Assembly: GCA_963969365.1 (NCBI GenBank)
Contig: OZ017748.1
Coordinates: forward strand, 1,488,001-1,552,000
Direction: 5' to 3'
DNA length: 64,000 bases
Source: Asterochloris sp. CNOR1
Taxonomy: Eukaryota > Chlorophyta > Trebouxiophyceae > Trebouxiales > Trebouxiaceae
Each line of letters begins with the position of its first letter. Position 1 is the stretch's first letter. The position numbers and the translations under genes are program-made. Under the pieces are notes generated by a model. It saw nothing but the letters and a program-made list of their open reading frames with translations, was not told the origin of the DNA and did no database searches. Shown here in pieces: positions 1 through 64,000 of this stretch.

Positions 1-1072
1 CGAGCAGGCGAGGCAGGTGCTTGCAGCAGGACAGCATGGGGGCACTGCAGCAGCCATGCAGGTGGCGCCTGCAGCTCAGCACACACATGGGGAACCCCTG
101 CCGCCCACCAGGCTAGGGCAGGTGCCCGCCCAGCAGCCGGTGCAAGCAGTGGCTGCGACTGCCGCTGGTGGCCTCCACGGTGCTCAGGCAGACTCTCCAG
201 AGCCCGGCAAGCTGGTGCTGCATGGGCAGGAGCTGGTGCTGTTTCAGGAGGCTGTGGTGCAGCCATGGGATTGCCCAGCTGGGCTGACATTAGTCAGGGA
301 CCAAGGCCCCAGCCCACTGCAGCAACAGCCAACCTCAGACAGAGCAACTGCGCCTGCAGGCCCGAAGCAGCAGTGGGTCTCCCATAGCGCTGCTGCTGCT
401 GGTGCCTGCAACAGTCCCACCCAGGAGGAAGGCAGCAGGCCTGGGCACGCCACAGAGCTGCACCGGTCAGCTGGGGAGCTGCACAAAAAGGCCCCAAGTC
501 CCATCGTGCCAGCAGAGCAGAGCAGCAATCCAGTGCCGCTGCTGCAGCTGCGGCAGGAAACCATCAGCAGCTCTGCAGCCCCGTGTGTCACACGGTGGCC
601 CCAGGGGGAGCAGCAATCTGCTACATCCCCAGGCAGCTGTTGTGCCAGCCCCAGGCAGAGGCGCCATGAGCTGCACTGTCTAATGCGGCCCTGTACTAGC
701 CCCAGGACAGGTGGCGGAACCTCACGCCACATACACAGTCATGCTGGGCACACTGCTGCCCTCCCGAGGAGGCGAGCGCAGACTGCCCACGTCAGCCGTG
801 CAAGCAAGACCAATCAGCGCCAGAGCTCCCCTGTGGCATGGACGGCAGCAGCACTGGCTCCCTTCGTCCTGGGGCCAGCGCTGCCAAGTCATGATGACAA
901 TGGCAAGACGCATCTCCCTATCTTTACCACCTTCAGAACTAAGAAGCATGACATTCCTGTGCCTGCCAAGCGGCGTGGGCATCAATTGTTTCTACACCAT
1001 GCTGAGGGGCAGCTAGCGGCCATGCAACACAAGTTGAGCCAGGTCATGGCACCAAACAGAACAGAGTGAGCT
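1..1072 (+). CDS. Possible 3' end of a low-complexity protein gene
   Basis: A plus-strand reading frame stays open from the left edge to a stop near 1,070, about 350 codons. It is rich in Ala, Gln, Pro and Ser and has no domain I recognise. The last 80 residues are more ordinary, with a basic stretch (PAKRRGH) and a short helical tail. A minus-strand frame is also partly open in the first 700 bases, so strand is not certain. If real, it is the last exon of a gene that starts left of the window and ends tail-to-tail with the BAP31-like gene. GC-rich sequence makes long chance frames common here, so I hold this loosely. Confidence 0.3.
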
Positions 1073-1307
1073 TCACACACCAGACCAGAACCTCCCCCCT
1101 GTGCTGCGCCTTTCTGAGTGACCATTGAGACTTGCAGCTATCCATGAAAGCACCTGACAGACCGGGCGATGACACCGGCCTTCAACACAAGGAACAATCG
1201 CAACTGCACTGAATGAAACTGCTGCAAATATACATGGATTGCAAGCTGATAGTCTTCCTCGACAGAGGGCCATCTGCACATTCAGTGCACTCAAGTGACT
1301 GGAGCCC

Positions 1308-2418
1308 TCAAGTTGCCTTTTTTGTGGCAGACCCAGCTGCGGCCGTGGGCCTGGTGGGTGCAGTGTCAACGCCAGTGGTAGGCCTGGCAGGGCGCCCACC
1401 GCGCAGCTCGTCTTCAAGTCTCTTCTTGGCCAGCAGGATCTGGTACACACGTGCCAGAATTACCCACAGGGACAAGCTGAACAGGCTGATCCAGAAGTTC
1501 CGCTGCGATGCAGACGCGCAGAGTGTCAGAGTGGGCTGCTGTGAGCAGTTGAGTGATGAAGAAGTGCCACACTCCTTAGCTGCTACTTTGCATTCGAGAT
1601 AACATCTGGCCCAGGCCAAGTACACAGCCTGAGTGTACCTGTGCCCTGGCCTTCTTCAGGCGTGGGTCTGAGTAGATGTTGCCAGGCGTCACATTCTCCA
1701 GTACGCTCTTGTCAGCCTCCATCCTGTAGGTGGTCTGTAGGCAGCCTGCAGCATGCACGCTTGCGCTTCAGCAGCACTCCTGCGAGCCAAACACTGGGCA
1801 GAAGGTGGCACCGCGGCAGGCACAGGCTTTCACCAGCATGTGGAACGCAGCCCCAGTCAATGGCATGGAGCCCGCCTAGCAAGTGGAGCACTTGTGCAGC
1901 AGCACCTTACATGAGCAGATTTGGCTGCCAGTGCACTCAACATGACATGCGTGGAAGCCTTGCAATTGTGATACAATCCCATGCTCAACTGCACACGTTC
2001 TGCTACAAGAGCAGCTTACTTGCAAAGATGACGGCCGACACGGACAGCATGACATGGAGAAGGCTGAATATTCCCACTGCAGAGCAAGGCAATCTGAAGA
2101 TCAGCAGTGAGGACCAGAGGGAAGCTGATACCTGGGCAAAGCAGCGCTGCTGAAGCAAATGCTGACCAAGCTAGCTAAAACACCTCACCAAATGTCACGC
2201 CCAGGGTGCGGTCCACCAGGTTCAGCACAGTTCTGTGAAAAGGCCTGCAGGCCCAGACTTGTGTCCTGATTGACTTCACGCACAATTTGGCAGACAGTGG
2301 CAACACATGCACGTCCAGGCTGGCAGAGCTACCTTGGTGCAGGCAGCAGCAGGAATGTGAGGAGTAGGAACGGCAGCGTCAGGCAGAAGTAGACGACTAT
2401 GGTCCAAGCACCAGCCAT
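1308..2418 (-). CDS. BAP31-like ER membrane protein
   Basis: Five exons join in one frame: 2418-2333, 2244-2189, 2076-2020, 1745-1639 and 1502-1308, giving 166 aa. Three hydrophobic segments are visible: residues about 5-25 (VVYFCLTLPFLLLTFLLLP), about 45-65 (a LLHVMLSVSAVIFA core) and about 105-125 (RNFWISLFSLSLWVILARVY). The last is followed by a charged helix (AKKRLEDEL). The spacing, and an arginine-rich run just before the third helix (KKARAQRNFW), match the BAP29/BAP31 family of ER cargo-sorting and quality-control proteins. The protein ends in KKAT, a di-lysine KKXX signal for retrieval to the ER, as in animal BAP31. Family members are usually longer, with a long C-terminal coiled coil; here that tail is only about 40 residues and Pro/Thr/Ala-rich. 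The start ATG precedes the first membrane segment directly. Confidence 0.72.
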
Positions 2419-2634
2419 TTTGAAATGGGTGGCTTTGAGCCTTGATTTGCAGGGAAGCCGAGCAGAAAAGGTCAAAGGTCAACTGAAAGTACTCTGCAGC
2501 ATGATCTTGGAAAACATACAACTGAAGAGCAACCAGTCAGCACTTAAAATTTAGCATGTGTTCTGGGGAGGCCAGCAACAAGGCGATCTTTGAGGCAATG
2601 TCAAAGGCGGGAGTTACATACATGGAGTTCGGCA

Positions 2635-4893
2635 TCAGTGGAAGCCCAGCATGGCAAAAAAGCGCCCGCGTTGCGGCTGCAGTGATGAGGCCTGGGCCTC
2701 CACATCTTCGCTGTGAGTGGGGCCGTCGTCTGATGCTGCTGCCAGGAGCCCGCTGGTTGCGACGCTCTGCTGGAGCGGTGGCACAAGGGCACCCTCCGTT
2801 GCCAGAGGATCTGCACAGCTTGTGATAGGCGCTCTGCCGCCTGCCTGGCCACGTCTTGTGCACACCAACTGCAACTGCAAGCTCTCTACCGAGCTGGCCT
2901 GCTGTGCATCTCTTGACAAGGCACTGCCTTGACCAGCGCCAGACATGGGCACAGGGTTCTGCAGCTGCGCCAGCTCACACTCTGGCAGGGCGCGGAAGGA
3001 ATCAGCCCGCATGGCAGCAGGTGCCTGCTGCATGAAGGCGGCGTCAGGTTGGCACCGGGACCCCGCAGAGGGTGGCCTGCTGCGTTGGGCAGGGATGCTG
3101 AAGGAGCCGCCAGCCTCCATGCTGGCTGACAGCATTGGCACCTTGCGCTTCTTGCTGTAGGGTTCAGCAGGGGCCTCCTCTTTGTAGGCGATGTCAGCCC
3201 TGCCTCCTGCAACAGCGTGCAGGGGCACCTGTCACCAGCCCAGATTGCAGCTGGGAATCCGCAGGATCCTCCTTCATTCAAGGCGATGGCAGCCGCGTGC
3301 ATGTGGCACGGTGTCATGACCACAGTCATCTGGGAACTAGATGTGGCAGCCCAGGGCAAATTGCCTGGCCAAAATACAGAAGAGACACCAATTCCTTTCG
3401 CAGGCTGTGGAAAGGATTTCTACACATGCAATTCTGTCACACAACAGGCCAAGACTGTACCACGCAACCATGGGGGACTGGCAGGGGAGTAGCGACCAGG
3501 ACGAGCGCTCATGCCTACTGCCTGCCAGTCTATTAGAGAGGGTGCGCAGCAGAGGCGATGGGTGTGTTGCTCGCCTGAAGGACCTGTACATCGCAGCCAA
3601 AGGCCAAGGCTACCTCATGCAACCTCAGCCTGGAGTCTCTACTCTGTTGTTGCAAGGAAGTATGATTGTGCTGTAGTGTGCGCACCTGGCTGAGCCACTA
3701 GGAACAGCTGTTTGGGGTCACGCCTGAGCTGCAAGCTATGGCTGGACTCGGCTGGGATGGGCGCCTGGCTGCCTACAGTAGTGGGGACCTGAGGATGGCG
3801 GCGACGCCATGCCCGCCTGACCGCAGCAAAAGCAGTGTGAGCCAGGGATGCACATGGACTCTGCCTCAGCTACAACACTCAGCCACTGACTGCGCACGGC
3901 AACGACATTATCTGTCCAGCAAAATGCAGCCTCCCCTGGCAAAGCAGCCTCCCAGCAGCTAACTGAGAGCCAGTGGCACCAAGCAGGACTAGCCAGCCTG
4001 CAGCAGCAAATGCAAACCAAATTGGCATGGGCTGAGAAAAGACTGCCCCAGCATGCATCGCCGTGAGCATGCTGGCTCGACTGCAGAAGGTTCAGCCCAC
4101 CAGTAGCAGGAGATTGACCACCACAGTAGTGCAGCAAGCACCCTGCAGCATGCCTGGCTCACCTGCAGAAGTAGTAGCCCACGAGCAACAGCAGAATTAG
4201 AGCCAGGGTCACACTGAAGCCGATGACCATGTAGATCAGGAACATGACGCTGTTGCTCTTGTTCCAGCCGCCGCCGCCCCCTGTGATGCCATTGATGTTG
4301 CTGGGAGGCATCGACATTGCTGGCGCTGGCGCCATGTCAGATGCTTCATCCATAGCCTGTGACTGAAGGAGCGCCTGCAAGTCATCAGAGCACATGTCAT
4401 GCCTAAGTGCAGCAAGAACCCTACTGCAGCAGCACAAGGGGCCTGATGCTTCCTTGACCAGGCGTAGGACCTCGGCGTGCCGCTCAGCAGCACTCCTGGC
4501 ACACCCTGCCTGGATATACTTGCAGCGCTGCTGCTCATCAAGCAACTTAGCAATAACAGGCAGCTCTGCTGCAGCCTGAAGACATTAAGTGACCAGAGTG
4601 GGTTCCGTGCCACAGATGCGGCCTGCCCGTCCTGCAGATGCACTGCCTCATAGCCAGCTCAAGCCCCCAGACAGCTATGAGCTCAGACTGATTGCCTCAG
4701 AGCATCTGGCCGGTACATGTCAGCAGCCGACTGATGCTGACTGGCCATGCCAAAGTCATCCTAGACTCACCTGCCGCTGTGGCTGTGCGATCCACAACGT
4801 CAGGCCTATAGACCAGACCCACCACAGTTCAACGGCTTTCTGCAACGGGAAGAAAGAATTCTGGCTGAACCTCACAGGTTTCTCTCCTGCCAT
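2635..4893 (-). CDS. Membrane protein of unknown function
   Basis: I do not recognise this protein. The start at 4,893 opens a 41-codon exon (4893-4771) with a hydrophobic stretch (ELWWVWSIGLTLWI) and a clean donor. The next exon begins at 4,575 in phase and encodes a charged helix (ELPVIAKLLDEQQR). Further on comes a Gly/Asn linker (GITGGGGGWNKSN) and a strong membrane segment (VTLALILLLLVGYYF) ending at a donor near 4,161. A later open stretch, 3228-2635, carries a basic cluster (YSKKRKVPML) and a Ser/Ala/Gln-rich tail. It may be the last exon or belong to another gene. Exons between 3,230 and 4,160 are not resolved. Its start codon lies only 28 bases from that of the Lunapark-like gene on the other strand. 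Confidence 0.45.
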
Positions 4894-4921
4894 GGATCTG
4901 TCCTAATCGACCTCTCCAGGC
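4894..4921. promoter_or_regulatory. Very short divergent spacer
   Basis: Only 28 bases separate the start codons of the minus-strand membrane protein and the plus-strand Lunapark-like gene. No TATA element is visible. If both starts are right, the promoters must lie inside each other's transcribed region. Otherwise one gene has an unseen upstream non-coding exon; the sequence just before the plus-strand ATG (ctctccag) resembles an acceptor. Confidence 0.4.
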
Positions 4922-7272
4922 ATGGGAGGCTGGTTCTCCAAAGTGGGCACGGACAGCTTCTATGCCAGCCTCGACAAGCAGCTGCAGCATCTTCAGGAGA
5001 ACACACAGCGCTTACAGGTGGCTGCAGTCAATCATTTCAGTTGAGCCTGCTGCTCTAGAGTGCTGCCACAACTCAACAGCAGCTCCCCACCTGAAGGAGC
5101 TGCAACGAGTTCGCCTCCAGCGGCAGCAGGCAATTGGCACATCCATCATCATCTGGAGTGTGGGGGTGTTTGGCATTTTGCTGGCCTACGCTGCCTGGGT
5201 GAGGCATCACCTGTGGCTTGATCTGAGTTTGCCCAGGCCTTGCATGGTGGAAGTTTACTTGACTTGCACCTTGACACTGCGAATCTGCTCCTCACATTGC
5301 TGACGCTGCATGTAGGTGATCAGGCAGCCTGCGGGCATGTTCACAGCCAGGGGACATGCCTTGAGAGTTGCCCCAGTGATCCTTGAGCCGGTGGCGGCTG
5401 TCCTGTTGCACCATCTCATGCTGTGGCTCCTGACACTGCGGGATCAGAGGATCGCCAACAGGCTCAAGCACCTGGAGCAGCGGCGGCGCAAAATCTTAAC
5501 CGAGCTGAAGGTAAAGTCCAGACTTCATTTCATGTCTCCAGCTAAGATCCGGCCCAGCACCCGTGGACAAATGCCAACCTTTGCACAAGCCAGCCTGAGC
5601 ATCTGCTGCACCCTGATCAATCTGCAAGGACAGGCGTCTGCAGTCTGTGCTGGGATGCACTGTGCTGCAGCTCTGCTGGTGGAACCCATATTGGTGAAGC
5701 CTGTGTGAATGCAATCTGGATCGCTTGTGGATCCCGTGCCCTGCTCCTCCTGCTGCAAGTGCTGCTGATCAGCCCGCAATGGTGCAGCCTGGGCTGTTGC
5801 TCTTCAAGCATACCCTGCTGCTTCTGCAGGACTCCACGCGATATCAGAAGACGCAGGCCCTACTCGAAAAGTATGACCCAGAGTATGTCCCGCCCTCCCC
5901 ACGGGGCGCTGGTCAGATGAGCCACGCCTTTGCATCGCCGGAACCTCGAAAGAGGTTAGCTGAGCTGCTTGCCAGGTCTGCTGTGGCTGTACTCATTGCA
6001 GGGACGCAGGAGCAGGCTTGTGGCCAGGCCGGCACATTCCTGGCAGGGCACCTGCAGGCGCCTGCTGTCCTGTCACTGCTGCTGCCTGCCCACAAGCCAA
6101 AGCCACCTATGCATGCTTATGTCTGCTGCCCTGGCCTTTGACACCAGGCGTCAGGAGTCCTACTGCTGCTGTGTGCTTTGCAGGCAGCTTGCTGGTGGTG
6201 CCGGCGGTGCCACACCTGCCTCTGTGTTGAAGACAGGCTTTGGAGCCGCAGGCTCTCGTGTGATGCCTCTTCTGGGCGCCGTTGCAAATCTTGTGGGTGA
6301 CAACCCAGAGCTACAGGGAGCTCTCCAGTGAGTCTGCTGGCTGTTGCCCTTTGAGGCAGCTGTCGGCATGCTGGGCTCTGGCAAGGGTCATTTTGAGCAG
6401 ACCTGCTGTGCTAAATGTCAATCATCGCAGGAGTGCTGCTTTGGCATTGGGGCCCAACATCAGGTCCTGCACAGGCTTGCCTGCAGCCTGTCAACTCAGG
6501 CCCTTGTGCCCTCTGCTGAAGCCCTTTGTGAGAGCTGAACTTTAAATGGCCTGTGGCTGATTGATGGAACAGTTGTCTTGAGGACTGCCTAACCCTCTGA
6601 TGCAGAGGCCAGTCAAGCCTGCCCACATGCTTATGCAGGGAATGCGGCTGACAGGATGTGCTCCGTTGTGCAGGGCTGCCCGCTCTGACGCTGAGGCCCT
6701 GCGTCAGCGTGTGGGCAGGTTGACCCTGGAGAACAGGGAGCTTAGGGCACGGCTGGGGGAACCCACAGATGGTCAGTGTCAGGGTTCAGGTTTTAGAGGT
6801 TGGGGTCAGTGCCGGCCTGCTACTCAAGTCTGATGTGACCTTTTGAGACATGTCCTGTTTGTGTAGTCTGCCCTGCAGGTGTTCACAGGTTTATGCGTGC
6901 AGATGTCTCAGCTAATGCTGTCATAGATGTACACAGCCTGACTCCAACAGCATGTGTGTCCTGCTTCAAACTGCACGATCGGGGCCAGCCATTGAAACTT
7001 GGGACATTGTACGGCTGGCTTTCATTGCAGGTGATGCAGACGAAGCACCTTTGGAGGGTGATGAGGCAGCGCAGGCGCAGTATGCCGGTTCGGAGGATGG
7101 AGGTGGCCCTCTGAAAGGCAGAGACCTGCTCAGAGCCCTCAGCGATGCTGCTCCTCTCTCCAACGACCCAGCAGCTGGCAGATGTGAGCCACAGCCCCAA
7201 ACAGCAAGCAGACCAGAGACTAACAAAGGCCTCATGCCAGCAGTTGCTGCTGCATCTGCTGTCCATTTGTAG
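4922..7272 (+). CDS. LNPK: Lunapark-like ER junction protein
   Basis: Seven exons keep one frame: 4922-5017, 5097-5198, 5316-5510, 5830-5954, 6184-6327, 6674-6771 and 7031-7272, giving 333 aa. The N-terminus MGGWFSK followed by a coiled-coil helix matches the Lunapark start (MGWFSR). Two hydrophobic segments follow (IIIWSVGVFGILLAY and VAAVLLHHLMLWLLTL). Then comes the Lunapark hallmark, a basic coiled coil (LEQRRRKILTELK) leading into YQKTQALLEKYDPEY. Lunapark stabilises three-way ER tubule junctions. A short LLGAVANLVGDNPEL block resembles the sequence just before the family's C4 zinc ribbon. The ribbon is not present: the next exon is a leucine-zipper-like helix (LRQRVGRLTLENRELRARL), followed by an acidic, then polar tail. 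The first three exons are clearest. Homology rests on the N-terminal half. Confidence 0.68.
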
Positions 7273-7340
7273 CACACTTCAAGCTGCAGACATGACCATA
7301 ACAGTGTGGCCGTGAGGTGGCTGCATGTTCAGTGATTCAT

Positions 7341-9660
7341 TCATTTGATCATGATTTCAAGCTGAAGGAGGGCATGTGCAAACAACAGTTCAGGCATGTC
7401 TGAGTAGTTTGCAGTCACACTGCATCCATTGAGTTTCATCTTGAAATGCCCTTTCAGGTCCACTTCAGGCGGGTCAGTATCTCTACTGTCTCTGGGCATG
7501 ATACCAGCAGCTTCAGCTGACTTGGAGTTCCTGGAGCTGCTGTGCTTTTTTCTTGAAAGTTTGCTGTCTGAGTTTTGGTGTCGTTTGCCAAGCAGCAGTG
7601 GGTACCTGTCTGTGCCCTGAGGCTGACCAGTAGTCAAGAGCTCACACTTGATGTTGTTGTGGGTCAGCAGGGACTGCAGCCCTGACGTGTCATGCCCACT
7701 GCACTCACCAGCAGCAACATACACCAGCCATGCATGCAGTACAAGTTGCTGAAGCGCAAGGGAAGTGGACTGAGTCTGGTAGCACCGAAGCAGTGCGCCA
7801 GCATATGAGCCATTTGGGCCAGCTAGACACTGCTGGAGGGCCTGCAGGCAAGCAGGAGTCCCCCCTTGGTCTCAGCTCCATGTGACATGTTACAAGAGGC
7901 AAAGCATCAGATCAAGGCATCAACAGCAAATTTTGCCCTTGACGAAAAGTGGCAAGCTGGAGCCCACTCTACCTTCAGAGCCTCACCTTGAGCATTTGCC
8001 GATGAGAGGGCTGCCTGCAGCGCTGTGCCAGCTGTAAGCGCTTCATGGCGAGGGCACAGCACACCAGCAGATCCTCAAATCTGCTCCAACGCACACCGCC
8101 AAATAGGACTGCCAGCAGCATACGATCCACGGCCTGCTTCAAGGCTGGGGTATTCATGCTCTCCTCAGATATGTGGCCTGCTGCTGTGCTGCCACCAGCC
8201 AGCGCCTCCCTGACTGCTCCCAGCCGTGCTGACACCTCACGCCAGGGCAGCAGCTCCACAGAGAGACCCAGCAGCTGCCCCTCGCTGAACGCAGGCAGCA
8301 GGCGCTTGCACAGCAGGCGCCAGGGCAGCTGGACTGCTACCTCGCGCATCAGGCCATGCACGTGGCTGCTGCCCTTCTGCTGCAGCTCAGCAAACAGCTC
8401 CTGCAGCGCAGAGGAGAGGACTGTCATGGCAAGGGAGGGTACAGGTAGTCTGCAACCTGGTGACGCACACGGACCAGTCTGAAAGCTGAGCGCGCCATCA
8501 CCTGCAGCGTTATGCAGATAAGATCACACAAGTGCAGCAGCGCATGACGCATGATGTAGCGGCAGCCGGAAATGACAGGTCAGCACGAGGGTGGAAGACT
8601 GCCACGCACCTCCACCAAGAATGTCTGGTCCAGGGCCACAAAGTCGCTGCTCAAACTCTGCTGAAAAAGCTGGCTTTCCAGGAAGCCAGGCTCATGGGTG
8701 AGCAGGTTGAGGACTGTCTTCACAACGTTGAGCTCGGCAAAGTAACTGGGGCGGGATGCCACTGCCACTGGGGCATGTGGGTGACGCCCAGCCCACACAA
8801 GCCACTCCCAGACCTACAGGCAGCACAGACAGGACTGACTCAGAAGGCAGCCTTGAGACTGAGGGGGGCAGGGACATGAAAGTAAAGGACACCCTCCAGT
8901 GCAGGTGAGGGGAGCTATAATGCGGCAGCCTCTCTCAGTCCAGCACTGTCGCCAAGGCATGTCTGAGGTGGTCCCACCCTTGCCCTGTTTGCCAGTGCGT
9001 ACTGTGACAAAGCCCGCGCCCCGAACTTGAAGCGGCCAATGCTGTCCCCAAGGAAGCATCCAAACCAGGTCTGGATGCAGTGGTGGCTCCCTGCAGCAGG
9101 CAAGAATGGCTGGGTGCAGCGCGAGCACAGTCAGGCAAGGCACGTGGACACTGGATACGTGTGGACTCACTCTGGAATAGGTTTCGAGGAATGCTGGGCA
9201 AGTCAGCCAGACATGCAGCCACCTACAGTGCAACAAAACAAGGGGTGCTATGCGACTGCGGATATACACATGCAAGTGTGCAAAGCAGTGCAGCCTCACT
9301 AGGTCAGGCCGCTCCTCACAGGCAACCTGCAGCAGCTGTTTGCAAGCTCTGCTTGGGGCTGCACCATCAAGCAGCAGCTGTTTCAGCCTCTGCCAGCCCT
9401 CGCTGCTTGAAGCCGGCTCTGCCTGTCCCTGTGCAGCCATCAGCCACAGTCGGGCTTCCTGCCCGTCCATGGGGTCCTCCTGCAGCAAAGGGAACACCTC
9501 AGGTCATGCTTTGTGCGTGCAGTTGCATTGTAGAGCTTCAGCTCACCAGCACCAGATCTTTACAGGTCTGCATTGCCTGTTGAAGGAGCTGAGCGGCCTG
9601 GGTGACACCTCCAGAGCTGTAAGTGATAACGCCAAGGTCGACATCCAGGGTTGGCTGCAT
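7341..9660 (-). CDS. Helical protein of unknown function
   Basis: I do not recognise this protein. Exon 1 (9660 to about 9557) starts MQPTLDVDLGVITY and ends at a donor in phase with exon 2 (9479-9300), which encodes EARLWLMAAQGQ, WQRLKQLLLDGAAP and LLQVACEERPDL. Later open pieces read as amphipathic helices without membrane segments: NVVKTVLNLLTHEPGFLES (near 8,720), YIMRHALLHLCDLICITLQ (near 8,540), LPWRLLCKRLLPAF and WREVSARLGAVREAL (8,420-8,200). This looks like a helical-repeat scaffold. A Ser/Lys-rich tail at 7,724-7,341 (SRKKHSSSRNSKS) may be the C-terminus, but its link to the rest is weak. The gene is head-to-head with P5CR. Confidence 0.48.
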
Positions 9661-9866
9661 CTGGCACCTAGTGATGCCTGCTGCCTTTTCCCACATTAAT
9701 AGTGTGGGGGGTTGACCACAGTAGGTCACAACACTTCTCTCTACATTGCGGCCAGTGCACCATCTGACCTTGCCAGGCCACCTCGAATCACGTCAGATCG
9801 CCCAACAGGTGAGTGATGTGGCTTGACTGAGGGGTTTGCTGACAAGCAACTACCACACTTGCTGCT
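9661..9866. promoter_or_regulatory. Divergent promoter region, unknown gene / P5CR
   Basis: About 206 bases lie between the start codon of the minus-strand helical protein and the first in-frame ATG of P5CR. I see no TATA box. The arrangement implies a shared bidirectional promoter. A second in-frame P5CR ATG at 9,912 would lengthen the spacer. Confidence 0.4.
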
Positions 9867-11991
9867 ATGAATGAGGTGGACCGGAGCGCAGCATGCCTGC
9901 AGGACAGCATCATGACAGAAGGAGGTGGATCCAAGAAGGTCAGCAAGAAAATTGGCTTCATAGGGGCCGGCCAGATGGCTGAGGCCCTGGCTCGTGGGTT
10001 TCACAGCAGGGGGGTCGCTCCAGCCAGCAACATGTATGCTTATGACCCTGCCCCAGTTCGGAGGGACGTCTTCAAGAGCTTTGGAGCACATCCTGCGGAG
10101 ACCAGCAGTGAGGTGGGTTTACTTGTGCTCCATGCTGCCTTGTGGCCAAGCTGGGCATCCAAGGCAGAAGGGAGAGTGTGCCTGCTGCGAAGCTGACATG
10201 CAGAGGCCGGACAGCATTCACTGCTGCTGGCTGCCATGTTTGCGGAGCTTGCTACTCTGCTCCAGGCAGACACCTGGAGAAGAGGTCCTCAGGACATGCC
10301 AAAGTACTCAATCTCCATGTCTGGCTGAGCTGAGTTGCTGCCCTGCAGGTCGCAAAGAACTCGCAGGTCATCATGATTGCTGTCAAGCCCCAGTACGTGG
10401 GCACTGTGCTGGAAGAAATCAAGGACATCCTGACAGACGAGCACATCATTGTCTCTATTGCAGCTGGCATCCCTTTGTCCGCCATGAAGGTGAGCCTGAG
10501 CCCACCTTGTGCAGTTGCAGCTGGGGTCCCTGTCGGCAGTGAAGGTGCACCCCGGAACGCATCAAGCAGTGCGGCATGACCTGCACATGGGAAGACTTTT
10601 TTTGTTGCCGACTGCAGCAGGCATCCTTCTGTGAGCCCCCAGGGTCTCGGTCTGCCCCGCAGTGCTGCTATCTGCGCAGCCTCTGCCTGTCCTCCCGCAT
10701 GCGCCATGCCGGCTTGGGGAACTGCTTGGCCCCCAAGTCTTCTGCATAACCATCTGCAGGGGCCTGCAGGTGCTGCTGCTAACTTGTGCACCACCCTCGC
10801 CTCCAGGATCCCAAAGTTGCTCCTTCATTTCAAAATTGCCGCTTGCAGGAGTCTGCAGGTGCGGACAAGCACCTGATCAGAGTCATGCCTAACACTCCCT
10901 GCCTGGTGGGCGAGACAGCATCCGCCATGTGCTTGGGTGGCAAGGCCACAGAGGACGACGCAGAGGTTGTGAGGACTCTGTTCAGTGCTGTGGGCAAGAT
11001 ATTCCAGGTGAGTTTTGTGTCTTGCTCAGGCAAAGTTGCTTGACCGACATGCAACCCTTCATGACAATGCTGTTTGCCTGCTGCTGGCATGCAACCTCCT
11101 GCCCTGAACTCCACTCCTGCTGACATTCACAAGCAACAACAGGGACTAGGTGGCAGGGCAACTCATGCACACCTGCCCTTGCCCACCCATGCCCAACGGC
11201 AGGAAGCTGCTCGGCGCACGGACTGGCCCCAGCATGGTCGTGAGGCAATGCATATATTTCAAACACTGCTGGCACTACCTGCAGGTGGGTCAGCAGCCGC
11301 TCAGCGCAGCAACTGGCTTCAGGATATGGGTGCAGGGATCAATGCAGTGCCTGGCATCACGATCACATTGGTACCATGATCACATGTCAAACTTCCCATC
11401 AAACGCGTGCAGGTGGAAGAAAAATTGCTGAGCGCAGTGACTGGCCTCAGTGGCAGCGGGCCAGCCTACATCTTTGTTATGATCGAGGCGCTAGCAGATG
11501 GCGGCGTCAGGGCTGGCCTGCCCCGCGATATTGCCCAGCAGCTGGCAGCACAGACGGTGCTGGGGTCAGCCAAGATGGTGGTAGAGACTGGCAAGCACCC
11601 TGGTGTGCTGAAAGACATGGTCACAAGTCCAGGAGGTGAGGCAATGTGGTACAGGCAGGGTTGACGTGAAGGTGCCAGGGGTTATGCTCACAGTAACACC
11701 GTGTTTTGCTCCAAAGCTTTGCGGCAAGGCGGCGGCAGAGAGGTACTGTGAGATGCACCAATCTTGCTGGTCGCTTCCCTGCTTGTGCAGAGGGCTATAC
11801 CTCGAACAGATAGCAGAGTCGCCCACATTCTGCTCTCATGTTGGCTGCCTGTGGTAACAACGAAGCGTGCCCCTATAGGCACCACAATTGCTGGCGTGCA
11901 TGAGCTAGAGAAGGCTGGTGTGAGAGCAGCGTTCATCAACGCCGTCCTCGCTGCAGCTACACGAGCAGATGAGCTTGCCTCCAAGTTGTGA
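9867..11991 (+). CDS. P5CR: Pyrroline-5-carboxylate reductase
   Basis: This enzyme reduces pyrroline-5-carboxylate to proline with NAD(P)H, the last step of proline synthesis. Five exons join in frame: 9867-10112, 10349-10489, 10849-11007, 11413-11635 and 11879-11991, giving 293 aa (278 if translation starts at the ATG at 9,912, close to the usual length). The N-terminal Rossmann fold is visible as [18 protein letters not shown]. It is followed by the IAVKPQYV strand, [12 protein letters not shown], and the substrate-binding/dimer region [19 protein letters not shown]. The conserved VTSPGG ... TIAGVHELE stretch is split by the last intron. No clear targeting peptide is seen, so a cytosolic enzyme is likely, though the 15 extra N-terminal residues leave plastid targeting open. 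Introns 2 and 3 contain degraded copies of the adjoining exon edges. Confidence 0.95.
10513..10550 (+). repeat. Exon-edge echo downstream of P5CR exon 2
   Basis: The last 30 or so bases of exon 2 plus its donor (10,457-10,495) recur here in diverged form: shared blocks are ttgcagctgg, then tccct, then gtgaaggtg or catgaaggtg at the donor. A weaker third copy may lie near 10,610 (gcaggcatccttctgtgag). These sit just inside intron 2. Confidence 0.7.
11196..11325 (+). repeat. Two exon-edge echoes upstream of P5CR exon 4
   Basis: The start of exon 4 (11,408-11,450, encoding [13 protein letters not shown]) is preceded by two diverged copies, near 11,196-11,240 (would read [10 protein letters not shown]) and 11,279-11,325 (PLSAATGF). 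Spacing is about 85 and 130 bases. The second copy keeps an AG just before the matching position. Confidence 0.7.
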
Positions 11992-12261
11992 GATGGCCAT
12001 GAACACATGTCACACCTAGAAGCTTGAGACCCTTTTGCAGACTGAATAAGCCCTGAGAACACTTTGCTCAGTACTACAATTAGTTGAGTTACCTGAGTTG
12101 AGTCACCAAAGTGAAGTCAGCAGTGTGAAGCTTAGACACTTCATCTCTAACCATCAGAGCTGACATGTGTTGTGAGTCTGCTGCCAAAATGGCCTTGAGC
12201 CTGATATCATTGGCATGCAAGAAGCAGGGGATGAGGTGCTTTCACTAGCATTCTCAGTTGT

Positions 12262-15200
12262 CTACAGTTTATCATAGTCGAGAAACTCTTTCTTGCGCCT
12301 CTCTCTGGGTATTCTCATACTGTGACTGTTGGCTTCATAGGTGGCAGCTGCACGTTTCTTGCGCTTCGCTGGCACAGGAGTATCATCAGGGGCAGGCAGC
12401 CTGCGACGCTTCTGCTGTCGCATGTTTTTGTCAGTCCCCACAATCTTGCCAGCAGGCTCATGGCGAGGTCGCTTGACATGCTTGGCAGGCACACCTGCAC
12501 CACAGTACTTGGCTAAGCACCATCCCGGCAGGAAGCAAGACACAGGGACATGCCCTTGCAGGACCTTGCAGTCAGCAAGCATTGCCAGCCATCCTCTATC
12601 TATCCTTTATCTGTTGTAGTCTCACTCCAGTTCAGCCAGGAGGAAGTGCATGCCATCCTGAACATTTGCCTGGGCCCCTGAGTTATGGACCAATGAGGAC
12701 GAAGGCAAAGTTGATGCTTCAGCAGCCATCGCCAAGAGCCAGCTCACCGCTTGGTGTAGCCTCCTCACTGTGCCGCGCTGCTCCCTCTCGACCCTCCCTC
12801 TTGCCCTTGCGATTTCGCTTTCCAGGCGCAGGTGTATGCCCAGCCGCAATAGCATTGTATGCAGGCAGCTGGTCTGGGCTGGGGGCTGTGGCTGCAGGAG
12901 GACCCTCTGCCTGGCCCAGCTCCTGGGTGGCAGCTGCAGCCGTCAGAGCTCCCTGCAGCTGGCTGTGCTCCTGAGCGGCAGCAGCAGCGTTTGAGGCCGG
13001 CGGGGCTGCGCCTGCAGCAGTACCCTGTGCCTGACCATGCTCTGCAGCAGCAGCCGCGGGCACAGGCGCGGCCCTGGCAACGCTCCTGGCCGCCCCTCCC
13101 TGACACTGGGCAATGGCAAACCTGATGTGGGACGCCTGCATCGCCATGCCACCCTCCTGTGCCCAGCCTGCCAGGTCACTGCTGTGCTGCCTTTGCTCCC
13201 CACAGTGAGCCGTGCCGTGCTTCGCTGCCTCAGCGCTCGTCAGGAGCTGCTGAGCAGCCGCCAGCTGCCCCAGCGGCACGTCGCCAGGCAGCTGGCATCT
13301 GAGTGCTGCCAGCTGCCCCAGCGGCATTCCCTCATCATCCCTGCGATCAGGCAGCTGGCACCCCTTCGCATCCAGCGGCCCCAGAGGCACCTCGTCTTTC
13401 CCGCAGCCTGGTTGCTGGCGGCTGTGTGCCCTCAGCTCAGGCACAGACATGTCCCGGGAGCAAGCAGGCTGTCCAGGCGCCTGGCTGCCGGTGACCTGCT
13501 GCTGCCATGTCCTCTGCCTGTTGGTGGCAGCGGGCCCGCCCTCAGGCAGCTCAACGAGCTCCTCTGCGCCCGGGGAAGCGGGTGTCAACCCCTCCAGTGC
13601 GCTCCCTGGCTGCCCAGGCGCTGGCACAGAAGGTGCAGCGTCAGGCTGGGCTGATGTTTGCTGCCCCGCGCGCTTGCGCTTGCGAGTTCTGCTCTGCTTG
13701 CACAGGGACACCGCTGGGCTTGCATCTCTGCCCTGCACTGCTGCGCTGCCTGTTCCTGGCATTACTGAGGGCGCAGTGTGCTCACGGACTGGTGCCTCTG
13801 CAGCGGGGGGTGGCCCAGGCTCTGTCGCTGCTGGCTGTGCAGCTTGGGATCTGGCAGCCAGCCTGCCTGGCTTCTCACAGCTGCCTGGACGAGAGGCAAG
13901 CGCATTCACAGGCAAACCTGCCCCACGCGCAGAGCGTCGCCTCATCAAGCTGGGGTCGATGGCAGCGCCGAGGGCAGCCATCCTGCCTGACTGAGCCCCC
14001 TGGTCGCTCTGCTGTGGTGCAGCAGAGCCTTCTGGGGGTGCCGCATGCCTGCTGCTGAGGTGGCGCTCACCTGGGCCGCTGCCAGCACTGGCAGCAGGGC
14101 AGGGAGGCGGCACTGGGGTGCCTGCTGGCTGATGACTGCCTCTGCCCCAGCTTGCGGCCCTGCTTTGGGCGCATGCTGGCTCCTCCCTGGATCTGCCTGC
14201 GTCCCTTCCCGCAGCTTGTTCGCCCTCGGCAGCGCTGCGTGCCCTGCTCTGGGAGCGAGCTGGCTGCCCCCTTGATCTGCTATGGCACGCAGCAGCACGC
14301 TCCTGTGACGTCATTCGGTTGCCTGAAGCCTGCTTGCCCTTCGCGGTGGTGCGAGCACTGCCTCGGGAGCGTGTTGAAACCTCCCCAGACCCACCCATGC
14401 GCGGGGCAGCCTGCTTGCACGTGGCAGCATCGCGGGCCCTGCCCCTTGTAGTCACAGCAGCAGTCAGATCGGCCTCCTGCTGGGGGCCCCTGCCTGCCCC
14501 TGAGCGGGTGACTCGATATTGGCCTGGGTCGACCCCAGCAGTCAAGCTGCCAGCTGCAGCAGCACCAGCGGTGGGGGCCACAGGCGCTGCTGCGGCCAGG
14601 CCGGGTGCAGGCCGCAGCGGGCCTCTCCTGACAGGCAGAGGCGCTGACTGATGATACTCAAGCTCCTGAGCCGCTGCAGCGGCTCCTTTGAGGGGGGGCT
14701 GCCTGCTGGGGCTGCGCCCAGTGCTCTGGCCAGCAAGTGCCGGGCAGGGGCCGCCCTGGCCTGGCACCTGCAGGCAGGTTGGTATGCTTCACACAGTCCG
14801 CTGTGGTCGGCCAGAACAAGAGTCAGGTGAGCGGCAGAGCACGACCCCAGTCAGTTCCCCAAACCTAACAGCAAACCCCATTCTCTTGACATCTGTCCAG
14901 AAACGAAAGCACAGCGCCGACCTGCTTCTGGGCATCACAGTCACTCCGGTGACGCTCAGAGCCGCTGCTGTGGCGCTGCTTGCCAGGCAGAGGCTGCTCC
15001 AGCGGGGCTTTTGCTGCAGCTGGGCTCTGCAGCTCACCTGCTGCAGCGGGGGAGGACCCTGAAGGTGCACACCCCTCTGCAGCCACCTCCTCTGCCTGCG
15101 CTGCCTCCTCTGCCTGCCCTTCCTGCTTTGCCTGCCCTGCCTCCAAGTGCACCTCCTGAGAGCTTGCAGCAGCATGAACTGCACGCGCGGCGCCGCTGAA

Positions 15201-18200
15201 CTCTGCGTGGCTGGGCGCCAGCCCAGCAGGCTGCCCCTTAGCAGGCAGAATGCGCTCAGGACTTGACCACCCGCTGGAGGCTGTGCAGCCCAGCCTGGCG
15301 AGCCTGCCTCCCTTCTGCCTTGTTGTCTGCGGCCCTGAAAAGGCAGTGTCTGCCTGCCGAGACGACATGGCAGCCCCATCCGTGCCGTTTCGAATCCCTG
15401 CTGCTCTTGGCTGTGGACCCTGCTGTGTACTGCCCACGACTCCTACAGGCTCACCTGCTGCTACCTGCTGCCCCTGACTGCAGCCAGAGGTGGCAGGGCC
15501 CTGAAAGCCTGCAGCAAGTGTGCCGGCAGTCTGCATGGCTCCCAGCACCTTGGCTGAGGCAGACTTGCTGTCCGGCAGAGCCTCTGAAGCTGGCTCCTGC
15601 ACAAAACAGGCAGCCAAATTTGACGGACCTCTCCTGCACAGAACACCTTGTTGCTGCACATTCCAGCTACAGCTGTTGCAGCAAAGATCTGTAGACTAAT
15701 GCACGGCATGGTGCATCAAGGCCTGACCCCCAAAATTGGCCGTCAAGGGTGACTTCATGCAGAGCCAGCGTCACGCCGCAGCTGATCAGAGGCTGAGCAC
15801 CTGGTGACCTTGCCCTGTCCACGAGCTGCAGCTCACCTGCTGCACTGCACCTCCTGGCTGCATGTGCTGAGGTGCAGCCCTCTTGCGCGACCGTTTGGGA
15901 GGGGGCGAGAGCGCCTCCCCCACCGGCTGGTGCTTGGCAGCACCAGGCCTCTGCTGCGACGGCGCACGCAGCTGTAAGGGGGGCGCAGCCAGGCCCTGCT
16001 GCAGGCCCATCGCCTGGTCATATGCAGGCATGGCAACCTGCTGCGCCAAGCCCTGAGGGTCTGCGCCAGGCTGCAATGCCCCAGCACTTGCATCCCCAAC
16101 CATGCTGGCCCCCACCTCAGGCAGCAGCTGCTGGGCAGCTTTCTCTGCACTCCTCTGCAGAGGCAGGCCATCCAGCGGCTGGGCCCAGCGGGCCTCAGCA
16201 TCAGACACATCATCATCGCTTTCGCTAACCACATCTGCTTCACAGCCGTGGAGGCCAGCAGCAGGTGCGGGACCGGCCGAGGCAGTAGGCGCCACCTCAG
16301 CCGCAGCAGAGACAGGCGCAGCTGCTGCAGGCTGCACGCCGGCCCGCGTGGCCAGCTGCTGAGCCTGAGGCTGGGCAAAGGGGCTCACTAACGGCACAGC
16401 CCATGTGGCAGGCAGGCCGTCTGACGGCAGGGCATCCGGCTCAGCGCCTGCCTCAGCTGGCAGGTCTGCTGACTGTGCAGCATCCACAGCTGCAGCCCCA
16501 GCTGCTGCCTGGGACTGGACACCTGCCGGGGTTCCGCCAACCACAGCTGCTTCTGCACTAGCGGCTGCCAGGGCAGCAGCAACAGCACCCATGGCCGCCG
16601 AGTGTGCCAGACGCCCCTGTGTTGGCTGTGACTGACTTAGCGGCAGCAGCGAGCTGGCATCGTGCTGCCGGGCGCCGGGCAGCTGCTGCGGCCTGAAGAC
16701 GAGCAGGTGCTGCTGCTTGGCCATCCTGCAGGCAGGGCAGGGGCCATCACGGAGCTGCAGCTGAAGCTGTGCCTGCAAACATGGCAGAGTGCCAATCGAG
16801 GCACCGCAAGCAGCGCTGAATGCCCTGAAGGCATACCGACTGACAGCACTGCTACTGTACCTTCCAGGCTGCAGCTGGTAATGTTGCTGTTTCTGAACAA
16901 GTTGACCATGAGAAGAAGTGCAGGTGTGGTCCAGAGGAGCAGTGCAGCAGCCCCACCTGTCTGGCCCCGCCTGCGATTTCTTGGATGCCTGCTGCATCCA
17001 GGCACCTGGCCTCTCCTGGAGATGCGCATCCTCCTCTGCACGAAGGGGGATCAGTCCCAGGCTTGAAAGCAAAGCAGCTCGCTTCCAGTGCATGCTGTGG
17101 CGTGAGCTGCCATTGGCTGCAGGCCTCCGCAGGATGGCAGCTGCATGCAAAGGATGCCGAGGCATCGGCTGCCCTTCTTGATCTGGGTGCCAGTGCAGAG
17201 TGGCAGTTGCTTGCAGAGCGCACCAGGCCCATAGGCTGCCCTTCAGACCTGTACGCACATGCAGAAGGGGCAGCTGCATTCTGTGCATGCCATGGGATCA
17301 GATGCCGCTCAGCTCTGCGCCCTTGCAAAGTTGCAGACCCTGCACACTGTCTGCATTGCTCTGGGACTCGATCAGATTGGCAGGCACCAGCATGTCATGT
17401 GCGAGCATGCCCATGCAGAAACAAAGTGCTTGCTGCATGACCTACCCTGCAGTACATCTGCACCGCCGTCTGACTCGCTCTCAGAGTCGAAGAAAGCCAG
17501 GGAGCGCCGGGGTTCCTGCTGGTTGATGCCTGCACCCAACGCATCCGTCCAACTGGGCCCAGGTGGCAGGGAACACCTTGGCAGGTCCCAGGAACAGCTT
17601 GAAGCAAGCTGCATAGACTTCCTCTCACAGGCTGCTGCAGGTTGGAGAGGACTGACTTTGCCAGGTCAGCCTGTGCAGACGGTCCATCAAGTCAGCACGC
17701 AGAAATGCAGCAATGCCTCCCAGTGACATCAGGCACCACAGCGTGCTACACGCAAGTGCTTCATCCCTCCACACACCAAGACGACCTTTCTTGAGGATGC
17801 ACAGATTAAGAGCAGCAAGAGCACACCAGGCTCCCTGCAAATTCGGCTGCTCACCCACGGGCACCAGGGCATCCATGTTCAGCGAGCGTCGGCTGGGGCG
17901 GGCAGGGTTCAGCATGCCACTGCCCCCTGCAGAGGCATCTGACAGGCGCCGCTTTTGCTCTGCAGTGCCTGGGATGGCATCAGGGTCATCCTCACTGTCT
18001 TCCCGAGGAGCACCACCCAGCAGCAGATCCCTGCACACATGCTTCATGTTCAAGGATGGCCTCAGCTTGCTGGTGCTGATGGCAAATTTGTGTTGCTCCC
18101 CGCCGCTGCACACCGCCAGAGGGTCCTTGCAAATATGGTTGATGACGGTCTCACACCCTCTTTTGGCAGCAGTCGTCAACTCAGTGGCGCTCCCAGCATG

Positions 18201-20082
18201 CATTCCTGGCTTCCTTTGACCCTGGTGGTGACATGTTCTCCGCAATCAACATTATTTAGGGCAGTACCCTGCCTTAAGCCGAACAAATGGCAGTCACAGC
18301 GCATCAGCACTGCACAAGCCAGCACAGTGTCCTTGGATGCACAGCACATGCAGGTGCTGTGGATGCAGGCAGAACAAAGCTGCCAAGCAGGTACAATCGC
18401 TGACCTGGCAGCCTTGGGTGGGGTTGCCTCCACCTGTCTGCGCTTCTTCCTGCCGTCTGCAGCCACTAGTGTTCAGCCTTCAGCGCGTGCAGATCCCCAA
18501 GGCATTGTCATGAACATGGCTCCCACAAGTCACCTCTCATGACACTTTCATCTCATCGATCGCAGAGGACATCATGCAGGGCTGCAGCAGAGCCATTGTC
18601 ACTCCTGGCAGACATGCTTGGGGCGCACACACTCCACTCTGACAGCGAATCGGAGCATTTCCAGCCTCCAAGGACTCAACAGTGCACAAGTCACATTGCT
18701 CACGGCCAGCAGCCGCACCTTTGGCTAGCCTGGACCGCTTGCCCTTCTCGCCTGCAGCCTTGAGGCTGTAGGTGACTTGGCGCGTCGCCTGGAGAGCCCG
18801 CCTGCAGGTGCAACTCAGAGCTGAGTCGAACAGCAGATCTGACACGTCAATGCCGCCCGTACATGTCGTGAATCTTTGCCGCAGGCTGGCTGCAGAGGTG
18901 GTGCAGCCAGTCCCTCTGTTTGCGCATGCAACCATGCAGCTGTGTGTCACTGCAAGTCAGCTCGGTCAGAGCCAGCGCATTCAGTGTCCAGCCTGCATGT
19001 ACAGGGGCCATGCAGCACTGTTGAGTTGCAACTCACAAGGATTCCGCCTTTGTCAGGCCTCTGCTGCCCTTGGTGGCCAGCTGCCTGGCCATACGAGATA
19101 CAGGATCTTGATTCTGCGGCTGCGGCTGAATCATGCTGCCTGAAGCGGCTGAGTTGCTGCATGAGCCAGCCAGAGCACGCATAGATCCCCTGCAAGGCAC
19201 AGGGTCAGTCTGCTCTGAGGTGGCATCTGCTGCATGGCACCCCCAAATTGCGGTGTGCTGTCAGCCACCTGTGTCCTTGAGGCGCCATGCCCTTGGCAAC
19301 AGCAGCTGTGCCACGCTTGCCGTCACCCAGGCTGCAAGTTGCATAAGCTTGCAGAGGCCGTGCACTGTGTGGCAGATGAGCTCTGAGCGATACAGATCCC
19401 ATGAGATAGTGTCTGCAATGAGCCCATCCCCAGCAATGGCCAAGCACAACAAGCCATTGATGCCACAGAAAGAGTAGTTACCCTTTAGGCTGCGGGCAGG
19501 GCACCCTCACCTTGCAACGGACCCCCTCTTGCTGCAGACTCGGCTCTCTTGCGGGCAATGTAGCTCCCCCTTACCTGCATGCTGCTGACCAGCAGCATGC
19601 AGGGGGTCCCTCGGCCTGGCGGCAGTCCCCCCCTTTGCATGTTGTGCTCCCGCCAGCAATCTCTCTAACAGCATGCCTCTGATCAGCAGGAGGCAGGGCA
19701 CTCCTGCCTGGCCACAGACCTCTCCCTTTGCACATCAAAACGCCAGGAGTGAATCCTCCCCAACATCATGCTGCTGACTAGCAGCAAGCATCTTGTTTCA
19801 CCTGGCCACAGACCCTTCCCTTTGCATGCTGGGCTCCTGCGAGCGCCCCTCACCCAGAGCGGCAGATGAGCCTGCCTGCAGTCCGCTGCTCGGAGAATAC
19901 TCCTCTACCACTGTGCCGTCCCCGTGCAACGCGGCCCTGCTGCGCAGCTCAGATGGTGATGGTGGAGGTGTGTAGTCTCCGCACATGTGCCTCAGCGTGG
20001 CCATTGTCACTGGCAGCTTGCCATCTGCAGTTCTTGACAGCCTGTCAAACGTTGTCTGGCATACACCAAGCAAGATGCTCAC
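12262..20082 (-). CDS. Large disordered protein, or C-terminal part of Treslin
   Basis: Three long minus-strand open stretches follow each other: 17288-15786, 15659-14865 and 14767-12719 (about 500, 264 and 682 codons). All are rich in Ala, Gln, Pro, Gly and Ser, with basic SR/RGR clusters (SRTRKRKRAG) and a short repeat (PLGQLAA...CQLPGD). A final piece at 12582-12262 is Lys/Arg-rich and ends RRKKEFLDYDKL at a stop. Shorter exon-like pieces lie upstream: LPVTMATLRHMCGDYTPPP (near 20,000), IADTISWDLYRSELICHTV (19,400), ARQLATKGSRGLTKAESL (19,080), GIDVSDLLFDSAL (18,840) and CETVINHICKDPLAVC (18,150). The strand matches Treslin directly upstream, and Treslin proteins have very long disordered tails, so this could be one gene. 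I find no decisive motif. Exon borders are not resolved. Confidence 0.38.
19500..19850. repeat. Degenerate tandem repeat, unit about 110 bp, three copies
   Basis: The phrases gctgctgaccagcagcatgc, tggccacagacc and ccctttgcatg recur in order at about 19,580-19,640, 19,670-19,735 and 19,765-19,830. The array lies between two exon-like pieces of the minus-strand gene and is probably intronic. Confidence 0.65.
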
Positions 20083-20148
20083 GTGTTGGAGTTTGGGCTC
20101 CCATTGAGGGCAGGCGCTAATGACACAGAATCAGGGCATGAGCGTCAA

Positions 20149-23100
20149 AGGTGGATGCCCTGATGGCGTATTCTGGCTCATGTGTCTCGGCGACCTCGTG
20201 CATCATGTGAGCAGCAGACTTTGGCGGATGCTGTCATGCGATGATGCTGGCCGGTAGCTGGTCTGGGTACACAGCCTGGTTGCACGCAGGCTGGTGCACC
20301 TCTGCCCATGAGCAGCAGCAATATGCAGAAGTGTCTGCATGCATGGCAGGTGCCACCACCTCACGGCTGTGGCAGGAGGTGAGGGCAAGCCAGCACAGCC
20401 CTCACCAAACTGGGGTCTGATGACGCCACAAAACAGCTCTGCGCCAGCAAAGGGCACCGGGGGCATTTCATGGCTCAAGTCTTCAAACAGCTCCTCCACA
20501 GAAAGCTGCACAGGGTCCTCAGCAGCAGCCAGTGCTGGGGATGAGCTGGCCAGCAGATGCTGGGCAGGCAGAGAGCTGACCAGGAGTCCCAGCTCTGAAG
20601 CACCTGTACCCAACTCCTCTGCAGCAAAGACGGGGGAGGTCTCAGCCTGGGATCAGGCTCAATGAAATGCAATCTGCTACCCAGCAGGCGCAGCTATGGA
20701 GCGCTGGGGCCCTCAGCTCCTCTGCAGGAGGGGCAGAAGTGAGCATGAGCGTGCATGAGGCAGGCAGGCTCAAAGAATGCAAAGAGGTGGCCAGCAGGCC
20801 CACTGAAGCGCCTCTCCCCACTTCAGCTGCAGTAGAGGCAGCCAGCAAGCAGGCTCCACAGATGCAAAGAGGATCCCAGAAAGCCCAGCTCTGAGGTACC
20901 TGTTCCCAGCTGCTCTGCAGCAGAGGCAAACTTGGAAATCTGCCGGAGCAGATGCGCTGAGCGCTCACCCCCTACACATAGGATGAGTGGCAGCAAGCAG
21001 ACAGGGTCTTGAGTGGCTCTGGCCGCCTGTCAGGGCCAAGCGATGGGGCAGCCAGCGTGCACTGTGGCTGGGCCAGCCAGCCTGCTACAGATAAGTCCAA
21101 GGAATGCCCCTGTCACTGTCAGAGGCACCTTGAGAGCTAGGCGTTTCCCTTAGGTCTCATGCCAGCTGCCAAGCCTGCTGTAAGCCATCACATGCAGCAT
21201 GCAGCAATGACGGTCTCTGCTGCAGATCTGGAAAGGCATACAGCAATGACGGTCTCTGCTGCGCATCTGCAAAGGCATACAGCACTGACATTCGCCGTGC
21301 ATGTCTGCAAAGGCGCGGGGCAGGAGCAGCCCAAAGGGAAACAGAACCAGCTGCCGGCAGCCGCTGCAGGCGTCACGCTTACCCTTGCATGCAGCCAACA
21401 GGTGCACCCTCAGCCAGAGCTGCAGGGCCAGGGCGTTGCGGAGCACCGTGTTGCTTCCAGGAATTGCTGCAATGCCCAGCTCTTGTTGCAGCGCATTACA
21501 GTCCCTGAATAGCGTGGCGGCCAGGGCCCTGCCTGCCTGCCTGGCACTGGCAGCTGGGGCCTGGGGCTCTGCACTGGGCAGGCTTGCCCCTGACTCCCCA
21601 GAGCCGGCAGGGGAGGAGCCAGCCACTGTGGCAGGGGGGGCCCCTACCAGCTGCTGGACATCCTCGCTCCGGCACCTGAAGGCAGCACAGTGAAAGCCAG
21701 CTGGTGCACAGCACTTTGCACCATAAAATGGCTGGCACACATGATGCGTGCCCAGTACCAGCCGGCACTGTACAGTAGTTGGCAATGATCCTGCTGAGGC
21801 AACAAGGTCCCCTCATGACCTGGGCAAACACCGAGATGAATGCACCATGGTTGAAATGCGCCGTCTGGACTGTCATGCCAAAGCAACGTATTCTGACCTC
21901 ATGAGCCTGCCAAGCGCAGCCTTGATCAGTGCCCCAGCTGCCTGGCCAATGTCCTCGACAGTGGCCGGGCCAGTATGCGCAGCCAAGACCAGGATCTCTT
22001 CACACCGCCTGCACCCAGAGGACAGCTGCATGGCCGAATGCCCTTGATAAGAGCCATCTGCAGTGAGGAGATCATTCCAATTGCAAGCAGGGCTGAGACA
22101 CAGAGTTTGAGCAGGCAGCGATGCATATGAAAGGGACCACGGCATTCGGAAAGGTAGAGCAGTGTGCCTGTGATGCCCTTGTGTTGCAGGCGCAGGCGGC
22201 CAGGGACCTCGCACCTGGTGGCACCCTGCATGACCTCTGCTGCAGAGATGCTGGGGTCGACAGTGAGCCTGGCGGCTGTTTGGGCGGGGGCTTCGGAGGC
22301 TGGTGGCAGAGGGCGCCTGGAAGAGATCACTGCAAGCAGGCCCCAGCTTGTGTGGCGACGGACTGGCAGTCAGGACGGCCGCACCAGGCTGCTGCAACAC
22401 CGGCAGGCTGCATGGCATCAAGCTGCACTCAAGCACCACTCTGCAGCACCACTGGAACACTGCCCACCACAGGCAGCACTCTGCAGCGTCACCACTCCAG
22501 CACCACAGAGAAGCAGGCTGATTGTGGTATGCACATCACTTTTGTTCAAGTATGGCGACACACCTTCGTCCCCATCGGGACTCGTTCGGACAACCCTAGC
22601 CGTTTTTGCCACCCCTGCTGTTTTGCGCAGGTCCCCTCTGACTGACCGCGGCTTGGGCGGCCTGGCTGTTTCTGTCCCTGCCTGCCTCGCAGCGTAGGCC
22701 TTCAGCTTGGCCACCTCCCGCTCAAGCTGCTGGCACTTCTGGGCAATGGTGCCGTTTGAGGGAGCTGCCATGCCTGAGCTGGAGACAGCTCGCGAGGAGG
22801 GCCGGGAGTGTGCCCGCGAAGTGGTGCGCCGCCTGCAAGCCAGCAATGGCAGCAACTGGGGACGCCTCTGATGCAGCAGCCAGGCCTGAGCCCGACAGGG
22901 ACTGCAAGGCAGCTTTTGGGGCATGCGCTGCCTACATGCCAGCACTGCATTGTTCTGCATACAGCCGCCTCCTGCTGTTCGGCAGGGAACAGACCCTTCT
23001 CAGGCTCCCACACAGCTGGCCACATGCATGCCAGAGGGCTGCACTGCAGCTGCTTGCGTGCCCTGTGGCATCCTGTGGGGGCACCATGCATCTGCTGCCC

Positions 23101-25754
23101 AGGTGGCAGCTGGAAGGCACTGACCTGGGGTGCCGCGCAGCCTCTGCAGCCGCCTGCTCCTGCCGTGTACGTGCAGCCAGGTGCTGCTCCTTCCGCCTGA
23201 CCTTCCCCTGCTGCTGGCGCTCCAGGCCTCGCCTCTCAAGCGCTTCAAGCTGCCCCAGCTCTAGAGGCAGCATGAACAACAAGTGAAACCTGTTGTTGAT
23301 GGGCCATCATGCTCTAAGCAACCTCCAGCTTCAATAGCTGGCCCAACAATGCAGGCAGAATTTGAGACCCTCTGTCTTCTGGAGCCAGGGCAGGAGGGCT
23401 TTGGATCTGGCAGCCGAGGCCACAGCATGCTGAGCACACTGAAGACCATCAGTCTGCAAAGCATGTCTACATGCAGGTTGCGCAGCGATGCCTCAAACTT
23501 GGTGAGCACCACATGCAGTGCACTGGTGCAGACCATGTAGTCATGGCTGCTGCAGCAAATTGTGTCAGCTGGTGGTAGTGAGCCCAGCCTGGCTGGTGCA
23601 GCTGATCACGCAGCACGAATTTCATGCAGGCCAACCCTGCTGGATCTGGACACAAATATTGGTCTGTGCTCTGCTTACCGTCCTGAGCAATAACTGCATC
23701 CACCTGGCGGTGTATGTCAGGCAGGCTCTGGCCAGCCTCTGGCACAGCAGGTCCCTCTGCTGGTGCAGTGCTGGCTGCAGCAGCATCGCCATTCGCCATC
23801 AGCACTGGTTTGAGGCACTGCTGGACGCCCTCCTGCTGTGCAGCCCCCAGGACTGTCTGTCCAGATATGCAGGTGCCGCCGTTGAAGCTGGCACTGCACG
23901 GAGGCTGACACGGTTCAGCAGCTGCCACTGTTATTTGTCCATGCTGGTGCATGCAGCTGAGCGCTTCTTGCTGATTTTAAGCAGACCCACGTGACTCCAA
24001 TGCAGTCTGCCAATCTGCAACTGTTGCTTTTCAGGCTCCAAGGAAATTCAAATGGTGGGCTGCTGCATCCCCTGAGCACTGCTGGCAAAGTCTCCAGACT
24101 GGAGCCGCTGCGGCCCACCCTCAAGAAGGGACTAAGCTGCTGTACTGACCTCGTCTCACCTGAGCATGGCTGAGAAAGCCGCCAACAGTGGCGGCGGCTC
24201 ATCCAGCCACCGCACGCCCGCACCCTGCAGGCCCCTCCAGCTGCTTTCACCATTGCTTGTCTGCACCTCATACAGCTCGCTGCCCTTCCTGATGCCCACA
24301 ATCTCACCCTCCACCCTGCATCAGCAGCTGGCGCGTGCAGGGCCAAGACAAGAGCAGCGGCTGCACCTGCGAGCTCCTGAAGGAGCTCCTGAAGGAGCAC
24401 CTGGAGCAGCATTGCATGGTGTGGGGTGGGCAGCGGTCAAGGGTCCATTCTGTCGTACAAAACCAGCTTGCTGCAGCACTGGCTTGCGGGAAATTGCACT
24501 TCTGACTCACCATGCATTGCCCTCCAGGATGGCAACTTTGCAGCCGTAGGCATCCTTGCCCTGCGGCGGCTCCCACAGAGGCATGTCTGGGCCTGCAGAT
24601 GGCATGGTGGGGAAGTCCAGCAGCACAAGAGGCACCAGCACAAAAGGCATCACAGCCCAAGGCTGCTGGCAATGTGGTACAGTCTGTTGCTTTAAGCAGA
24701 AGCACAGAGGCTGGACAGAGGCTCATTTACCATGGTGGGCTTGCCAAGTACCTGAGTTCACCCAGTACAGGCGTGCAGCGTCCTTTGCACCCCAGGCACA
24801 CCCCACCAGCTGCTGCTGCAGCTGCTGCGCAATGACGTCCTTGCCTCTGCCAGTCAGCCCCTCCACACCTACAGGACAGTACGAGCTGGCTGCTTTGAAG
24901 ATTGATGGTGCAGGAAGTCCCTGACAGCCTTGAAGGCAGCAATTTTGACAGCATCCTGTTGCAATGCACCTGGCCAACAATAGAAACAGCCCTGCAACTC
25001 ACCTGTTTGAAGTGCAGCTGCCAGCTGCTCCAGAGTCTGGGGCACTGGAGAGAGCAGCAGGACAGCCGCATTGCGCTGAATGCTGCGCTCTGTGGCATTC
25101 TCCTTCCCTTCTGCCTCCACGTCGCCACAGCCCTCTAGAATCTCTTGTGGCACCCCTTTCAGGTACCCACACAGGTGCTGCAGCAGGGGCATGGTGGCAC
25201 CTGCAGCGCAGTTGTCTGCTCTGTCAGAGGCCACGGCAGATGAACTGATGGGCAGAAGCTGATTGTAAGATACAACAGGCATGACAGAGGGACATGACCA
25301 GAGAGATGGGTTGAAGGGGCACATGGATAGCACCTGTTGTGCCTTTATGGCGCTCATCAGCCAGGGCATCCAGCCAGCGCAGTAGGCCCTCAAATTTGGT
25401 GCACTTGCACGTCATGTGCTGTGGTGCCAGCAGGGGCAGCTTGTTGGCACCTGCAGCTGGGCAGGTGACTGTGTCAGCATACCACTCATGCACATGCACA
25501 GACATGATGAGGCTCTGATTCCCCTAAATTTGCTTGCCTGTGGCCTTTGCGGCTCTGAGAAGTACATCCTGCCATGTTGTTGGGCTGAGGCTGCTGTTGA
25601 TTAATTTGTAGCCCCAGTCAAAGCTGCCACAGCTCGCATTGGTAGAGCACAATATCCTTGCCACTAGCAATGCTGTTCGGGTTACAGAGTGGGTAGTCCA
25701 GCCATTCTGCTGGCCTGTTAAGTCCACAAGCAGAAGCAGCTTGAGGCTGGACAT
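20149..25754 (-). CDS. TICRR: Treslin/TICRR-like replication origin firing factor
   Basis: Treslin (Sld3-related) brings Cdc45 to the MCM helicase at origins. The start at 25,754 gives MSSLKLLLLVDLTGQQNGW, matching the VMLLLDTAGG start of animal Treslin. Exons 25754-25538, 25450-25334 and 25200-25003 join in phase. They continue into GATMPLLQHLCGYL and RNAAVLLLSPVPQTLEQL, parallel to animal HGALMETLLDY and VNAVFLLAPCPHSQREL. Near 24,770 is ARLYWVNSG, like ITFYWVDTT. Near 24,600 comes PFVLVPLVLLDFP, then EIVGIRKGSELYEVQ. Near 21,420, LRNALALQLWLRVHLLAAC corresponds to the VRECQLQVFLRLEMCL helix of the Cdc45-binding region. An acidic piece (VEELFEDLSHEM) follows near 20,490, and a possible terminal piece ends at a stop near 20,149. 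The first intron uses a GC donor (cag/gcaagc). Identification is by motif order; middle exons and the end are uncertain. Confidence 0.66.
20591..20945 (-). repeat. Duplicated segment in the Treslin-like gene
   Basis: Two segments about 295 bases apart are alike: cagctctga-(g/a)-g-t/c-acctgt-cccaactcctctgcagca at 20,591-20,640 and its counterpart at 20,886-20,940 (shared blocks cagctctga, acctgt, ctctgcagca). The first lies in or beside an acidic exon, the second upstream of it in the direction of transcription. It fits the exon-edge echo pattern. Confidence 0.55.
21198..21320. repeat. Tandem repeat, unit about 40 bp, three copies
   Basis: The phrases cagcaatgacggtctctgct and tctg(g/c)aaaggcatacag repeat at about 21,201, 21,240 and 21,280, the last copy more diverged. 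The array lies just beyond the donor of the Treslin-like exon that ends near 21,384 on the minus strand, so it is intronic. Confidence 0.75.
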
Positions 25755-25898
25755 GTCACCGCTCACGACATGCAATGCTTGCGATCTGGGCCTGACTTGG
25801 TTACGGCCGCATTGTACACGAATGCAGCAGTGCCATTTCAGCAGTATTTACCACATCCAAGTCAACGTCGTTGACTCCCAGCATGCCACGCATATATT
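25755..25898. promoter_or_regulatory. Bidirectional promoter, Treslin-like / ZGRF1-like
   Basis: About 144 bases separate the start codons of two divergent genes, both tied to DNA replication or fork repair. I see no TATA box. A shared promoter would couple their expression, for example at entry into S phase; that is inference. Confidence 0.5.
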
Positions 25899-28800
25899 AT
25901 GCCACACCGAGGCATTGATACATCTCAATCGAGTACACAACATTTCTCAGCCCTGTACACCAAGCACCTTGTCCAGAAACGAAAGGTATGGCTGGAGGGT
26001 CAGGTTGTTGTGATCCAGCATGTTTGGAAGCACGCCAGGAATAGGCAGGCACGGCTGCTAGACAGCAGTGGCCATGTGCTGAATGAGGTCACCCTCCCAG
26101 CATCCCTTGAAATCAGCGAAGGCTCAGAGGGGCTGACAGTCTTCGAAGGCTGGCTTGTCAATGTTGAGGCCAGGAGCCCCAGAGCTGCTGCTGGCAGTGG
26201 GGCATCAGCAGCACAGCCGCCTAGCCCCAAGCGCGCTCGGCGGAGCGTGCCAGTGCTAAGGCAGCGCTTTGCAGTGCCGCGGCAGCAGGCACCTCTGCTG
26301 GTGCCTGCAGTCAGCCAGCATGACCAGCCTCAGCAGCATGACTTGGGCAGCGCAGAGGCATCTCCAGAGGCACCCCTCTTGTCAGCTTCAGCTTCAGCAG
26401 GGCCTGCTGTCTCCATTGCCTGGCCCAGGAGAGACGCAGGTCAGGCACAAGTGAATGCATGCAGGCAGCAGCCCTTACTGCTGGTCAACAAGCCCGTGGG
26501 AGACCTGGAGCCAGCTGCTGAACCCTTGCCAGTCTGGCAGCTGCAGGGGGATGCCCTGCACCACAGCTGTGGCAGCTCAGCAGTGTTGGAAAGCGGCCAC
26601 AGGCCCAGCAGCCCAGCTGCTGGAGCAGCCAGCGCTCCTCGTTCAGGTGACTCCTGTTTCCTCAACAGCTCTCTTTACTGTGAGTTGCAATGTGCAGATG
26701 CACAAGGGCATTCAGGAAGCGGAAGACTATGGGTGGAGTCTGGCTTGCGGTCCTGCACATGCAGCCTGGAATGGCAGCAATTTGGGCTTGTGGGCATGTG
26801 ACAGTGGTTGTCCCTTGCCTGCAGATCAGGAGATATTGCAAATGCTGGCCAGCCTGGGCCCTTGTGCTGCAGCTGCCCAGCATGCTCCTCAGTTGCAGTT
26901 CCCCAGCAGATCAGCAAGCTCACCTCGGCAAAGGCCTGGCGATTTACCCGCCAGTGCTGTACACTGCACCTCGCCTCCACTGGCAGCGGCAGCTGGGCAA
27001 CTGCTGAGCCATGGTGCTGTGCACGATGCCTCCCTAAAGCTGTCAGGGGCAGCAGCAAATGTGTCGAGCCCCGATGCAGTGCAAAGCCCCTCTGTGCAGC
27101 TGATGGTGGCAGAAGACCTGTTGAGTCCCAGTGCTGCACACTGCACCCGGCCGCAGCTGGCAGGGGCAGCAGGCGACATGATGGGCCTCTCTCCTGCTGC
27201 TGCACAGACTCTGCCATGGCAGGAGGTGGAGACTGATGCCGCCTCCATCCTAGCTAGTCCTGAGCCAGATGCACAGGTGCCCGATGCGACAGCTGCTGCC
27301 CCTTCAAGCTCTGCAGCAGGTGTAGAGCAGCCAGCTACGCCTGCGGGGTCGTCACTTTCGGACCCTCCCAGGCACACAGCAGTAGCAGCTGCTGCTGGTG
27401 ATGGCGTGCACGGCAGAGCCGCGGCAGCTGCTGGTGACAGTTGCATACAGGGCCAAGCTGCAGCAGCAGGTTGTGGTGGTGATGGCATGCAGAGCCAGGC
27501 TGCAGCTGCCGCTGCCAGTCATCAATGGATGCGAGGCCCAGCAGCGGATGCTTCCACTGCCGCCACCGGCATACAGGGCCAGCCAGTAGCCAGGCTGGAC
27601 GCCGCCGCTTTGGCCTCTGCTGCATTGAGGTGGGGTCAGCCTGCCAGCGCTCAGCCAACAGATCGGGGCTCAGTGGGGACAGCTGCACTGCAAGGCGCTC
27701 TGTGCCCCTCAGCTGCCACAGGAGCACCACCTGCTGCCAATGGTCTCAGGCAGCCACGCTTCAAGGTGCCAGCTGCCTTGCAGAGGCCTGCACAGCCAGC
27801 AAGCGCTCGGCAGCGTCCTCCAGGGCCAGGCAGTGTCGTGGGGCCCACGCAAGCCCCTGGCAGGGGCGACCTGCACCTGCGCCAGCAGCAGTCAGTCCGC
27901 TTCCCCTCTGCAGCAGATGCGGCGCTCCCTGCAGCACGCTGGGCTGTCATTGCTGATAGCTACGCCACAGTCCAGGAGTACAAGGCAGCGCTGCAGGCAA
28001 GCCTTGTGGAGGAGTTGAACCTTAGGTGAGGTATTTTGGTTTGCTGGTGTACAACTAAAGAATGCATTGCAGGCAAGCCTCATGGAGGAGCTGAGCCTCA
28101 GGAGTGCCTCCTGGTGTTGCCATGGCAAGGCAGGGGAAGCATGCCTGGTAAGGGGACGGATGCAGTTTACCCAATATGGCAGCGCTGCAGGCCAGCCTCA
28201 TCGAGGAGCTGGACCCCAGGTGGGATGTCCTGATCTGCTTGACAGGGCAGAGGCAGGGAGACATGTGCATTGCGTGCCACAGAAGGCTGCAACACAGGCC
28301 AGTATCGTGAAGGAGCTGGATCACAGGTGCGGCTGTGAGTAGTGCCATGGCAGGATCCAGTGAGCATGTGTAAGTAAGCACATGCTGTCTGCTACCATCA
28401 GCAATGCTGCAGGCAAGCATGATGGTCAGAAGAGAACTTCTGACATCTTGGCAGGCAAAAGGTGCAGGCAACATGTGAGTTTGTGTGTGCAACAGAAGGC
28501 AGCACTGCAGGCAAATGGGGTGGAGAGCGCGCAGCTGCATTTGAGGATCTTGAATTGTGCAAAGCTCCACAGAAAGCAGCACTGCAGGCAGATTGGGTGG
28601 AGAGAGTACACTTGTATGCAAGGATGAGGACAATATTCCCTCATGACCAGCTGTTGTGCTGGCTTCGTGTCTGTGCAAAGCTGGGGAGTCAGCAGTACAG
28701 GGCTTTTGCTGGGGTCTTCTGTCATCTGCAAGCGCAAGGTCTCTGAGAAGAGGAGATTGTCAGGTGCTGGCTGCCACAGAGAGTCTGGCATTGTGCTCCA

Positions 28801-31800
28801 GTCACTTCAACTGTCAAGCTGCTTGCTGCAGGCTGCTGGAGATTGCCAAGGTTTTCCACGACGCCACTGCCAAGCAGACTTTGGCACAGCAGGCTGGCAA
28901 GTCACAGGCAGCCTTGCAGGCAAGCCCTTGTGTCAGCATCAGGCTGCTAGCCCTTACTGCTGTTGAGCATGGCTGTCAAAGTGCAGGCCGCGCGTGTGTT
29001 GGCAGGCTCCTGCAAAACAGACTTGCCACCACCTGCAGGCACAGTTGCAAGCCAGCCAACGCAGAGACACAGCCAAAGCCTCATGACATCGCAAAGCCTT
29101 CTCAAGCTTGCAGAGTAATGTTGGCAACAAGTCTTTGTAAGCTGAGGAGACCTGCAGAAGCGGCTGCAACCCCAGAAGCTGTCAAATACATCCATTACAA
29201 ACCTTGTCACTGCATGCAGGTCAGTGCTGGCAAGAAGGCTGTCAGAGTCTATTCCGGCGGCTCTGCCAGTGCAGGGGACGTGCAGAAACTGCTGCGAGCC
29301 CACAAGCTGGCTTTCTACGCCAGCTGTGAGCTCCAAACCTACAGGCAACGGCAGCAGGGCAGAAAGCGCAGCCAGGGACCAGCAGACGAGGATGCAGACT
29401 CTCCATCCAGCGCACGTCGTCCAGCCTCCACATTTCTCAAGATCTGGTGAGAGCAAAGCGCCTGGTGGCGCTGCCTGTCCAGGGGACGCAGGCTTCATAA
29501 CCTGTGCACAGCATCCGGCCTCCAGCTCACTGCAGACCAAGCGAGCTATCTTCGAGGGCTGGCAGCTGCTCCCTCTGGCAATTGGCACCACTTGTTGTGA
29601 CGCCACCAGGATTGGCATGAGCTGCATGCTGCAGCGTGAGGGTTGTGCAGGACAGCCCTTGCTTGCTGCAGCCTACCTTGCACCTGCAGCCAGCCTGCTT
29701 GGCAAAGCTCACTGTAGCTCTGGCCATCAACCGCATGTGCTCGGGCAGAGGTGCCTCTGGACTTGCGCACCTTGCTGCCGGAAGACTCTTGCTACCTGGT
29801 ATGTGTCTGCAGCTCCGGGCAGGGGAAGAGCTCCAGCTATCACAGAAACGACCTGTGGGTGATTGGCAGCACCAGGGAGCTGCAGGAGAGGGAAGGCAGG
29901 AGTGGCAGCAGCAGCTGGGTGGCTGTTGCCCGGAGCTGCTGGCATGGGCCCAACAAGGAGGGCAGGTGGTGCCTGCATGCTGCAGACTTGCTGCTACCCA
30001 TGTTTTGCTCAAGTTGTGCAGACTCACTTCTGGCTGCCAGTGCCGGCCATTGGTTTCCTGTCCTGCTGCCTGCATGGGCGCAACATGAGGGCAGGTGATG
30101 CCTTCTTGATGCACTCTTGCTGCTTGCTGCCAGTGCTTACCCATGTTGTGTTGTTCTGCTGCATACATAGGTCTCCTCTCGTCACAGCTCAGCACTGTGG
30201 TGCAAACATGCATGATGCTGAATGGCTGCATTCGCTGGAGGCCTCACTGGCCTTTTCACAATGCTTTGAAACCTGATTAAGATGAATTGTGGTGTTGCAT
30301 GCAGGCTGGAGATTGCCTGGGTTTCATCAGCACCAGAAGGGCTGCAGCACAGCCAGCTGGTCTTCTGCCTGCATGGCCCTGACGCCGCCTCTGAGCTGGC
30401 GATGCTGGATGCAGTGTCAGGACTGACCAGCCACACAGTCCCGGTGCTGCCTGGACTGATCAGCAGCAGCGTAGCAGGCAAGCGCAGGGGCTGCCTGCAC
30501 CCTCTGACAGGCATTAGTGCTGCTGCCCACAGCATGGTGGCAAACATTCAGCAACTTGCGGGTGCGAGCAGCGAGCAGGCAGCAGCAGGCAGCCAGGTGG
30601 AGCCCGCCCACATCAGCATGGCTGCCGCCTCTGGCGAGTGCCAGAGCGTTGCTGAGCAGTTTGGCCTCAACTTGGAGCAGACAGCGGTGCTGCAGCAATG
30701 TGACGGCTGGCGCAGCGTGGCCACGGGCACCAGTCCCGTCTGCGTGGTGCATGGGCCCTTTGGCAGCGGGAAGTCCTCCCTGCTGGTAGCAGTGATTCAT
30801 TTTCTACTGCGCTGCACCAGCGCTCCGAAGCGCAACCCCCTCAGCAACTTTAGGTGAACAGCGCATCCCTCGACTTATTATACCAGGATAGTCACGGAGG
30901 GCACTCTTGGGGCACCTAGCTGTTGCTCCTGCGGTGCAGCGTTGCACATGAGCACCAACACTTGTGCAACTTGGGTGTGCAGGGCATTGCCCTATATCCA
31001 CTTCTGCCAATCAGAGTGCTACTTCAGCACAGTGCTTTAGTAAGAGCACATGACTGCAGCAAGCTTGCTTCTCTTCAGACCTGGCACTGGCCTCCAATCA
31101 AGCAGGCCTTTTGATGCGCACTGACCACAGCAAGCTGCTCAGAAGTATCCAATGCAGACATGCCATTGCAGGATCCTCTTGGCGGCGCACACCAATGTGG
31201 CAGTGGATCGAGTGTTGATAGGGCTGGCAGCCTCTGGATGCACAGGTGACTGATTCTGGCTGCTGGCATGCCTGTGCCACGCCATGCTTCAGGCGACGGT
31301 CAACACAGCAGCTCAGCGCCAGCCAACATCCCTAGTGCAGTGCTTCAGCTTCCTGTCAAATGGCCTGCATGCCAGCCCCCACAAGGGGGCCAGCACTGAT
31401 CATGTTTGCTCTACAGACACCCGTCACATTGGCATCGACAAGTTCATGTTTGGGCAGAGCTTGCCAGTTTGTGGTCGCAAGTCACACAGATGCCCCACAT
31501 CCAACAAATCATGCACCATCACCTGTAGCCCTGCGGAAGATGTGCGCATTGACGCCCGACCAAGGACCAATATGCCTCCTTCGTCATGGCAGATCTTTGG
31601 TGTACCTGCCCGCTCAGTGTCCCAGCAGTACCCTGCATCTCAGCCCCGCCATGCTCAGCACTGACAACCTCCAGCCATGCAGATTTCCTGCGCATTGGTG
31701 CCCTGCGAAGGATCGACAAACGCCTGCTGGGCCAGAGCCTGCACGCTGCTGAGTCCAAGACAAAGGGAGATTCGGTGGCTGAGCTGAAGGACATGCTGGG

Positions 31801-34800
31801 TGCAACCACTAACGCATCAGAGGCCGCTGCCATCAGAAGGGAGCTGGAGCTTATGCAGCAGGTGAAGTAAGACACCAGGGCACAGGTGCGTGACTCCAAG
31901 AATGTTGAGACTGGCAGTGGTCAGGGCATGACAAAGTTGGGTGCCGCCACCATGATGCAACTGCAGTTCTGCATGCCTGCAGGGTGCAGAGCAGAGACAG
32001 AAGCAGCAGCTTAGCTTGTGCAGCTGCTCAACCAGAGGCAGCTGCATGCAGGACCTCCAGCTTGTTTCCCAGCACACAACCGCGGCCAGCAGTTGGCTGG
32101 CCACACACTGCTACCATCCTTGGGCCACTCTGACTGCAGGGTGCAGAGCGGAAGCGGAAGCTGCTGCTCAAGCATGTCCCAGTGGTTGGAGTGACCTGCT
32201 GCTCAGTTTCACTGCCCGTGCTGGACAATCAGACCTTTCAGGTGCTTCTTCCAGCTTCCAAATGCACCACCGCAACACCTAAGCTGCTGAAGCACATCTT
32301 TCTGCATCATTGCTGGACAATGTCCCTGCAATCCGCTTCATGGCACAACTGTGAGACATTCATGTGCCAAACTTCTACCAGTGACCTGGCTTGACAGCAT
32401 GAGTACATGCCTCAGCAAATTGTCCAGCTGCAGTGTATCTTGTTGGCTGGGACCCTCTATGCTCCCAGTAACATGACACATCTGTTTGTGCTGCGCCTTT
32501 GCCGTCTGCAAGCCTCTTTGCCCTTGCAAACAATGTGCGCCTGCCTGCAGATTGTCATTCTGGATGAGTGCAGTCAGATGGTTGAACCCCTCTCGCTGCT
32601 CCCACTGATGCAAGCCAAGGCCAAGTGAGGCTGCCCCCCAGTTGAATTTGCTTACAGCAATAAGCCTGTAACCCATGCACTATGAGCCTGCAGCCTGTTC
32701 GGCTGGGATTGCAACCCTCCCTCTGGGCCATGCACTGTGACCCTCTGTAACCTGGGCTGTGCCTGCACACACAGTCTTTGAGCGTCATTTGTGGACCCTC
32801 TACCTGCACAGCACGTGGCTTGTGACCTATGCATCTCTGAGCTCGCTCGCGGACCGGTCGGCTCATCACATGACTCCAGACTGCAGGCCGCCGCATGCTG
32901 CTGCAGGTTCCTGATCGCTGCTGGGGATCCTTGCCAACTGCCCCCTGTCATAGCCAGCCCATCTGAGATCTCTACGCAGCACCCTGGCACTGCAATGCCG
33001 GCAGACGCATCAGCAGGTCCAGCAGTGGGTCATGGCCTGGCCCGGCCTTTGTTCGAGCGCCTCGTCAGCATGGGCCACACCGCCCACCTGCTCAGGCGTC
33101 AGTACAGGCGAGCTGCTGTACTTGTCCAGGATACTGGCTGCTACTGGGCACCATTCTCTGCTCAGGGAGCACTGCGTCAGTGCCAACAGCCTGGCATGCT
33201 AGCTGCAGTCTATTCTGTCAATGACAGCTCAAGCAGACACCAGCATGCTCATATTGCACTCATGTACCTGGAGGAACTCCTTCTTACTGCTACACCCTGC
33301 CAACAGGCATAGTCTCATCTAGCAGCAATTTTCCTGCTATTGCAGGCCTGCCCCACATGTGTGCTTCTGCAGTCTGCAGGGATGAGCCCCTGCCCCCAAA
33401 CCACATGACGACCCTGTCGGATACTGCAACATGCATTGATGTAACTCACTGATGCCCGATTGCTATGCCGCAGCACTGTATACGTCAGGCACTGATTGCT
33501 ATGTGCCTTGCTTCACTTGCGTAGATCTTAATTGGTCTTTATTGCCTTGCCTGCGCAGATGCCTGACACAAATACCATGGTGGCAACTCGTTGCCAAGTG
33601 CCCATCCACTTGCGCAGGGGCAACCCGCTGCTCAGAGCACTGCCCAGATCGCCGCCCCCCGCAACCAGCACGGCAGCCACTTGCTGCTGACTGCCTTGTC
33701 ACACTTGCTCAAGCGCCCATCACTGCTCAGCGCAGTGCCTAGTCAGATGTCCTGCACTAACAGTCCATGACAATGGTTGATGTGGATGCCCCTCACTGCT
33801 AAGCGCAGTTCCATGCAATATTGCTGAGGTTGCAGACTGCAAGACTGCTGCAGCAGAGTGCCCAAGCAACATGACATTGCGGTCTATGAAGGTGCCACCC
33901 CCTGCTCAGCGCTGTGCCGAACCAGATGTACTATGGCGGAAGGCTGCTGGATGGCTGCTGCGAACAGGAGCGCCAGCCACTGCATCCAGGCCTGCCTACG
34001 CTGTGCTTCCTGGATGTGCGAGGGCAGCAGCAATACGAGGCTGGAAGCAGGAGCCCAGTGAATAGGGCTGAGGCGGCGGCTGTATGCTGCCTGGTAGCAC
34101 GGCTGCAGGACTGGGGAGTGCACCCCGGCAGCATTGGCGTCATCTGCTTTTTCAGGGCCCAGGTGACCTGTGGGCACAGCTCTTGAGGATCATCACTGAT
34201 GTAGAGCTGGTACAAAATGAATTGCCAGCAGTGTTACCAGATAAGGCCACATCAGCTGTTTTGGCATCTTCAGGGCCTACGTGACCTGCTTGCAAAGCTT
34301 TCAGGAGGTGTCATGGGTGCGTACAGGGCTGTTGCTAAGTGACATGACAGCTGTGGTGCCAGTGGCAGTGGCATCAGTTTCATCTGCTTTTCAGGGCCTG
34401 GGTGACCTGCTCTGACTGGGCGCTGGGCTGTCAGGTGTGTGAACAGCGGCTCAGCTGCACTCACCTACTGAAGTGGCATCAGAAATGTACAAGGGCTGTT
34501 GGGCAGTGCTTTGAAGTTGCGCACGGGGACCTGGGAAGTCGCATCTGATTTTGCAGGAGTCAAGCTGGCCAGAGGAGTTCGTGCAGAGCTGCAGACACCT
34601 GCTGCCTGGCCGTGGATGTTGGTATAGTTGTAGTGCAGAGAGCCTCCCTCCAGTATTCTTTCCTGCTACCCGTGGACAGCAGCAGTCATGTGCTGCTAGC
34701 ACACGGTGCCTGGCTGTGAGCATCCGACCATGTGCATGCAGGCCGCTCTGATCCAGCAGATGGTTGACAGGCTGCAGCCTGGCAGCAGCAACCAGGAGCA

Positions 34801-36049
34801 GCAGGCCACCCCCCAGACTGGGTCCTCCAGCAGGGATGCAGGCCACTGCCGCAGCAGCAACTGGGGAGTGTCGGTGGCCACTGTGGACAGCTACCAGGCA
34901 AGCCTTGCGCCCTGCTGAGTGCTATTTGAGACAAGCAGGTTTGACAGCAAAGGGTTGTGGCTGGGAACTTTCTGCTTTAACTGGGGACTGGACAATGCAG
35001 TAGGTACCCACCCAGATTGGGTTGTCCAGCAGCAACGGAGGCCACCACAGTTGCAGCAATTGCGTAGCGATTGTGGCTGCTGTAGACAGCTGCCAAACAG
35101 GCCCTATGCCACGCTAAGAAGCCAAGTTGACACAACTTCATCTAGCTGCGGCTTCGGTGCGCAGGAGGGAGAGCTCACTGACCCCTGCTGAGTGGTGCTC
35201 CCTGTCAAGCTAGCCCAGAGTGACACCCTGGTCTGGCTAAGATTCCTGTGCGTTCAGAGTGGAGAGCTTGATGTCCCTGCTGAGCGGCGCCTGCCCTGCA
35301 CCCCGAACCAAACCCATACTGACATCCTTGCTGAGCCCTACCTGTCGGCCCCAAACAGCTCTTTGTATCTATCAATCCTGATACCATGCTCTGAATGGAT
35401 ATGCAGGGGCAAGAAAAGGATGTCATAATCTTGGCCACTTCAGGTGCGCAGAAAGAAGCAAGTCCCGAGCAATCTAACATGTATAAAGGCCTGCAAGGTT
35501 GCTCAAGCACCATTCACTACTGTGCCAAAGTCTCAGATGTACCCTCACATGTTAAGGCACTGGCCCGCTTGTCACCTGTCTTGCCTGACCACAGAGGCCT
35601 GCCTCACTGCTGTGATTGTGGAGAACATACCTCACCCGCACTACTTGTCACAGACCTCCATGCCAACGACTTGAGCCTGCCCATAATGCTGCGGCATGAC
35701 TGTGGAATGAGTGGAATATGCCTGCACTGCCACGGCACACCTTCGCTGCTGCCTGTTGTGGCTGAAGCGACGCCTGCAGCTTGCAAACAGAGCTGCATAT
35801 GGCACTCATAGTGTTTCCTGACAGCCCTCAATGCTGCCTGCAGTGACAAGGACTGGCGGCATGGGTTTTGCTGGCGACAAACACCGTCTGAACGTTGCTC
35901 TGACTCGCGCAAAACGCCACCTGCTCCTGATCGGCTCCATGCCAGTGCTTCAATCCGGGTCAGAGGCCTTCAAGCTGCTGCTCGCCAAATGCCGCAGCCT
36001 GCCTGGCGGCTACAGGCAAGCCCTCCTGCTTTGCTTTTTCTGCCCTTGA
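25899..36049 (+). CDS. ZGRF1: ZGRF1-like superfamily 1 helicase
   Basis: ZGRF1 is a 5'-3' DNA helicase in recombination and fork repair. Exon 1 (25899-26646) starts with its DUF2439/Mte1 domain (ALYTKHLVQKRKVWLEG ... LTVFEGWLVNVE). Exon 2 (26825-28025) is a disordered Ala/Gln/Ser region ending EYKAALQASLVEELNLR, continued by LLEIAKVFHDATAKQ at 28,832. Near 29,850 is the family block NDLWVIGSTRELQ ... SCWHGPNKEGR. Helicase motifs in order: Walker A GPFGSGKSSLL (30,757), LLAAHTNVAVDR (31,176), motif II LDECSQM (32,560), AAGDPCQLPPV (32,918), LLRRQYR/CHPLLSAVPNQMYYG (33,090 and 33,892), VATVDSYQ/GQEKDVIILAT (34,874 and 35,407) and LNVALTRAKRHLLLIG (35,888). The last exon is 35844-36049. No GRF zinc finger is visible. 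Exons between 29,220 and 30,300 are unresolved. At least two introns have GC donors. Confidence 0.85.
28066..28615 (+). repeat. Array of about seven echoes of ZGRF1 exon 2 end
   Basis: The exon end at 27,983-28,030 (gcagcgctgcaggcaagcct...cttag/gtgag) recurs in decaying form at about 28,066-28,103, 28,180-28,222, 28,275-28,330, 28,401-28,430, 28,462-28,480, 28,490-28,530 and 28,568-28,610. The first three still read LQASLMEELSLR, LQASLIEELDPR and TQASIVKELDHR. Copies two and three keep an AG/GT donor; the first does not. A related copy at 28,903-28,940 lies at the end of the next exon. Confidence 0.85.
30064..30118 (+). repeat. Echo of the ZGRF1 HGPNKEGR exon end
   Basis: The segment 29,934-29,988 (gctggcatgggcccaacaag, then gagggcaggtg, then cttgctgct) recurs about 130 bases on as gcctgcatgggcgcaacatg, gagggcaggtgatgcc and cttgctgct. 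Both copies hold an AG/GT donor candidate. Confidence 0.8.
31978..32020 (+). repeat. Echo of a ZGRF1 exon start
   Basis: The acceptor and exon start at 32,134-32,175 (ctgcagggtgcagagcggaa) has an upstream copy at 31,978 (cctgcagggtgcagagcaga), about 156 bases away. Both keep the acceptor AG. Confidence 0.8.
33600..33815 (+). repeat. Three echoes of the ZGRF1 CHPLLSAVPNQM exon start
   Basis: The exon start at 33,892-33,930 contains ctgctcagcgctgtgccgaa followed by ccagatgta. Diverged copies occur near 33,629 (ctgctcagagcactgcccag), 33,724 (ctgctcagcgcagtgcctag, then tcagatgt) and 33,796 (ctgctaagcgcagttcc). Confidence 0.8.
34263..34410 (+). repeat. Two echoes of the ZGRF1 ICFFRAQ exon end
   Basis: The exon end and donor at 34,142-34,170 (atctgctttttcagggccca/ggtgacctg) recurs at 34,263-34,290 (catcttcagggcctacgtga) and 34,381-34,410 (catctgcttttcagggcctg, then ggtgacctgc). 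The last copy keeps a consensus-like donor. Confidence 0.85.
35060..35105 (+). repeat. Echo of the ZGRF1 VATVDSYQ exon end
   Basis: The exon end at 34,870-34,910 (gtcggtggccactgtggaca, gctaccaggcaagcc) is copied about 190 bases on as gtagcgattgtggctgctgt, agacagctgccaaacaggcc. Confidence 0.7.
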
Positions 36050-36410
36050 AAACAGCCAACTCTGCAGCTTCAGCAACTCGCTGGAAGTACCTCCCTGAGC
36101 CACCTGCCTGCTTGCACTGAGCCATAGGCCCTCTCTACTCCCTCACGTGTCATCAAAAGCTCAGCCTACATGCAGGCCTGACGGCAAGCTGCTCTGCCAC
36201 ATCTCAGAAGCTGACCATGCCGCCCACCAGCAGGATAGTGTGATTGACCAGGAAGTACCAATACTGTGACGCACACAGTGGATGCAGTCTGTCTGCTTCA
36301 GCTCAAGCGTCTAGTTCCTGTGCAAGACCAGCCTTCCATGTGGCATGTCAAGACAGGACAGGAACTTTCTGATCGCTGTTATTTTGCCTCCTTGAGCTGA
36401 TGAGTGGTCT
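36050..36410. other. Intergenic, tail-to-tail
   Basis: The stretch between the helicase stop and the methyltransferase stop holds no coding region or structured element that I can see. It must contain both 3' ends. Confidence 0.5.
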
Positions 36411-37182
36411 TCAGACTGCAGCTGGCACGTGGTAAAGATACAGCCTTGAGTAAGCAGATGTATCCAGCTTCCCAGGCTGCCCAGAAGTCACTGGGATTGT
36501 GCTGACGTGATGCTGGTCCCACCATGCTGAAAGCCTGCAGACAAGCAAGAGGTTGGGGCAATGGCCTTGGACAGGCAGCCAGCGAAATCTTCACCTGAAC
36601 ATATATGTGACCACCCTGGTGCCAGGCTGCAGGTCAGCCTGTAGCTTGTCTGAGAGCTGCTGCATTGCTTTTGGCAGCAGGTAGAGGTACACAATGGTTG
36701 CAGAGCCCAAGTTCATCCCCAGCGCATCGCACTGCTTGATTGTGATCAGGGCTTCCAGCCCTTCTGCAGACCCAAAGCTTCAGGATACAGCAAAGTCACT
36801 GTGGCAGTACTTCATCGCTGGCTGCTCAGTGTGCCCACCTGCTTGTACCAAGCGCTTTGCCTTGGCAGCTGCAGCCACATCTAGCTCAATGCCGATGCCC
36901 TTGGCCCCACACTGCTTTGCTGCGCCAATGAGGAACCTGCCTACAGTGCACAGGGAGGGGCTTGATTGTGCAGTGCCAGGAGGACCAAAGCAGCCCTCAG
37001 AAGCTCACCATCATTGCACCCCACGTCGATCAAAGTGTCAGAGCTGGTCACTTCGGCCAGCTTCAGGAAAGCCTCCACCACATACTGCAGCACACAATAG
37101 CATTCGGATCTTGACATCTGGGCATTGCTTGTGTTGCCAGCCTTCTTACCTGTGGGGAGGCTGAGATGGGGCCAAGAGACAT
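36411..37182 (-). CDS. SAM-dependent methyltransferase, small class I
   Basis: Five exons join in frame: 37182-37150, 37084-37009, 36940-36839, 36763-36595 and 36534-36411, giving 167 aa. The class I fold is clear: YVVEAFLKLAEV, motif I as TLIDVGCNDGRFLIGAA, the acidic end of strand beta 2 in GIGIELD, a GMNLGSATIVYLYLLP strand, and LQPGTRVVTYMFR before the last strands (SRLYLYHVPA). This order and the short length match the FAM173-like/bacterial-type group, whose eukaryotic members methylate lysines on mitochondrial proteins such as the ATP synthase c-subunit or ANT. The substrate here is unknown. The glycine of motif I that is usually third (GxGxG) is Asn/Asp here (GCNDG), as is common in this group. 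The N-terminus is too short for an obvious targeting peptide. The gene is head-to-head with Psb28. Confidence 0.8.
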
Positions 37183-37401
37183 GCATGCAGCCTGGTCAGT
37201 GAACCAGACATCTCTGGTCAACTATTCCACTTACTTTCTATCTAACCTACTTCAGATCTGGGCCTCAGAAAGCAGCCCTTCCCCATAGCACAATGAACCA
37301 GGTACTAGCATCCACTCATCACTCTCCACTATGCATGCGTCTTTCAGCGCCACAAGCAAATAGAGCTGGGTTCAGACCCAACGCAACCAGAGGCAAGTGG
37401 C
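37183..37401. promoter_or_regulatory. Divergent promoter, methyltransferase / Psb28
   Basis: About 219 AT-richer bases lie between the two divergent start codons. No clear TATA box is seen. It probably serves both genes. Confidence 0.4.
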
Positions 37402-38652
37402 ATGGCTGCTCATGGTCGCACAGCACCCTGCCTGTGCGACCTTGACCAGTTCACATGTGCAGGGGGCCTCTTCACAGCTGGGCGGCAGCACCTGCAATTG
37501 CAGAAGCGCTGCACTCTCATCTGTGAGGCTGCCTCATTGCAATTTGTGAAAGGAGTGGAGGAGCCCAGTGTCCCTGACGTGAAGCTTACGCGCAGCAAAG
37601 ATGGTTCCTCTGGCACGGCCACCTTTGTCTTCGACCAGCCATCCATTTTTGAGGCCTCCTCAGAGCTAGGGGACATCACAGGTGGGCTTCTTATCGCCCT
37701 GTTGCTCAGACGGCTCTGATGGACCATCTCCTCGTGCTGGCAATTCATGTGCGCAAGCTGGTGAGGGAGCCGGCAGCATGTGGTTTGGCAGCACGCAGCG
37801 GCATTGTAGTCTTCCTGCCGCACACCTACCATGGTCTTGCTCATGCTGGATGCTTATCGACCCAGGTTGAAGGGCTGCAGTAACCAACCAGCACATGCTG
37901 AGGCTGCATATGATGCCCTCCTTGGCTCCTGGCTACAGATCTGCAGATGCTGGCGGGGAGAGCAGGGGCCACATGCACTTTCTTTGCTGCCTTGCAGCGT
38001 CTGTACACGCGAATGTGAGAGCAGGAGTGCATGTTTTACCTTGCTTGCTGTCTTGCAAAGCTGACAGACAAGCCTCAAGCAGTCTCACAATTTGCCTGCA
38101 GGCATCACAAGCTGAACAATGATAACAATTCAAACAGTGCTGTCAAGGCTTCGCTGGCCTGCAGGGGTGAATGGGAACTCTGAGAGGCTTCTGCCAGGCT
38201 GCGGGTTGCGCACGGCCTGAAGGCTGCTCAGCAGCAGCACCATTGGGCCCAATCTAGTGGCCAGCCAGAGCTTTGCACCAGGCAGCCACATGCCCAAGTG
38301 GAGTTGTGGCCCACAACGAGGGTCAGCAGCTTCCTCCTGGCCCGGCCCTTCCAAACTTGACTAAAGACGCACTACATGCTGCATGGCTAGTAACATGCCA
38401 GATGGTGAGAGTTGAATACAAAGGGGTCAGATGCTGACAGACAGCCATGACATGCTGTTTGCAGGGCTGTACATGCTGGATGATGAGGGCGAGATTGCCA
38501 CTGTAGATGTGGCTGCCAAGTTTGTGAATGGCAAGCCAGACAGGATAGAGGCTCGCCATGTGATGCGAAGCGCCTTTGAGTGGGACAGATTCATGCGCTT
38601 CATGGAGCGGTATGCAGAGGGCAAGGAGCTGGGCTTCAAGAAGGTGGGCTAA
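37402..38652 (+). CDS. PSB28: Photosystem II assembly protein Psb28
   Basis: Psb28 binds assembly intermediates of photosystem II on the stromal side of thylakoids. Two exons, 37402-37681 and 38465-38652, join in frame to give 155 aa. The family signature is strong: [31 protein letters not shown], then [32 protein letters not shown] and [20 protein letters not shown]. The first 45 residues ([12 protein letters not shown]...) are a plausible chloroplast transit peptide with few acidic residues. The intron (783 bases) falls inside the conserved ITG-LYM block. Just past the stop there is a diverged copy of the coding end. Confidence 0.94.
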
Positions 38653-38693
38653 CATTACCAGTGAATATTTGCCTGCTTGTGCATGATGTTCAG

Positions 38694-38745
38694 AAAGAGG
38701 TCTGCCGTGGGGAGGAGCTGGGCTACAAGCAGGTGGGCTGGCATC
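38694..38745 (+). repeat. Echo of the Psb28 coding end in its 3' flank
   Basis: The last codons of Psb28 (38,612-38,652: gagggcaaggagctgggctt, caagaaggtgggct) recur about 100 bases downstream as ggggaggagctgggctacaa, gcaggtgggctgg. A fainter third copy may lie near 38,815 (gaagggaagggagctaggct). Confidence 0.7.
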
Positions 38746-39173
38746 TCGCCTAGGTACATTTGGTTATTGTAGTGAAGTGGCTTTGCCTGCTCGTCTGTTC
38801 AGACAGGACATGAAGGGAAGGGAGCTAGGCTCCATTAGGTGTGCCGACCCCATTAGACTGCTTGCCTGCTTGGGGTGATGGCTTGCCACCTGCAGATCAT
38901 CTGCCGTTTGTCTCAGAGCATCAGCCTGCCACCTTCCAATCTGGTCCCTCACCTTGGGTACTTGTTGCTTGCTTCATGCCCCAGCGAGGGCCGAGCAGTC
39001 CATCGTTTCTGCAGAGCTGAGGGTGGCACCCTCCTTTACATTGAGCGCAGCATTTGAAGTGAGCAGGGTGGGCCTGAGGAGCTTTTCATCAAAGTTTCAG
39101 ACCTGTGACAGTGAGTGCTTCTCTTTTCTAGTGAACCAAACCATACACAAACACTACAAAACCAAACAGCCAT
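38746..39173. other. Intergenic, tail-to-tail
   Basis: Apart from the possible third Psb28 echo near 38,815, I see no gene here. It lies between the convergent ends of Psb28 and the Rab GAP gene. Confidence 0.45.
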
Positions 39174-42100
39174 TCAGAATCTGGAAAATGAGCTGGCTAG
39201 TGCAGAGTGAAAGTTGAACTGTCTGCTTGCCACTGCCACTGCCAGCGCAGCGCCACCCACCACTACAAATGAAGCAAGACTGGCTGCGCGCACAAGCTGT
39301 TCAGCTGAAGTCTTTGGGGCCCAGTGCTGGAGCAGCCTTGGCAGGAGATCCCTTGACAGAAGGCCTGCGGCATATTTGAGAAGCTGACAACAGACTTGAG
39401 AAGCCAGTTCAGCAAATAGGTTACCAGCTGCTTTGTGCCCCACAAAAGTGGTCTTCCCAGCAGTTCAAAGGTGCGGCTACCAGGACTGACTGCTAGGCAG
39501 GTCTGTGAGTCACTGAACAACACCGGGTAGGCTGGTAAGTGCCCCCCACCTGGCTTGACAGGTTGCTGGGGCAAGCCAAACATGTGCTTGCTGGGCATGT
39601 GGGCAGAGCAGCTGACAGGTTCAAGGGACCCACCGGGCCTGACTGGCTCCTGGGGAACAACCCAAGCATTGTCCACAATCTCAGCTCTGACCGAAGTAGA
39701 GCTGCAGGCACAGCGTGAGTCCATAAGACATGGTTTTGACAGCTGCACGTCCTCATCTGTTACAGACGACTAATGCTTTAGGCACAGCAGTGGTGTCCAG
39801 GTGAAGCCAAGGGTTCTCATTGCGGCGTCTGCCGTCAGCCAGGACCTGACTGGCGTCTGCAGGAGCAGGGAGCCCAGCCATGCCCCCCAAGGTCGGCCCC
39901 TCACTGGGCTGTGCAACCGCTCTGCCAGTCCCTGAAATGCTGGGTGCACAGGATTGCTGCAGGGCAGTAGGCCGCAGCCAGGTTCACCTGCAGGCTGCCA
40001 CCTTCCCCGGCAGGAGCACCCATGCTGCACACACCAGCAGGGCCAGGGCAGACTTTGCTTGCAGCAGCAGGGGCCTCACCAGCGCATTTGGTTGCCTTTG
40101 ACCAGCTTTGCAGGGTGGTGCCTGCTGTACAGCTTGACGGCTTCCTGAGCCAGATCGTCAACACCCAGATGGCCCAGCACATCCAGGTTGCTCAGCAGTC
40201 TGTGCATCTCAGAGGGATCGGGCTCCAGCGCCAGAATTGTGTCTCTGGCACCCTGCAGGGGCATGTAACATTACAAGGGCCAGGATGTCAGGCGGTGTGT
40301 CATGCAGATGATGGCGGCAAGTACGCGAGCTAGATGCAGTGCTTCAGCAACAGTGTGGCATCTCTGGCAGTGGGGCTGTGATGCAACTGGCGCGTCATGT
40401 GGTGTGCGCGGTGCTGTACCAAGCCTGAAGTCAGTGCTTCAACCAGAATAGGTGCCTAAGGCGGCCTGCATGGCCCAACATATCCGGGTTATCAGCAGTC
40501 TGTGCATCTTGAGAGCAGTCAGTCTTAGCGCCCGTGGGGTGCCTTCTGCAGCCTACATGGGCACACAGCAGCCAGGGTTGCAGGAGTGGCAGAGGGTGCT
40601 GGTGCACACCTTGCCGCCATGCTTGAGCGCAAGCAGAACTATCTGGCCCAGCTCAAATGCAGCAGTGGCTGGTACAAAAGACAGGTATTCTTCATGCTCC
40701 CCACCATGGCTTGAGCTGCCACCTGAGCTGTCACGCAGGGCAACATCAGGGGATGCACAGCATAGATTGCTGATGATCATACGATGCAGCTGCTCAGCAA
40801 CACCCTGGACCTCAACCTGACGACCTGCACGGCTGAGGACAGCGGCCTGAGGCAGCAGGATGTGCTGCGCAGCTTGAGGAGACAAGTAGAACCTACGCAG
40901 AAACATTTCAGAGCTCACCATCATGACCTGGGCCACCACGTAGAGCGCCATGAGGGGATGTGACGCCATGAACAGGTCAAACAGGCGACTGATCTGGTCC
41001 AGCTGTTGTACATTGTGGGAAAACCAGGTGATAAACCAGCCCAGGGCAAAGTAAGGCGGCATCTCAGCGGCCTCTATGTGGTCGTGCAGCTCTGGGTCAG
41101 CCTGCAGGCAGTCACTGGAGCCTGAGAGCTGGGGCCGCTTGACACAGAGTCATGTGCAGGCAGCGTAGCCCAAGAGGGTGCTGACTCGTGCACAACAATC
41201 AGAAGCAGCAGGATGCTGCTCAGGCAGCATTCCAAGGCAAGCAGCCCTTTGAGTGGGGGCAGGTTGGAGACCCACAACTAGCGCGCCTGCTGCAGTAGGG
41301 GCATCAGCAGCTGCAGCAGCTCCAGAACGGGGTCCAGGGTGGGCCTGCACCGCAGAGGCAATGCTGACAGGACTGCAGCTGAGCCAGTCGGGGCCATCGG
41401 CTGAGCAGCGGCCCCAAGCCATGCACGACAGCGGCCAAACATGCATGTATGCATTGATGCTCAGCCGGTCGGCTTGGTCCAGTTGAGCCAGCCGGCGGGC
41501 ATCTTACCAGAAGCCTGGCATAACCATGCATGCTCATTACATGTTCCTCACGGCGGGTCCCCAATCTGTAGCAGGTACCTTCTGGCATGAGGTGAGTAAC
41601 TGCCCCTTTCCCCCACCCAGTCCTCCTCATCGGGTGCAGACATGCAGCAGAGTGCTGACGGCAGTGGCAGGCACGCAGTGCACCCCTGCCCATGGCGGAG
41701 GCGGGCATACTCCTGCATGCAGTCCCAAAGCTGGCTCCCCTGCAATGCAGCTCACAGCACTTGCTTGCCGCACCCTGAATCTCAAGCCCAAACCCCACCT
41801 TGTGCAGTCCCGCAGCTGGTTTCCCACCAGGTGGCACAGCACCTGGAAGGCCAGCCCCTCCCCCAGCACCAGCAGCAGCACTGAGGCCACGTCGTGCAGG
41901 CCTTGGTAGTAGTACACCTGCAGGCTGTGGGCGCTGACGGCCGCATTCAAAATGCGGCGCAGCTGCACGCGCTTGGCGTTTCTGTCAGTGTCTGACCAGC
42001 CTGCGCGCAGAGTAGGGGCAGCCCTTCAGCTCTTGCAGCTGTGGAGCAATGCTGATTGAGGCACCCAGAGCAGCTTCTGCTGGGGTGCAGTCTGGCTCAG

Positions 42101-43605
42101 GCAGACAGATCTCTGCCTCTCTGGAGTTCATGCATGCAAAGTGTACGATCATCGGACTCATGAGTGATCACAATGCAGCCCCAACCAGCTGTCCACAGCA
42201 GCCTGCCCTGGTTGAGGGGCAGGCCCCACCTGGCACACACCACACCCACTGCCAGCATCAGGCAGCCACCCCTCCACCTAAGGAGAGAGGCCACAGATGG
42301 CGCTATGGCTTGCTGCCAAATGCAGGCAGCAACCTCATCACCGTGGCTGCTCAGGAAGCAGGGCATGAGAGAGCCTGCCTTGTACTTTTGAGAGGGACCA
42401 CAGGCAGCATCATGGCGTGCTGCCAGACTCAGGCAGCCACCCCACCCTCAGTGGCTGCACCGGAACCGGTGCTAAAGAGCCTGAGGTGAGGACTCACAAC
42501 AACCTTTGTGTTGACAGGCCATGCTTGTGATTGGGCTGCGGCTGGCATCACAGTGAGCGCTCCTGCTTGCTGCCAGCAGAACGGCAACCCCACTGCATTG
42601 GCATGCTCAAGCCAGGGCATCCCGGTGCTTTCCCTGTACCTGAGGGGAGCGCCGACCAGGAGCGCCACTGCCATGCTTTGGCAGCAACTTCATCGGAGTG
42701 ATATCTGAGAATTGAGGGCCTCACAGTCAGCGCGCAGGAGGCAGGGATTGGGGACCATCTAGCACCATGGTGTTGACCCGCTGGGCTATGACCCATCAAA
42801 CGCCTCACCTCCACCACACATGGCCAGGTGGTTGCAGCCCCAGCCTTCCCCTGGCTTGCCACCCAGCCAGTACCACTTTTGGGACCACCTGGCCCATCAA
42901 GCGGCGCTCCCTGGTACCTGAAGTGAGGGCCCACAGAGAGCGCTCCACATCCACTGCCACCACCGCCTGGTCCCTGTGCTGATGCTCCTCGTCCAGAATG
43001 TCTAGGCTGGCATCCTCCTGCAATACCCTCAAGCCCAGTAGTGCGGGCCACGCCCTCCTCCGCACCTGCAGATGTGTGTCCGGTCAGGGGCTGGCCATAT
43101 CTGCATCTGGTTGGGGTTGTGGCCCTCTAGGCCCAGCAAGGCAGGCCTCGGCATATGTGCAGTATGTTGAACTGGCCAGGTGTCAGTGATGTCCAGGTGG
43201 GCCTCACAGTTTGAGCTGGCCAGTGTGCAGCCAACATGAGCTTATCTTTGACACTAGCCAAAACACACAGTGAGGTGGCCAGCCTGAAGCAGATGTGCAG
43301 GTGTGTGACAGACTGAGCTGGCCTGGGTGCTGCCTCATGACTGACACCCACTGCTTGGTGCTCACCGTGTTGTCTGCCAGGCCGCGTACTGATGCCACCT
43401 GCCTGAGCCTGTGCAGGTCCACCTGGAAGCCCAGCAAATTGTCTGTGTGAGTCCAATCATCATGCGTTTGCACAGATCATTCAATCAGACAGACCTGATC
43501 TGCCCCCAGGATTTCACCAATTATGCGGACTGTCTCAAGCCTGTGCTTCCTGTCAGACTGCTGCTTCTTTTGCTGCTGCCTGTTCCTCCGGTGCTTTGCT
43601 GCCAT
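39174..43605 (-). CDS. TBC1D20: TBC1D20/Gyp8-like Rab GTPase-activating protein
   Basis: This ER-anchored TBC protein should inactivate Rab1-type GTPases. Phased exons: 43605-43495, 43422-43366, 43065-42918, 42000-41799, 41344-41290, then one starting at 41,101. The N-terminus is basic (MAAKHRRNRQQQKKQQ). The TBC domain begins RRRAWPALLGL. It has the arginine-finger motif as VDVERS and the glutamine finger as YYQGLHDVASVLLLVLGE. It continues LRDCTRPTLDPVLELLQLLM, PELHDHIEAAEMPPYFALGW and FITWFSHNV ... FMASHPLMALYV, all in TBC1D20 order. A later exon (near 40,260-40,090) reads SEMHRLLSNLDVLGHLGV. The C-terminus has one membrane segment (SLASFVVVGGAALAVAVAS) before the stop at 39,174, as in the family's tail anchor. 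The 41,290 exon ends at a GC donor. Exons between 40,950 and 39,440 are uncertain. Confidence 0.84.
40462..40553 (-). repeat. Echo of a TBC1D20-like exon, upstream side
   Basis: The exon part at 40,168-40,262 and this segment about 300 bases away match over roughly 90 bases: tggccca-ca-atcc-ggtt, then the exact block cagcagtctgtgcatct, then gag-gatc/cagt...ctgcag. In the direction of transcription this copy lies upstream of the real exon and carries its own acceptor-like ctgcag. Confidence 0.85.
42466..42745 (-). repeat. Echoes of the TBC1D20-like exon 3 end
   Basis: The exon 3 donor region at 42,900-42,950 (tccctggtacctgaagtgag, ggcccacagagagcgctcc on the plus strand) has partial copies near 42,632 (tccctgtacctgaggggagc), 42,718 (gagggcctcacagtcagcgc), 42,547 (ggcatcacagtgagcgctcc) and 42,480 (cctgaggtgaggactcac). 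Confidence 0.6.
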
Positions 43606-44206
43606 GCAGGCAGCTTCTATTAGCACTCTCCAAACGCCTCTGCCCAAACCCCTATTGCCGTCAGCAGGTTTGCAGTGGGGCTGGACTCACAGCATGTCCA
43701 AGACAGATGGCTGCAGCGCCCCATCTTGGATCTGAGAAGTTAGGTTTGACCAGATTGCAGCTTCGGGCGCCGCATTGTTGCATAAGGGAGAGGGACACAG
43801 CGTTACGAGAGCTGCCATTTGCCAGGCAAGATCAGACTTGACCTCAATTCACACTTGCCACTGACTAGTCAGCTCAGCAGCACCAGTACAAGCTCAAGCA
43901 TGTGTTGCATGGGAGCTGAGCTGCTTATTTGTGGGGCTGCTGGCCTCGTTGGATACTCCTCTTGTGCAAAGTGAGCACCAGCTGCAGAGTCTGCACTTCA
44001 GCCTTGCCTGCTGTTGCTTGATGTGCTGCATTTGCACTGGATGCATCTCTCGGTGCCACGCCTCAATAGCACTGCACCCTGAGCCTGCACCCATGCAACA
44101 GTACCTCTGCCAAGCTTGTTGTCAGCACCAGAAGCAGCTTACCCAATGACAGTGCTCCGCCTGGACCGTCATCAAGATTGCTGCCCTGCCTGTAGGTGCC
44201 GCAGAA
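43606..44206. other. Spacer upstream of the small basic protein
   Basis: This region runs from the Rab GAP start to the first exon of the small protein. It must hold the Rab GAP promoter and possibly 5' exons of the small protein. I see no convincing coding exon. Confidence 0.35.
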
Positions 44207-44580
44207 TGAAGGCCCTCAAGCGCTTGACCAAGGGCGGGGATGAGAAGGTTACCACCAAAAGGCAACAATCAAAGGAAAAGCCGCAGCTTACAGACAGCGA
44301 TTTGGCGGTGAGTTGCATGCATGGTACAGTATTTGGCACAGCAAATGGTGACAAACCTGATCCTGTTGTTTGCTACATTGCTGGCTTTCAGCGGAGCCAG
44401 GTGCGCAGCTGAGACTGCGCCTTTCCTGTTGGGTTGCAGTGGCAGAAGTGGGCGAAGCAGGAAGAGAAGTTGCAGAACCAGAGGGCGCAGGGCTATGTCC
44501 CCCAGTCTAGTACCAGTGAAGGTGGTGGTGCCCAGAAGTTCATGGCCAAAATGAACCCCTTCTCCAAGAAGGGCAGCTAG
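44207..44580 (+). CDS. Small basic protein, unrecognised
   Basis: Two exons, 44207-44307 and 44440-44580, give about 80 residues in one phase: MKALKRLTKGGDEK ... TDSDLA then WQKWAKQEEKLQNQRAQGYV and a C-terminus NPFSKKGS. The second exon reads as a charged helix with two tryptophans, and the codon pattern and splice sites look real. An acceptor-like ccgcag lies just before the ATG, so further 5' exons are possible. I do not recognise the family. Confidence 0.5.
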
Positions 44581-45690
44581 CACTGGCTGCAAACTTCCTG
44601 TTCCTGGCCCCTTCTGCCCCTCCTTGTCTGCTACAATTGACAGCATTTAATTTATGGCTAGCTTCAATTCCTGCATGTGTCTCAAAGCTGTATTTCAAGT
44701 TTACTGAAGTTCGGATTTTGCCATCCCCCTAATATAACGTCACATGAGCCACTGCAAATGTAAGGGACTGGTGGTCATGATGCCAGTGGCGCAAGGAACT
44801 CCTTGTCTGTGATTGCGGGGGCAATCCCCTGCGCCTCATTTGTGGGAATCAGTGTCTGATCCACTTGGGGTCCTGTCTGCACATGGCTGGTGCTGCAGGC
44901 AAAAAGAACAGGTCGAGTCAGTCAAAAATTGTAGAGGCCTACGCCGAGCTTGTGGGATTCACGCCACAGGCAGCCACTTCTCATGAGGTGCTGCACAATG
45001 AAGCCTGGCAGGGTACCGTTGAACTCACCAGCTGCATCTCTGCACTGCCCTGGCGACTGCTGGCAACTGCCACAGAGCTGTGCTGTGTACTTTCCCCAGG
45101 AATGAGCTGCTGCTTGGTGCCTGCTCTCGAAAAGATGGACTGACCAGGGCCCATCGGCGAGTTGACCCCTGACTTGGAGGTGCCCTCAAAGCCATGCAGA
45201 GGGCTTGGTTTGTTGACCCTGCAGGGAGAGAGACAAAGGCATGGTCTCTTTTGTTAGGGTGCCAACCGTATGCGTTTGCTCTAATACCCATGCAGAGGGC
45301 TAGGCTTGTTTACCCCGTAGGGATGCAGAGGTGAGGCACCAACAGCAGGGCTCTGGTGAGGCAGTCACACAGACACCCGGGAAGGTATCAGTGTCACTCA
45401 GCTCCTTGTACATGGTCCAGCACATGTTCTGTGTGGCATTTGAACATACACATTTTGTGAGTAGGGGTGAAGCATGCAGTTCACTGCAGTCAGTGGCTAG
45501 CCACCATCTATCCTCAAAACCATCTAGAGGCATGCAGAGGTGCAAGACCGTGTCCGCTGGCAGCTAGTGATTAGTGGACAGGCATCATGTCTGGGCATGA
45601 ACAGGGGATGCCCCTCGCCACATCTGTATGGCCAGCAAGGACCAGTAGGGTGTGATGCAAGTGCCGGGCGCTCTCACACATGCCGACCTG
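44581..45690. other. Mostly non-coding, with one possible exon
   Basis: A plus-strand start at 44,884 opens a short plausible frame (MAGAAGKKNRSSQSKIVEAY) running to about 45,010, but no partner exon is clear. A minus-strand piece near 45,400-45,490 (CSNATQNMCWTMYKELSD) is equally isolated. A tandem duplication lies at 45,193-45,335. No gene can be called with confidence. Confidence 0.3.
45193..45335. repeat. Tandem duplication, spacing about 98 bp
   Basis: The phrase catgcagagggcttggtttg, ttgaccctgcaggga at 45,193 recurs at 45,291 as catgcagagggctaggcttg, tttaccccgtaggga. A short further match (ggcatgcagaggtgcaag) is at 45,529. Each copy contains an AG in the same place, so this may be another acceptor echo of an unrecognised exon. 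Confidence 0.65.
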
Positions 45691-45699
45691 GGTGTGCGT

Positions 45700-47894
45700 G
45701 GCTGTGGGCAATCCTGCAGCTGTGCCACACGGGCCAGGCGCCGCTGAATGACTGCAAGCTCCAGCTGCAGGCGGCTCTCCTGACGGTCGAGCACACCGGG
45801 AAGGCCTGTATTCCAGCAAGCAGGCACATGGATTGTACAAGGGAATCAAGCAACGGGAGCCGCAACGGTCTGACTGGCACTCCTGACAAGCAAGCATGCC
45901 CAGGAAGCAGGTCAAGGCAGCACAGTGGAGTTGCAGCTGCAGGACGGGGAGGCATGCGAGCCCTGCATCTGTAACGAAGGCTGCTAAGGCTGCAAGGCCG
46001 AAGTGTGAGATGTACAGGCTTAGCGTGGCACCTGCTGCATTGTTTCAAATGGCTGACTTGGTGCCAGCACGAAGGACTGCGCTGGCTGCTTTCAGCGGCT
46101 GCTGATCGGCTGATGGCCAATATAAAATTGCTGCAAAGGGATTCAGCCGCTGTGGCCAGCAGCTCTGGTCACCAGCAGGCACATGTCACAATGCAGCTGA
46201 AGTGGCATGGGTCATGAGAACAGGATGCCCTATTGCGTGGCAGCTGCAAAGTCTTGCCAAAGTCAGCAGCAACCTAGGGCTTGGACTGGCCTTGACGCAG
46301 CCGCTGCACAATGGGTGGCAGCCGCCGCACAATGGGTGGCAGCCGCCACAGGACAAGCAGTCCTGGGACGCAAATGCATCAGCCAGCCATGAGCCAACCT
46401 GAGGCCAGCCTGCCCTGCCCAGCACCAGCTGTGGGATCCGCCGACCCTGCTCCAAAATCCAGCGACGCTCTCCTGCTGAACTCGGATCTGTACACTGGTG
46501 AACCAAGTGACCCCAGCCTCTCAGTGAGCGAGGGTGCCCGGCTGTATCTGGACAATGGAGAACTAAGTGACCCCAGCCTCTCAGTGAGCGATGGTGCCCG
46601 GCTGTAAGTCGGCCCATGGCGGTGCACCTGCAGCCACCTCTCTGTTCTGGCCTGAAGCTTGTATGCGTCAGCTGTACAGCCCCCAGGCACACCGTGGACA
46701 TGGTGCCAGCCTAGCTCACAGCAGGTTGCAGCAGTACAGCACTCAGCATGGTCATGACTCCAGTGCTGGACTCGCCGCAGCACCCCTCAGCTACACGCAG
46801 CCTGGAGGGTCAGGCAGTGTCCTGTCCGCCAGCTTTGGGTCTGCTTCGAATGGCACTGACCTGTGGCAAGTGTGCCGCCAGGGGACTGCTGCCAGGGCTG
46901 CTGGCCATGTCCACTTCAAGTGCCTGTGTCAACAGTTGGCACAGATCGCTGGCTGCTGGCGCACAGGAGTTGAGCTCGTCCTGCAGTTGCAGGCGGTGCT
47001 GCTGCTCCTACAGAGCAGAGAAGGAGCCCATTGCAGCCGTTCATTTGCCTGTGGGTGAAAAAGCGGCCCAACACTTTCTTGGTGGCTCATCTCAACGAGT
47101 GGGCCTGTCTTCCACCCGCCACCGTAGCGGGTGGTCAGCAGCAGAGTCTCGATGTGAGCAGGGAGCTGCAGACGACTGCTGCAATTTGCAGCCAGCTATG
47201 GACTCTCAAGCTAATCTTAGGTGCTGACTGGTTTGATCACAATTAGCTTACCCACAGCTCGCTGACCTGTGTGAACAAGTACGACATATTGTCCAGCTGC
47301 TCTGTCAGGGAGGTTGTGGCTGCTGCCAGCTCTGCAATGCGATCCTGGCTCTCACGCAAGGCCTGGGTCTGCAGGGACAATGAAGAAGTTTAAACCCTCT
47401 GAAGACTGAGCTTGTGTGGAGCAAGCTTTTGGTGTACAAGACAGTGATCCCTGGCCTTTTAAGACGGACAATGCCCAGTCTGTCTGTGGGGGCCATGCCT
47501 CCCAAACTTCTGCTTCACTAGGAGGCCAAAACAAGGACAGGGGCTGAAACGGTCTGCGTGCTGTCAGTAGAGGGTGGTGTGCGGCAATTTTCCAGTGCGA
47601 ATATGCGGCACCTGAGATGCTGGCGAGAATTTGTATCACCTTAGCTCGCAGGGCCTCCTTGACCATCCCGAGCATTGCTTGAACATCTGCTGCTGAGTAC
47701 ATGCCAGGGTGGGCCTCATGCTGAGCACTGCTAATGGCCGCTACAGGGGGCCCTGCCTGCTTCACTAAGTCCTTCCTATGCTTGCCTGGGGCCAGCATGC
47801 GAAAGGGTGTGGCCGCCACAGTGAGGCTGAACTGCAGCAGCCTCCCTGACAGCCTTATTGGCGCTGTCACCAGCTGCAGGACCCTAAAAGGCAT
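45700..47894 (-). CDS. Coiled-coil protein of unknown function
   Basis: Exon 1 (47894-47612) starts MPFRVLQLVTAPIRLSGRLL and has an internal echo of the same motif (PFRML), suggesting an amphipathic N-terminal region. It ends with a helix (MLGMVKEALRAKVIQILAS). Exon 2 (47368-47252) is coiled coil (LRESQDRIAELAAATTSLTE, QLDNMSYLFTQVSEL). Exon 3 (47007-46861) continues EQQHRLQLQDELNS. Near 46,600-46,420 is a Ser/Arg-rich, perhaps phosphorylated, segment (RAPSLTERLGSLGSP, FSRRASLDFGAG). A last helix near 45,790-45,710 reads DRQESRLQLELAVIQRRLAR. Links between exons 3 and later pieces are not proven. I do not recognise a family; a scaffold or cytoskeletal role is only a guess. Confidence 0.48.
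46311..46355. repeat. 21-bp tandem duplication
   Basis: The block cacaatgggtggcagccgcc occurs twice in direct succession. It lies in probable intron sequence of the coiled-coil gene. Confidence 0.7.
46499..46606 (-). repeat. Perfect-looking 60-bp tandem duplication
   Basis: Two adjacent copies of ctaagtgaccccagcctctc, agtgagcgagggtgcccggc, tgta (first copy from about 46,503, second from about 46,563) differ at only a few bases. On the minus strand each would encode SRAPSLTERLGSL plus SSP/GSP. Each copy is preceded on that strand by an acceptor-like acag, so this could be a coding repeat or a young exon-edge echo. Confidence 0.8.
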
Positions 47895-48299
47895 GTCATG
47901 AGCTGTACATGCCAAGCTCTACAAGTCCGGCATGTGACTTGAGGGCTTGCTGATCAGTCATTGCTGCCTGCTGACGAGTATTGCTTGTCATTCTGATTAG
48001 GACTGCGCCAGTGAGCTGTGCCCATCTGATGACCTATCTGAGCACACGTGACTGCATCTTTAGAATCCCTGCCGTCAAGGGTCGGAAACTGTCCCATCTT
48101 GCACCCTTGCCAGCTGCTCACTGACAAGGACGTCATGCCGCTTCTTCATGGCAGCCTCTCCTGTGTGGTGCGTGCAGCCTTGTACGAGGCTGTGGTGCAC
48201 ACAAGCCAAGGTTGCTTCGTGTCATGACGGCATGCACTGGTGCAGAGCGTCCTCCCTGTTTCTCTGCGCAAGTCTGCTCATGGCATCAGGAACTGCCTC

Positions 48300-49110
48300 G
48301 CCAGCATAGGCTATCCAGGCTCATGATGAATGGCAGTCACTAGATTGGTGGACTGTAGGGCTGGTGAGGCAATGGCGTTACTCGGCAGGCTGTCTGCGAC
48401 AGGCGCTCCCTGCCTCTGACTGGAAGACAGACCAGGCCCTCCTGCACGTCCCACCTGGGAAGACACCAGATAGCATGCTGCTTGTCCTTGGCCTTTGCAA
48501 CAGCGGCAGATCCTTGCTGTTGCAAGAGGGCCTGCTGTGCAACAGGCTGCACCACCCAGTGTCATGAGTCGGCGGCCATAAGCAGAGTTTGTCAGATGCC
48601 GCGGTGTCAGCCCAGTCACTGATATCAATGACTGCTGCTCTTGAGCCCTCCCCACTGGACCAGAGCTGAAGGTATGGGGAGCAAAGATCAGCAAGGTGGA
48701 GACAGACATGGAGACCCTTGGAAACACCAAGCCAAAAGGCTGGCACAATGCTTTTGCTTGAATGCGTAAGCAAGAGAGGCAGCTGCGTGAGGAAAAACTC
48801 CAACTGCTGCGCGAAAGAGACGCTCAAATGCTTGCTGTTGATGTGCTGGTCCAACAACAAACTAAGATTCCTCTTGCAGCATGGCATGCTGGATGAAGCA
48901 GCTGTGCAGCAGGCCATACACTGTGGCCATTTCCAGCGCACTTGCCAGCGTCTCCACCATGCTGGCTGCAGGTGCATCACCTGCAAAGGGAGGCTCGATA
49001 TACTCAATTATGTTGAGCAGGCAATGTGTGGTAAGCTGGCAGTGGGAGCTCAGGGCAATCTGCATGGCACGAGCACACTCAGCAACCAGGCGATGCTCTG
49101 AAGAGCAAGA
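48300..49110 (-). CDS. Possible helical protein, unrecognised
   Basis: Minus-strand pieces look coding: after an acceptor-like cttcag near 49,105 comes HRLVAECARAMQIALSSHC and LLNIIEYIEPPFAG; then MVETLASALEMATVYGLL and HSCFIQHAML (48,970-48,880); then AQQLEFFLTQLPLLLTHSS, KSIVPAFWLGVSKGLHVCLH and LADLCSPYLQLWSSGEGSR (48,820-48,650). These are amphipathic helices with regular spacing, like an alpha-solenoid. No start exon is found; the region upstream is the DLST promoter. Whether it joins the coiled-coil gene downstream is unknown. Confidence 0.38.
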
Positions 49111-49142
49111 TGTACTCGCAGTAAGTGGGGTTTACATTGACC

Positions 49143-49150
49143 TATATATA
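49143..49150 (+). promoter_or_regulatory. TATA box of the DLST gene
   Basis: The sequence ctatatatagg lies 70 bases before the DLST start codon, a fitting distance for a TATA box with transcription starting about 30 bases on. The element is palindromic and could also serve a minus-strand promoter. Confidence 0.55.
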
Positions 49151-49212
49151 GGCAGGGCTGCTCTCCCAGAGTTCTCTCATTTCGCATGCGCTCATTACAA
49201 TAGGCTGGAGGC

Positions 49213-52200
49213 ATGGCCTACAGAGCCTTCACCAGATTGGCCAGGGCCCGGCAATGCAGGCGGGTCCTTCAGGTAAGCGGTGCAGCAGGCCGTCCTGGCC
49301 CTCGAATCAAGCACGCGGCAGTGGAGCTCAATCGCATCGGACTGTCTGCAGGTTGAGGGCTGCAAGCAGGCAGAACCCCAATCAAACATTTGGAGCGGTG
49401 CGCTGCAGCATGCACATGCCTGGGGACTGTGCTGCCAGGCTTTGATTGTGTGATTTCAGTGGCGAATGCATCATTAGACCTGACATGACCAGTCCTGTTT
49501 TGTTGCAGGTGTCTGCTCACTCCACCATCTGGCCAGCACCAGGTGCAATTGTGCAGTCAGCAACAAGCCTGTGCACCTTGCTCCCCTCATTTCTGGATCT
49601 GGTCCTTGCACTGCATTCTTAGATTGCCTCAAAATGAGAGTTGAGTCAAGGTCCTTGCCTCCCCTGCAGCAAGATACATGGCGCTCTGTGCCACATTGTG
49701 CCCAAGCCCAGTGGCGGGCTGCCCCTGGCGCTGCGGTTGCAATCAGCTGGGCTGCGGACGTCCGCAGCACAGCTGGCGCAGCACACCGTGAAGGTGCCCA
49801 GCATGGGAGACTCCATCACAGAGGGCACTGTGGCTTCGGTCGCCAAGCAGGAAGGTGAGCTCTGCTCGATGGGCGAGACCAGGGCCCTGAGCATGGCCCG
49901 CTGCGGGTGTAGGACCAGCGCTGCCAAGGTTCCTACAGGCGAATATATCCAAGCGCAGCTCCTGCATGCGGTGCAGTCCAGGCTTGACCATCAATCATAC
50001 AGGTGCATGGGTTGCTGCCTGCTGTAAGCGCAGAATATGCCCTGAAGTGAGCCAGGCTGGGCCACGGCCCAGCTGCTAGCCACATCTGGCTGCTGCCTCC
50101 TGCTGCCGTGTAGCAGATGTCTCCCATGCCTGAAGCAGCACAGTGCAGCAATACTGCAGGACGCCGCCTGCCCAGCCAGCTGCATGCGATGTGTCCAACG
50201 GAAGCCAGTAACATGACTTAGCATTGATGCACAATTGCAGCACCGCTTGCGCTGACTCCCCGGAGCCCCTGGCTGCCCCACTTTCAGCTCTGCCAGCCAC
50301 GCCTGCCTGCTGCTGCCTGAGGCAGTTCCTTGCTGCCTGCAGGGGACGGCAGCTCTGCCAGCCACGCCGGCCCGCTGCTGCATAACGCACTTCCCTGCTG
50401 CCTGCAGGGGACTCTGTGGATGTGGACGAGGTGCTTGCCCAGATTGAGACCGACAAGGTCACCATTGATGTGCGGTACACCACGGGCAAGCCCGGCAAGC
50501 TGACCAAGATGCTCATCAAGGAGGAGGACACCGTCTCAGTGGGGCAGGAAGTGGCTGTTGTGGAGGAGGGGGCTGAGGGCAGCACTGGGGGTGGGGGCGG
50601 CAATAAGGAGGTGAGCATTGGCACAGGGGCACCGCCCGCCTGTTGGCAGCAGGTGTTGATTGTGAAAGAACCCGTCGGCAGTGCTCAAGGGAATGGAATG
50701 AGGAGGTGCTGCATCCTTGAGTTGGCTGCAGGCGCTGCACCATCTGTGGGGCTGGCATACTGCCCTTGGGGCCAGTCTGGAGCTAGCGAGTGTCAGAGCC
50801 GGAACCCACCAGCTCGCTTAGGTGTCGTGCAGGAAGCAAAGCTGTACAACCCCTTCAAGACCCTGAGCAGCATGCAATTTGAGCAACTGCTCTGCTCATA
50901 CTTGCAGAAGGCAACTTGCAGAAGGCAACAAAGGGGAGAGCCCACAAGCACCGTAGGGCCAATGCCACAATTTGCCAGCAGCGTACCACCATTCACTGCA
51001 TGTGGCCCTGCAGGAAGCAAAGGAGGAGAAGCCTGAGAAGGAGGAGAAGCCTAGTAAGGACGAGAAGCCTCAGAAGGAAGAGAGGCCCAAGGAGGACAAG
51101 AAGCCCGAGCCCCAGCAAAAGCAGGCGCCGCCCAGCAAGCCAGCGCCCAGCAAGCCGGCACCGAGCGGAGCAGACAGGGTCAGTTCTGCAGCCGGCTCTG
51201 TTTCGTCTGTCATGAGGCTGCAAGCCAGCGCTTGGGCAGCCTGTGATCAGTTGACATAATGGAAGCCTTTCTTTGACAAGCACAGCAGGCATCTAGTTGG
51301 AGTCCTGCAAGCAGCTCTGGCTGGCTCAACCTCTTTGTCGGCAGCTAAGTGCGGCAGCAAATCCCTGGGCTGGACTCCTGCTGTGACTCTTGCACCCTCC
51401 AGTCTGGGGCTGGCAAAATATGCCCTTGAGCCCAGGAGTGCTGGTCTCCTGACCCCATGGCTGCAGAGCCATTGGCCTGCAGTCGAATTGCAGGTCAGCA
51501 GCTCAGCAAGTCTACATATCACCGACACCAGTCCCCCTAGTCTCTGCTCTGCCCAGCCCTCCATGCTTCCGTAGCCTGTAGTGTCAGGGGGGCCATGTGG
51601 CATTCAAGGCTTCCAGGCACATCATGTGTGACTTCCAGCACCCTCTGCATGCCAATTAAGGTATCACATTCACACCTCTGACAGTGTTTGTCGCTCCTTG
51701 CCGCTGCAGTTCGGTGCTCTGTCGCCAGCCCCTACACTTAGACAGCTCCACCTCTGACGACAGTGTCACTTCTCGCCCCTGCATCTTGCGGGGGGTGCGG
51801 CTGAACAGCAAGCTCAGTCTTCACCACTGCCAGTCCCACCGCTGAGAGTGTTGGTGCTCTTTGTGACTTCAGTCTCAGGGGGGCCCTGCAGCCCCGGCCC
51901 CCCAGCCTGGAGCGGGTGGCAAGGGCAAGCGTCCTGAGCGCCGCGTGAAGATGACCCGCCTGCGTGCCCGCGTGGCTGAGCGCCTCAAGGGTGCCCAGAA
52001 CACGTACGCCATGCTGACCACCTTCAACGAGGTGGACATGACCCGCCTGATGGACCTACGCAAGGAGTTCAAGGTGGGCCGTGCAACTGCTGGACAGGGA
52101 GGCCTGGCAAGCATGGGTCCTGGGCAGTGCCTTATGGCTGTGCAAGCAGTCTGATTGTCAGTGGCCTGCTAACCCCCTTGAGATGGACGTTACCCACCTG

Positions 52201-54539
52201 ATGGGCACGTGCCAGGCCTTCACGGTGAGCAGTGTAGCTGTTGACCGGCAAGATGATGGGAGCCAGCAAGGTGCAGCAGCCCTGCCAGTGAGAGCCTGAT
52301 GAGCATCCCAACAGTTGGCGGCAACCATCTGATGGAGCTGGGCAGGCAGAATAGGGTGGGCAGTGCAGCTGCTGGCCAGATGGGGCGCCAGGGGTGGTAA
52401 CGGGGGTGGGGAGCACAGCTCTCATGCTGATCTGTCTCAGCGTGCGCAGAGCCCTGTGTCATGTGGCTGTGCTTTGCGGCTGTGCAGTACAGTCAAACGT
52501 GCAGCAGCCCTGCTGATCACGAGCCTGCTGGTTGGAGCCGACCTGTCTTGTGGGCCTGCTGCCAGCATGGTTGCAATTCGCTAGACCTCAACTGCAAGCT
52601 GTTGCGCCTGCTGGGTGCTGGGCAAGGCCATCTGCCGCTCCCGAGGTGCTCTGGTGCCGCTGGGGGAGGGCAGTCCTCCATGGCAAGCTGTGCGTAGTGG
52701 TCGGGCACCTGCGCAGGGCCCAAGCGTCTCACAGAGCTGCCTGCGAATGTATTACTTGGGCATCAAGCCAGCTTTAATGCTGCCCTGTCAGATTCGAAGT
52801 TCTGCTGCTGCAGGATGCCTTTGTGGAGAAGCATGGCGTCAAGTTGGGCTTCATGAGCGCATTTGTGAAGGCCTCTGCGGACGCTCTTCACCTGGTGCCA
52901 GCTGCAAATGCAGTCATCGATGGAGATGAGATCGTCTACAGGTGGGCAACCAGCAACATTTCGACTTGGTTTGAGTTTCACCAGCAGGCAGCAGATCACA
53001 TCATCATATGCATGGTGCTGCACTGCAGCGGCTGCAGACATGTGCATGGCGCTGCGGCTGGGTATATGATTCTGCAGCTGTGTCGCTGGTGCTACCCCCC
53101 ATAGTTGTGCTTGTCATTGGCTCTGCTGCTGCTCTGCTGCATGATGTCCCCCTGCATCTCAGATTGAGGAGGACGCCCATCGTTCTAACTCATCCAGTGC
53201 AGCAATGTGGCCAAGCATCACAGGGACATGGCAGGCATCATGGACCACTGTATAACTGCCTGCTGCAGGGACTAGGGAGACTCAGCAACATGTTTTCTGA
53301 CTGGTGCCTTCTTGTTGTGAAGAATTACCCACTCAGCAATCAGCTTTGCATGTTGCTTGCTTCTGTCATTTTAACAGAGGTGCTGCTTCACGCTGCAGGG
53401 ACTACACAGACATCAGTATTGCTGTAGCCACCCCCAAGGGCCTGGTTGTCCCTGTGCTGCGCAACGTGGACGAACTTGACTTTGCAGGGGTGGAGAAGGT
53501 GAGGCCAGCAGCCCGACCTGGGCTGCAGGCAGCACTGTTTGCTCTCTGGCATTGCTTTGTCCTGAACTCACACAGTGGGCACCACTCTGCCGGTGTGGGC
53601 AGTACACTGCCAGCAGCAGCCGCTGACTGGGGCCCCTCATCGTGGCTCAAAGCCCTGTGGCATTGCTGTTGCTTTGGCGGGGGTGTGCATCATACGCCTA
53701 GCAGCTACAGCCTTCCACATGGTTTCCTCAGTACGGCCAGCAAAGTGGCTTGAGGTTGCAGTCGAGCTTTTGCTAAGCAGAGCTAGTCTGCTGATGATCA
53801 TCAGTATAAGCAATGCTCTGGGCTTGAACCACCAGAGTGGCAGACCTCACGCTGCATCTTGTGCTCAAGTCTGGGGGGAGGGCCAGGTACCTGTGCTCTC
53901 ACCTCAAGTGCACTATCTGTTCAAAAGCCCAGCATGCCCCATGTCCAGGCCATCAACGCTCTGGGCAAAAAGGCCCGTGATGGTACCATCTCAGTAGATG
54001 ACATGGCTGGAGGCACCTTCACCATCTCTAATGGCGGGGTTTACGGCAGCCTACTCAGCACACCAATCATCAACCCTCCCCAGTCCGCCATCCTTGGGAT
54101 GCACTCCATCCAGCAGAGGCCAATGGTCGTCAATGGACAGGTGGGGGCCACAGCCCTGGCGCGTCATGGCATCATGCGTGATTAGTGGGTCACATTCTGG
54201 CCAGCCAGCAGGCGCAGAAAGGCTGTGCAGGTTGCCAAGGTGTGGTCATTGACAGACAGATGGAGCGCATGCAGTCGATGCCTGATCACATTGCGCATGA
54301 CCAATAGGTGATACTCTCAGTCAGCGATTGCCACCATGGTCATTTGCTGAGATGTTGTATGCAGGACGTGGCACTGACCAACAGTGCACTGGCTGTGTGT
54401 GCAGGTGGTGGCCCGCCCAGTGATGAATGTGGCACTCACGTATGACCACAGGCTGATCGACGGCCGTGAAGCAGTGACTTTCCTCAAGCGCGTCAAGGAG
54501 GTGGTAGAAGACCCTGTCCGCTTGCTCCTTGATGTGTAA
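49213..54539 (+). CDS. DLST: Dihydrolipoyl succinyltransferase (2-oxoglutarate dehydrogenase E2)
   Basis: This is the core of the mitochondrial 2-oxoglutarate dehydrogenase complex; it passes the succinyl group to CoA. Nine exons keep one frame: 49213-49272, 49707-49854, 50408-50610, 51014-51178, 51879-52073, 52814-52941, 53399-53498, 53949-54140 and 54405-54539, giving 441 aa. The presequence is Arg/Ala-rich ([20 protein letters not shown]). The lipoyl domain has [21 protein letters not shown] and the lipoylated Lys in [10 protein letters not shown] charged Lys/Glu/Pro linker follows, without a peripheral subunit-binding domain, as is usual for DLST. The catalytic domain shows [78 protein letters not shown] and the active site [12 protein letters not shown]. 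The exon 1/2 junction relies on an AAG acceptor. Several introns carry exon-edge echoes. Confidence 0.95.
50286..50410 (+). repeat. Tandem duplication of the DLST exon 3 acceptor
   Basis: Two copies about 64 bases apart share gctctgccagccacgcc, then gctgctgc, then tgctgcctgcaggggac. The second copy carries the real acceptor at 50,407; the first keeps an identical acceptor and exon start (ctgcctgcaggggac) at about 50,342. Confidence 0.88.
50826..50945 (+). repeat. Three echoes of the DLST exon 4 start
   Basis: Exon 4 begins ctgcaggaagcaaaggagga at 51,010. Upstream copies are at 50,828 (gtgcaggaagcaaagctgta), 50,903 (cttgcagaaggcaac) and 50,917 (cttgcagaaggcaacaaagg). All keep an acceptor-like AG. 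Confidence 0.75.
51690..51885 (+). repeat. Repeated acceptor tracts before DLST exon 5
   Basis: Three diverged units with cacctctgac or caccgctgag, a cagtgt or gagtgt block, a pyrimidine stretch and an AG or GC near the end precede exon 5. The last supplies the real acceptor (cagtctcag). The exon start ggggggcc also appears near 51,587 (tcaggggggcc). Confidence 0.55.
52178..52365 (+). repeat. Two echoes of the DLST exon 5 end
   Basis: The exon end at 52,030-52,080 (gaggtggacatgacccgcct, gatggacctacgcaaggagt, tcaaggtggg) recurs at 52,178-52,230 (gagatggacgttacccacct, gatgggcacgtgccaggcct, tcacggtgag). A fainter copy is at 52,325-52,365 (aaccatctgatggagctggg). Confidence 0.82.
53195..53295 (+). 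repeat. Echoes of the DLST exon 7 start
   Basis: Exon 7 begins ctgcagggactacacagaca at 53,393. Upstream copies are at 53,264 (ctgcagggactagggagact) and more weakly at 53,215 (atcacagggacatggcagg). Confidence 0.72.
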
Positions 54540-54701
54540 GTGCTTCCCTCTGCTTTTGATGCAATTGCCAGTCAAACCAGTGGCAGCACACCAGTATGAA
54601 CTCATGATTGTAACACACACGAGAGAACCAAATGTTGAAATGACGTGCTATTTCAGACTCCCCTGGATGCATCAAGCAGACAGAAGTCACGTGCCAGACA
54701 C

Positions 54702-57700
54702 TCAAGCGCTCTGATACAGCTTCCTGACTTGTTCTAGGGTACATGGCAGGCGGGTGACTGGGCAGCACCCATGCTGATCAACAAATGGGAAGATGCAGGG
54801 GTAGCAAAATACATAGCCTGAGCAGGCTGCCATCGCTGGATTGGTGCGCTTCTTGCGGCACAGGGCGCAGACGCTGCGGTCCTCAGGCAGAGGTACTCCA
54901 TCAATGGCAGGTCTGGGTGCTGGCGGCGGTGGTGGAATTGGGGGGGCTTTGGTGCCTCCCAGCTTGCTTTCGGCTGACAGATACCACCACTCCAGCAACT
55001 GCATGGCAGACAGGGCAGTGAAGACAGCAGCGGCAGCTTGGTGCCCACTGCACGGCAAATTTGAGGGCGCCCGCTTAGAGCACAACGCAAGAAGTGAGCC
55101 TGCAGATGGTGCTCACAGTAGCAGGACTGAGCCTTCTCTTTGGAAGGACATGGCAAGAAACCTCATGCAGTACTGACAGGTTCAGACCTTCTGAATTTGA
55201 GCACAAGGTGAGCCTGCACATGACATTACTACAAGTTATTCTAACTGCGCAGCTGCGCTGCCCAGAGCAGTGCACACCTTGAAGGCAAACACAGACAGGA
55301 TGAGGGCGTTGCGGGTGTGGTCGGCAAGGGCATAGCTGCTGTGCAGCCAGCCCTGGCGCAGCACGCGAACCAGCCACGGCCCAGATTGCAGAGCCCCCTG
55401 CAGCTGCTGCTGTCTCTGGCGCTGCTTGCGGCGCTGCACCTCAACCTGGGCAGGTAGGGTGAAAACCTCAAGATCAGTACTGAAGCATTGTCAAGCAGAA
55501 CTGCCAAAGCGCAAAGAGTGGCGGTGCAGTTGAGTGCAGGAGCATTCTCTGAGGCCGGCAGATGGGGATGCAGCCAGCCCGGCGGCAAATGAATGCAGCA
55601 CATGGTGCCAGCGTGAAGCAGTCCAGCCCTCTGCTGCAGGCAGCAGGGACTCACCATTTCATGCCCCGACACCCTGACCACATGCTGCTGCAGAAGGTGC
55701 AGGACCGGCGAGAAGTAGGGTGTGGAATCCAGCAAGTAAAGCAGCTGATACCTGCAGGGGCAGCATTTACTTGGTCCGCCATGCTGCAAGCAACAATGTG
55801 TCTCACTGGAGCATCAGGGCGCACAGCAGAGCCCTGGCCACAAGGCCAGGCAAGCGGCTGTGCAGCCCTTGCAGCAGTGTCTATTACTGTAGCGCAGACA
55901 GCCTGTGTCTGTTAGTCTGCAGCGCGGGCAGGCATGACATGCAGATGCTTCTGTACAGCTGGGCGTCTCTGGTGAAGCAGCCTCTCCCGCACCGGAGCCA
56001 GTGCCATCAGACTATCATTGTGCAAGTGAGGCCCGTGTTTGACATACCCTCAAAGCAAAGCGCCTCTTCAGTGGCATGCGACACGCTGCATGGCCAAAAG
56101 TGCAGCACGGCCAGCAGGGCAGCTGGTCGTGCAGCTTCCGCAGCAGTGCCGGCCAGATGCTGCTGCGCAGCAGGCCTTGGTCTGCAGGGCACGTAGCCTC
56201 TGCAGCACAGCGCTGTAGATGCCGTCGTGCAGCAGGCCCAGATCTGCCACTCACCCAAAGCGAAGAGCCTCCTGGCTGGCGTGCACCCAGGGGTACACTC
56301 TCAGAAAACAGTTCAGGGTGGTCGCCTTCAAGCGCTGCAGCTGCGCCTGTAGGGTCGAGCCGCCAGCAGCCTGCAGAAGTCATGTGAAGTAGGGGGGACA
56401 ACGCAGACTGGTGGAGAGTGCTGACAGCCTGCAGGATCAAGGCTGCACAAAAATTCAGCAGAGCACCGTTTGAGCGGCAGGGCAGAGCTGCTGAGTGTCC
56501 AGCCAGGGCATGTGGTCACAGCAGAGCAGGGCTCCAGAGACCAGCACAGCACAACAGTGGCAGGCAGTCTGCCATGCAGCAACATGACAGGTCTCAGACT
56601 AACACCAATGCCGCGGCTAGACGTGTCGAACATGAGTCGAAGTAAGGAGCAGGAGCTTGTGAGGGGCATGGCACAGCTGCAGAGCCCTGAGCAGTCTGTC
56701 TCACCTCATGCCGTGCTGACTCAGTCTGGGCTCGTGCAAATGTCAACCCCAGGACTCCGTCCACGCGCCTGTGAACGCTGTACAGCCGGTCCAGCTTGGA
56801 CTTCAGGTAGGGCAGCAGGACCTGCAAGGAGAGCAGCATGGCGATGCATTAGGGACCTGCAGGAGCAGCGCACATGACATAGGTTCCTCAGCAGGGCCAT
56901 TGGCCATACGCTGCTGACATCAGCTGCCACAGGCACCCTAGGACATAGGAGCTGGGCAATATAGCAGGCGGTGTCAACACCCCAGTGGGAGTTCAGGGCA
57001 GGCAGCAGGTGGGGACACCCGGGAATCAATGTGTGATTATGGCAGTCCAGGATCTCATCTGATCAGCCGGGGTGTGCTGCTGGCTGTGAGTCAACAGGAC
57101 AGAGGCATGCAGGCGCCATAAGCCTGGCCTACCTGCCTCCTACTCCTCGTGCTGGTGGGGACACCCGGCCAGAGCATGGCCAAGTCACAAACCAGTCGGG
57201 TTGCTCACCAGGACAGCCAGGGTGTGCTGCTGGCCGCGGTGCAGCAGCGCAGGGTCAGGCAGGCCCTGTGAGGTTGGCCTGCCTGCCCGCCGCAGCCCGT
57301 ACAGGCTCTCCGCAAAGGAGGAGCTCCCATTCTGCAGGCTCTGGCGGTCCAGCAGAGCCGTTATGAGGGCAAATACCTCGTCTTCCCAGTCCAACAGCCT
57401 GTGGAACATGGGGCGTCGCTGAGCAAAGATCTGCAGCCGTGAGAGACTGGTCAACACTCTCAGCGCAACCTGAGACGGTGTCTCATGGACCAGTTTGGTA
57501 GCATGGCACAGGTAGCGCATGCATTGTTTTGAATTGAGGAAAGCAGCATGAACTGCCTGATGAGACGTCGGTGTGGTGGCGATCATGTACGAACAGGGCA
57601 TGATTGCCTGACACTGACAGCGAAGAGCCACAGACAGTTTGCTCTGACAAAGGTGTGCATCTCCACACTGTGGGATGAACTCACGGACAGAGAGTAAATG

Positions 57701-57798
57701 GTGGCAGCCTTCAAGCTGGGCATTAGGCGCTCTGCTGCCACTAGCTCAAAGAAGGTGGGCCGGGTAGACCCGTCCCCGCCCAGCGCCACAAAGGACAT
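54702..57798 (-). CDS. PEX12: Peroxisome assembly protein PEX12
   Basis: PEX12 is a RING peroxin of the PEX2-PEX10-PEX12 ubiquitin ligase that recycles the import receptor PEX5 at the peroxisome membrane. Seven exons keep one frame: 57798-57685, 57469-57209, 56821-56705, 56370-56255, 55751-55655, 55445-55276 and 55047-54702, giving 406 aa. The N-terminus has PTFFELVAAERLMPSLKAA, then FHRLLDWEDEVFALITALL and SSSFAESLYGLRRAG, then VLLPYLKSKLDRLYSV and RVYPWVHASQEALRF. The last exon has LLEWWYL, a proline run, and the C-terminal RING-like domain SVCALCRKKRTNPAMAACSG, YVFCYPCIFPFV, CCPVTRLPC. As in other PEX12 proteins, only some zinc ligands are present (it binds a single zinc). It ends tail-to-tail with DLST and starts head-to-head with PsaF. 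Confidence 0.93.
56055..56115 (-). repeat. Echo of the PEX12 exon 4 end
   Basis: On the minus strand the exon 4 end (cacgccagccaggaggctct, tcgctttgg/gtgag, 56,285-56,250) recurs about 185 bases on as catgccactgaagaggcgct, ttgctttgagggtatg. The copy would read HATEEALCFEG against the real HASQEALRFG, and keeps a GT donor. Confidence 0.78.
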
Positions 57799-58123
57799 GG
57801 TCTGCTGCTGTGTGCTGGTAGCCGGCGATGCACTTCAGTCTTGCTTTGCCAGGGCAGAGGAGCAGCTGCCTGGATCAGGCAGCTGTAGGCTGCTGTCCAG
57901 ATCCTTTTTTGTGCTCAACATGCCAGCTTGAACAGGCCCTTCAGTACACAGGTATGCTCTGACTATAGCACTGCTGCCTGTGCTTCAGGTTCAGGTGCAA
58001 TAGCCATTCTCGAAACGCTACCGGTGGGCCACCGCTCCTCTGGTGTCCTCTTCGCAAATCTTAGCCCTCATCGCCAATTTTGTTGCCTAGAGGACGCCTT
58101 TGGCTGATACAGACTCAGCAGCC
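57799..58123. promoter_or_regulatory. Divergent promoter, PEX12 / PsaF
   Basis: About 325 bases separate the two start codons and hold no coding exon that I can see. PsaF is expected to be strongly light-regulated, so its core promoter probably lies in the right half. I see no clear TATA box. Confidence 0.4.
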
Positions 58124-59918
58124 ATGGTGGCCACTATGACTCAGGGCCTATCCTCAAAGGTGAGGCTGCTTCTGACCCTGCCACCGAGGCCGGTCCGGCC
58201 CCCGTCATGGTTATGCTGACCTGTGCTTGGCTTGTGTAGGAGCTCAGGTGCAGCAGGCCCCTGGTGCACAACAGCAGCCGCAGGGCCGCTGTCCAGGCAA
58301 CCCGCCCTGTGACGTGCTCCGTCCAGCCCGTCCGCGACGCTGGCAAGGCGATCGCTGCTGCTGCCCTTGCAGCGGCCGTCAGTCTGGGCAGCGTGCAGGC
58401 AGCCCACGCGGACATCGCTGGCCTCACCCCCTGCAGTCAGAGTAAGCCTTTTGCCAAGAGGCAGAAGGGAGAGGTCAAGGCCCTGCAGAAGAGGCTGAGC
58501 AAAGTAAGTTTGTGCTGAGGGATAGCGTGCTGTCCGTCAATCAAGATTGTGATCCAGCAGATGCTGGCTGCTGTGGGCCGCAGTGCTGCTTCCAGGCAAA
58601 TTCTTGCAGGCTGTGCGCTTGATTTCACATGGGCCTCACCACTGTCTGCAGCATGACCTTGGGCCAGAGGATGTTTTGCTCTAGCTCCAGCAGCCATCCC
58701 CTATCTTCCCAGTGGACACATACATGCAGCACAAGCAGAACCTGATGGTTCCAGCATTTGCTGGCAGCACTAGTCTCCCAGTGTACGCATGTGCAGTGTC
58801 CAGATACTGCAGAAGTGACCAGCTGCCAGCTCACCAAACCCCTTTGTGCTGCAGTACGAGGCTGACTCTGCCCCCGCCCTGGCTCTGAACGCCAGCATTG
58901 AGAGGACAGAGAAGCGCTTTGCCACATATGCAAAGCAGGGCCTGTTGTGCGGCACTGATGGCCTGCCCCACCTCATCTCTGACCCTGGGCTGGCCATCCG
59001 CTATGGCCACACCGGCGAAACTCTGGTGAGTAGTTTTTCTTTTACGCTGAGGCTTTGGATCAGACATCTGGTCTCTGCTATGGCTGGGTCAATCATGCTG
59101 CGCACCTTGCAGCGCTATGCAGCAGTCTAGACAGCATTGGAGAGTGCAGCTCTGGTGTTTGTGTGGTGTGGCTGGACTGCATCAAAATTTTTGCCCTGCA
59201 CCAGCAACATTGAAGCTCTCAGCAAATAAGCATGTGCTTTGCGTCCATTAAGAGAAGGGCTGGGCAAGCCTGCAATGCCAAGTTGCAGCACTGATGACCG
59301 GCGTTTTGCAGCTGGTGCCTTAGCTGTACAGCTGTGGCTGATCAGCTGCCACTATTTTGCTGCAGATCCCCACCATTGCCTTCCTGTACATTGCTGGCTA
59401 CATTGGGTACGTCGGCCGTGAGTACATCAAGGCTGCCAAGAAGGAGCAGAAGCCCACAGTGAAGGAGTACATCATCGATGTGCCCTTCGCACTCAAGCTT
59501 GCAGGACAGGTGGGGCACACCTCCACAGCTGTAGTGCTGCCATGCGTCACGTGTTTGATCCCTCATAGCTTTCACATTGGGGCTGCCCTGCGCTTATGGT
59601 TGCAGTCAGCATTGTTACCTGAGCATGGAAATAGCTGCCAGGGACAGCCCCTCCCAGACTAGTGCATGCCTCAGCTCGGCTTCGGCAGAGCCACCGTGTT
59701 CATGTCAGTCCAAGCAAATATTGGCCAGGCTGACATCTGTCAGAGACCACCCTGCGCTCTTGAGTTCCGGTGAGCCCTGCTTAACTGCTTTGAATTGCTG
59801 CTGATTGCATTGACTCTGGATGATGCAGGGTGCTGGCTGGCCTCTGAGGACCATCCAGGAGCTGCGCAAGGGGACACTCACAGAGGACGACTCCAAGATC
59901 ACTGTATCCCCCAGGTGA
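58124..59918 (+). CDS. PSAF: Photosystem I subunit III (PsaF)
   Basis: PsaF is the lumen-exposed docking subunit of photosystem I for plastocyanin or cytochrome c6. Five exons keep one frame: 58124-58159, 58240-58503, 58855-59025, 59366-59509 and 59829-59918, giving 234 aa. The transit peptide is bipartite: a basic stromal part, then a thylakoid signal ([18 protein letters not shown]) cleaved after AHA, leaving a mature start DIAGLTPC. The lysine-rich donor-binding helix follows ([20 protein letters not shown]). Then come [26 protein letters not shown] and the membrane segment [20 protein letters not shown]. The C-terminus is [15 protein letters not shown] ... ITVSPR. Exon 2 needs the acceptor at 58,239 (tgtgtag) to keep phase. 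Confidence 0.96.
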
Positions 59919-60095
59919 TGGCAGGGAATTGCAGCCAGGCGTGTACCCCTTCCCCTGTATCCTTCAGGGTCACCTGTTCCCCGCATGCTGAAGCATCAAA
60001 TAGGTCTTCCTTACCCCCCAACCAATTTTGAGAGATGCCAGTTCAAAAGACTTGGTTGTAAGACAAACATTTCAACAGCAAGAAGCTGAAAATGC
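59919..60095. other. Short tail-to-tail spacer
   Basis: About 177 bases separate the PsaF and CTF18 stop codons. The two transcripts probably overlap at their 3' ends. No other feature is seen. Confidence 0.45.
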
Positions 60096-63000
60096 TTAAT
60101 CGATTCGTGGCCTGAGGAAGTCCTTCATGAGCATGGGGCGTTTGACAGCCTGCAGAGGAGAGGTGCCAGCTCAACATCAAGACCATCTCATGTAGACAAC
60201 CTATGGCTCGTGCACACAGACAGATGCAACAATCAATTAGCGACAAGCCTACATTTGTGTAGCCCTCATGGAATTTGTATCGTGCTGGCGCCTTGAGCAC
60301 TCCCCCTCCTGGAAGTCCAGGCAGCACTTGCCTGAGACTCCAGCTGAGAAGCACAAGCACGCAGCCTGGCAGGACCACAAACACCTTGCCTGCGGCTGTG
60401 TGTGCAGCTTGCAGCTTCTGCTGGGCGCTGAGCGGCATTTTGCGCTTCTCCGTCTTTGTTCGCAGTGTCTCAAGCCAGTTTCCCTTGCTGCTGACTTTGA
60501 CTGCCTGGCCTATACCTGCAGCCATCCGGAGCTGCCACTTGACACCTGAATGTGGCTCTGGCAGGGCCTTGTATTGAGTGAAGGCTTCTTACCTGCTGCC
60601 TTCATGCGCTGTGCCACAGAATACTGCAGGTTGGCTGATGGCGGCCGCTGGCTGCTTGGCTCAGCAACAGCAGCAGCATGGTCCAGAGTATGGCCATGCT
60701 GCTGCTGCCTGCTTGAGTCCAGCCCTGCTCGCACGGGATTGACAGGGGCGTCAGCACCCACAGTGCTCTGCCCACACCTGGCCTGCACATAGCTGTGAAG
60801 GCTGTCTGGCACTCTGCCTGTGCTGTCTCCTGACGTGCACAGTGACATGCAATGGAGCTGCCTGCGAGAGTGATGTGGTGCACCAGCTCCTGCCTCCTCC
60901 AGCACTCTGTGAGGAGCAGCTGAAGGAGGCTCACAGGCATACAAGCCTGCGAGCAAAGCACGTAGATGCCAAAGAGCAGGTTGCATGCAGAGGGCAGGCG
61001 AGTGCCAGATGCAGGCAGCAGGCAGAGGGCAGGCTCGTTCTGAGCGCTGGCAGTCGTCATTTGCTCACTGAGAGAGCAAGCAGAAGACAAGGCGTGTCTG
61101 TTTGTTCTGCACTTGCTTGGCTCCATGCTGGCAGCTCACCAGCTCACGCCGCCGAATGAGCTCCAGTGTCACGTCATGGGCCACCAGGCGCCTTAGTGCC
61201 ATCGACATGGTTTTGCATGGGAGACCAGCGACCTGCAGCAGCCCAAGCTTCAAATGATGCACGTCGCCAGCCGCAGAACATGCCCTGAGCGATGCATCCC
61301 TGCAAGTGCTGGGATGAAGGCTGAGCAGCTTAGATCACTGGTCACAACATGCTGCTGCGGTGCCAAGCCATGCCATAGCTTACTGTACACAGCCCTGACA
61401 GCGGAGGCATGAGAGGGTGAGCAGCCAGCCCTGGTGCTTTCTGGCGGCTGCTGCTGCAAGCAATTGGTCTGCAAGCTCTGCTGGTGCAAGCGCCAGACCG
61501 GCTCAGCTGACGGGGTCTGGGCTCACCAGGGCAAAGGCACAGCCTGTGCGTGATGGGGTGCAGGGGGCAGAGCCTTGCAGCACAGCAGGGAGCTGCCAGA
61601 ACCAGCACAGCTTGTGCACAGATGGACAGCACAGGAGTGTGGCAGCTGCTGATATCCTGCCTCAGCTGCGTCCAGCATGAAGGTCAGGCTGTAGGCAACT
61701 GCATGTTGACGGTGTATGCCACAGCTGCTCACCCAAGAAAGGTGCAGTCGTTGCACTGCAGGGTGCAGGGGCGGAGCACTACCTGTACAGCTGGGCAGCT
61801 GCTGCCTGAGCTCAGCTGCCACATTCTGCTTGAATGTCTCTGCTCTTCAGCGATGAGCAGTGTTGACGAGGCCTGCCCCTGCTGCTCACCGGGAAAAGGC
61901 ACAGTCGATGCACTGCAGGGTGCACAGGGACGGCCCTCCCAGCACAGGAGGGCGGCAACTGCCTGAGCTCTGCCTCAGCAACTGTGTCCAGCATGAAGGT
62001 CAGGCTGTAGGCAATCAGCACTCTCACGAGGCCTCCCACTGCTGCCTTCTCCTGCTGAGAGAACAGGTTTGGGGCAACAGGGCGTACCTGACAGTCAAGG
62101 GCTGCCACCAAGAAAGGCAACACGTCCTGCAGGCACGACAACTTGTCTTCAGTAGCCTTGCAAAGCGAAACAGGACTGAGGCAGCTGCTGTTCGCGTGCA
62201 TACAGCTGCGACAACGCTGTGCAAACAAAGTGCTCACAAGGCTGCAAGCAGTGAAGAAGCAGACCTTAGCTGCTGCTCCGCCTGCCACCGTCTGGAAGGC
62301 CTGAGGCCCGACCTCCCTCTGCCACTCCTGGAGCAGGGTTTGCCTTGCAGCGTGCTGCCTGGCAGCAGCAGCGCCTGCCTGTGGCCACTGCAGCTGCAGC
62401 CTGCACGGGCCAAAGCCCCATTCACAATGTGTCCAAGTCATCTACTTTTGTGTTCTACTTTTGTGCATGGTGCAAGCCACCCTCTGTTTGTGCAATTTGA
62501 TGGCATGGCCTTGTGCACCAGTGTGCCGCTAGCAAAGCCTGGTGTCGCACTCAAGCAGCAGTCCAGACGGCTGCACCCCAGCCAGATGCTAGTGGGACCA
62601 GCTGATCATCACACAATGATGTTGCAGTGGCTGCTTCAGCAAACCATGGCATGAAGAGGCACGCTCTCGATCCCATGACTGCAGCCAGGCTGTGCCCCAG
62701 CAAAGCTGTCCAAAGCGGTAAGCAGAACCAGCCAGGCTCTGCTGTGAGGCCATGCAACAGCAGCGTGCAGGCGAGCAGCACGCTGCCTGCTTGCCGCAAA
62801 AACAGCGCATGAAAACAGCAGCAGCACCCAGCCCACCTGTTGGCCCTGTGCCCTGCCAGTGCACAGGCTGGCGTCGTGCTTGACCAGAACATACTCCCCG
62901 CACAGTGCCAGGCTGCGCAGCAGCAAGTCTCTTTGCAAGCACCTCCCTCATCATCGACCGCCAAGAAGCCAGAGTGGCAGTCGCTGTAGCAGCCGGCGAG

Positions 63001-64000
63001 GAAATGAACCAGACCTCCAATGAGCATACCCCACCTGGTGGGCCCCCCAGCCAGGCTGCACACCAGCGCTCCATCAGCAAGGACAGCCCAGCCGCGTCAG
63101 GCTGCGCAACAGCATCCTGGCTCAGCAGCTGGCACGACGCAGCGCTCCAGATCTTGGGGTATGCCCACCTGTCGGGCCCTGCAGCCAGGCTGCGCAACAG
63201 CAGCGCACAGGCCGGCTGGTACTTGACCAGGGCCCACTCCCCGCGCCGGTGGGTCATCGCCGCAAACCGGTCGCTGGCGCCCAGCAGGTCGGCGATCGCA
63301 GCGGTGCGCCGCAGCTGCGTGTCCATGTAGCGTGTCCGGTATACGTTCTCATGGAGGCCGGCCATGACCAGCTCACTGTCGCCAAAGTCCTGCAGCATGC
63401 CCAGGCGCTGCTGCAACTGGGCAGCCGGGCTTGCGGCAGTCCGCCCACTGGGGACCTGCAGGGCAAGCAGCAAGGTCAGGCTGGCTTGTCTGCAGAGGGT
63501 GCGACAGCCTGGGCCTGGGGCTGCGGCCTGGGGCGAGGCCGCAGGGAACTTGCAGGGCAGAGGAGTGGGGCTTGACAAATTGGGTTGAAAGGGGATCAGG
63601 GGCACCAGCTGCAGGTTCCGGCTGCTGCGGGGCTGGTGAGGGCAGCCCCAGGCTCAAGAACCTGCAGGACAGAGGAGCCTGCATTTCCTACGCGCAGGCT
63701 GGCCTGCAGCCATGATGGGCTGGCACCCCTACAGTGTGCACAGCAGCTGTGCGAATCTGAGCGGGGCTGAGCCGCATTGAGCACTTGCAAGAGCAGCAGC
63801 TTTCTCTTCCATTGGTTTGCAGCCCACCTTGCTGACCAGAAGCTCCTGCCAAATGGCAAAGGCGCCCTTGCTCACGTCCTTCTGCCCAACCTGCAACCGG
63901 TGTATGTCTGCCGTGGTGATGGGCCGCAGTCGCCTGGCCAGGAACTGCAGCGTGTTGAGGCAGGCCCGCACATCGCACTCCGTCTTCAGGCACAGCGCCT
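60096..64000 (-). CDS. CTF18: CTF18, alternative clamp loader large subunit (C-terminal half)
   Basis: CTF18-RFC loads PCNA at forks and supports sister-chromatid cohesion. The window holds only the C-terminal half; the AAA+ core lies to the right. From the edge, ALCLKTECDVRACLNTLQFL and VGQKDVSKGAFAIWQELL match the end of the AAA+ module. The next exon (from about 63,460) has LQDFGDSELVMAGLHENVYR and IADLLGASDRFAAMTHRRGE, then WALVKYQPACALLLRSL. Near 62,100-61,990 come VLPFLVAALDCQVRPVAPNL and VLIAYSLTFMLD, parallel to LLLDILAPKLRPVSTQLYS and LAYSLTY in animals. Near 61,220, LPCKTMSMALRRLVAHDVTL. The C-terminal domain has RYKFHEGYTN (60,270) and ends AVKRPMLMKDFLRPRID, the conserved CTF18 tail that binds Dcc1-Ctf8. 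Multiple exon-edge echoes blur the intron-exon limits at 61,600-63,300. Confidence 0.86.
61600..61850 (-). repeat. Echo of the CTF18 AYSLTFMLD segment
   Basis: The real exon part at 61,990-62,020 and the sequence after it repeat about 317 bases downstream on the minus strand: plus-strand cagcatgaaggtcaggctgt occurs at 61,674 and at 61,991. The surrounding 150-200 bases also match in order (ggcaactgc/ggcagctgc, gtgcatcgactg/gtcgttgcactg, gggtgcac/gggtgcag). Both copies would read AYSLTFMLD. Confidence 0.82.
62825..63220 (-). repeat. Several echoes of a CTF18 exon end
   Basis: The exon end near 63,165-63,215 (plus strand ccacctgtcgggccctgcag, ccaggctgcgcaacagcagc) is echoed at about 63,029 (ccacctggtgggccccccag, ccaggctgcaca), 63,097 (gtcaggctgcgcaacagcat), 62,905 (gccaggctgcgcagcagcaa) and 62,836 (cccacctgttggccctgtgc). 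Confidence 0.68.

Follow-up and report, generated by a model that had tools for sequence, protein, structure and literature searches.

Decaying Copies of Exon Edges in Introns of the Green Alga Asterochloris sp. CNOR1 and Their Probable Origin by Short Local Duplication

Introduction

Short duplications that lie entirely within genes and involve both introns and exons were reportedly described as internal gene duplication by Gao and Lynch in 2009. As far as the partial account of that work goes, what we describe here is alike in consisting of short within-gene duplications across introns and exons. It differs in that 19 of the 38 introns tested carry a copy of the edge of a neighbouring exon (an echo, p ≤ 0.05), in that many copies are very decayed, and in the lack of any sign that an intron was gained.

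Duplication can also give rise to a new intron, as in the RdRp gene of potato (PMC4974935) and in the near intron pairs of Drosophila (PMC2891723). Judging by the available sections of both papers, the event is of the same kind, but there a new intron arises, whereas here an intron already present seems merely to lengthen, without the Rogers signature. Conspicuously long introns occur in the volvocine algae, which are green algae as well; any mechanism that drives their length is considered to be of probably ancient origin and the benefit of introns that long to be unknown, and copies of exon edges are unmentioned in the accessible passages of that paper (PMC8226300). Introners, as presented in the available part of PMC9860276, are copies of one element spread over genes. 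Both introners and echoes add intron sequence in many genes; introners are dispersed, whereas the copies described here are local and gene-specific. A literature search that covered the titles and the beginnings of abstracts of the papers listed, with most subscription papers outside it, found no recognised description of decayed splice-junction copies in algal introns.

Materials and Methods

The window is the whole stretch of 64,000 nt that was analysed, positions 1,488,001 to 1,552,000 on the forward strand of contig OZ017748.1 of Asterochloris sp. CNOR1 (assembly GCA_963969365.1), and all coordinates below are window positions (position 1 is its first letter). Gene finding used a per-base coding bonus set by hand after a first gene finder had under-predicted. 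The gene models were mostly checked by homology. P5CR, DLST, TBC1D20, CTF18, and PEX12 have relatives in the PDB; in ZGRF1 the N-terminal domain (Pfam, E = 5.8e-06) and the UPF1/SEN1-type helicase part were matched separately and probably belong to a single gene. With PsaF as query, no relative turned up in viral contigs or in contigs of prokaryote genomes. The model at 36.4–37.7 kb, which has no Pfam family, and the second exon of Psb28 are codon-model predictions. The exon ends at 63169 and 61890 in CTF18 and at 34162, 34897, and 35407 in ZGRF1 were adjusted by homology and splice consensus when the repeats were already known; the end at 61890 lies outside the aligned homology and rests on the donor consensus.

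Of the 65 direct repeat pairs, 36 lie at least partly beyond the modelled genes: in 34 both copies are outside, in one the other copy is in an exon, and in one it is in an intron. These 36, including the CTF18 pairs at about 61521–62045, were omitted from the junction-null and block-geometry counts. The comparison of exon edges with their own and with foreign introns took introns of at least 150 bp. Echoes were aligned with their exons in 17 alignments, which are not independent because several share an exon; an eighteenth row (ZGRF1 34162, copy 1) matched itself through overlapping intervals and contributed 0 exon sites. The parameters of the simulations were chosen by hand.

Results and Discussion

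The window is rich in local direct repeats. At a score of at least 18 and spacings of 54–539 bp there are 65 direct against 3 inverted repeats (below 600 bp), at any spacing up to 1600 bp there are 67 against 6, and at a score of at least 24 the counts are 32 and 0. As controls, 30 kb of E. coli K-12 yielded 1 repeat with the same pipeline, two order-1 shuffles yielded 1 and 0, and an order-3 resample yielded 0. Stricter scoring left 26 hits at E ≤ 0.01, every one spaced by at most 313 bp, and no distant or inverted match at this value in the 64 kb window. As all the strict hits are local, nothing in the window points to a dispersed repeat family, in agreement with the initial annotation, which had set the copies apart from introners. 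The copies are in direct orientation and placed locally within one gene, as in internal (tandem) gene duplication. The 2,721 bp between modelled genes are touched by 0 pairs, with about 3 expected at the mean density of the window, a shortfall that counts against the account favoured below. A minisatellite or satellite array was considered and rejected: TRF gave 14 rows, 12 of them with units of at most 39 bases, and the 60- and 65-base units reach only 2.0 copies.

Table 1: Exon-edge echoes and other local repeats in the window (positions in the window; d, spacing).
Feature	Positions	Strand	Details
P5CR donor edge and echo	10445-10550	+	exon 10349-10489; echo from 10515, 28/33 identical, crosses donor; homology, own-intron test
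P5CR acceptor edge and short echo	10755-10893	+	exon from 10849; echo near 10755, 17/19; own-intron test
P5CR acceptor edge and echo	11280-11450	+	exon from 11413; echo 11280-11322, d=128
In-frame internal repeats in 689-aa open frame	12719-14788	-	d=120, 63, 84, 114; predicted gene
'Treslin' candidate repeats	19565-19844, 20568-20928		spacings near 94 and 85 bp
In-frame internal repeats in 524-aa open frame, ZGRF1 region	26951-27514	+	d=177, 60, 117, 81; predicted frame
ZGRF1 acceptor edge and echo	31521-31712	+	exon modelled from 31675; echo 31521-31566, d=146
ZGRF1 acceptor edge and 2 copies	33723-33961	+	exon from 33892 (homology); 33775-33854, d=106; 33723-33753, d=179
ZGRF1 donor edge and copies	34131-34446	+	exon end 34162 (homology); spacings 118, 240
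ZGRF1 donor edge and echo	34798-35118	+	exon end 34897 (homology), GC donor; 122-base echo 34997-35118, d=199, donor lost
Psb28 donor edge and echo	38592-38744	+	exon end 38643; echo 38682-38744, d=90, donor sequence kept
TBC1D20 acceptor edge and echo	40169-40563	-	exon 40252-40076; echo 40470-40563 upstream in intron, d=301
TBC1D20 intron-internal direct repeats	42249-42479	-	d=107, 171; not junction-spanning
DLST acceptor block, two adjacent copies of about 65 bases	50285-50412	+	89% identical; exon from 50408; both copies with CTGCCTGCAG/GGGAC
DLST donor edge and 2 echoes	52012-52379	+	exon end 52073; echoes 52167-52243, 52329-52379, both with GT
PEX12 donor edge and echo	56029-56284	-	exon 56346-56255; echo 56029-56079, d=205, donor lost
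PEX12 donor edge and echo	57043-57287	-	exon 57430-57209; echo 57043-57137, d=150, donor lost
CTF18 exon end and 2 copies	61627-62045	-	donor by consensus 61889/61890; 61704-61816, d=157; 61627-61728, d=313
CTF18 donor edge and partial copies	62679-63244	-	exon 63410-63169; spacings 134, 344, 440, 500

Many introns of the window hold copies, now decaying, of the exon edge next to them (Table 1). When each edge was compared with its own and with foreign introns, 22 of 76 junctions reached p ≤ 0.05 against 3.8 expected, the 22 including one in the 36.4–37.7 kb model, which lacks homology support, and the DLST acceptor at 51013, whose position within a linker of low conservation comes from the consensus; 19 of the 76 reached p ≤ 0.01. 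Fifteen of the 22 significant echoes cross the splice site. Echoes are present in P5CR, ZGRF1, DLST, TBC1D20, CTF18, and PEX12, the genes for which they had been proposed, and the pattern is common to unrelated genes, as also proposed. Psb28 has an echo too. None of the 8 junctions of PsaF has an own-intron echo. The signal is maximal for windows from −45 to +15 (13/36 donors and 8/36 acceptors at p ≤ 0.05); it peaks in windows that straddle the junction, on both sides, and declines with depth into the exon. The side is also the expected one: the end of exon 1 resembles the first 200 intron bases in 9 of 42 introns and the start of exon 2 the last 200 in 6 of 42 (p ≤ 0.05), against 1/42 and 2/42 in the crossed comparisons of an exon edge with the opposite side. 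This bears out the initial annotation in placing donor-side echoes downstream and acceptor-side echoes upstream. Its copy number of one to about seven was recovered only in part, with one or two copies mostly and up to four at CTF18 63169, seven not being reproduced. At the Treslin candidate the repeats are there, but the modelled protein gave no Pfam family that would confirm the name.

Intron length correlates with the repeats (rho 0.72, 42 introns). The density of pairs is 0 per kb in introns shorter than 250 bp (0 pairs in 10 introns), 1.0 between 250 and 400 bp, and 2.1 above 400 bp.

Mismatches between echo and exon are spread over the three codon positions as 77/303, 76/305, and 84/306 (p = 0.75; several alignments share an exon), and this equality indicates that the echoes are not exons. 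The claim that echoes often still translate is weak: in-frame stops occur in only 2 of 17 alignments, but 7 of the 17 have gaps and the codon positions show no bias. Among the alignments that cross the junction, 7 of 10 on the donor side and 4 of 5 on the acceptor side retain the splice dinucleotide, as we read them, and the DLST acceptor echo is nearly intact, as would suit copies that serve as alternative exons, as mutually exclusive exons, or as cryptic splice sites under regulation. Against such functional copies stand, besides the codon positions and the gaps, the merely partial exon copies and a spacing that in 22 of 28 intron pairs is not divisible by three, and we regard them as extremely improbable.

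Within coding frames the copies follow another rule. There the spacing is a multiple of three in 10/10 pairs against 6/28 intron pairs (Fisher p = 1.7e-5), a value that is optimistic because the test was run after the pattern had been noticed by eye, on three long ORFs that are predictions without a homology check. Hits at chance level within coding frames keep the frame in 9 of 14 cases, so the background is not 1/3, and against it 10/10 has p = 0.012.

A further reading is that the introns were born by tandem duplication of exonic segments bearing AGGT (the Rogers model), which the available sections of PMC3443670 report in several eukaryotes and with which our case shares the mutational event and the gene context. 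The similarity it predicts, of the end of exon 1 to the intron 3′ end and of the start of exon 2 to the intron 5′ end, was found in 0/42 and 0/42 introns at p ≤ 0.05. Very old gains could have decayed past detection, and we hold this origin to be very unlikely.

Considering that donors and acceptors alike show the strongest signal at the junction and that the spacers have little ungapped similarity, the copying might be directed at junctions. Such a process, coupled to splicing or to the DNA of splice sites (break repair templated by unspliced RNA is one example), would put exon edges into the adjacent intron. Under a rigid-shift null, junction-crossing pairs are indeed in excess, 14 against 6.6 expected at a score of at least 18 (p = 0.0025), 10 against 4.9 at 20 (p = 0.0035), and 9 against 3.6 at 24 (p = 0.001). 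We did not keep this null as the main test, since any duplicated block with exon sequence in it necessarily reaches the junction. When the geometry of the block was taken into account, exon-involving pairs were 18/28 (0.64) against 15.4 expected at 18 (p = 0.22) and 13/18 at 20 (p = 0.12), neither significant, with a slight, marginal excess of 9/11 at 24 (p = 0.045). The check for a junction-spanning excess named in the initial annotation is positive in the window against rigid shift, and under block geometry not significant at the two lower thresholds and marginal at the highest, and of its proposal of intron lengthening by junction duplication what stands is that repeat-bearing introns are longer. 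The exonic part of the 17 aligned echoes varies from 5 to 101 bases, so there is no fixed footprint, and pairs internal to introns (10/29 in modelled genes) and in-frame coding pairs (10) also occur, both of which speak against a directed process. Simulated undirected duplication with exon constraint gave similar exon-involving fractions, 0.32–0.69 at a constant rate and 0.9–1.0 after an old burst (runs with 30, 10, 2, and 8 pairs detected), and these ranges together bracket the observed one. A process aimed at splice junctions is not required to account for the echoes. We consider such directed copying unlikely, and it is just as doubtful that splicing-coupled copying of exon edges and splice sites is a main contributor to intron length in the lineage of this alga.

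A key aspect is whether the copies arose side by side or at a distance. The median match is 55 bases and the median spacing 133; in 3 of the 28 intron pairs the match takes up 0.9 or more of the spacing, and in 9 of 65 pairs it fills the spacing, with a spacer shorter than 5 bases. Ungapped similarity between spacer and flank is absent (mean z 0.05, n = 56, p = 0.41), while gapped similarity exceeds chance overall (n = 51; right p = 0.007, left p = 0.0004), with z > 2 in 17/51, and such resemblance is what decayed tandem units should show. In the two best-preserved cases the units, of 60 and 65 bases, lie side by side. Pairs beyond those that fill the spacing or have spacer similarity may be either decayed or truly spaced. 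As many copies are parted by a poorly alignable spacer, tandem duplication must invoke age. Local templated insertion, in which break repair copies a nearby piece of 30–120 bases in the same orientation and pastes it with a gap, would account for the median match and spacing and for spacers without ungapped similarity, and two simulations of spaced copies gave match/spacing ratios of 0.52 and 0.47. It should yield inverted copies too, which hardly occur here, and the gapped similarity of the spacers and the adjacency of the best-preserved pairs also count against it, so that we find it rather unlikely. Tandem simulations at a constant rate gave identities of 78–91 against 75 observed and match/spacing of 0.45–0.96 against 0.32, the run with the heaviest indels reaching 0.33 at identity 91. 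The nearest old-burst run had identity 73 and match/spacing 0.44; of its 30 pairs a fraction of 0.90 involved an exon, and its density was 0.61 pairs per kb, compared with the 1.63 observed; no simulation reproduced every statistic at once.

Taking all this into account, we favour as the source of the echoes, with a probability of roughly 0.7, short local duplications that arose without direction and then passed through the filter of selection and neutral decay. Genes would have undergone frequent short direct duplications of blocks of tens to a few hundred bases, spaced mostly by 60–300 bases, probably in tandem through break repair or slippage, and these would strike irrespective of splice sites. 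Within an exon a copy would survive only when the frame is kept, and within an intron it would survive freely. A block spanning a junction would survive if the outer splice site (the first donor or the last acceptor), presumably the one in use, stays in use; the spare exon edge would thereby fall into the intron, which gains the length of the block, and the spare copy would decay neutrally. As the real exon is conserved, mainly one copy of the two decays, and junction-spanning events would stay recognisable longest and so stand out. Most of the events are probably old.

Conclusions

Introns decay fast, and for this reason the origin of their sequence is rarely readable. A conserved exon edge beside a decaying copy amounts to a fossil that can be dated: since the original is preserved in the exon, the size, the place, and the rough age of one duplication can be read from each echo. 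Decoy splice sites are predicted beside the real ones. A near-intact copy of the DLST acceptor lies near 50342, 65 bases upstream of the real acceptor. If the density seen in the window holds genome-wide, the echoes would provide a direct measure of intron lengthening and a candidate reason for the long introns of some green algae, a question left open in the available passages on the volvocine algae (PMC8226300).

Gene models and repeat content

Gene models came from a custom-built HMM of codons and splice sites and were then checked against homologous relatives. The homology-checked models were P5CR, DLST, PsaF, TBC1D20, the ZGRF1 N-terminus, the ZGRF1 helicase part, Psb28, PEX12, and CTF18. 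The intron set comprised 42 introns with 17,195 bases in total and a median length of 378.5 bp. They come from nine gene models, of which the one at 36.4-37.7 kb lacks homology support. PsaF, a photosystem I subunit (top PDB match at E=2e-88, with chloroplastic labels on some of the matched chains), and Psb28 are both encoded here in intron-rich genes, and therefore the DNA is most likely nuclear and green-algal.

The repeats in the window are real and not due to chance. Self-comparison at a score of at least 18 gave 67 direct versus 6 inverted repeats (65 versus 3 at spacings, that is, distances between copies, below 600 bp), and at a score of at least 24 there were 32 versus 0. With strict scoring, all 26 matches were spaced at most 313 bp and no inverted or distant match was found in the 64 kb. 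The controls yielded 1 repeat in 30 kb of E. coli and 0-1 in shuffles. The exon-edge copies ("echoes") described in the initial annotation are confirmed. Coverage by repeats was 12.9% in introns, 11.0% in exons, and 7.7% in the remaining, unverified bases, and none of the pairs touched the 2,721 bp between modelled genes. Other features are collected in the table.

Coordinates of features in the window
Position	Gene or region	Observation
19565-19844; 20568-20928	Gene named Treslin in the initial annotation	Repeat spacings near 94 and 85 bases; Pfam family not found in the candidate model
27982-28625	ZGRF1 region, part without homology	About six short similar blocks clustered, several with AGG(T/A) at the end; candidates for repeated micro-exons or for an array of echoes
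33107; 34897; 41287	ZGRF1 (two), TBC1D20 (one)	GC donors apparently used in the homology-guided models
46486-46606	174-aa putative open frame, minus strand	60-base unit duplicated once, 92% identity; best-preserved duplication of the window
50285-50412	DLST	Pair of almost identical acceptor sites, separated by 65 bases
58124-59918	PsaF	Four introns, 167-351 bp

Placement of the copies at exon edges

For every exon edge, a 60-base window was compared with the intron of that edge and, for reference, with introns from other genes. The strongest signal came from junction-straddling windows (-45 to +15), with 13/36 donors and 8/36 acceptors at p<=0.05, while purely intronic windows were positive in 8/38 and 4/38. 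Deeper in the exon the acceptor-side signal was absent (2/33 and 2/27 for windows starting at 90 and 120 bases) and the donor-side signal faded more slowly (7/32, 4/26, and then 3/13 at 180). By junction, 22/76 were positive at p<=0.05 and 19/76 at p<=0.01, located in 19 of 38 introns; the best alignment crossed the splice site in 15 of the 22. No echo was found at any of the eight PsaF junctions. Same-side comparisons were positive in 9/42 and 6/42 introns versus 1/42 and 2/42 for crossed sides, so that the proposed placement of echoes on the matching side holds.

The echoes are unlikely to be exons: in the 17 informative alignments, mismatches were even over codon positions 1, 2, and 3 (77/303, 76/305, and 84/306; p=0.75) and seven contained gaps. 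The birth of introns from duplicated exon segments (Rogers-type gain) is likewise unlikely, since the predicted similarities, of the exon-1 end to the intron 3′ end and of the exon-2 start to the intron 5′ end, were each seen in 0/42 introns. In DLST, the 65-base distance between the two acceptors is not a multiple of three. Splicing to the upstream acceptor would shift the frame, which makes the pair well suited to showing how an acceptor is chosen.

Longer introns held more pairs (rho 0.72) and at higher density: the 10 introns shorter than 250 bp had none, those of 250-400 bp had 1.0 per kb, and those above 400 bp had 2.1 per kb, a trend to be read considering that short introns offer less room for a detectable pair. 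The simplest reading is that introns were lengthened by duplication, in agreement with what had been proposed.

Structure of the repeat units

In most of 65 pairs the match was shorter than the spacing (medians 55 and 133 bases), and the ratio of match to spacing in verified introns was 0.32. Spacers did not align to flanks in ungapped comparison; gapped comparison of 51 pairs detected some similarity (p=0.007 and 0.0004; z>2 in 17). Simulated old age with exon constraint lowered the ratio to 0.44 at identity 73, and none of the constant-rate tandem simulations fitted both ratio and identity. This leaves two readings: most of the events date far back, or a gap was left when many of the copies were inserted. 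In the two pairs that are best preserved, one at 46486 (60 bases) and one at 50285 (65 bases), the units are adjacent.

Directed and undirected duplication

Under a rigid-shift null, 14 pairs crossed junctions versus 6.6 expected (p=0.0025; p=0.0035 and p=0.001 at two higher thresholds), as junction-directed copying would have it. However, a duplicated block with exon sequence and an intronic spare copy must reach the junction, and therefore this excess has to be judged by block geometry. When blocks of the observed spacing were placed randomly over introns, 18/28 pairs involved exons versus 15.4 expected (p=0.22); stricter scores gave 13/18 (at least 20, p=0.12) and 9/11 (at least 24, p=0.045). 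Exon-involving pairs also stay visible for longer because the exon copy is conserved. In simulations of undirected duplication with exon constraint, whose parameters were tuned by hand, the exon-involving fraction was 0.47-0.69, 0.43-0.61, and 0.32-0.51 in three constant-rate sets (the last with spaced copies in two of four runs) and 0.90-1.0 in old-burst runs, in which just 30, 10, 2, and 8 pairs were detected. The fraction in the real data was 0.64, between the two kinds of run, and the exonic portion of echoes is variable, from 5 to 101 bases. Thus, in this small sample and with hand-tuned simulations, nothing observed requires a directed mechanism. The initial idea of junction duplication is partly supported, in that many copies do cross junctions, but a process aimed at them is not needed.

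The proposed undirected short local duplication, filtered by selection, would also concern coding DNA. Spacing was a multiple of three in 10/10 pairs from three long open frames and one DLST exon, versus 6/28 in introns (Fisher p=1.7e-5); weak chance-level matches in coding frames gave 9/14, a background against which 10/10 has p=0.012. This test came after the pattern had been noticed by eye. Such in-frame repeats would be expected if undirected duplications had passed through selection.

Relation to known duplications

Break-repair routes to tandem duplications in plants were reportedly described by Schiml in 2016 and by Vaughn and Bennetzen in 2014. Within-gene tandem duplication, junction-spanning blocks included, is already known. 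A review names tandem genomic duplication as the sole proposed intron-gain mechanism shown in vivo (PMC3443670), a paper on a potato gene describes an intron gained from a block spanning an acceptor (PMC4974935), and a Drosophila paper cites surveys in which many short duplications affected exons (PMC2891723). A work on volvocine algae does not settle why their introns are long (PMC8226300). Unlike in Rogers-type gain, the introns of the window seem to have been lengthened without intron gain; this looks new, as do the density of echoes in one 64-kb window and the fact that decayed copies are still preserved at exon edges.
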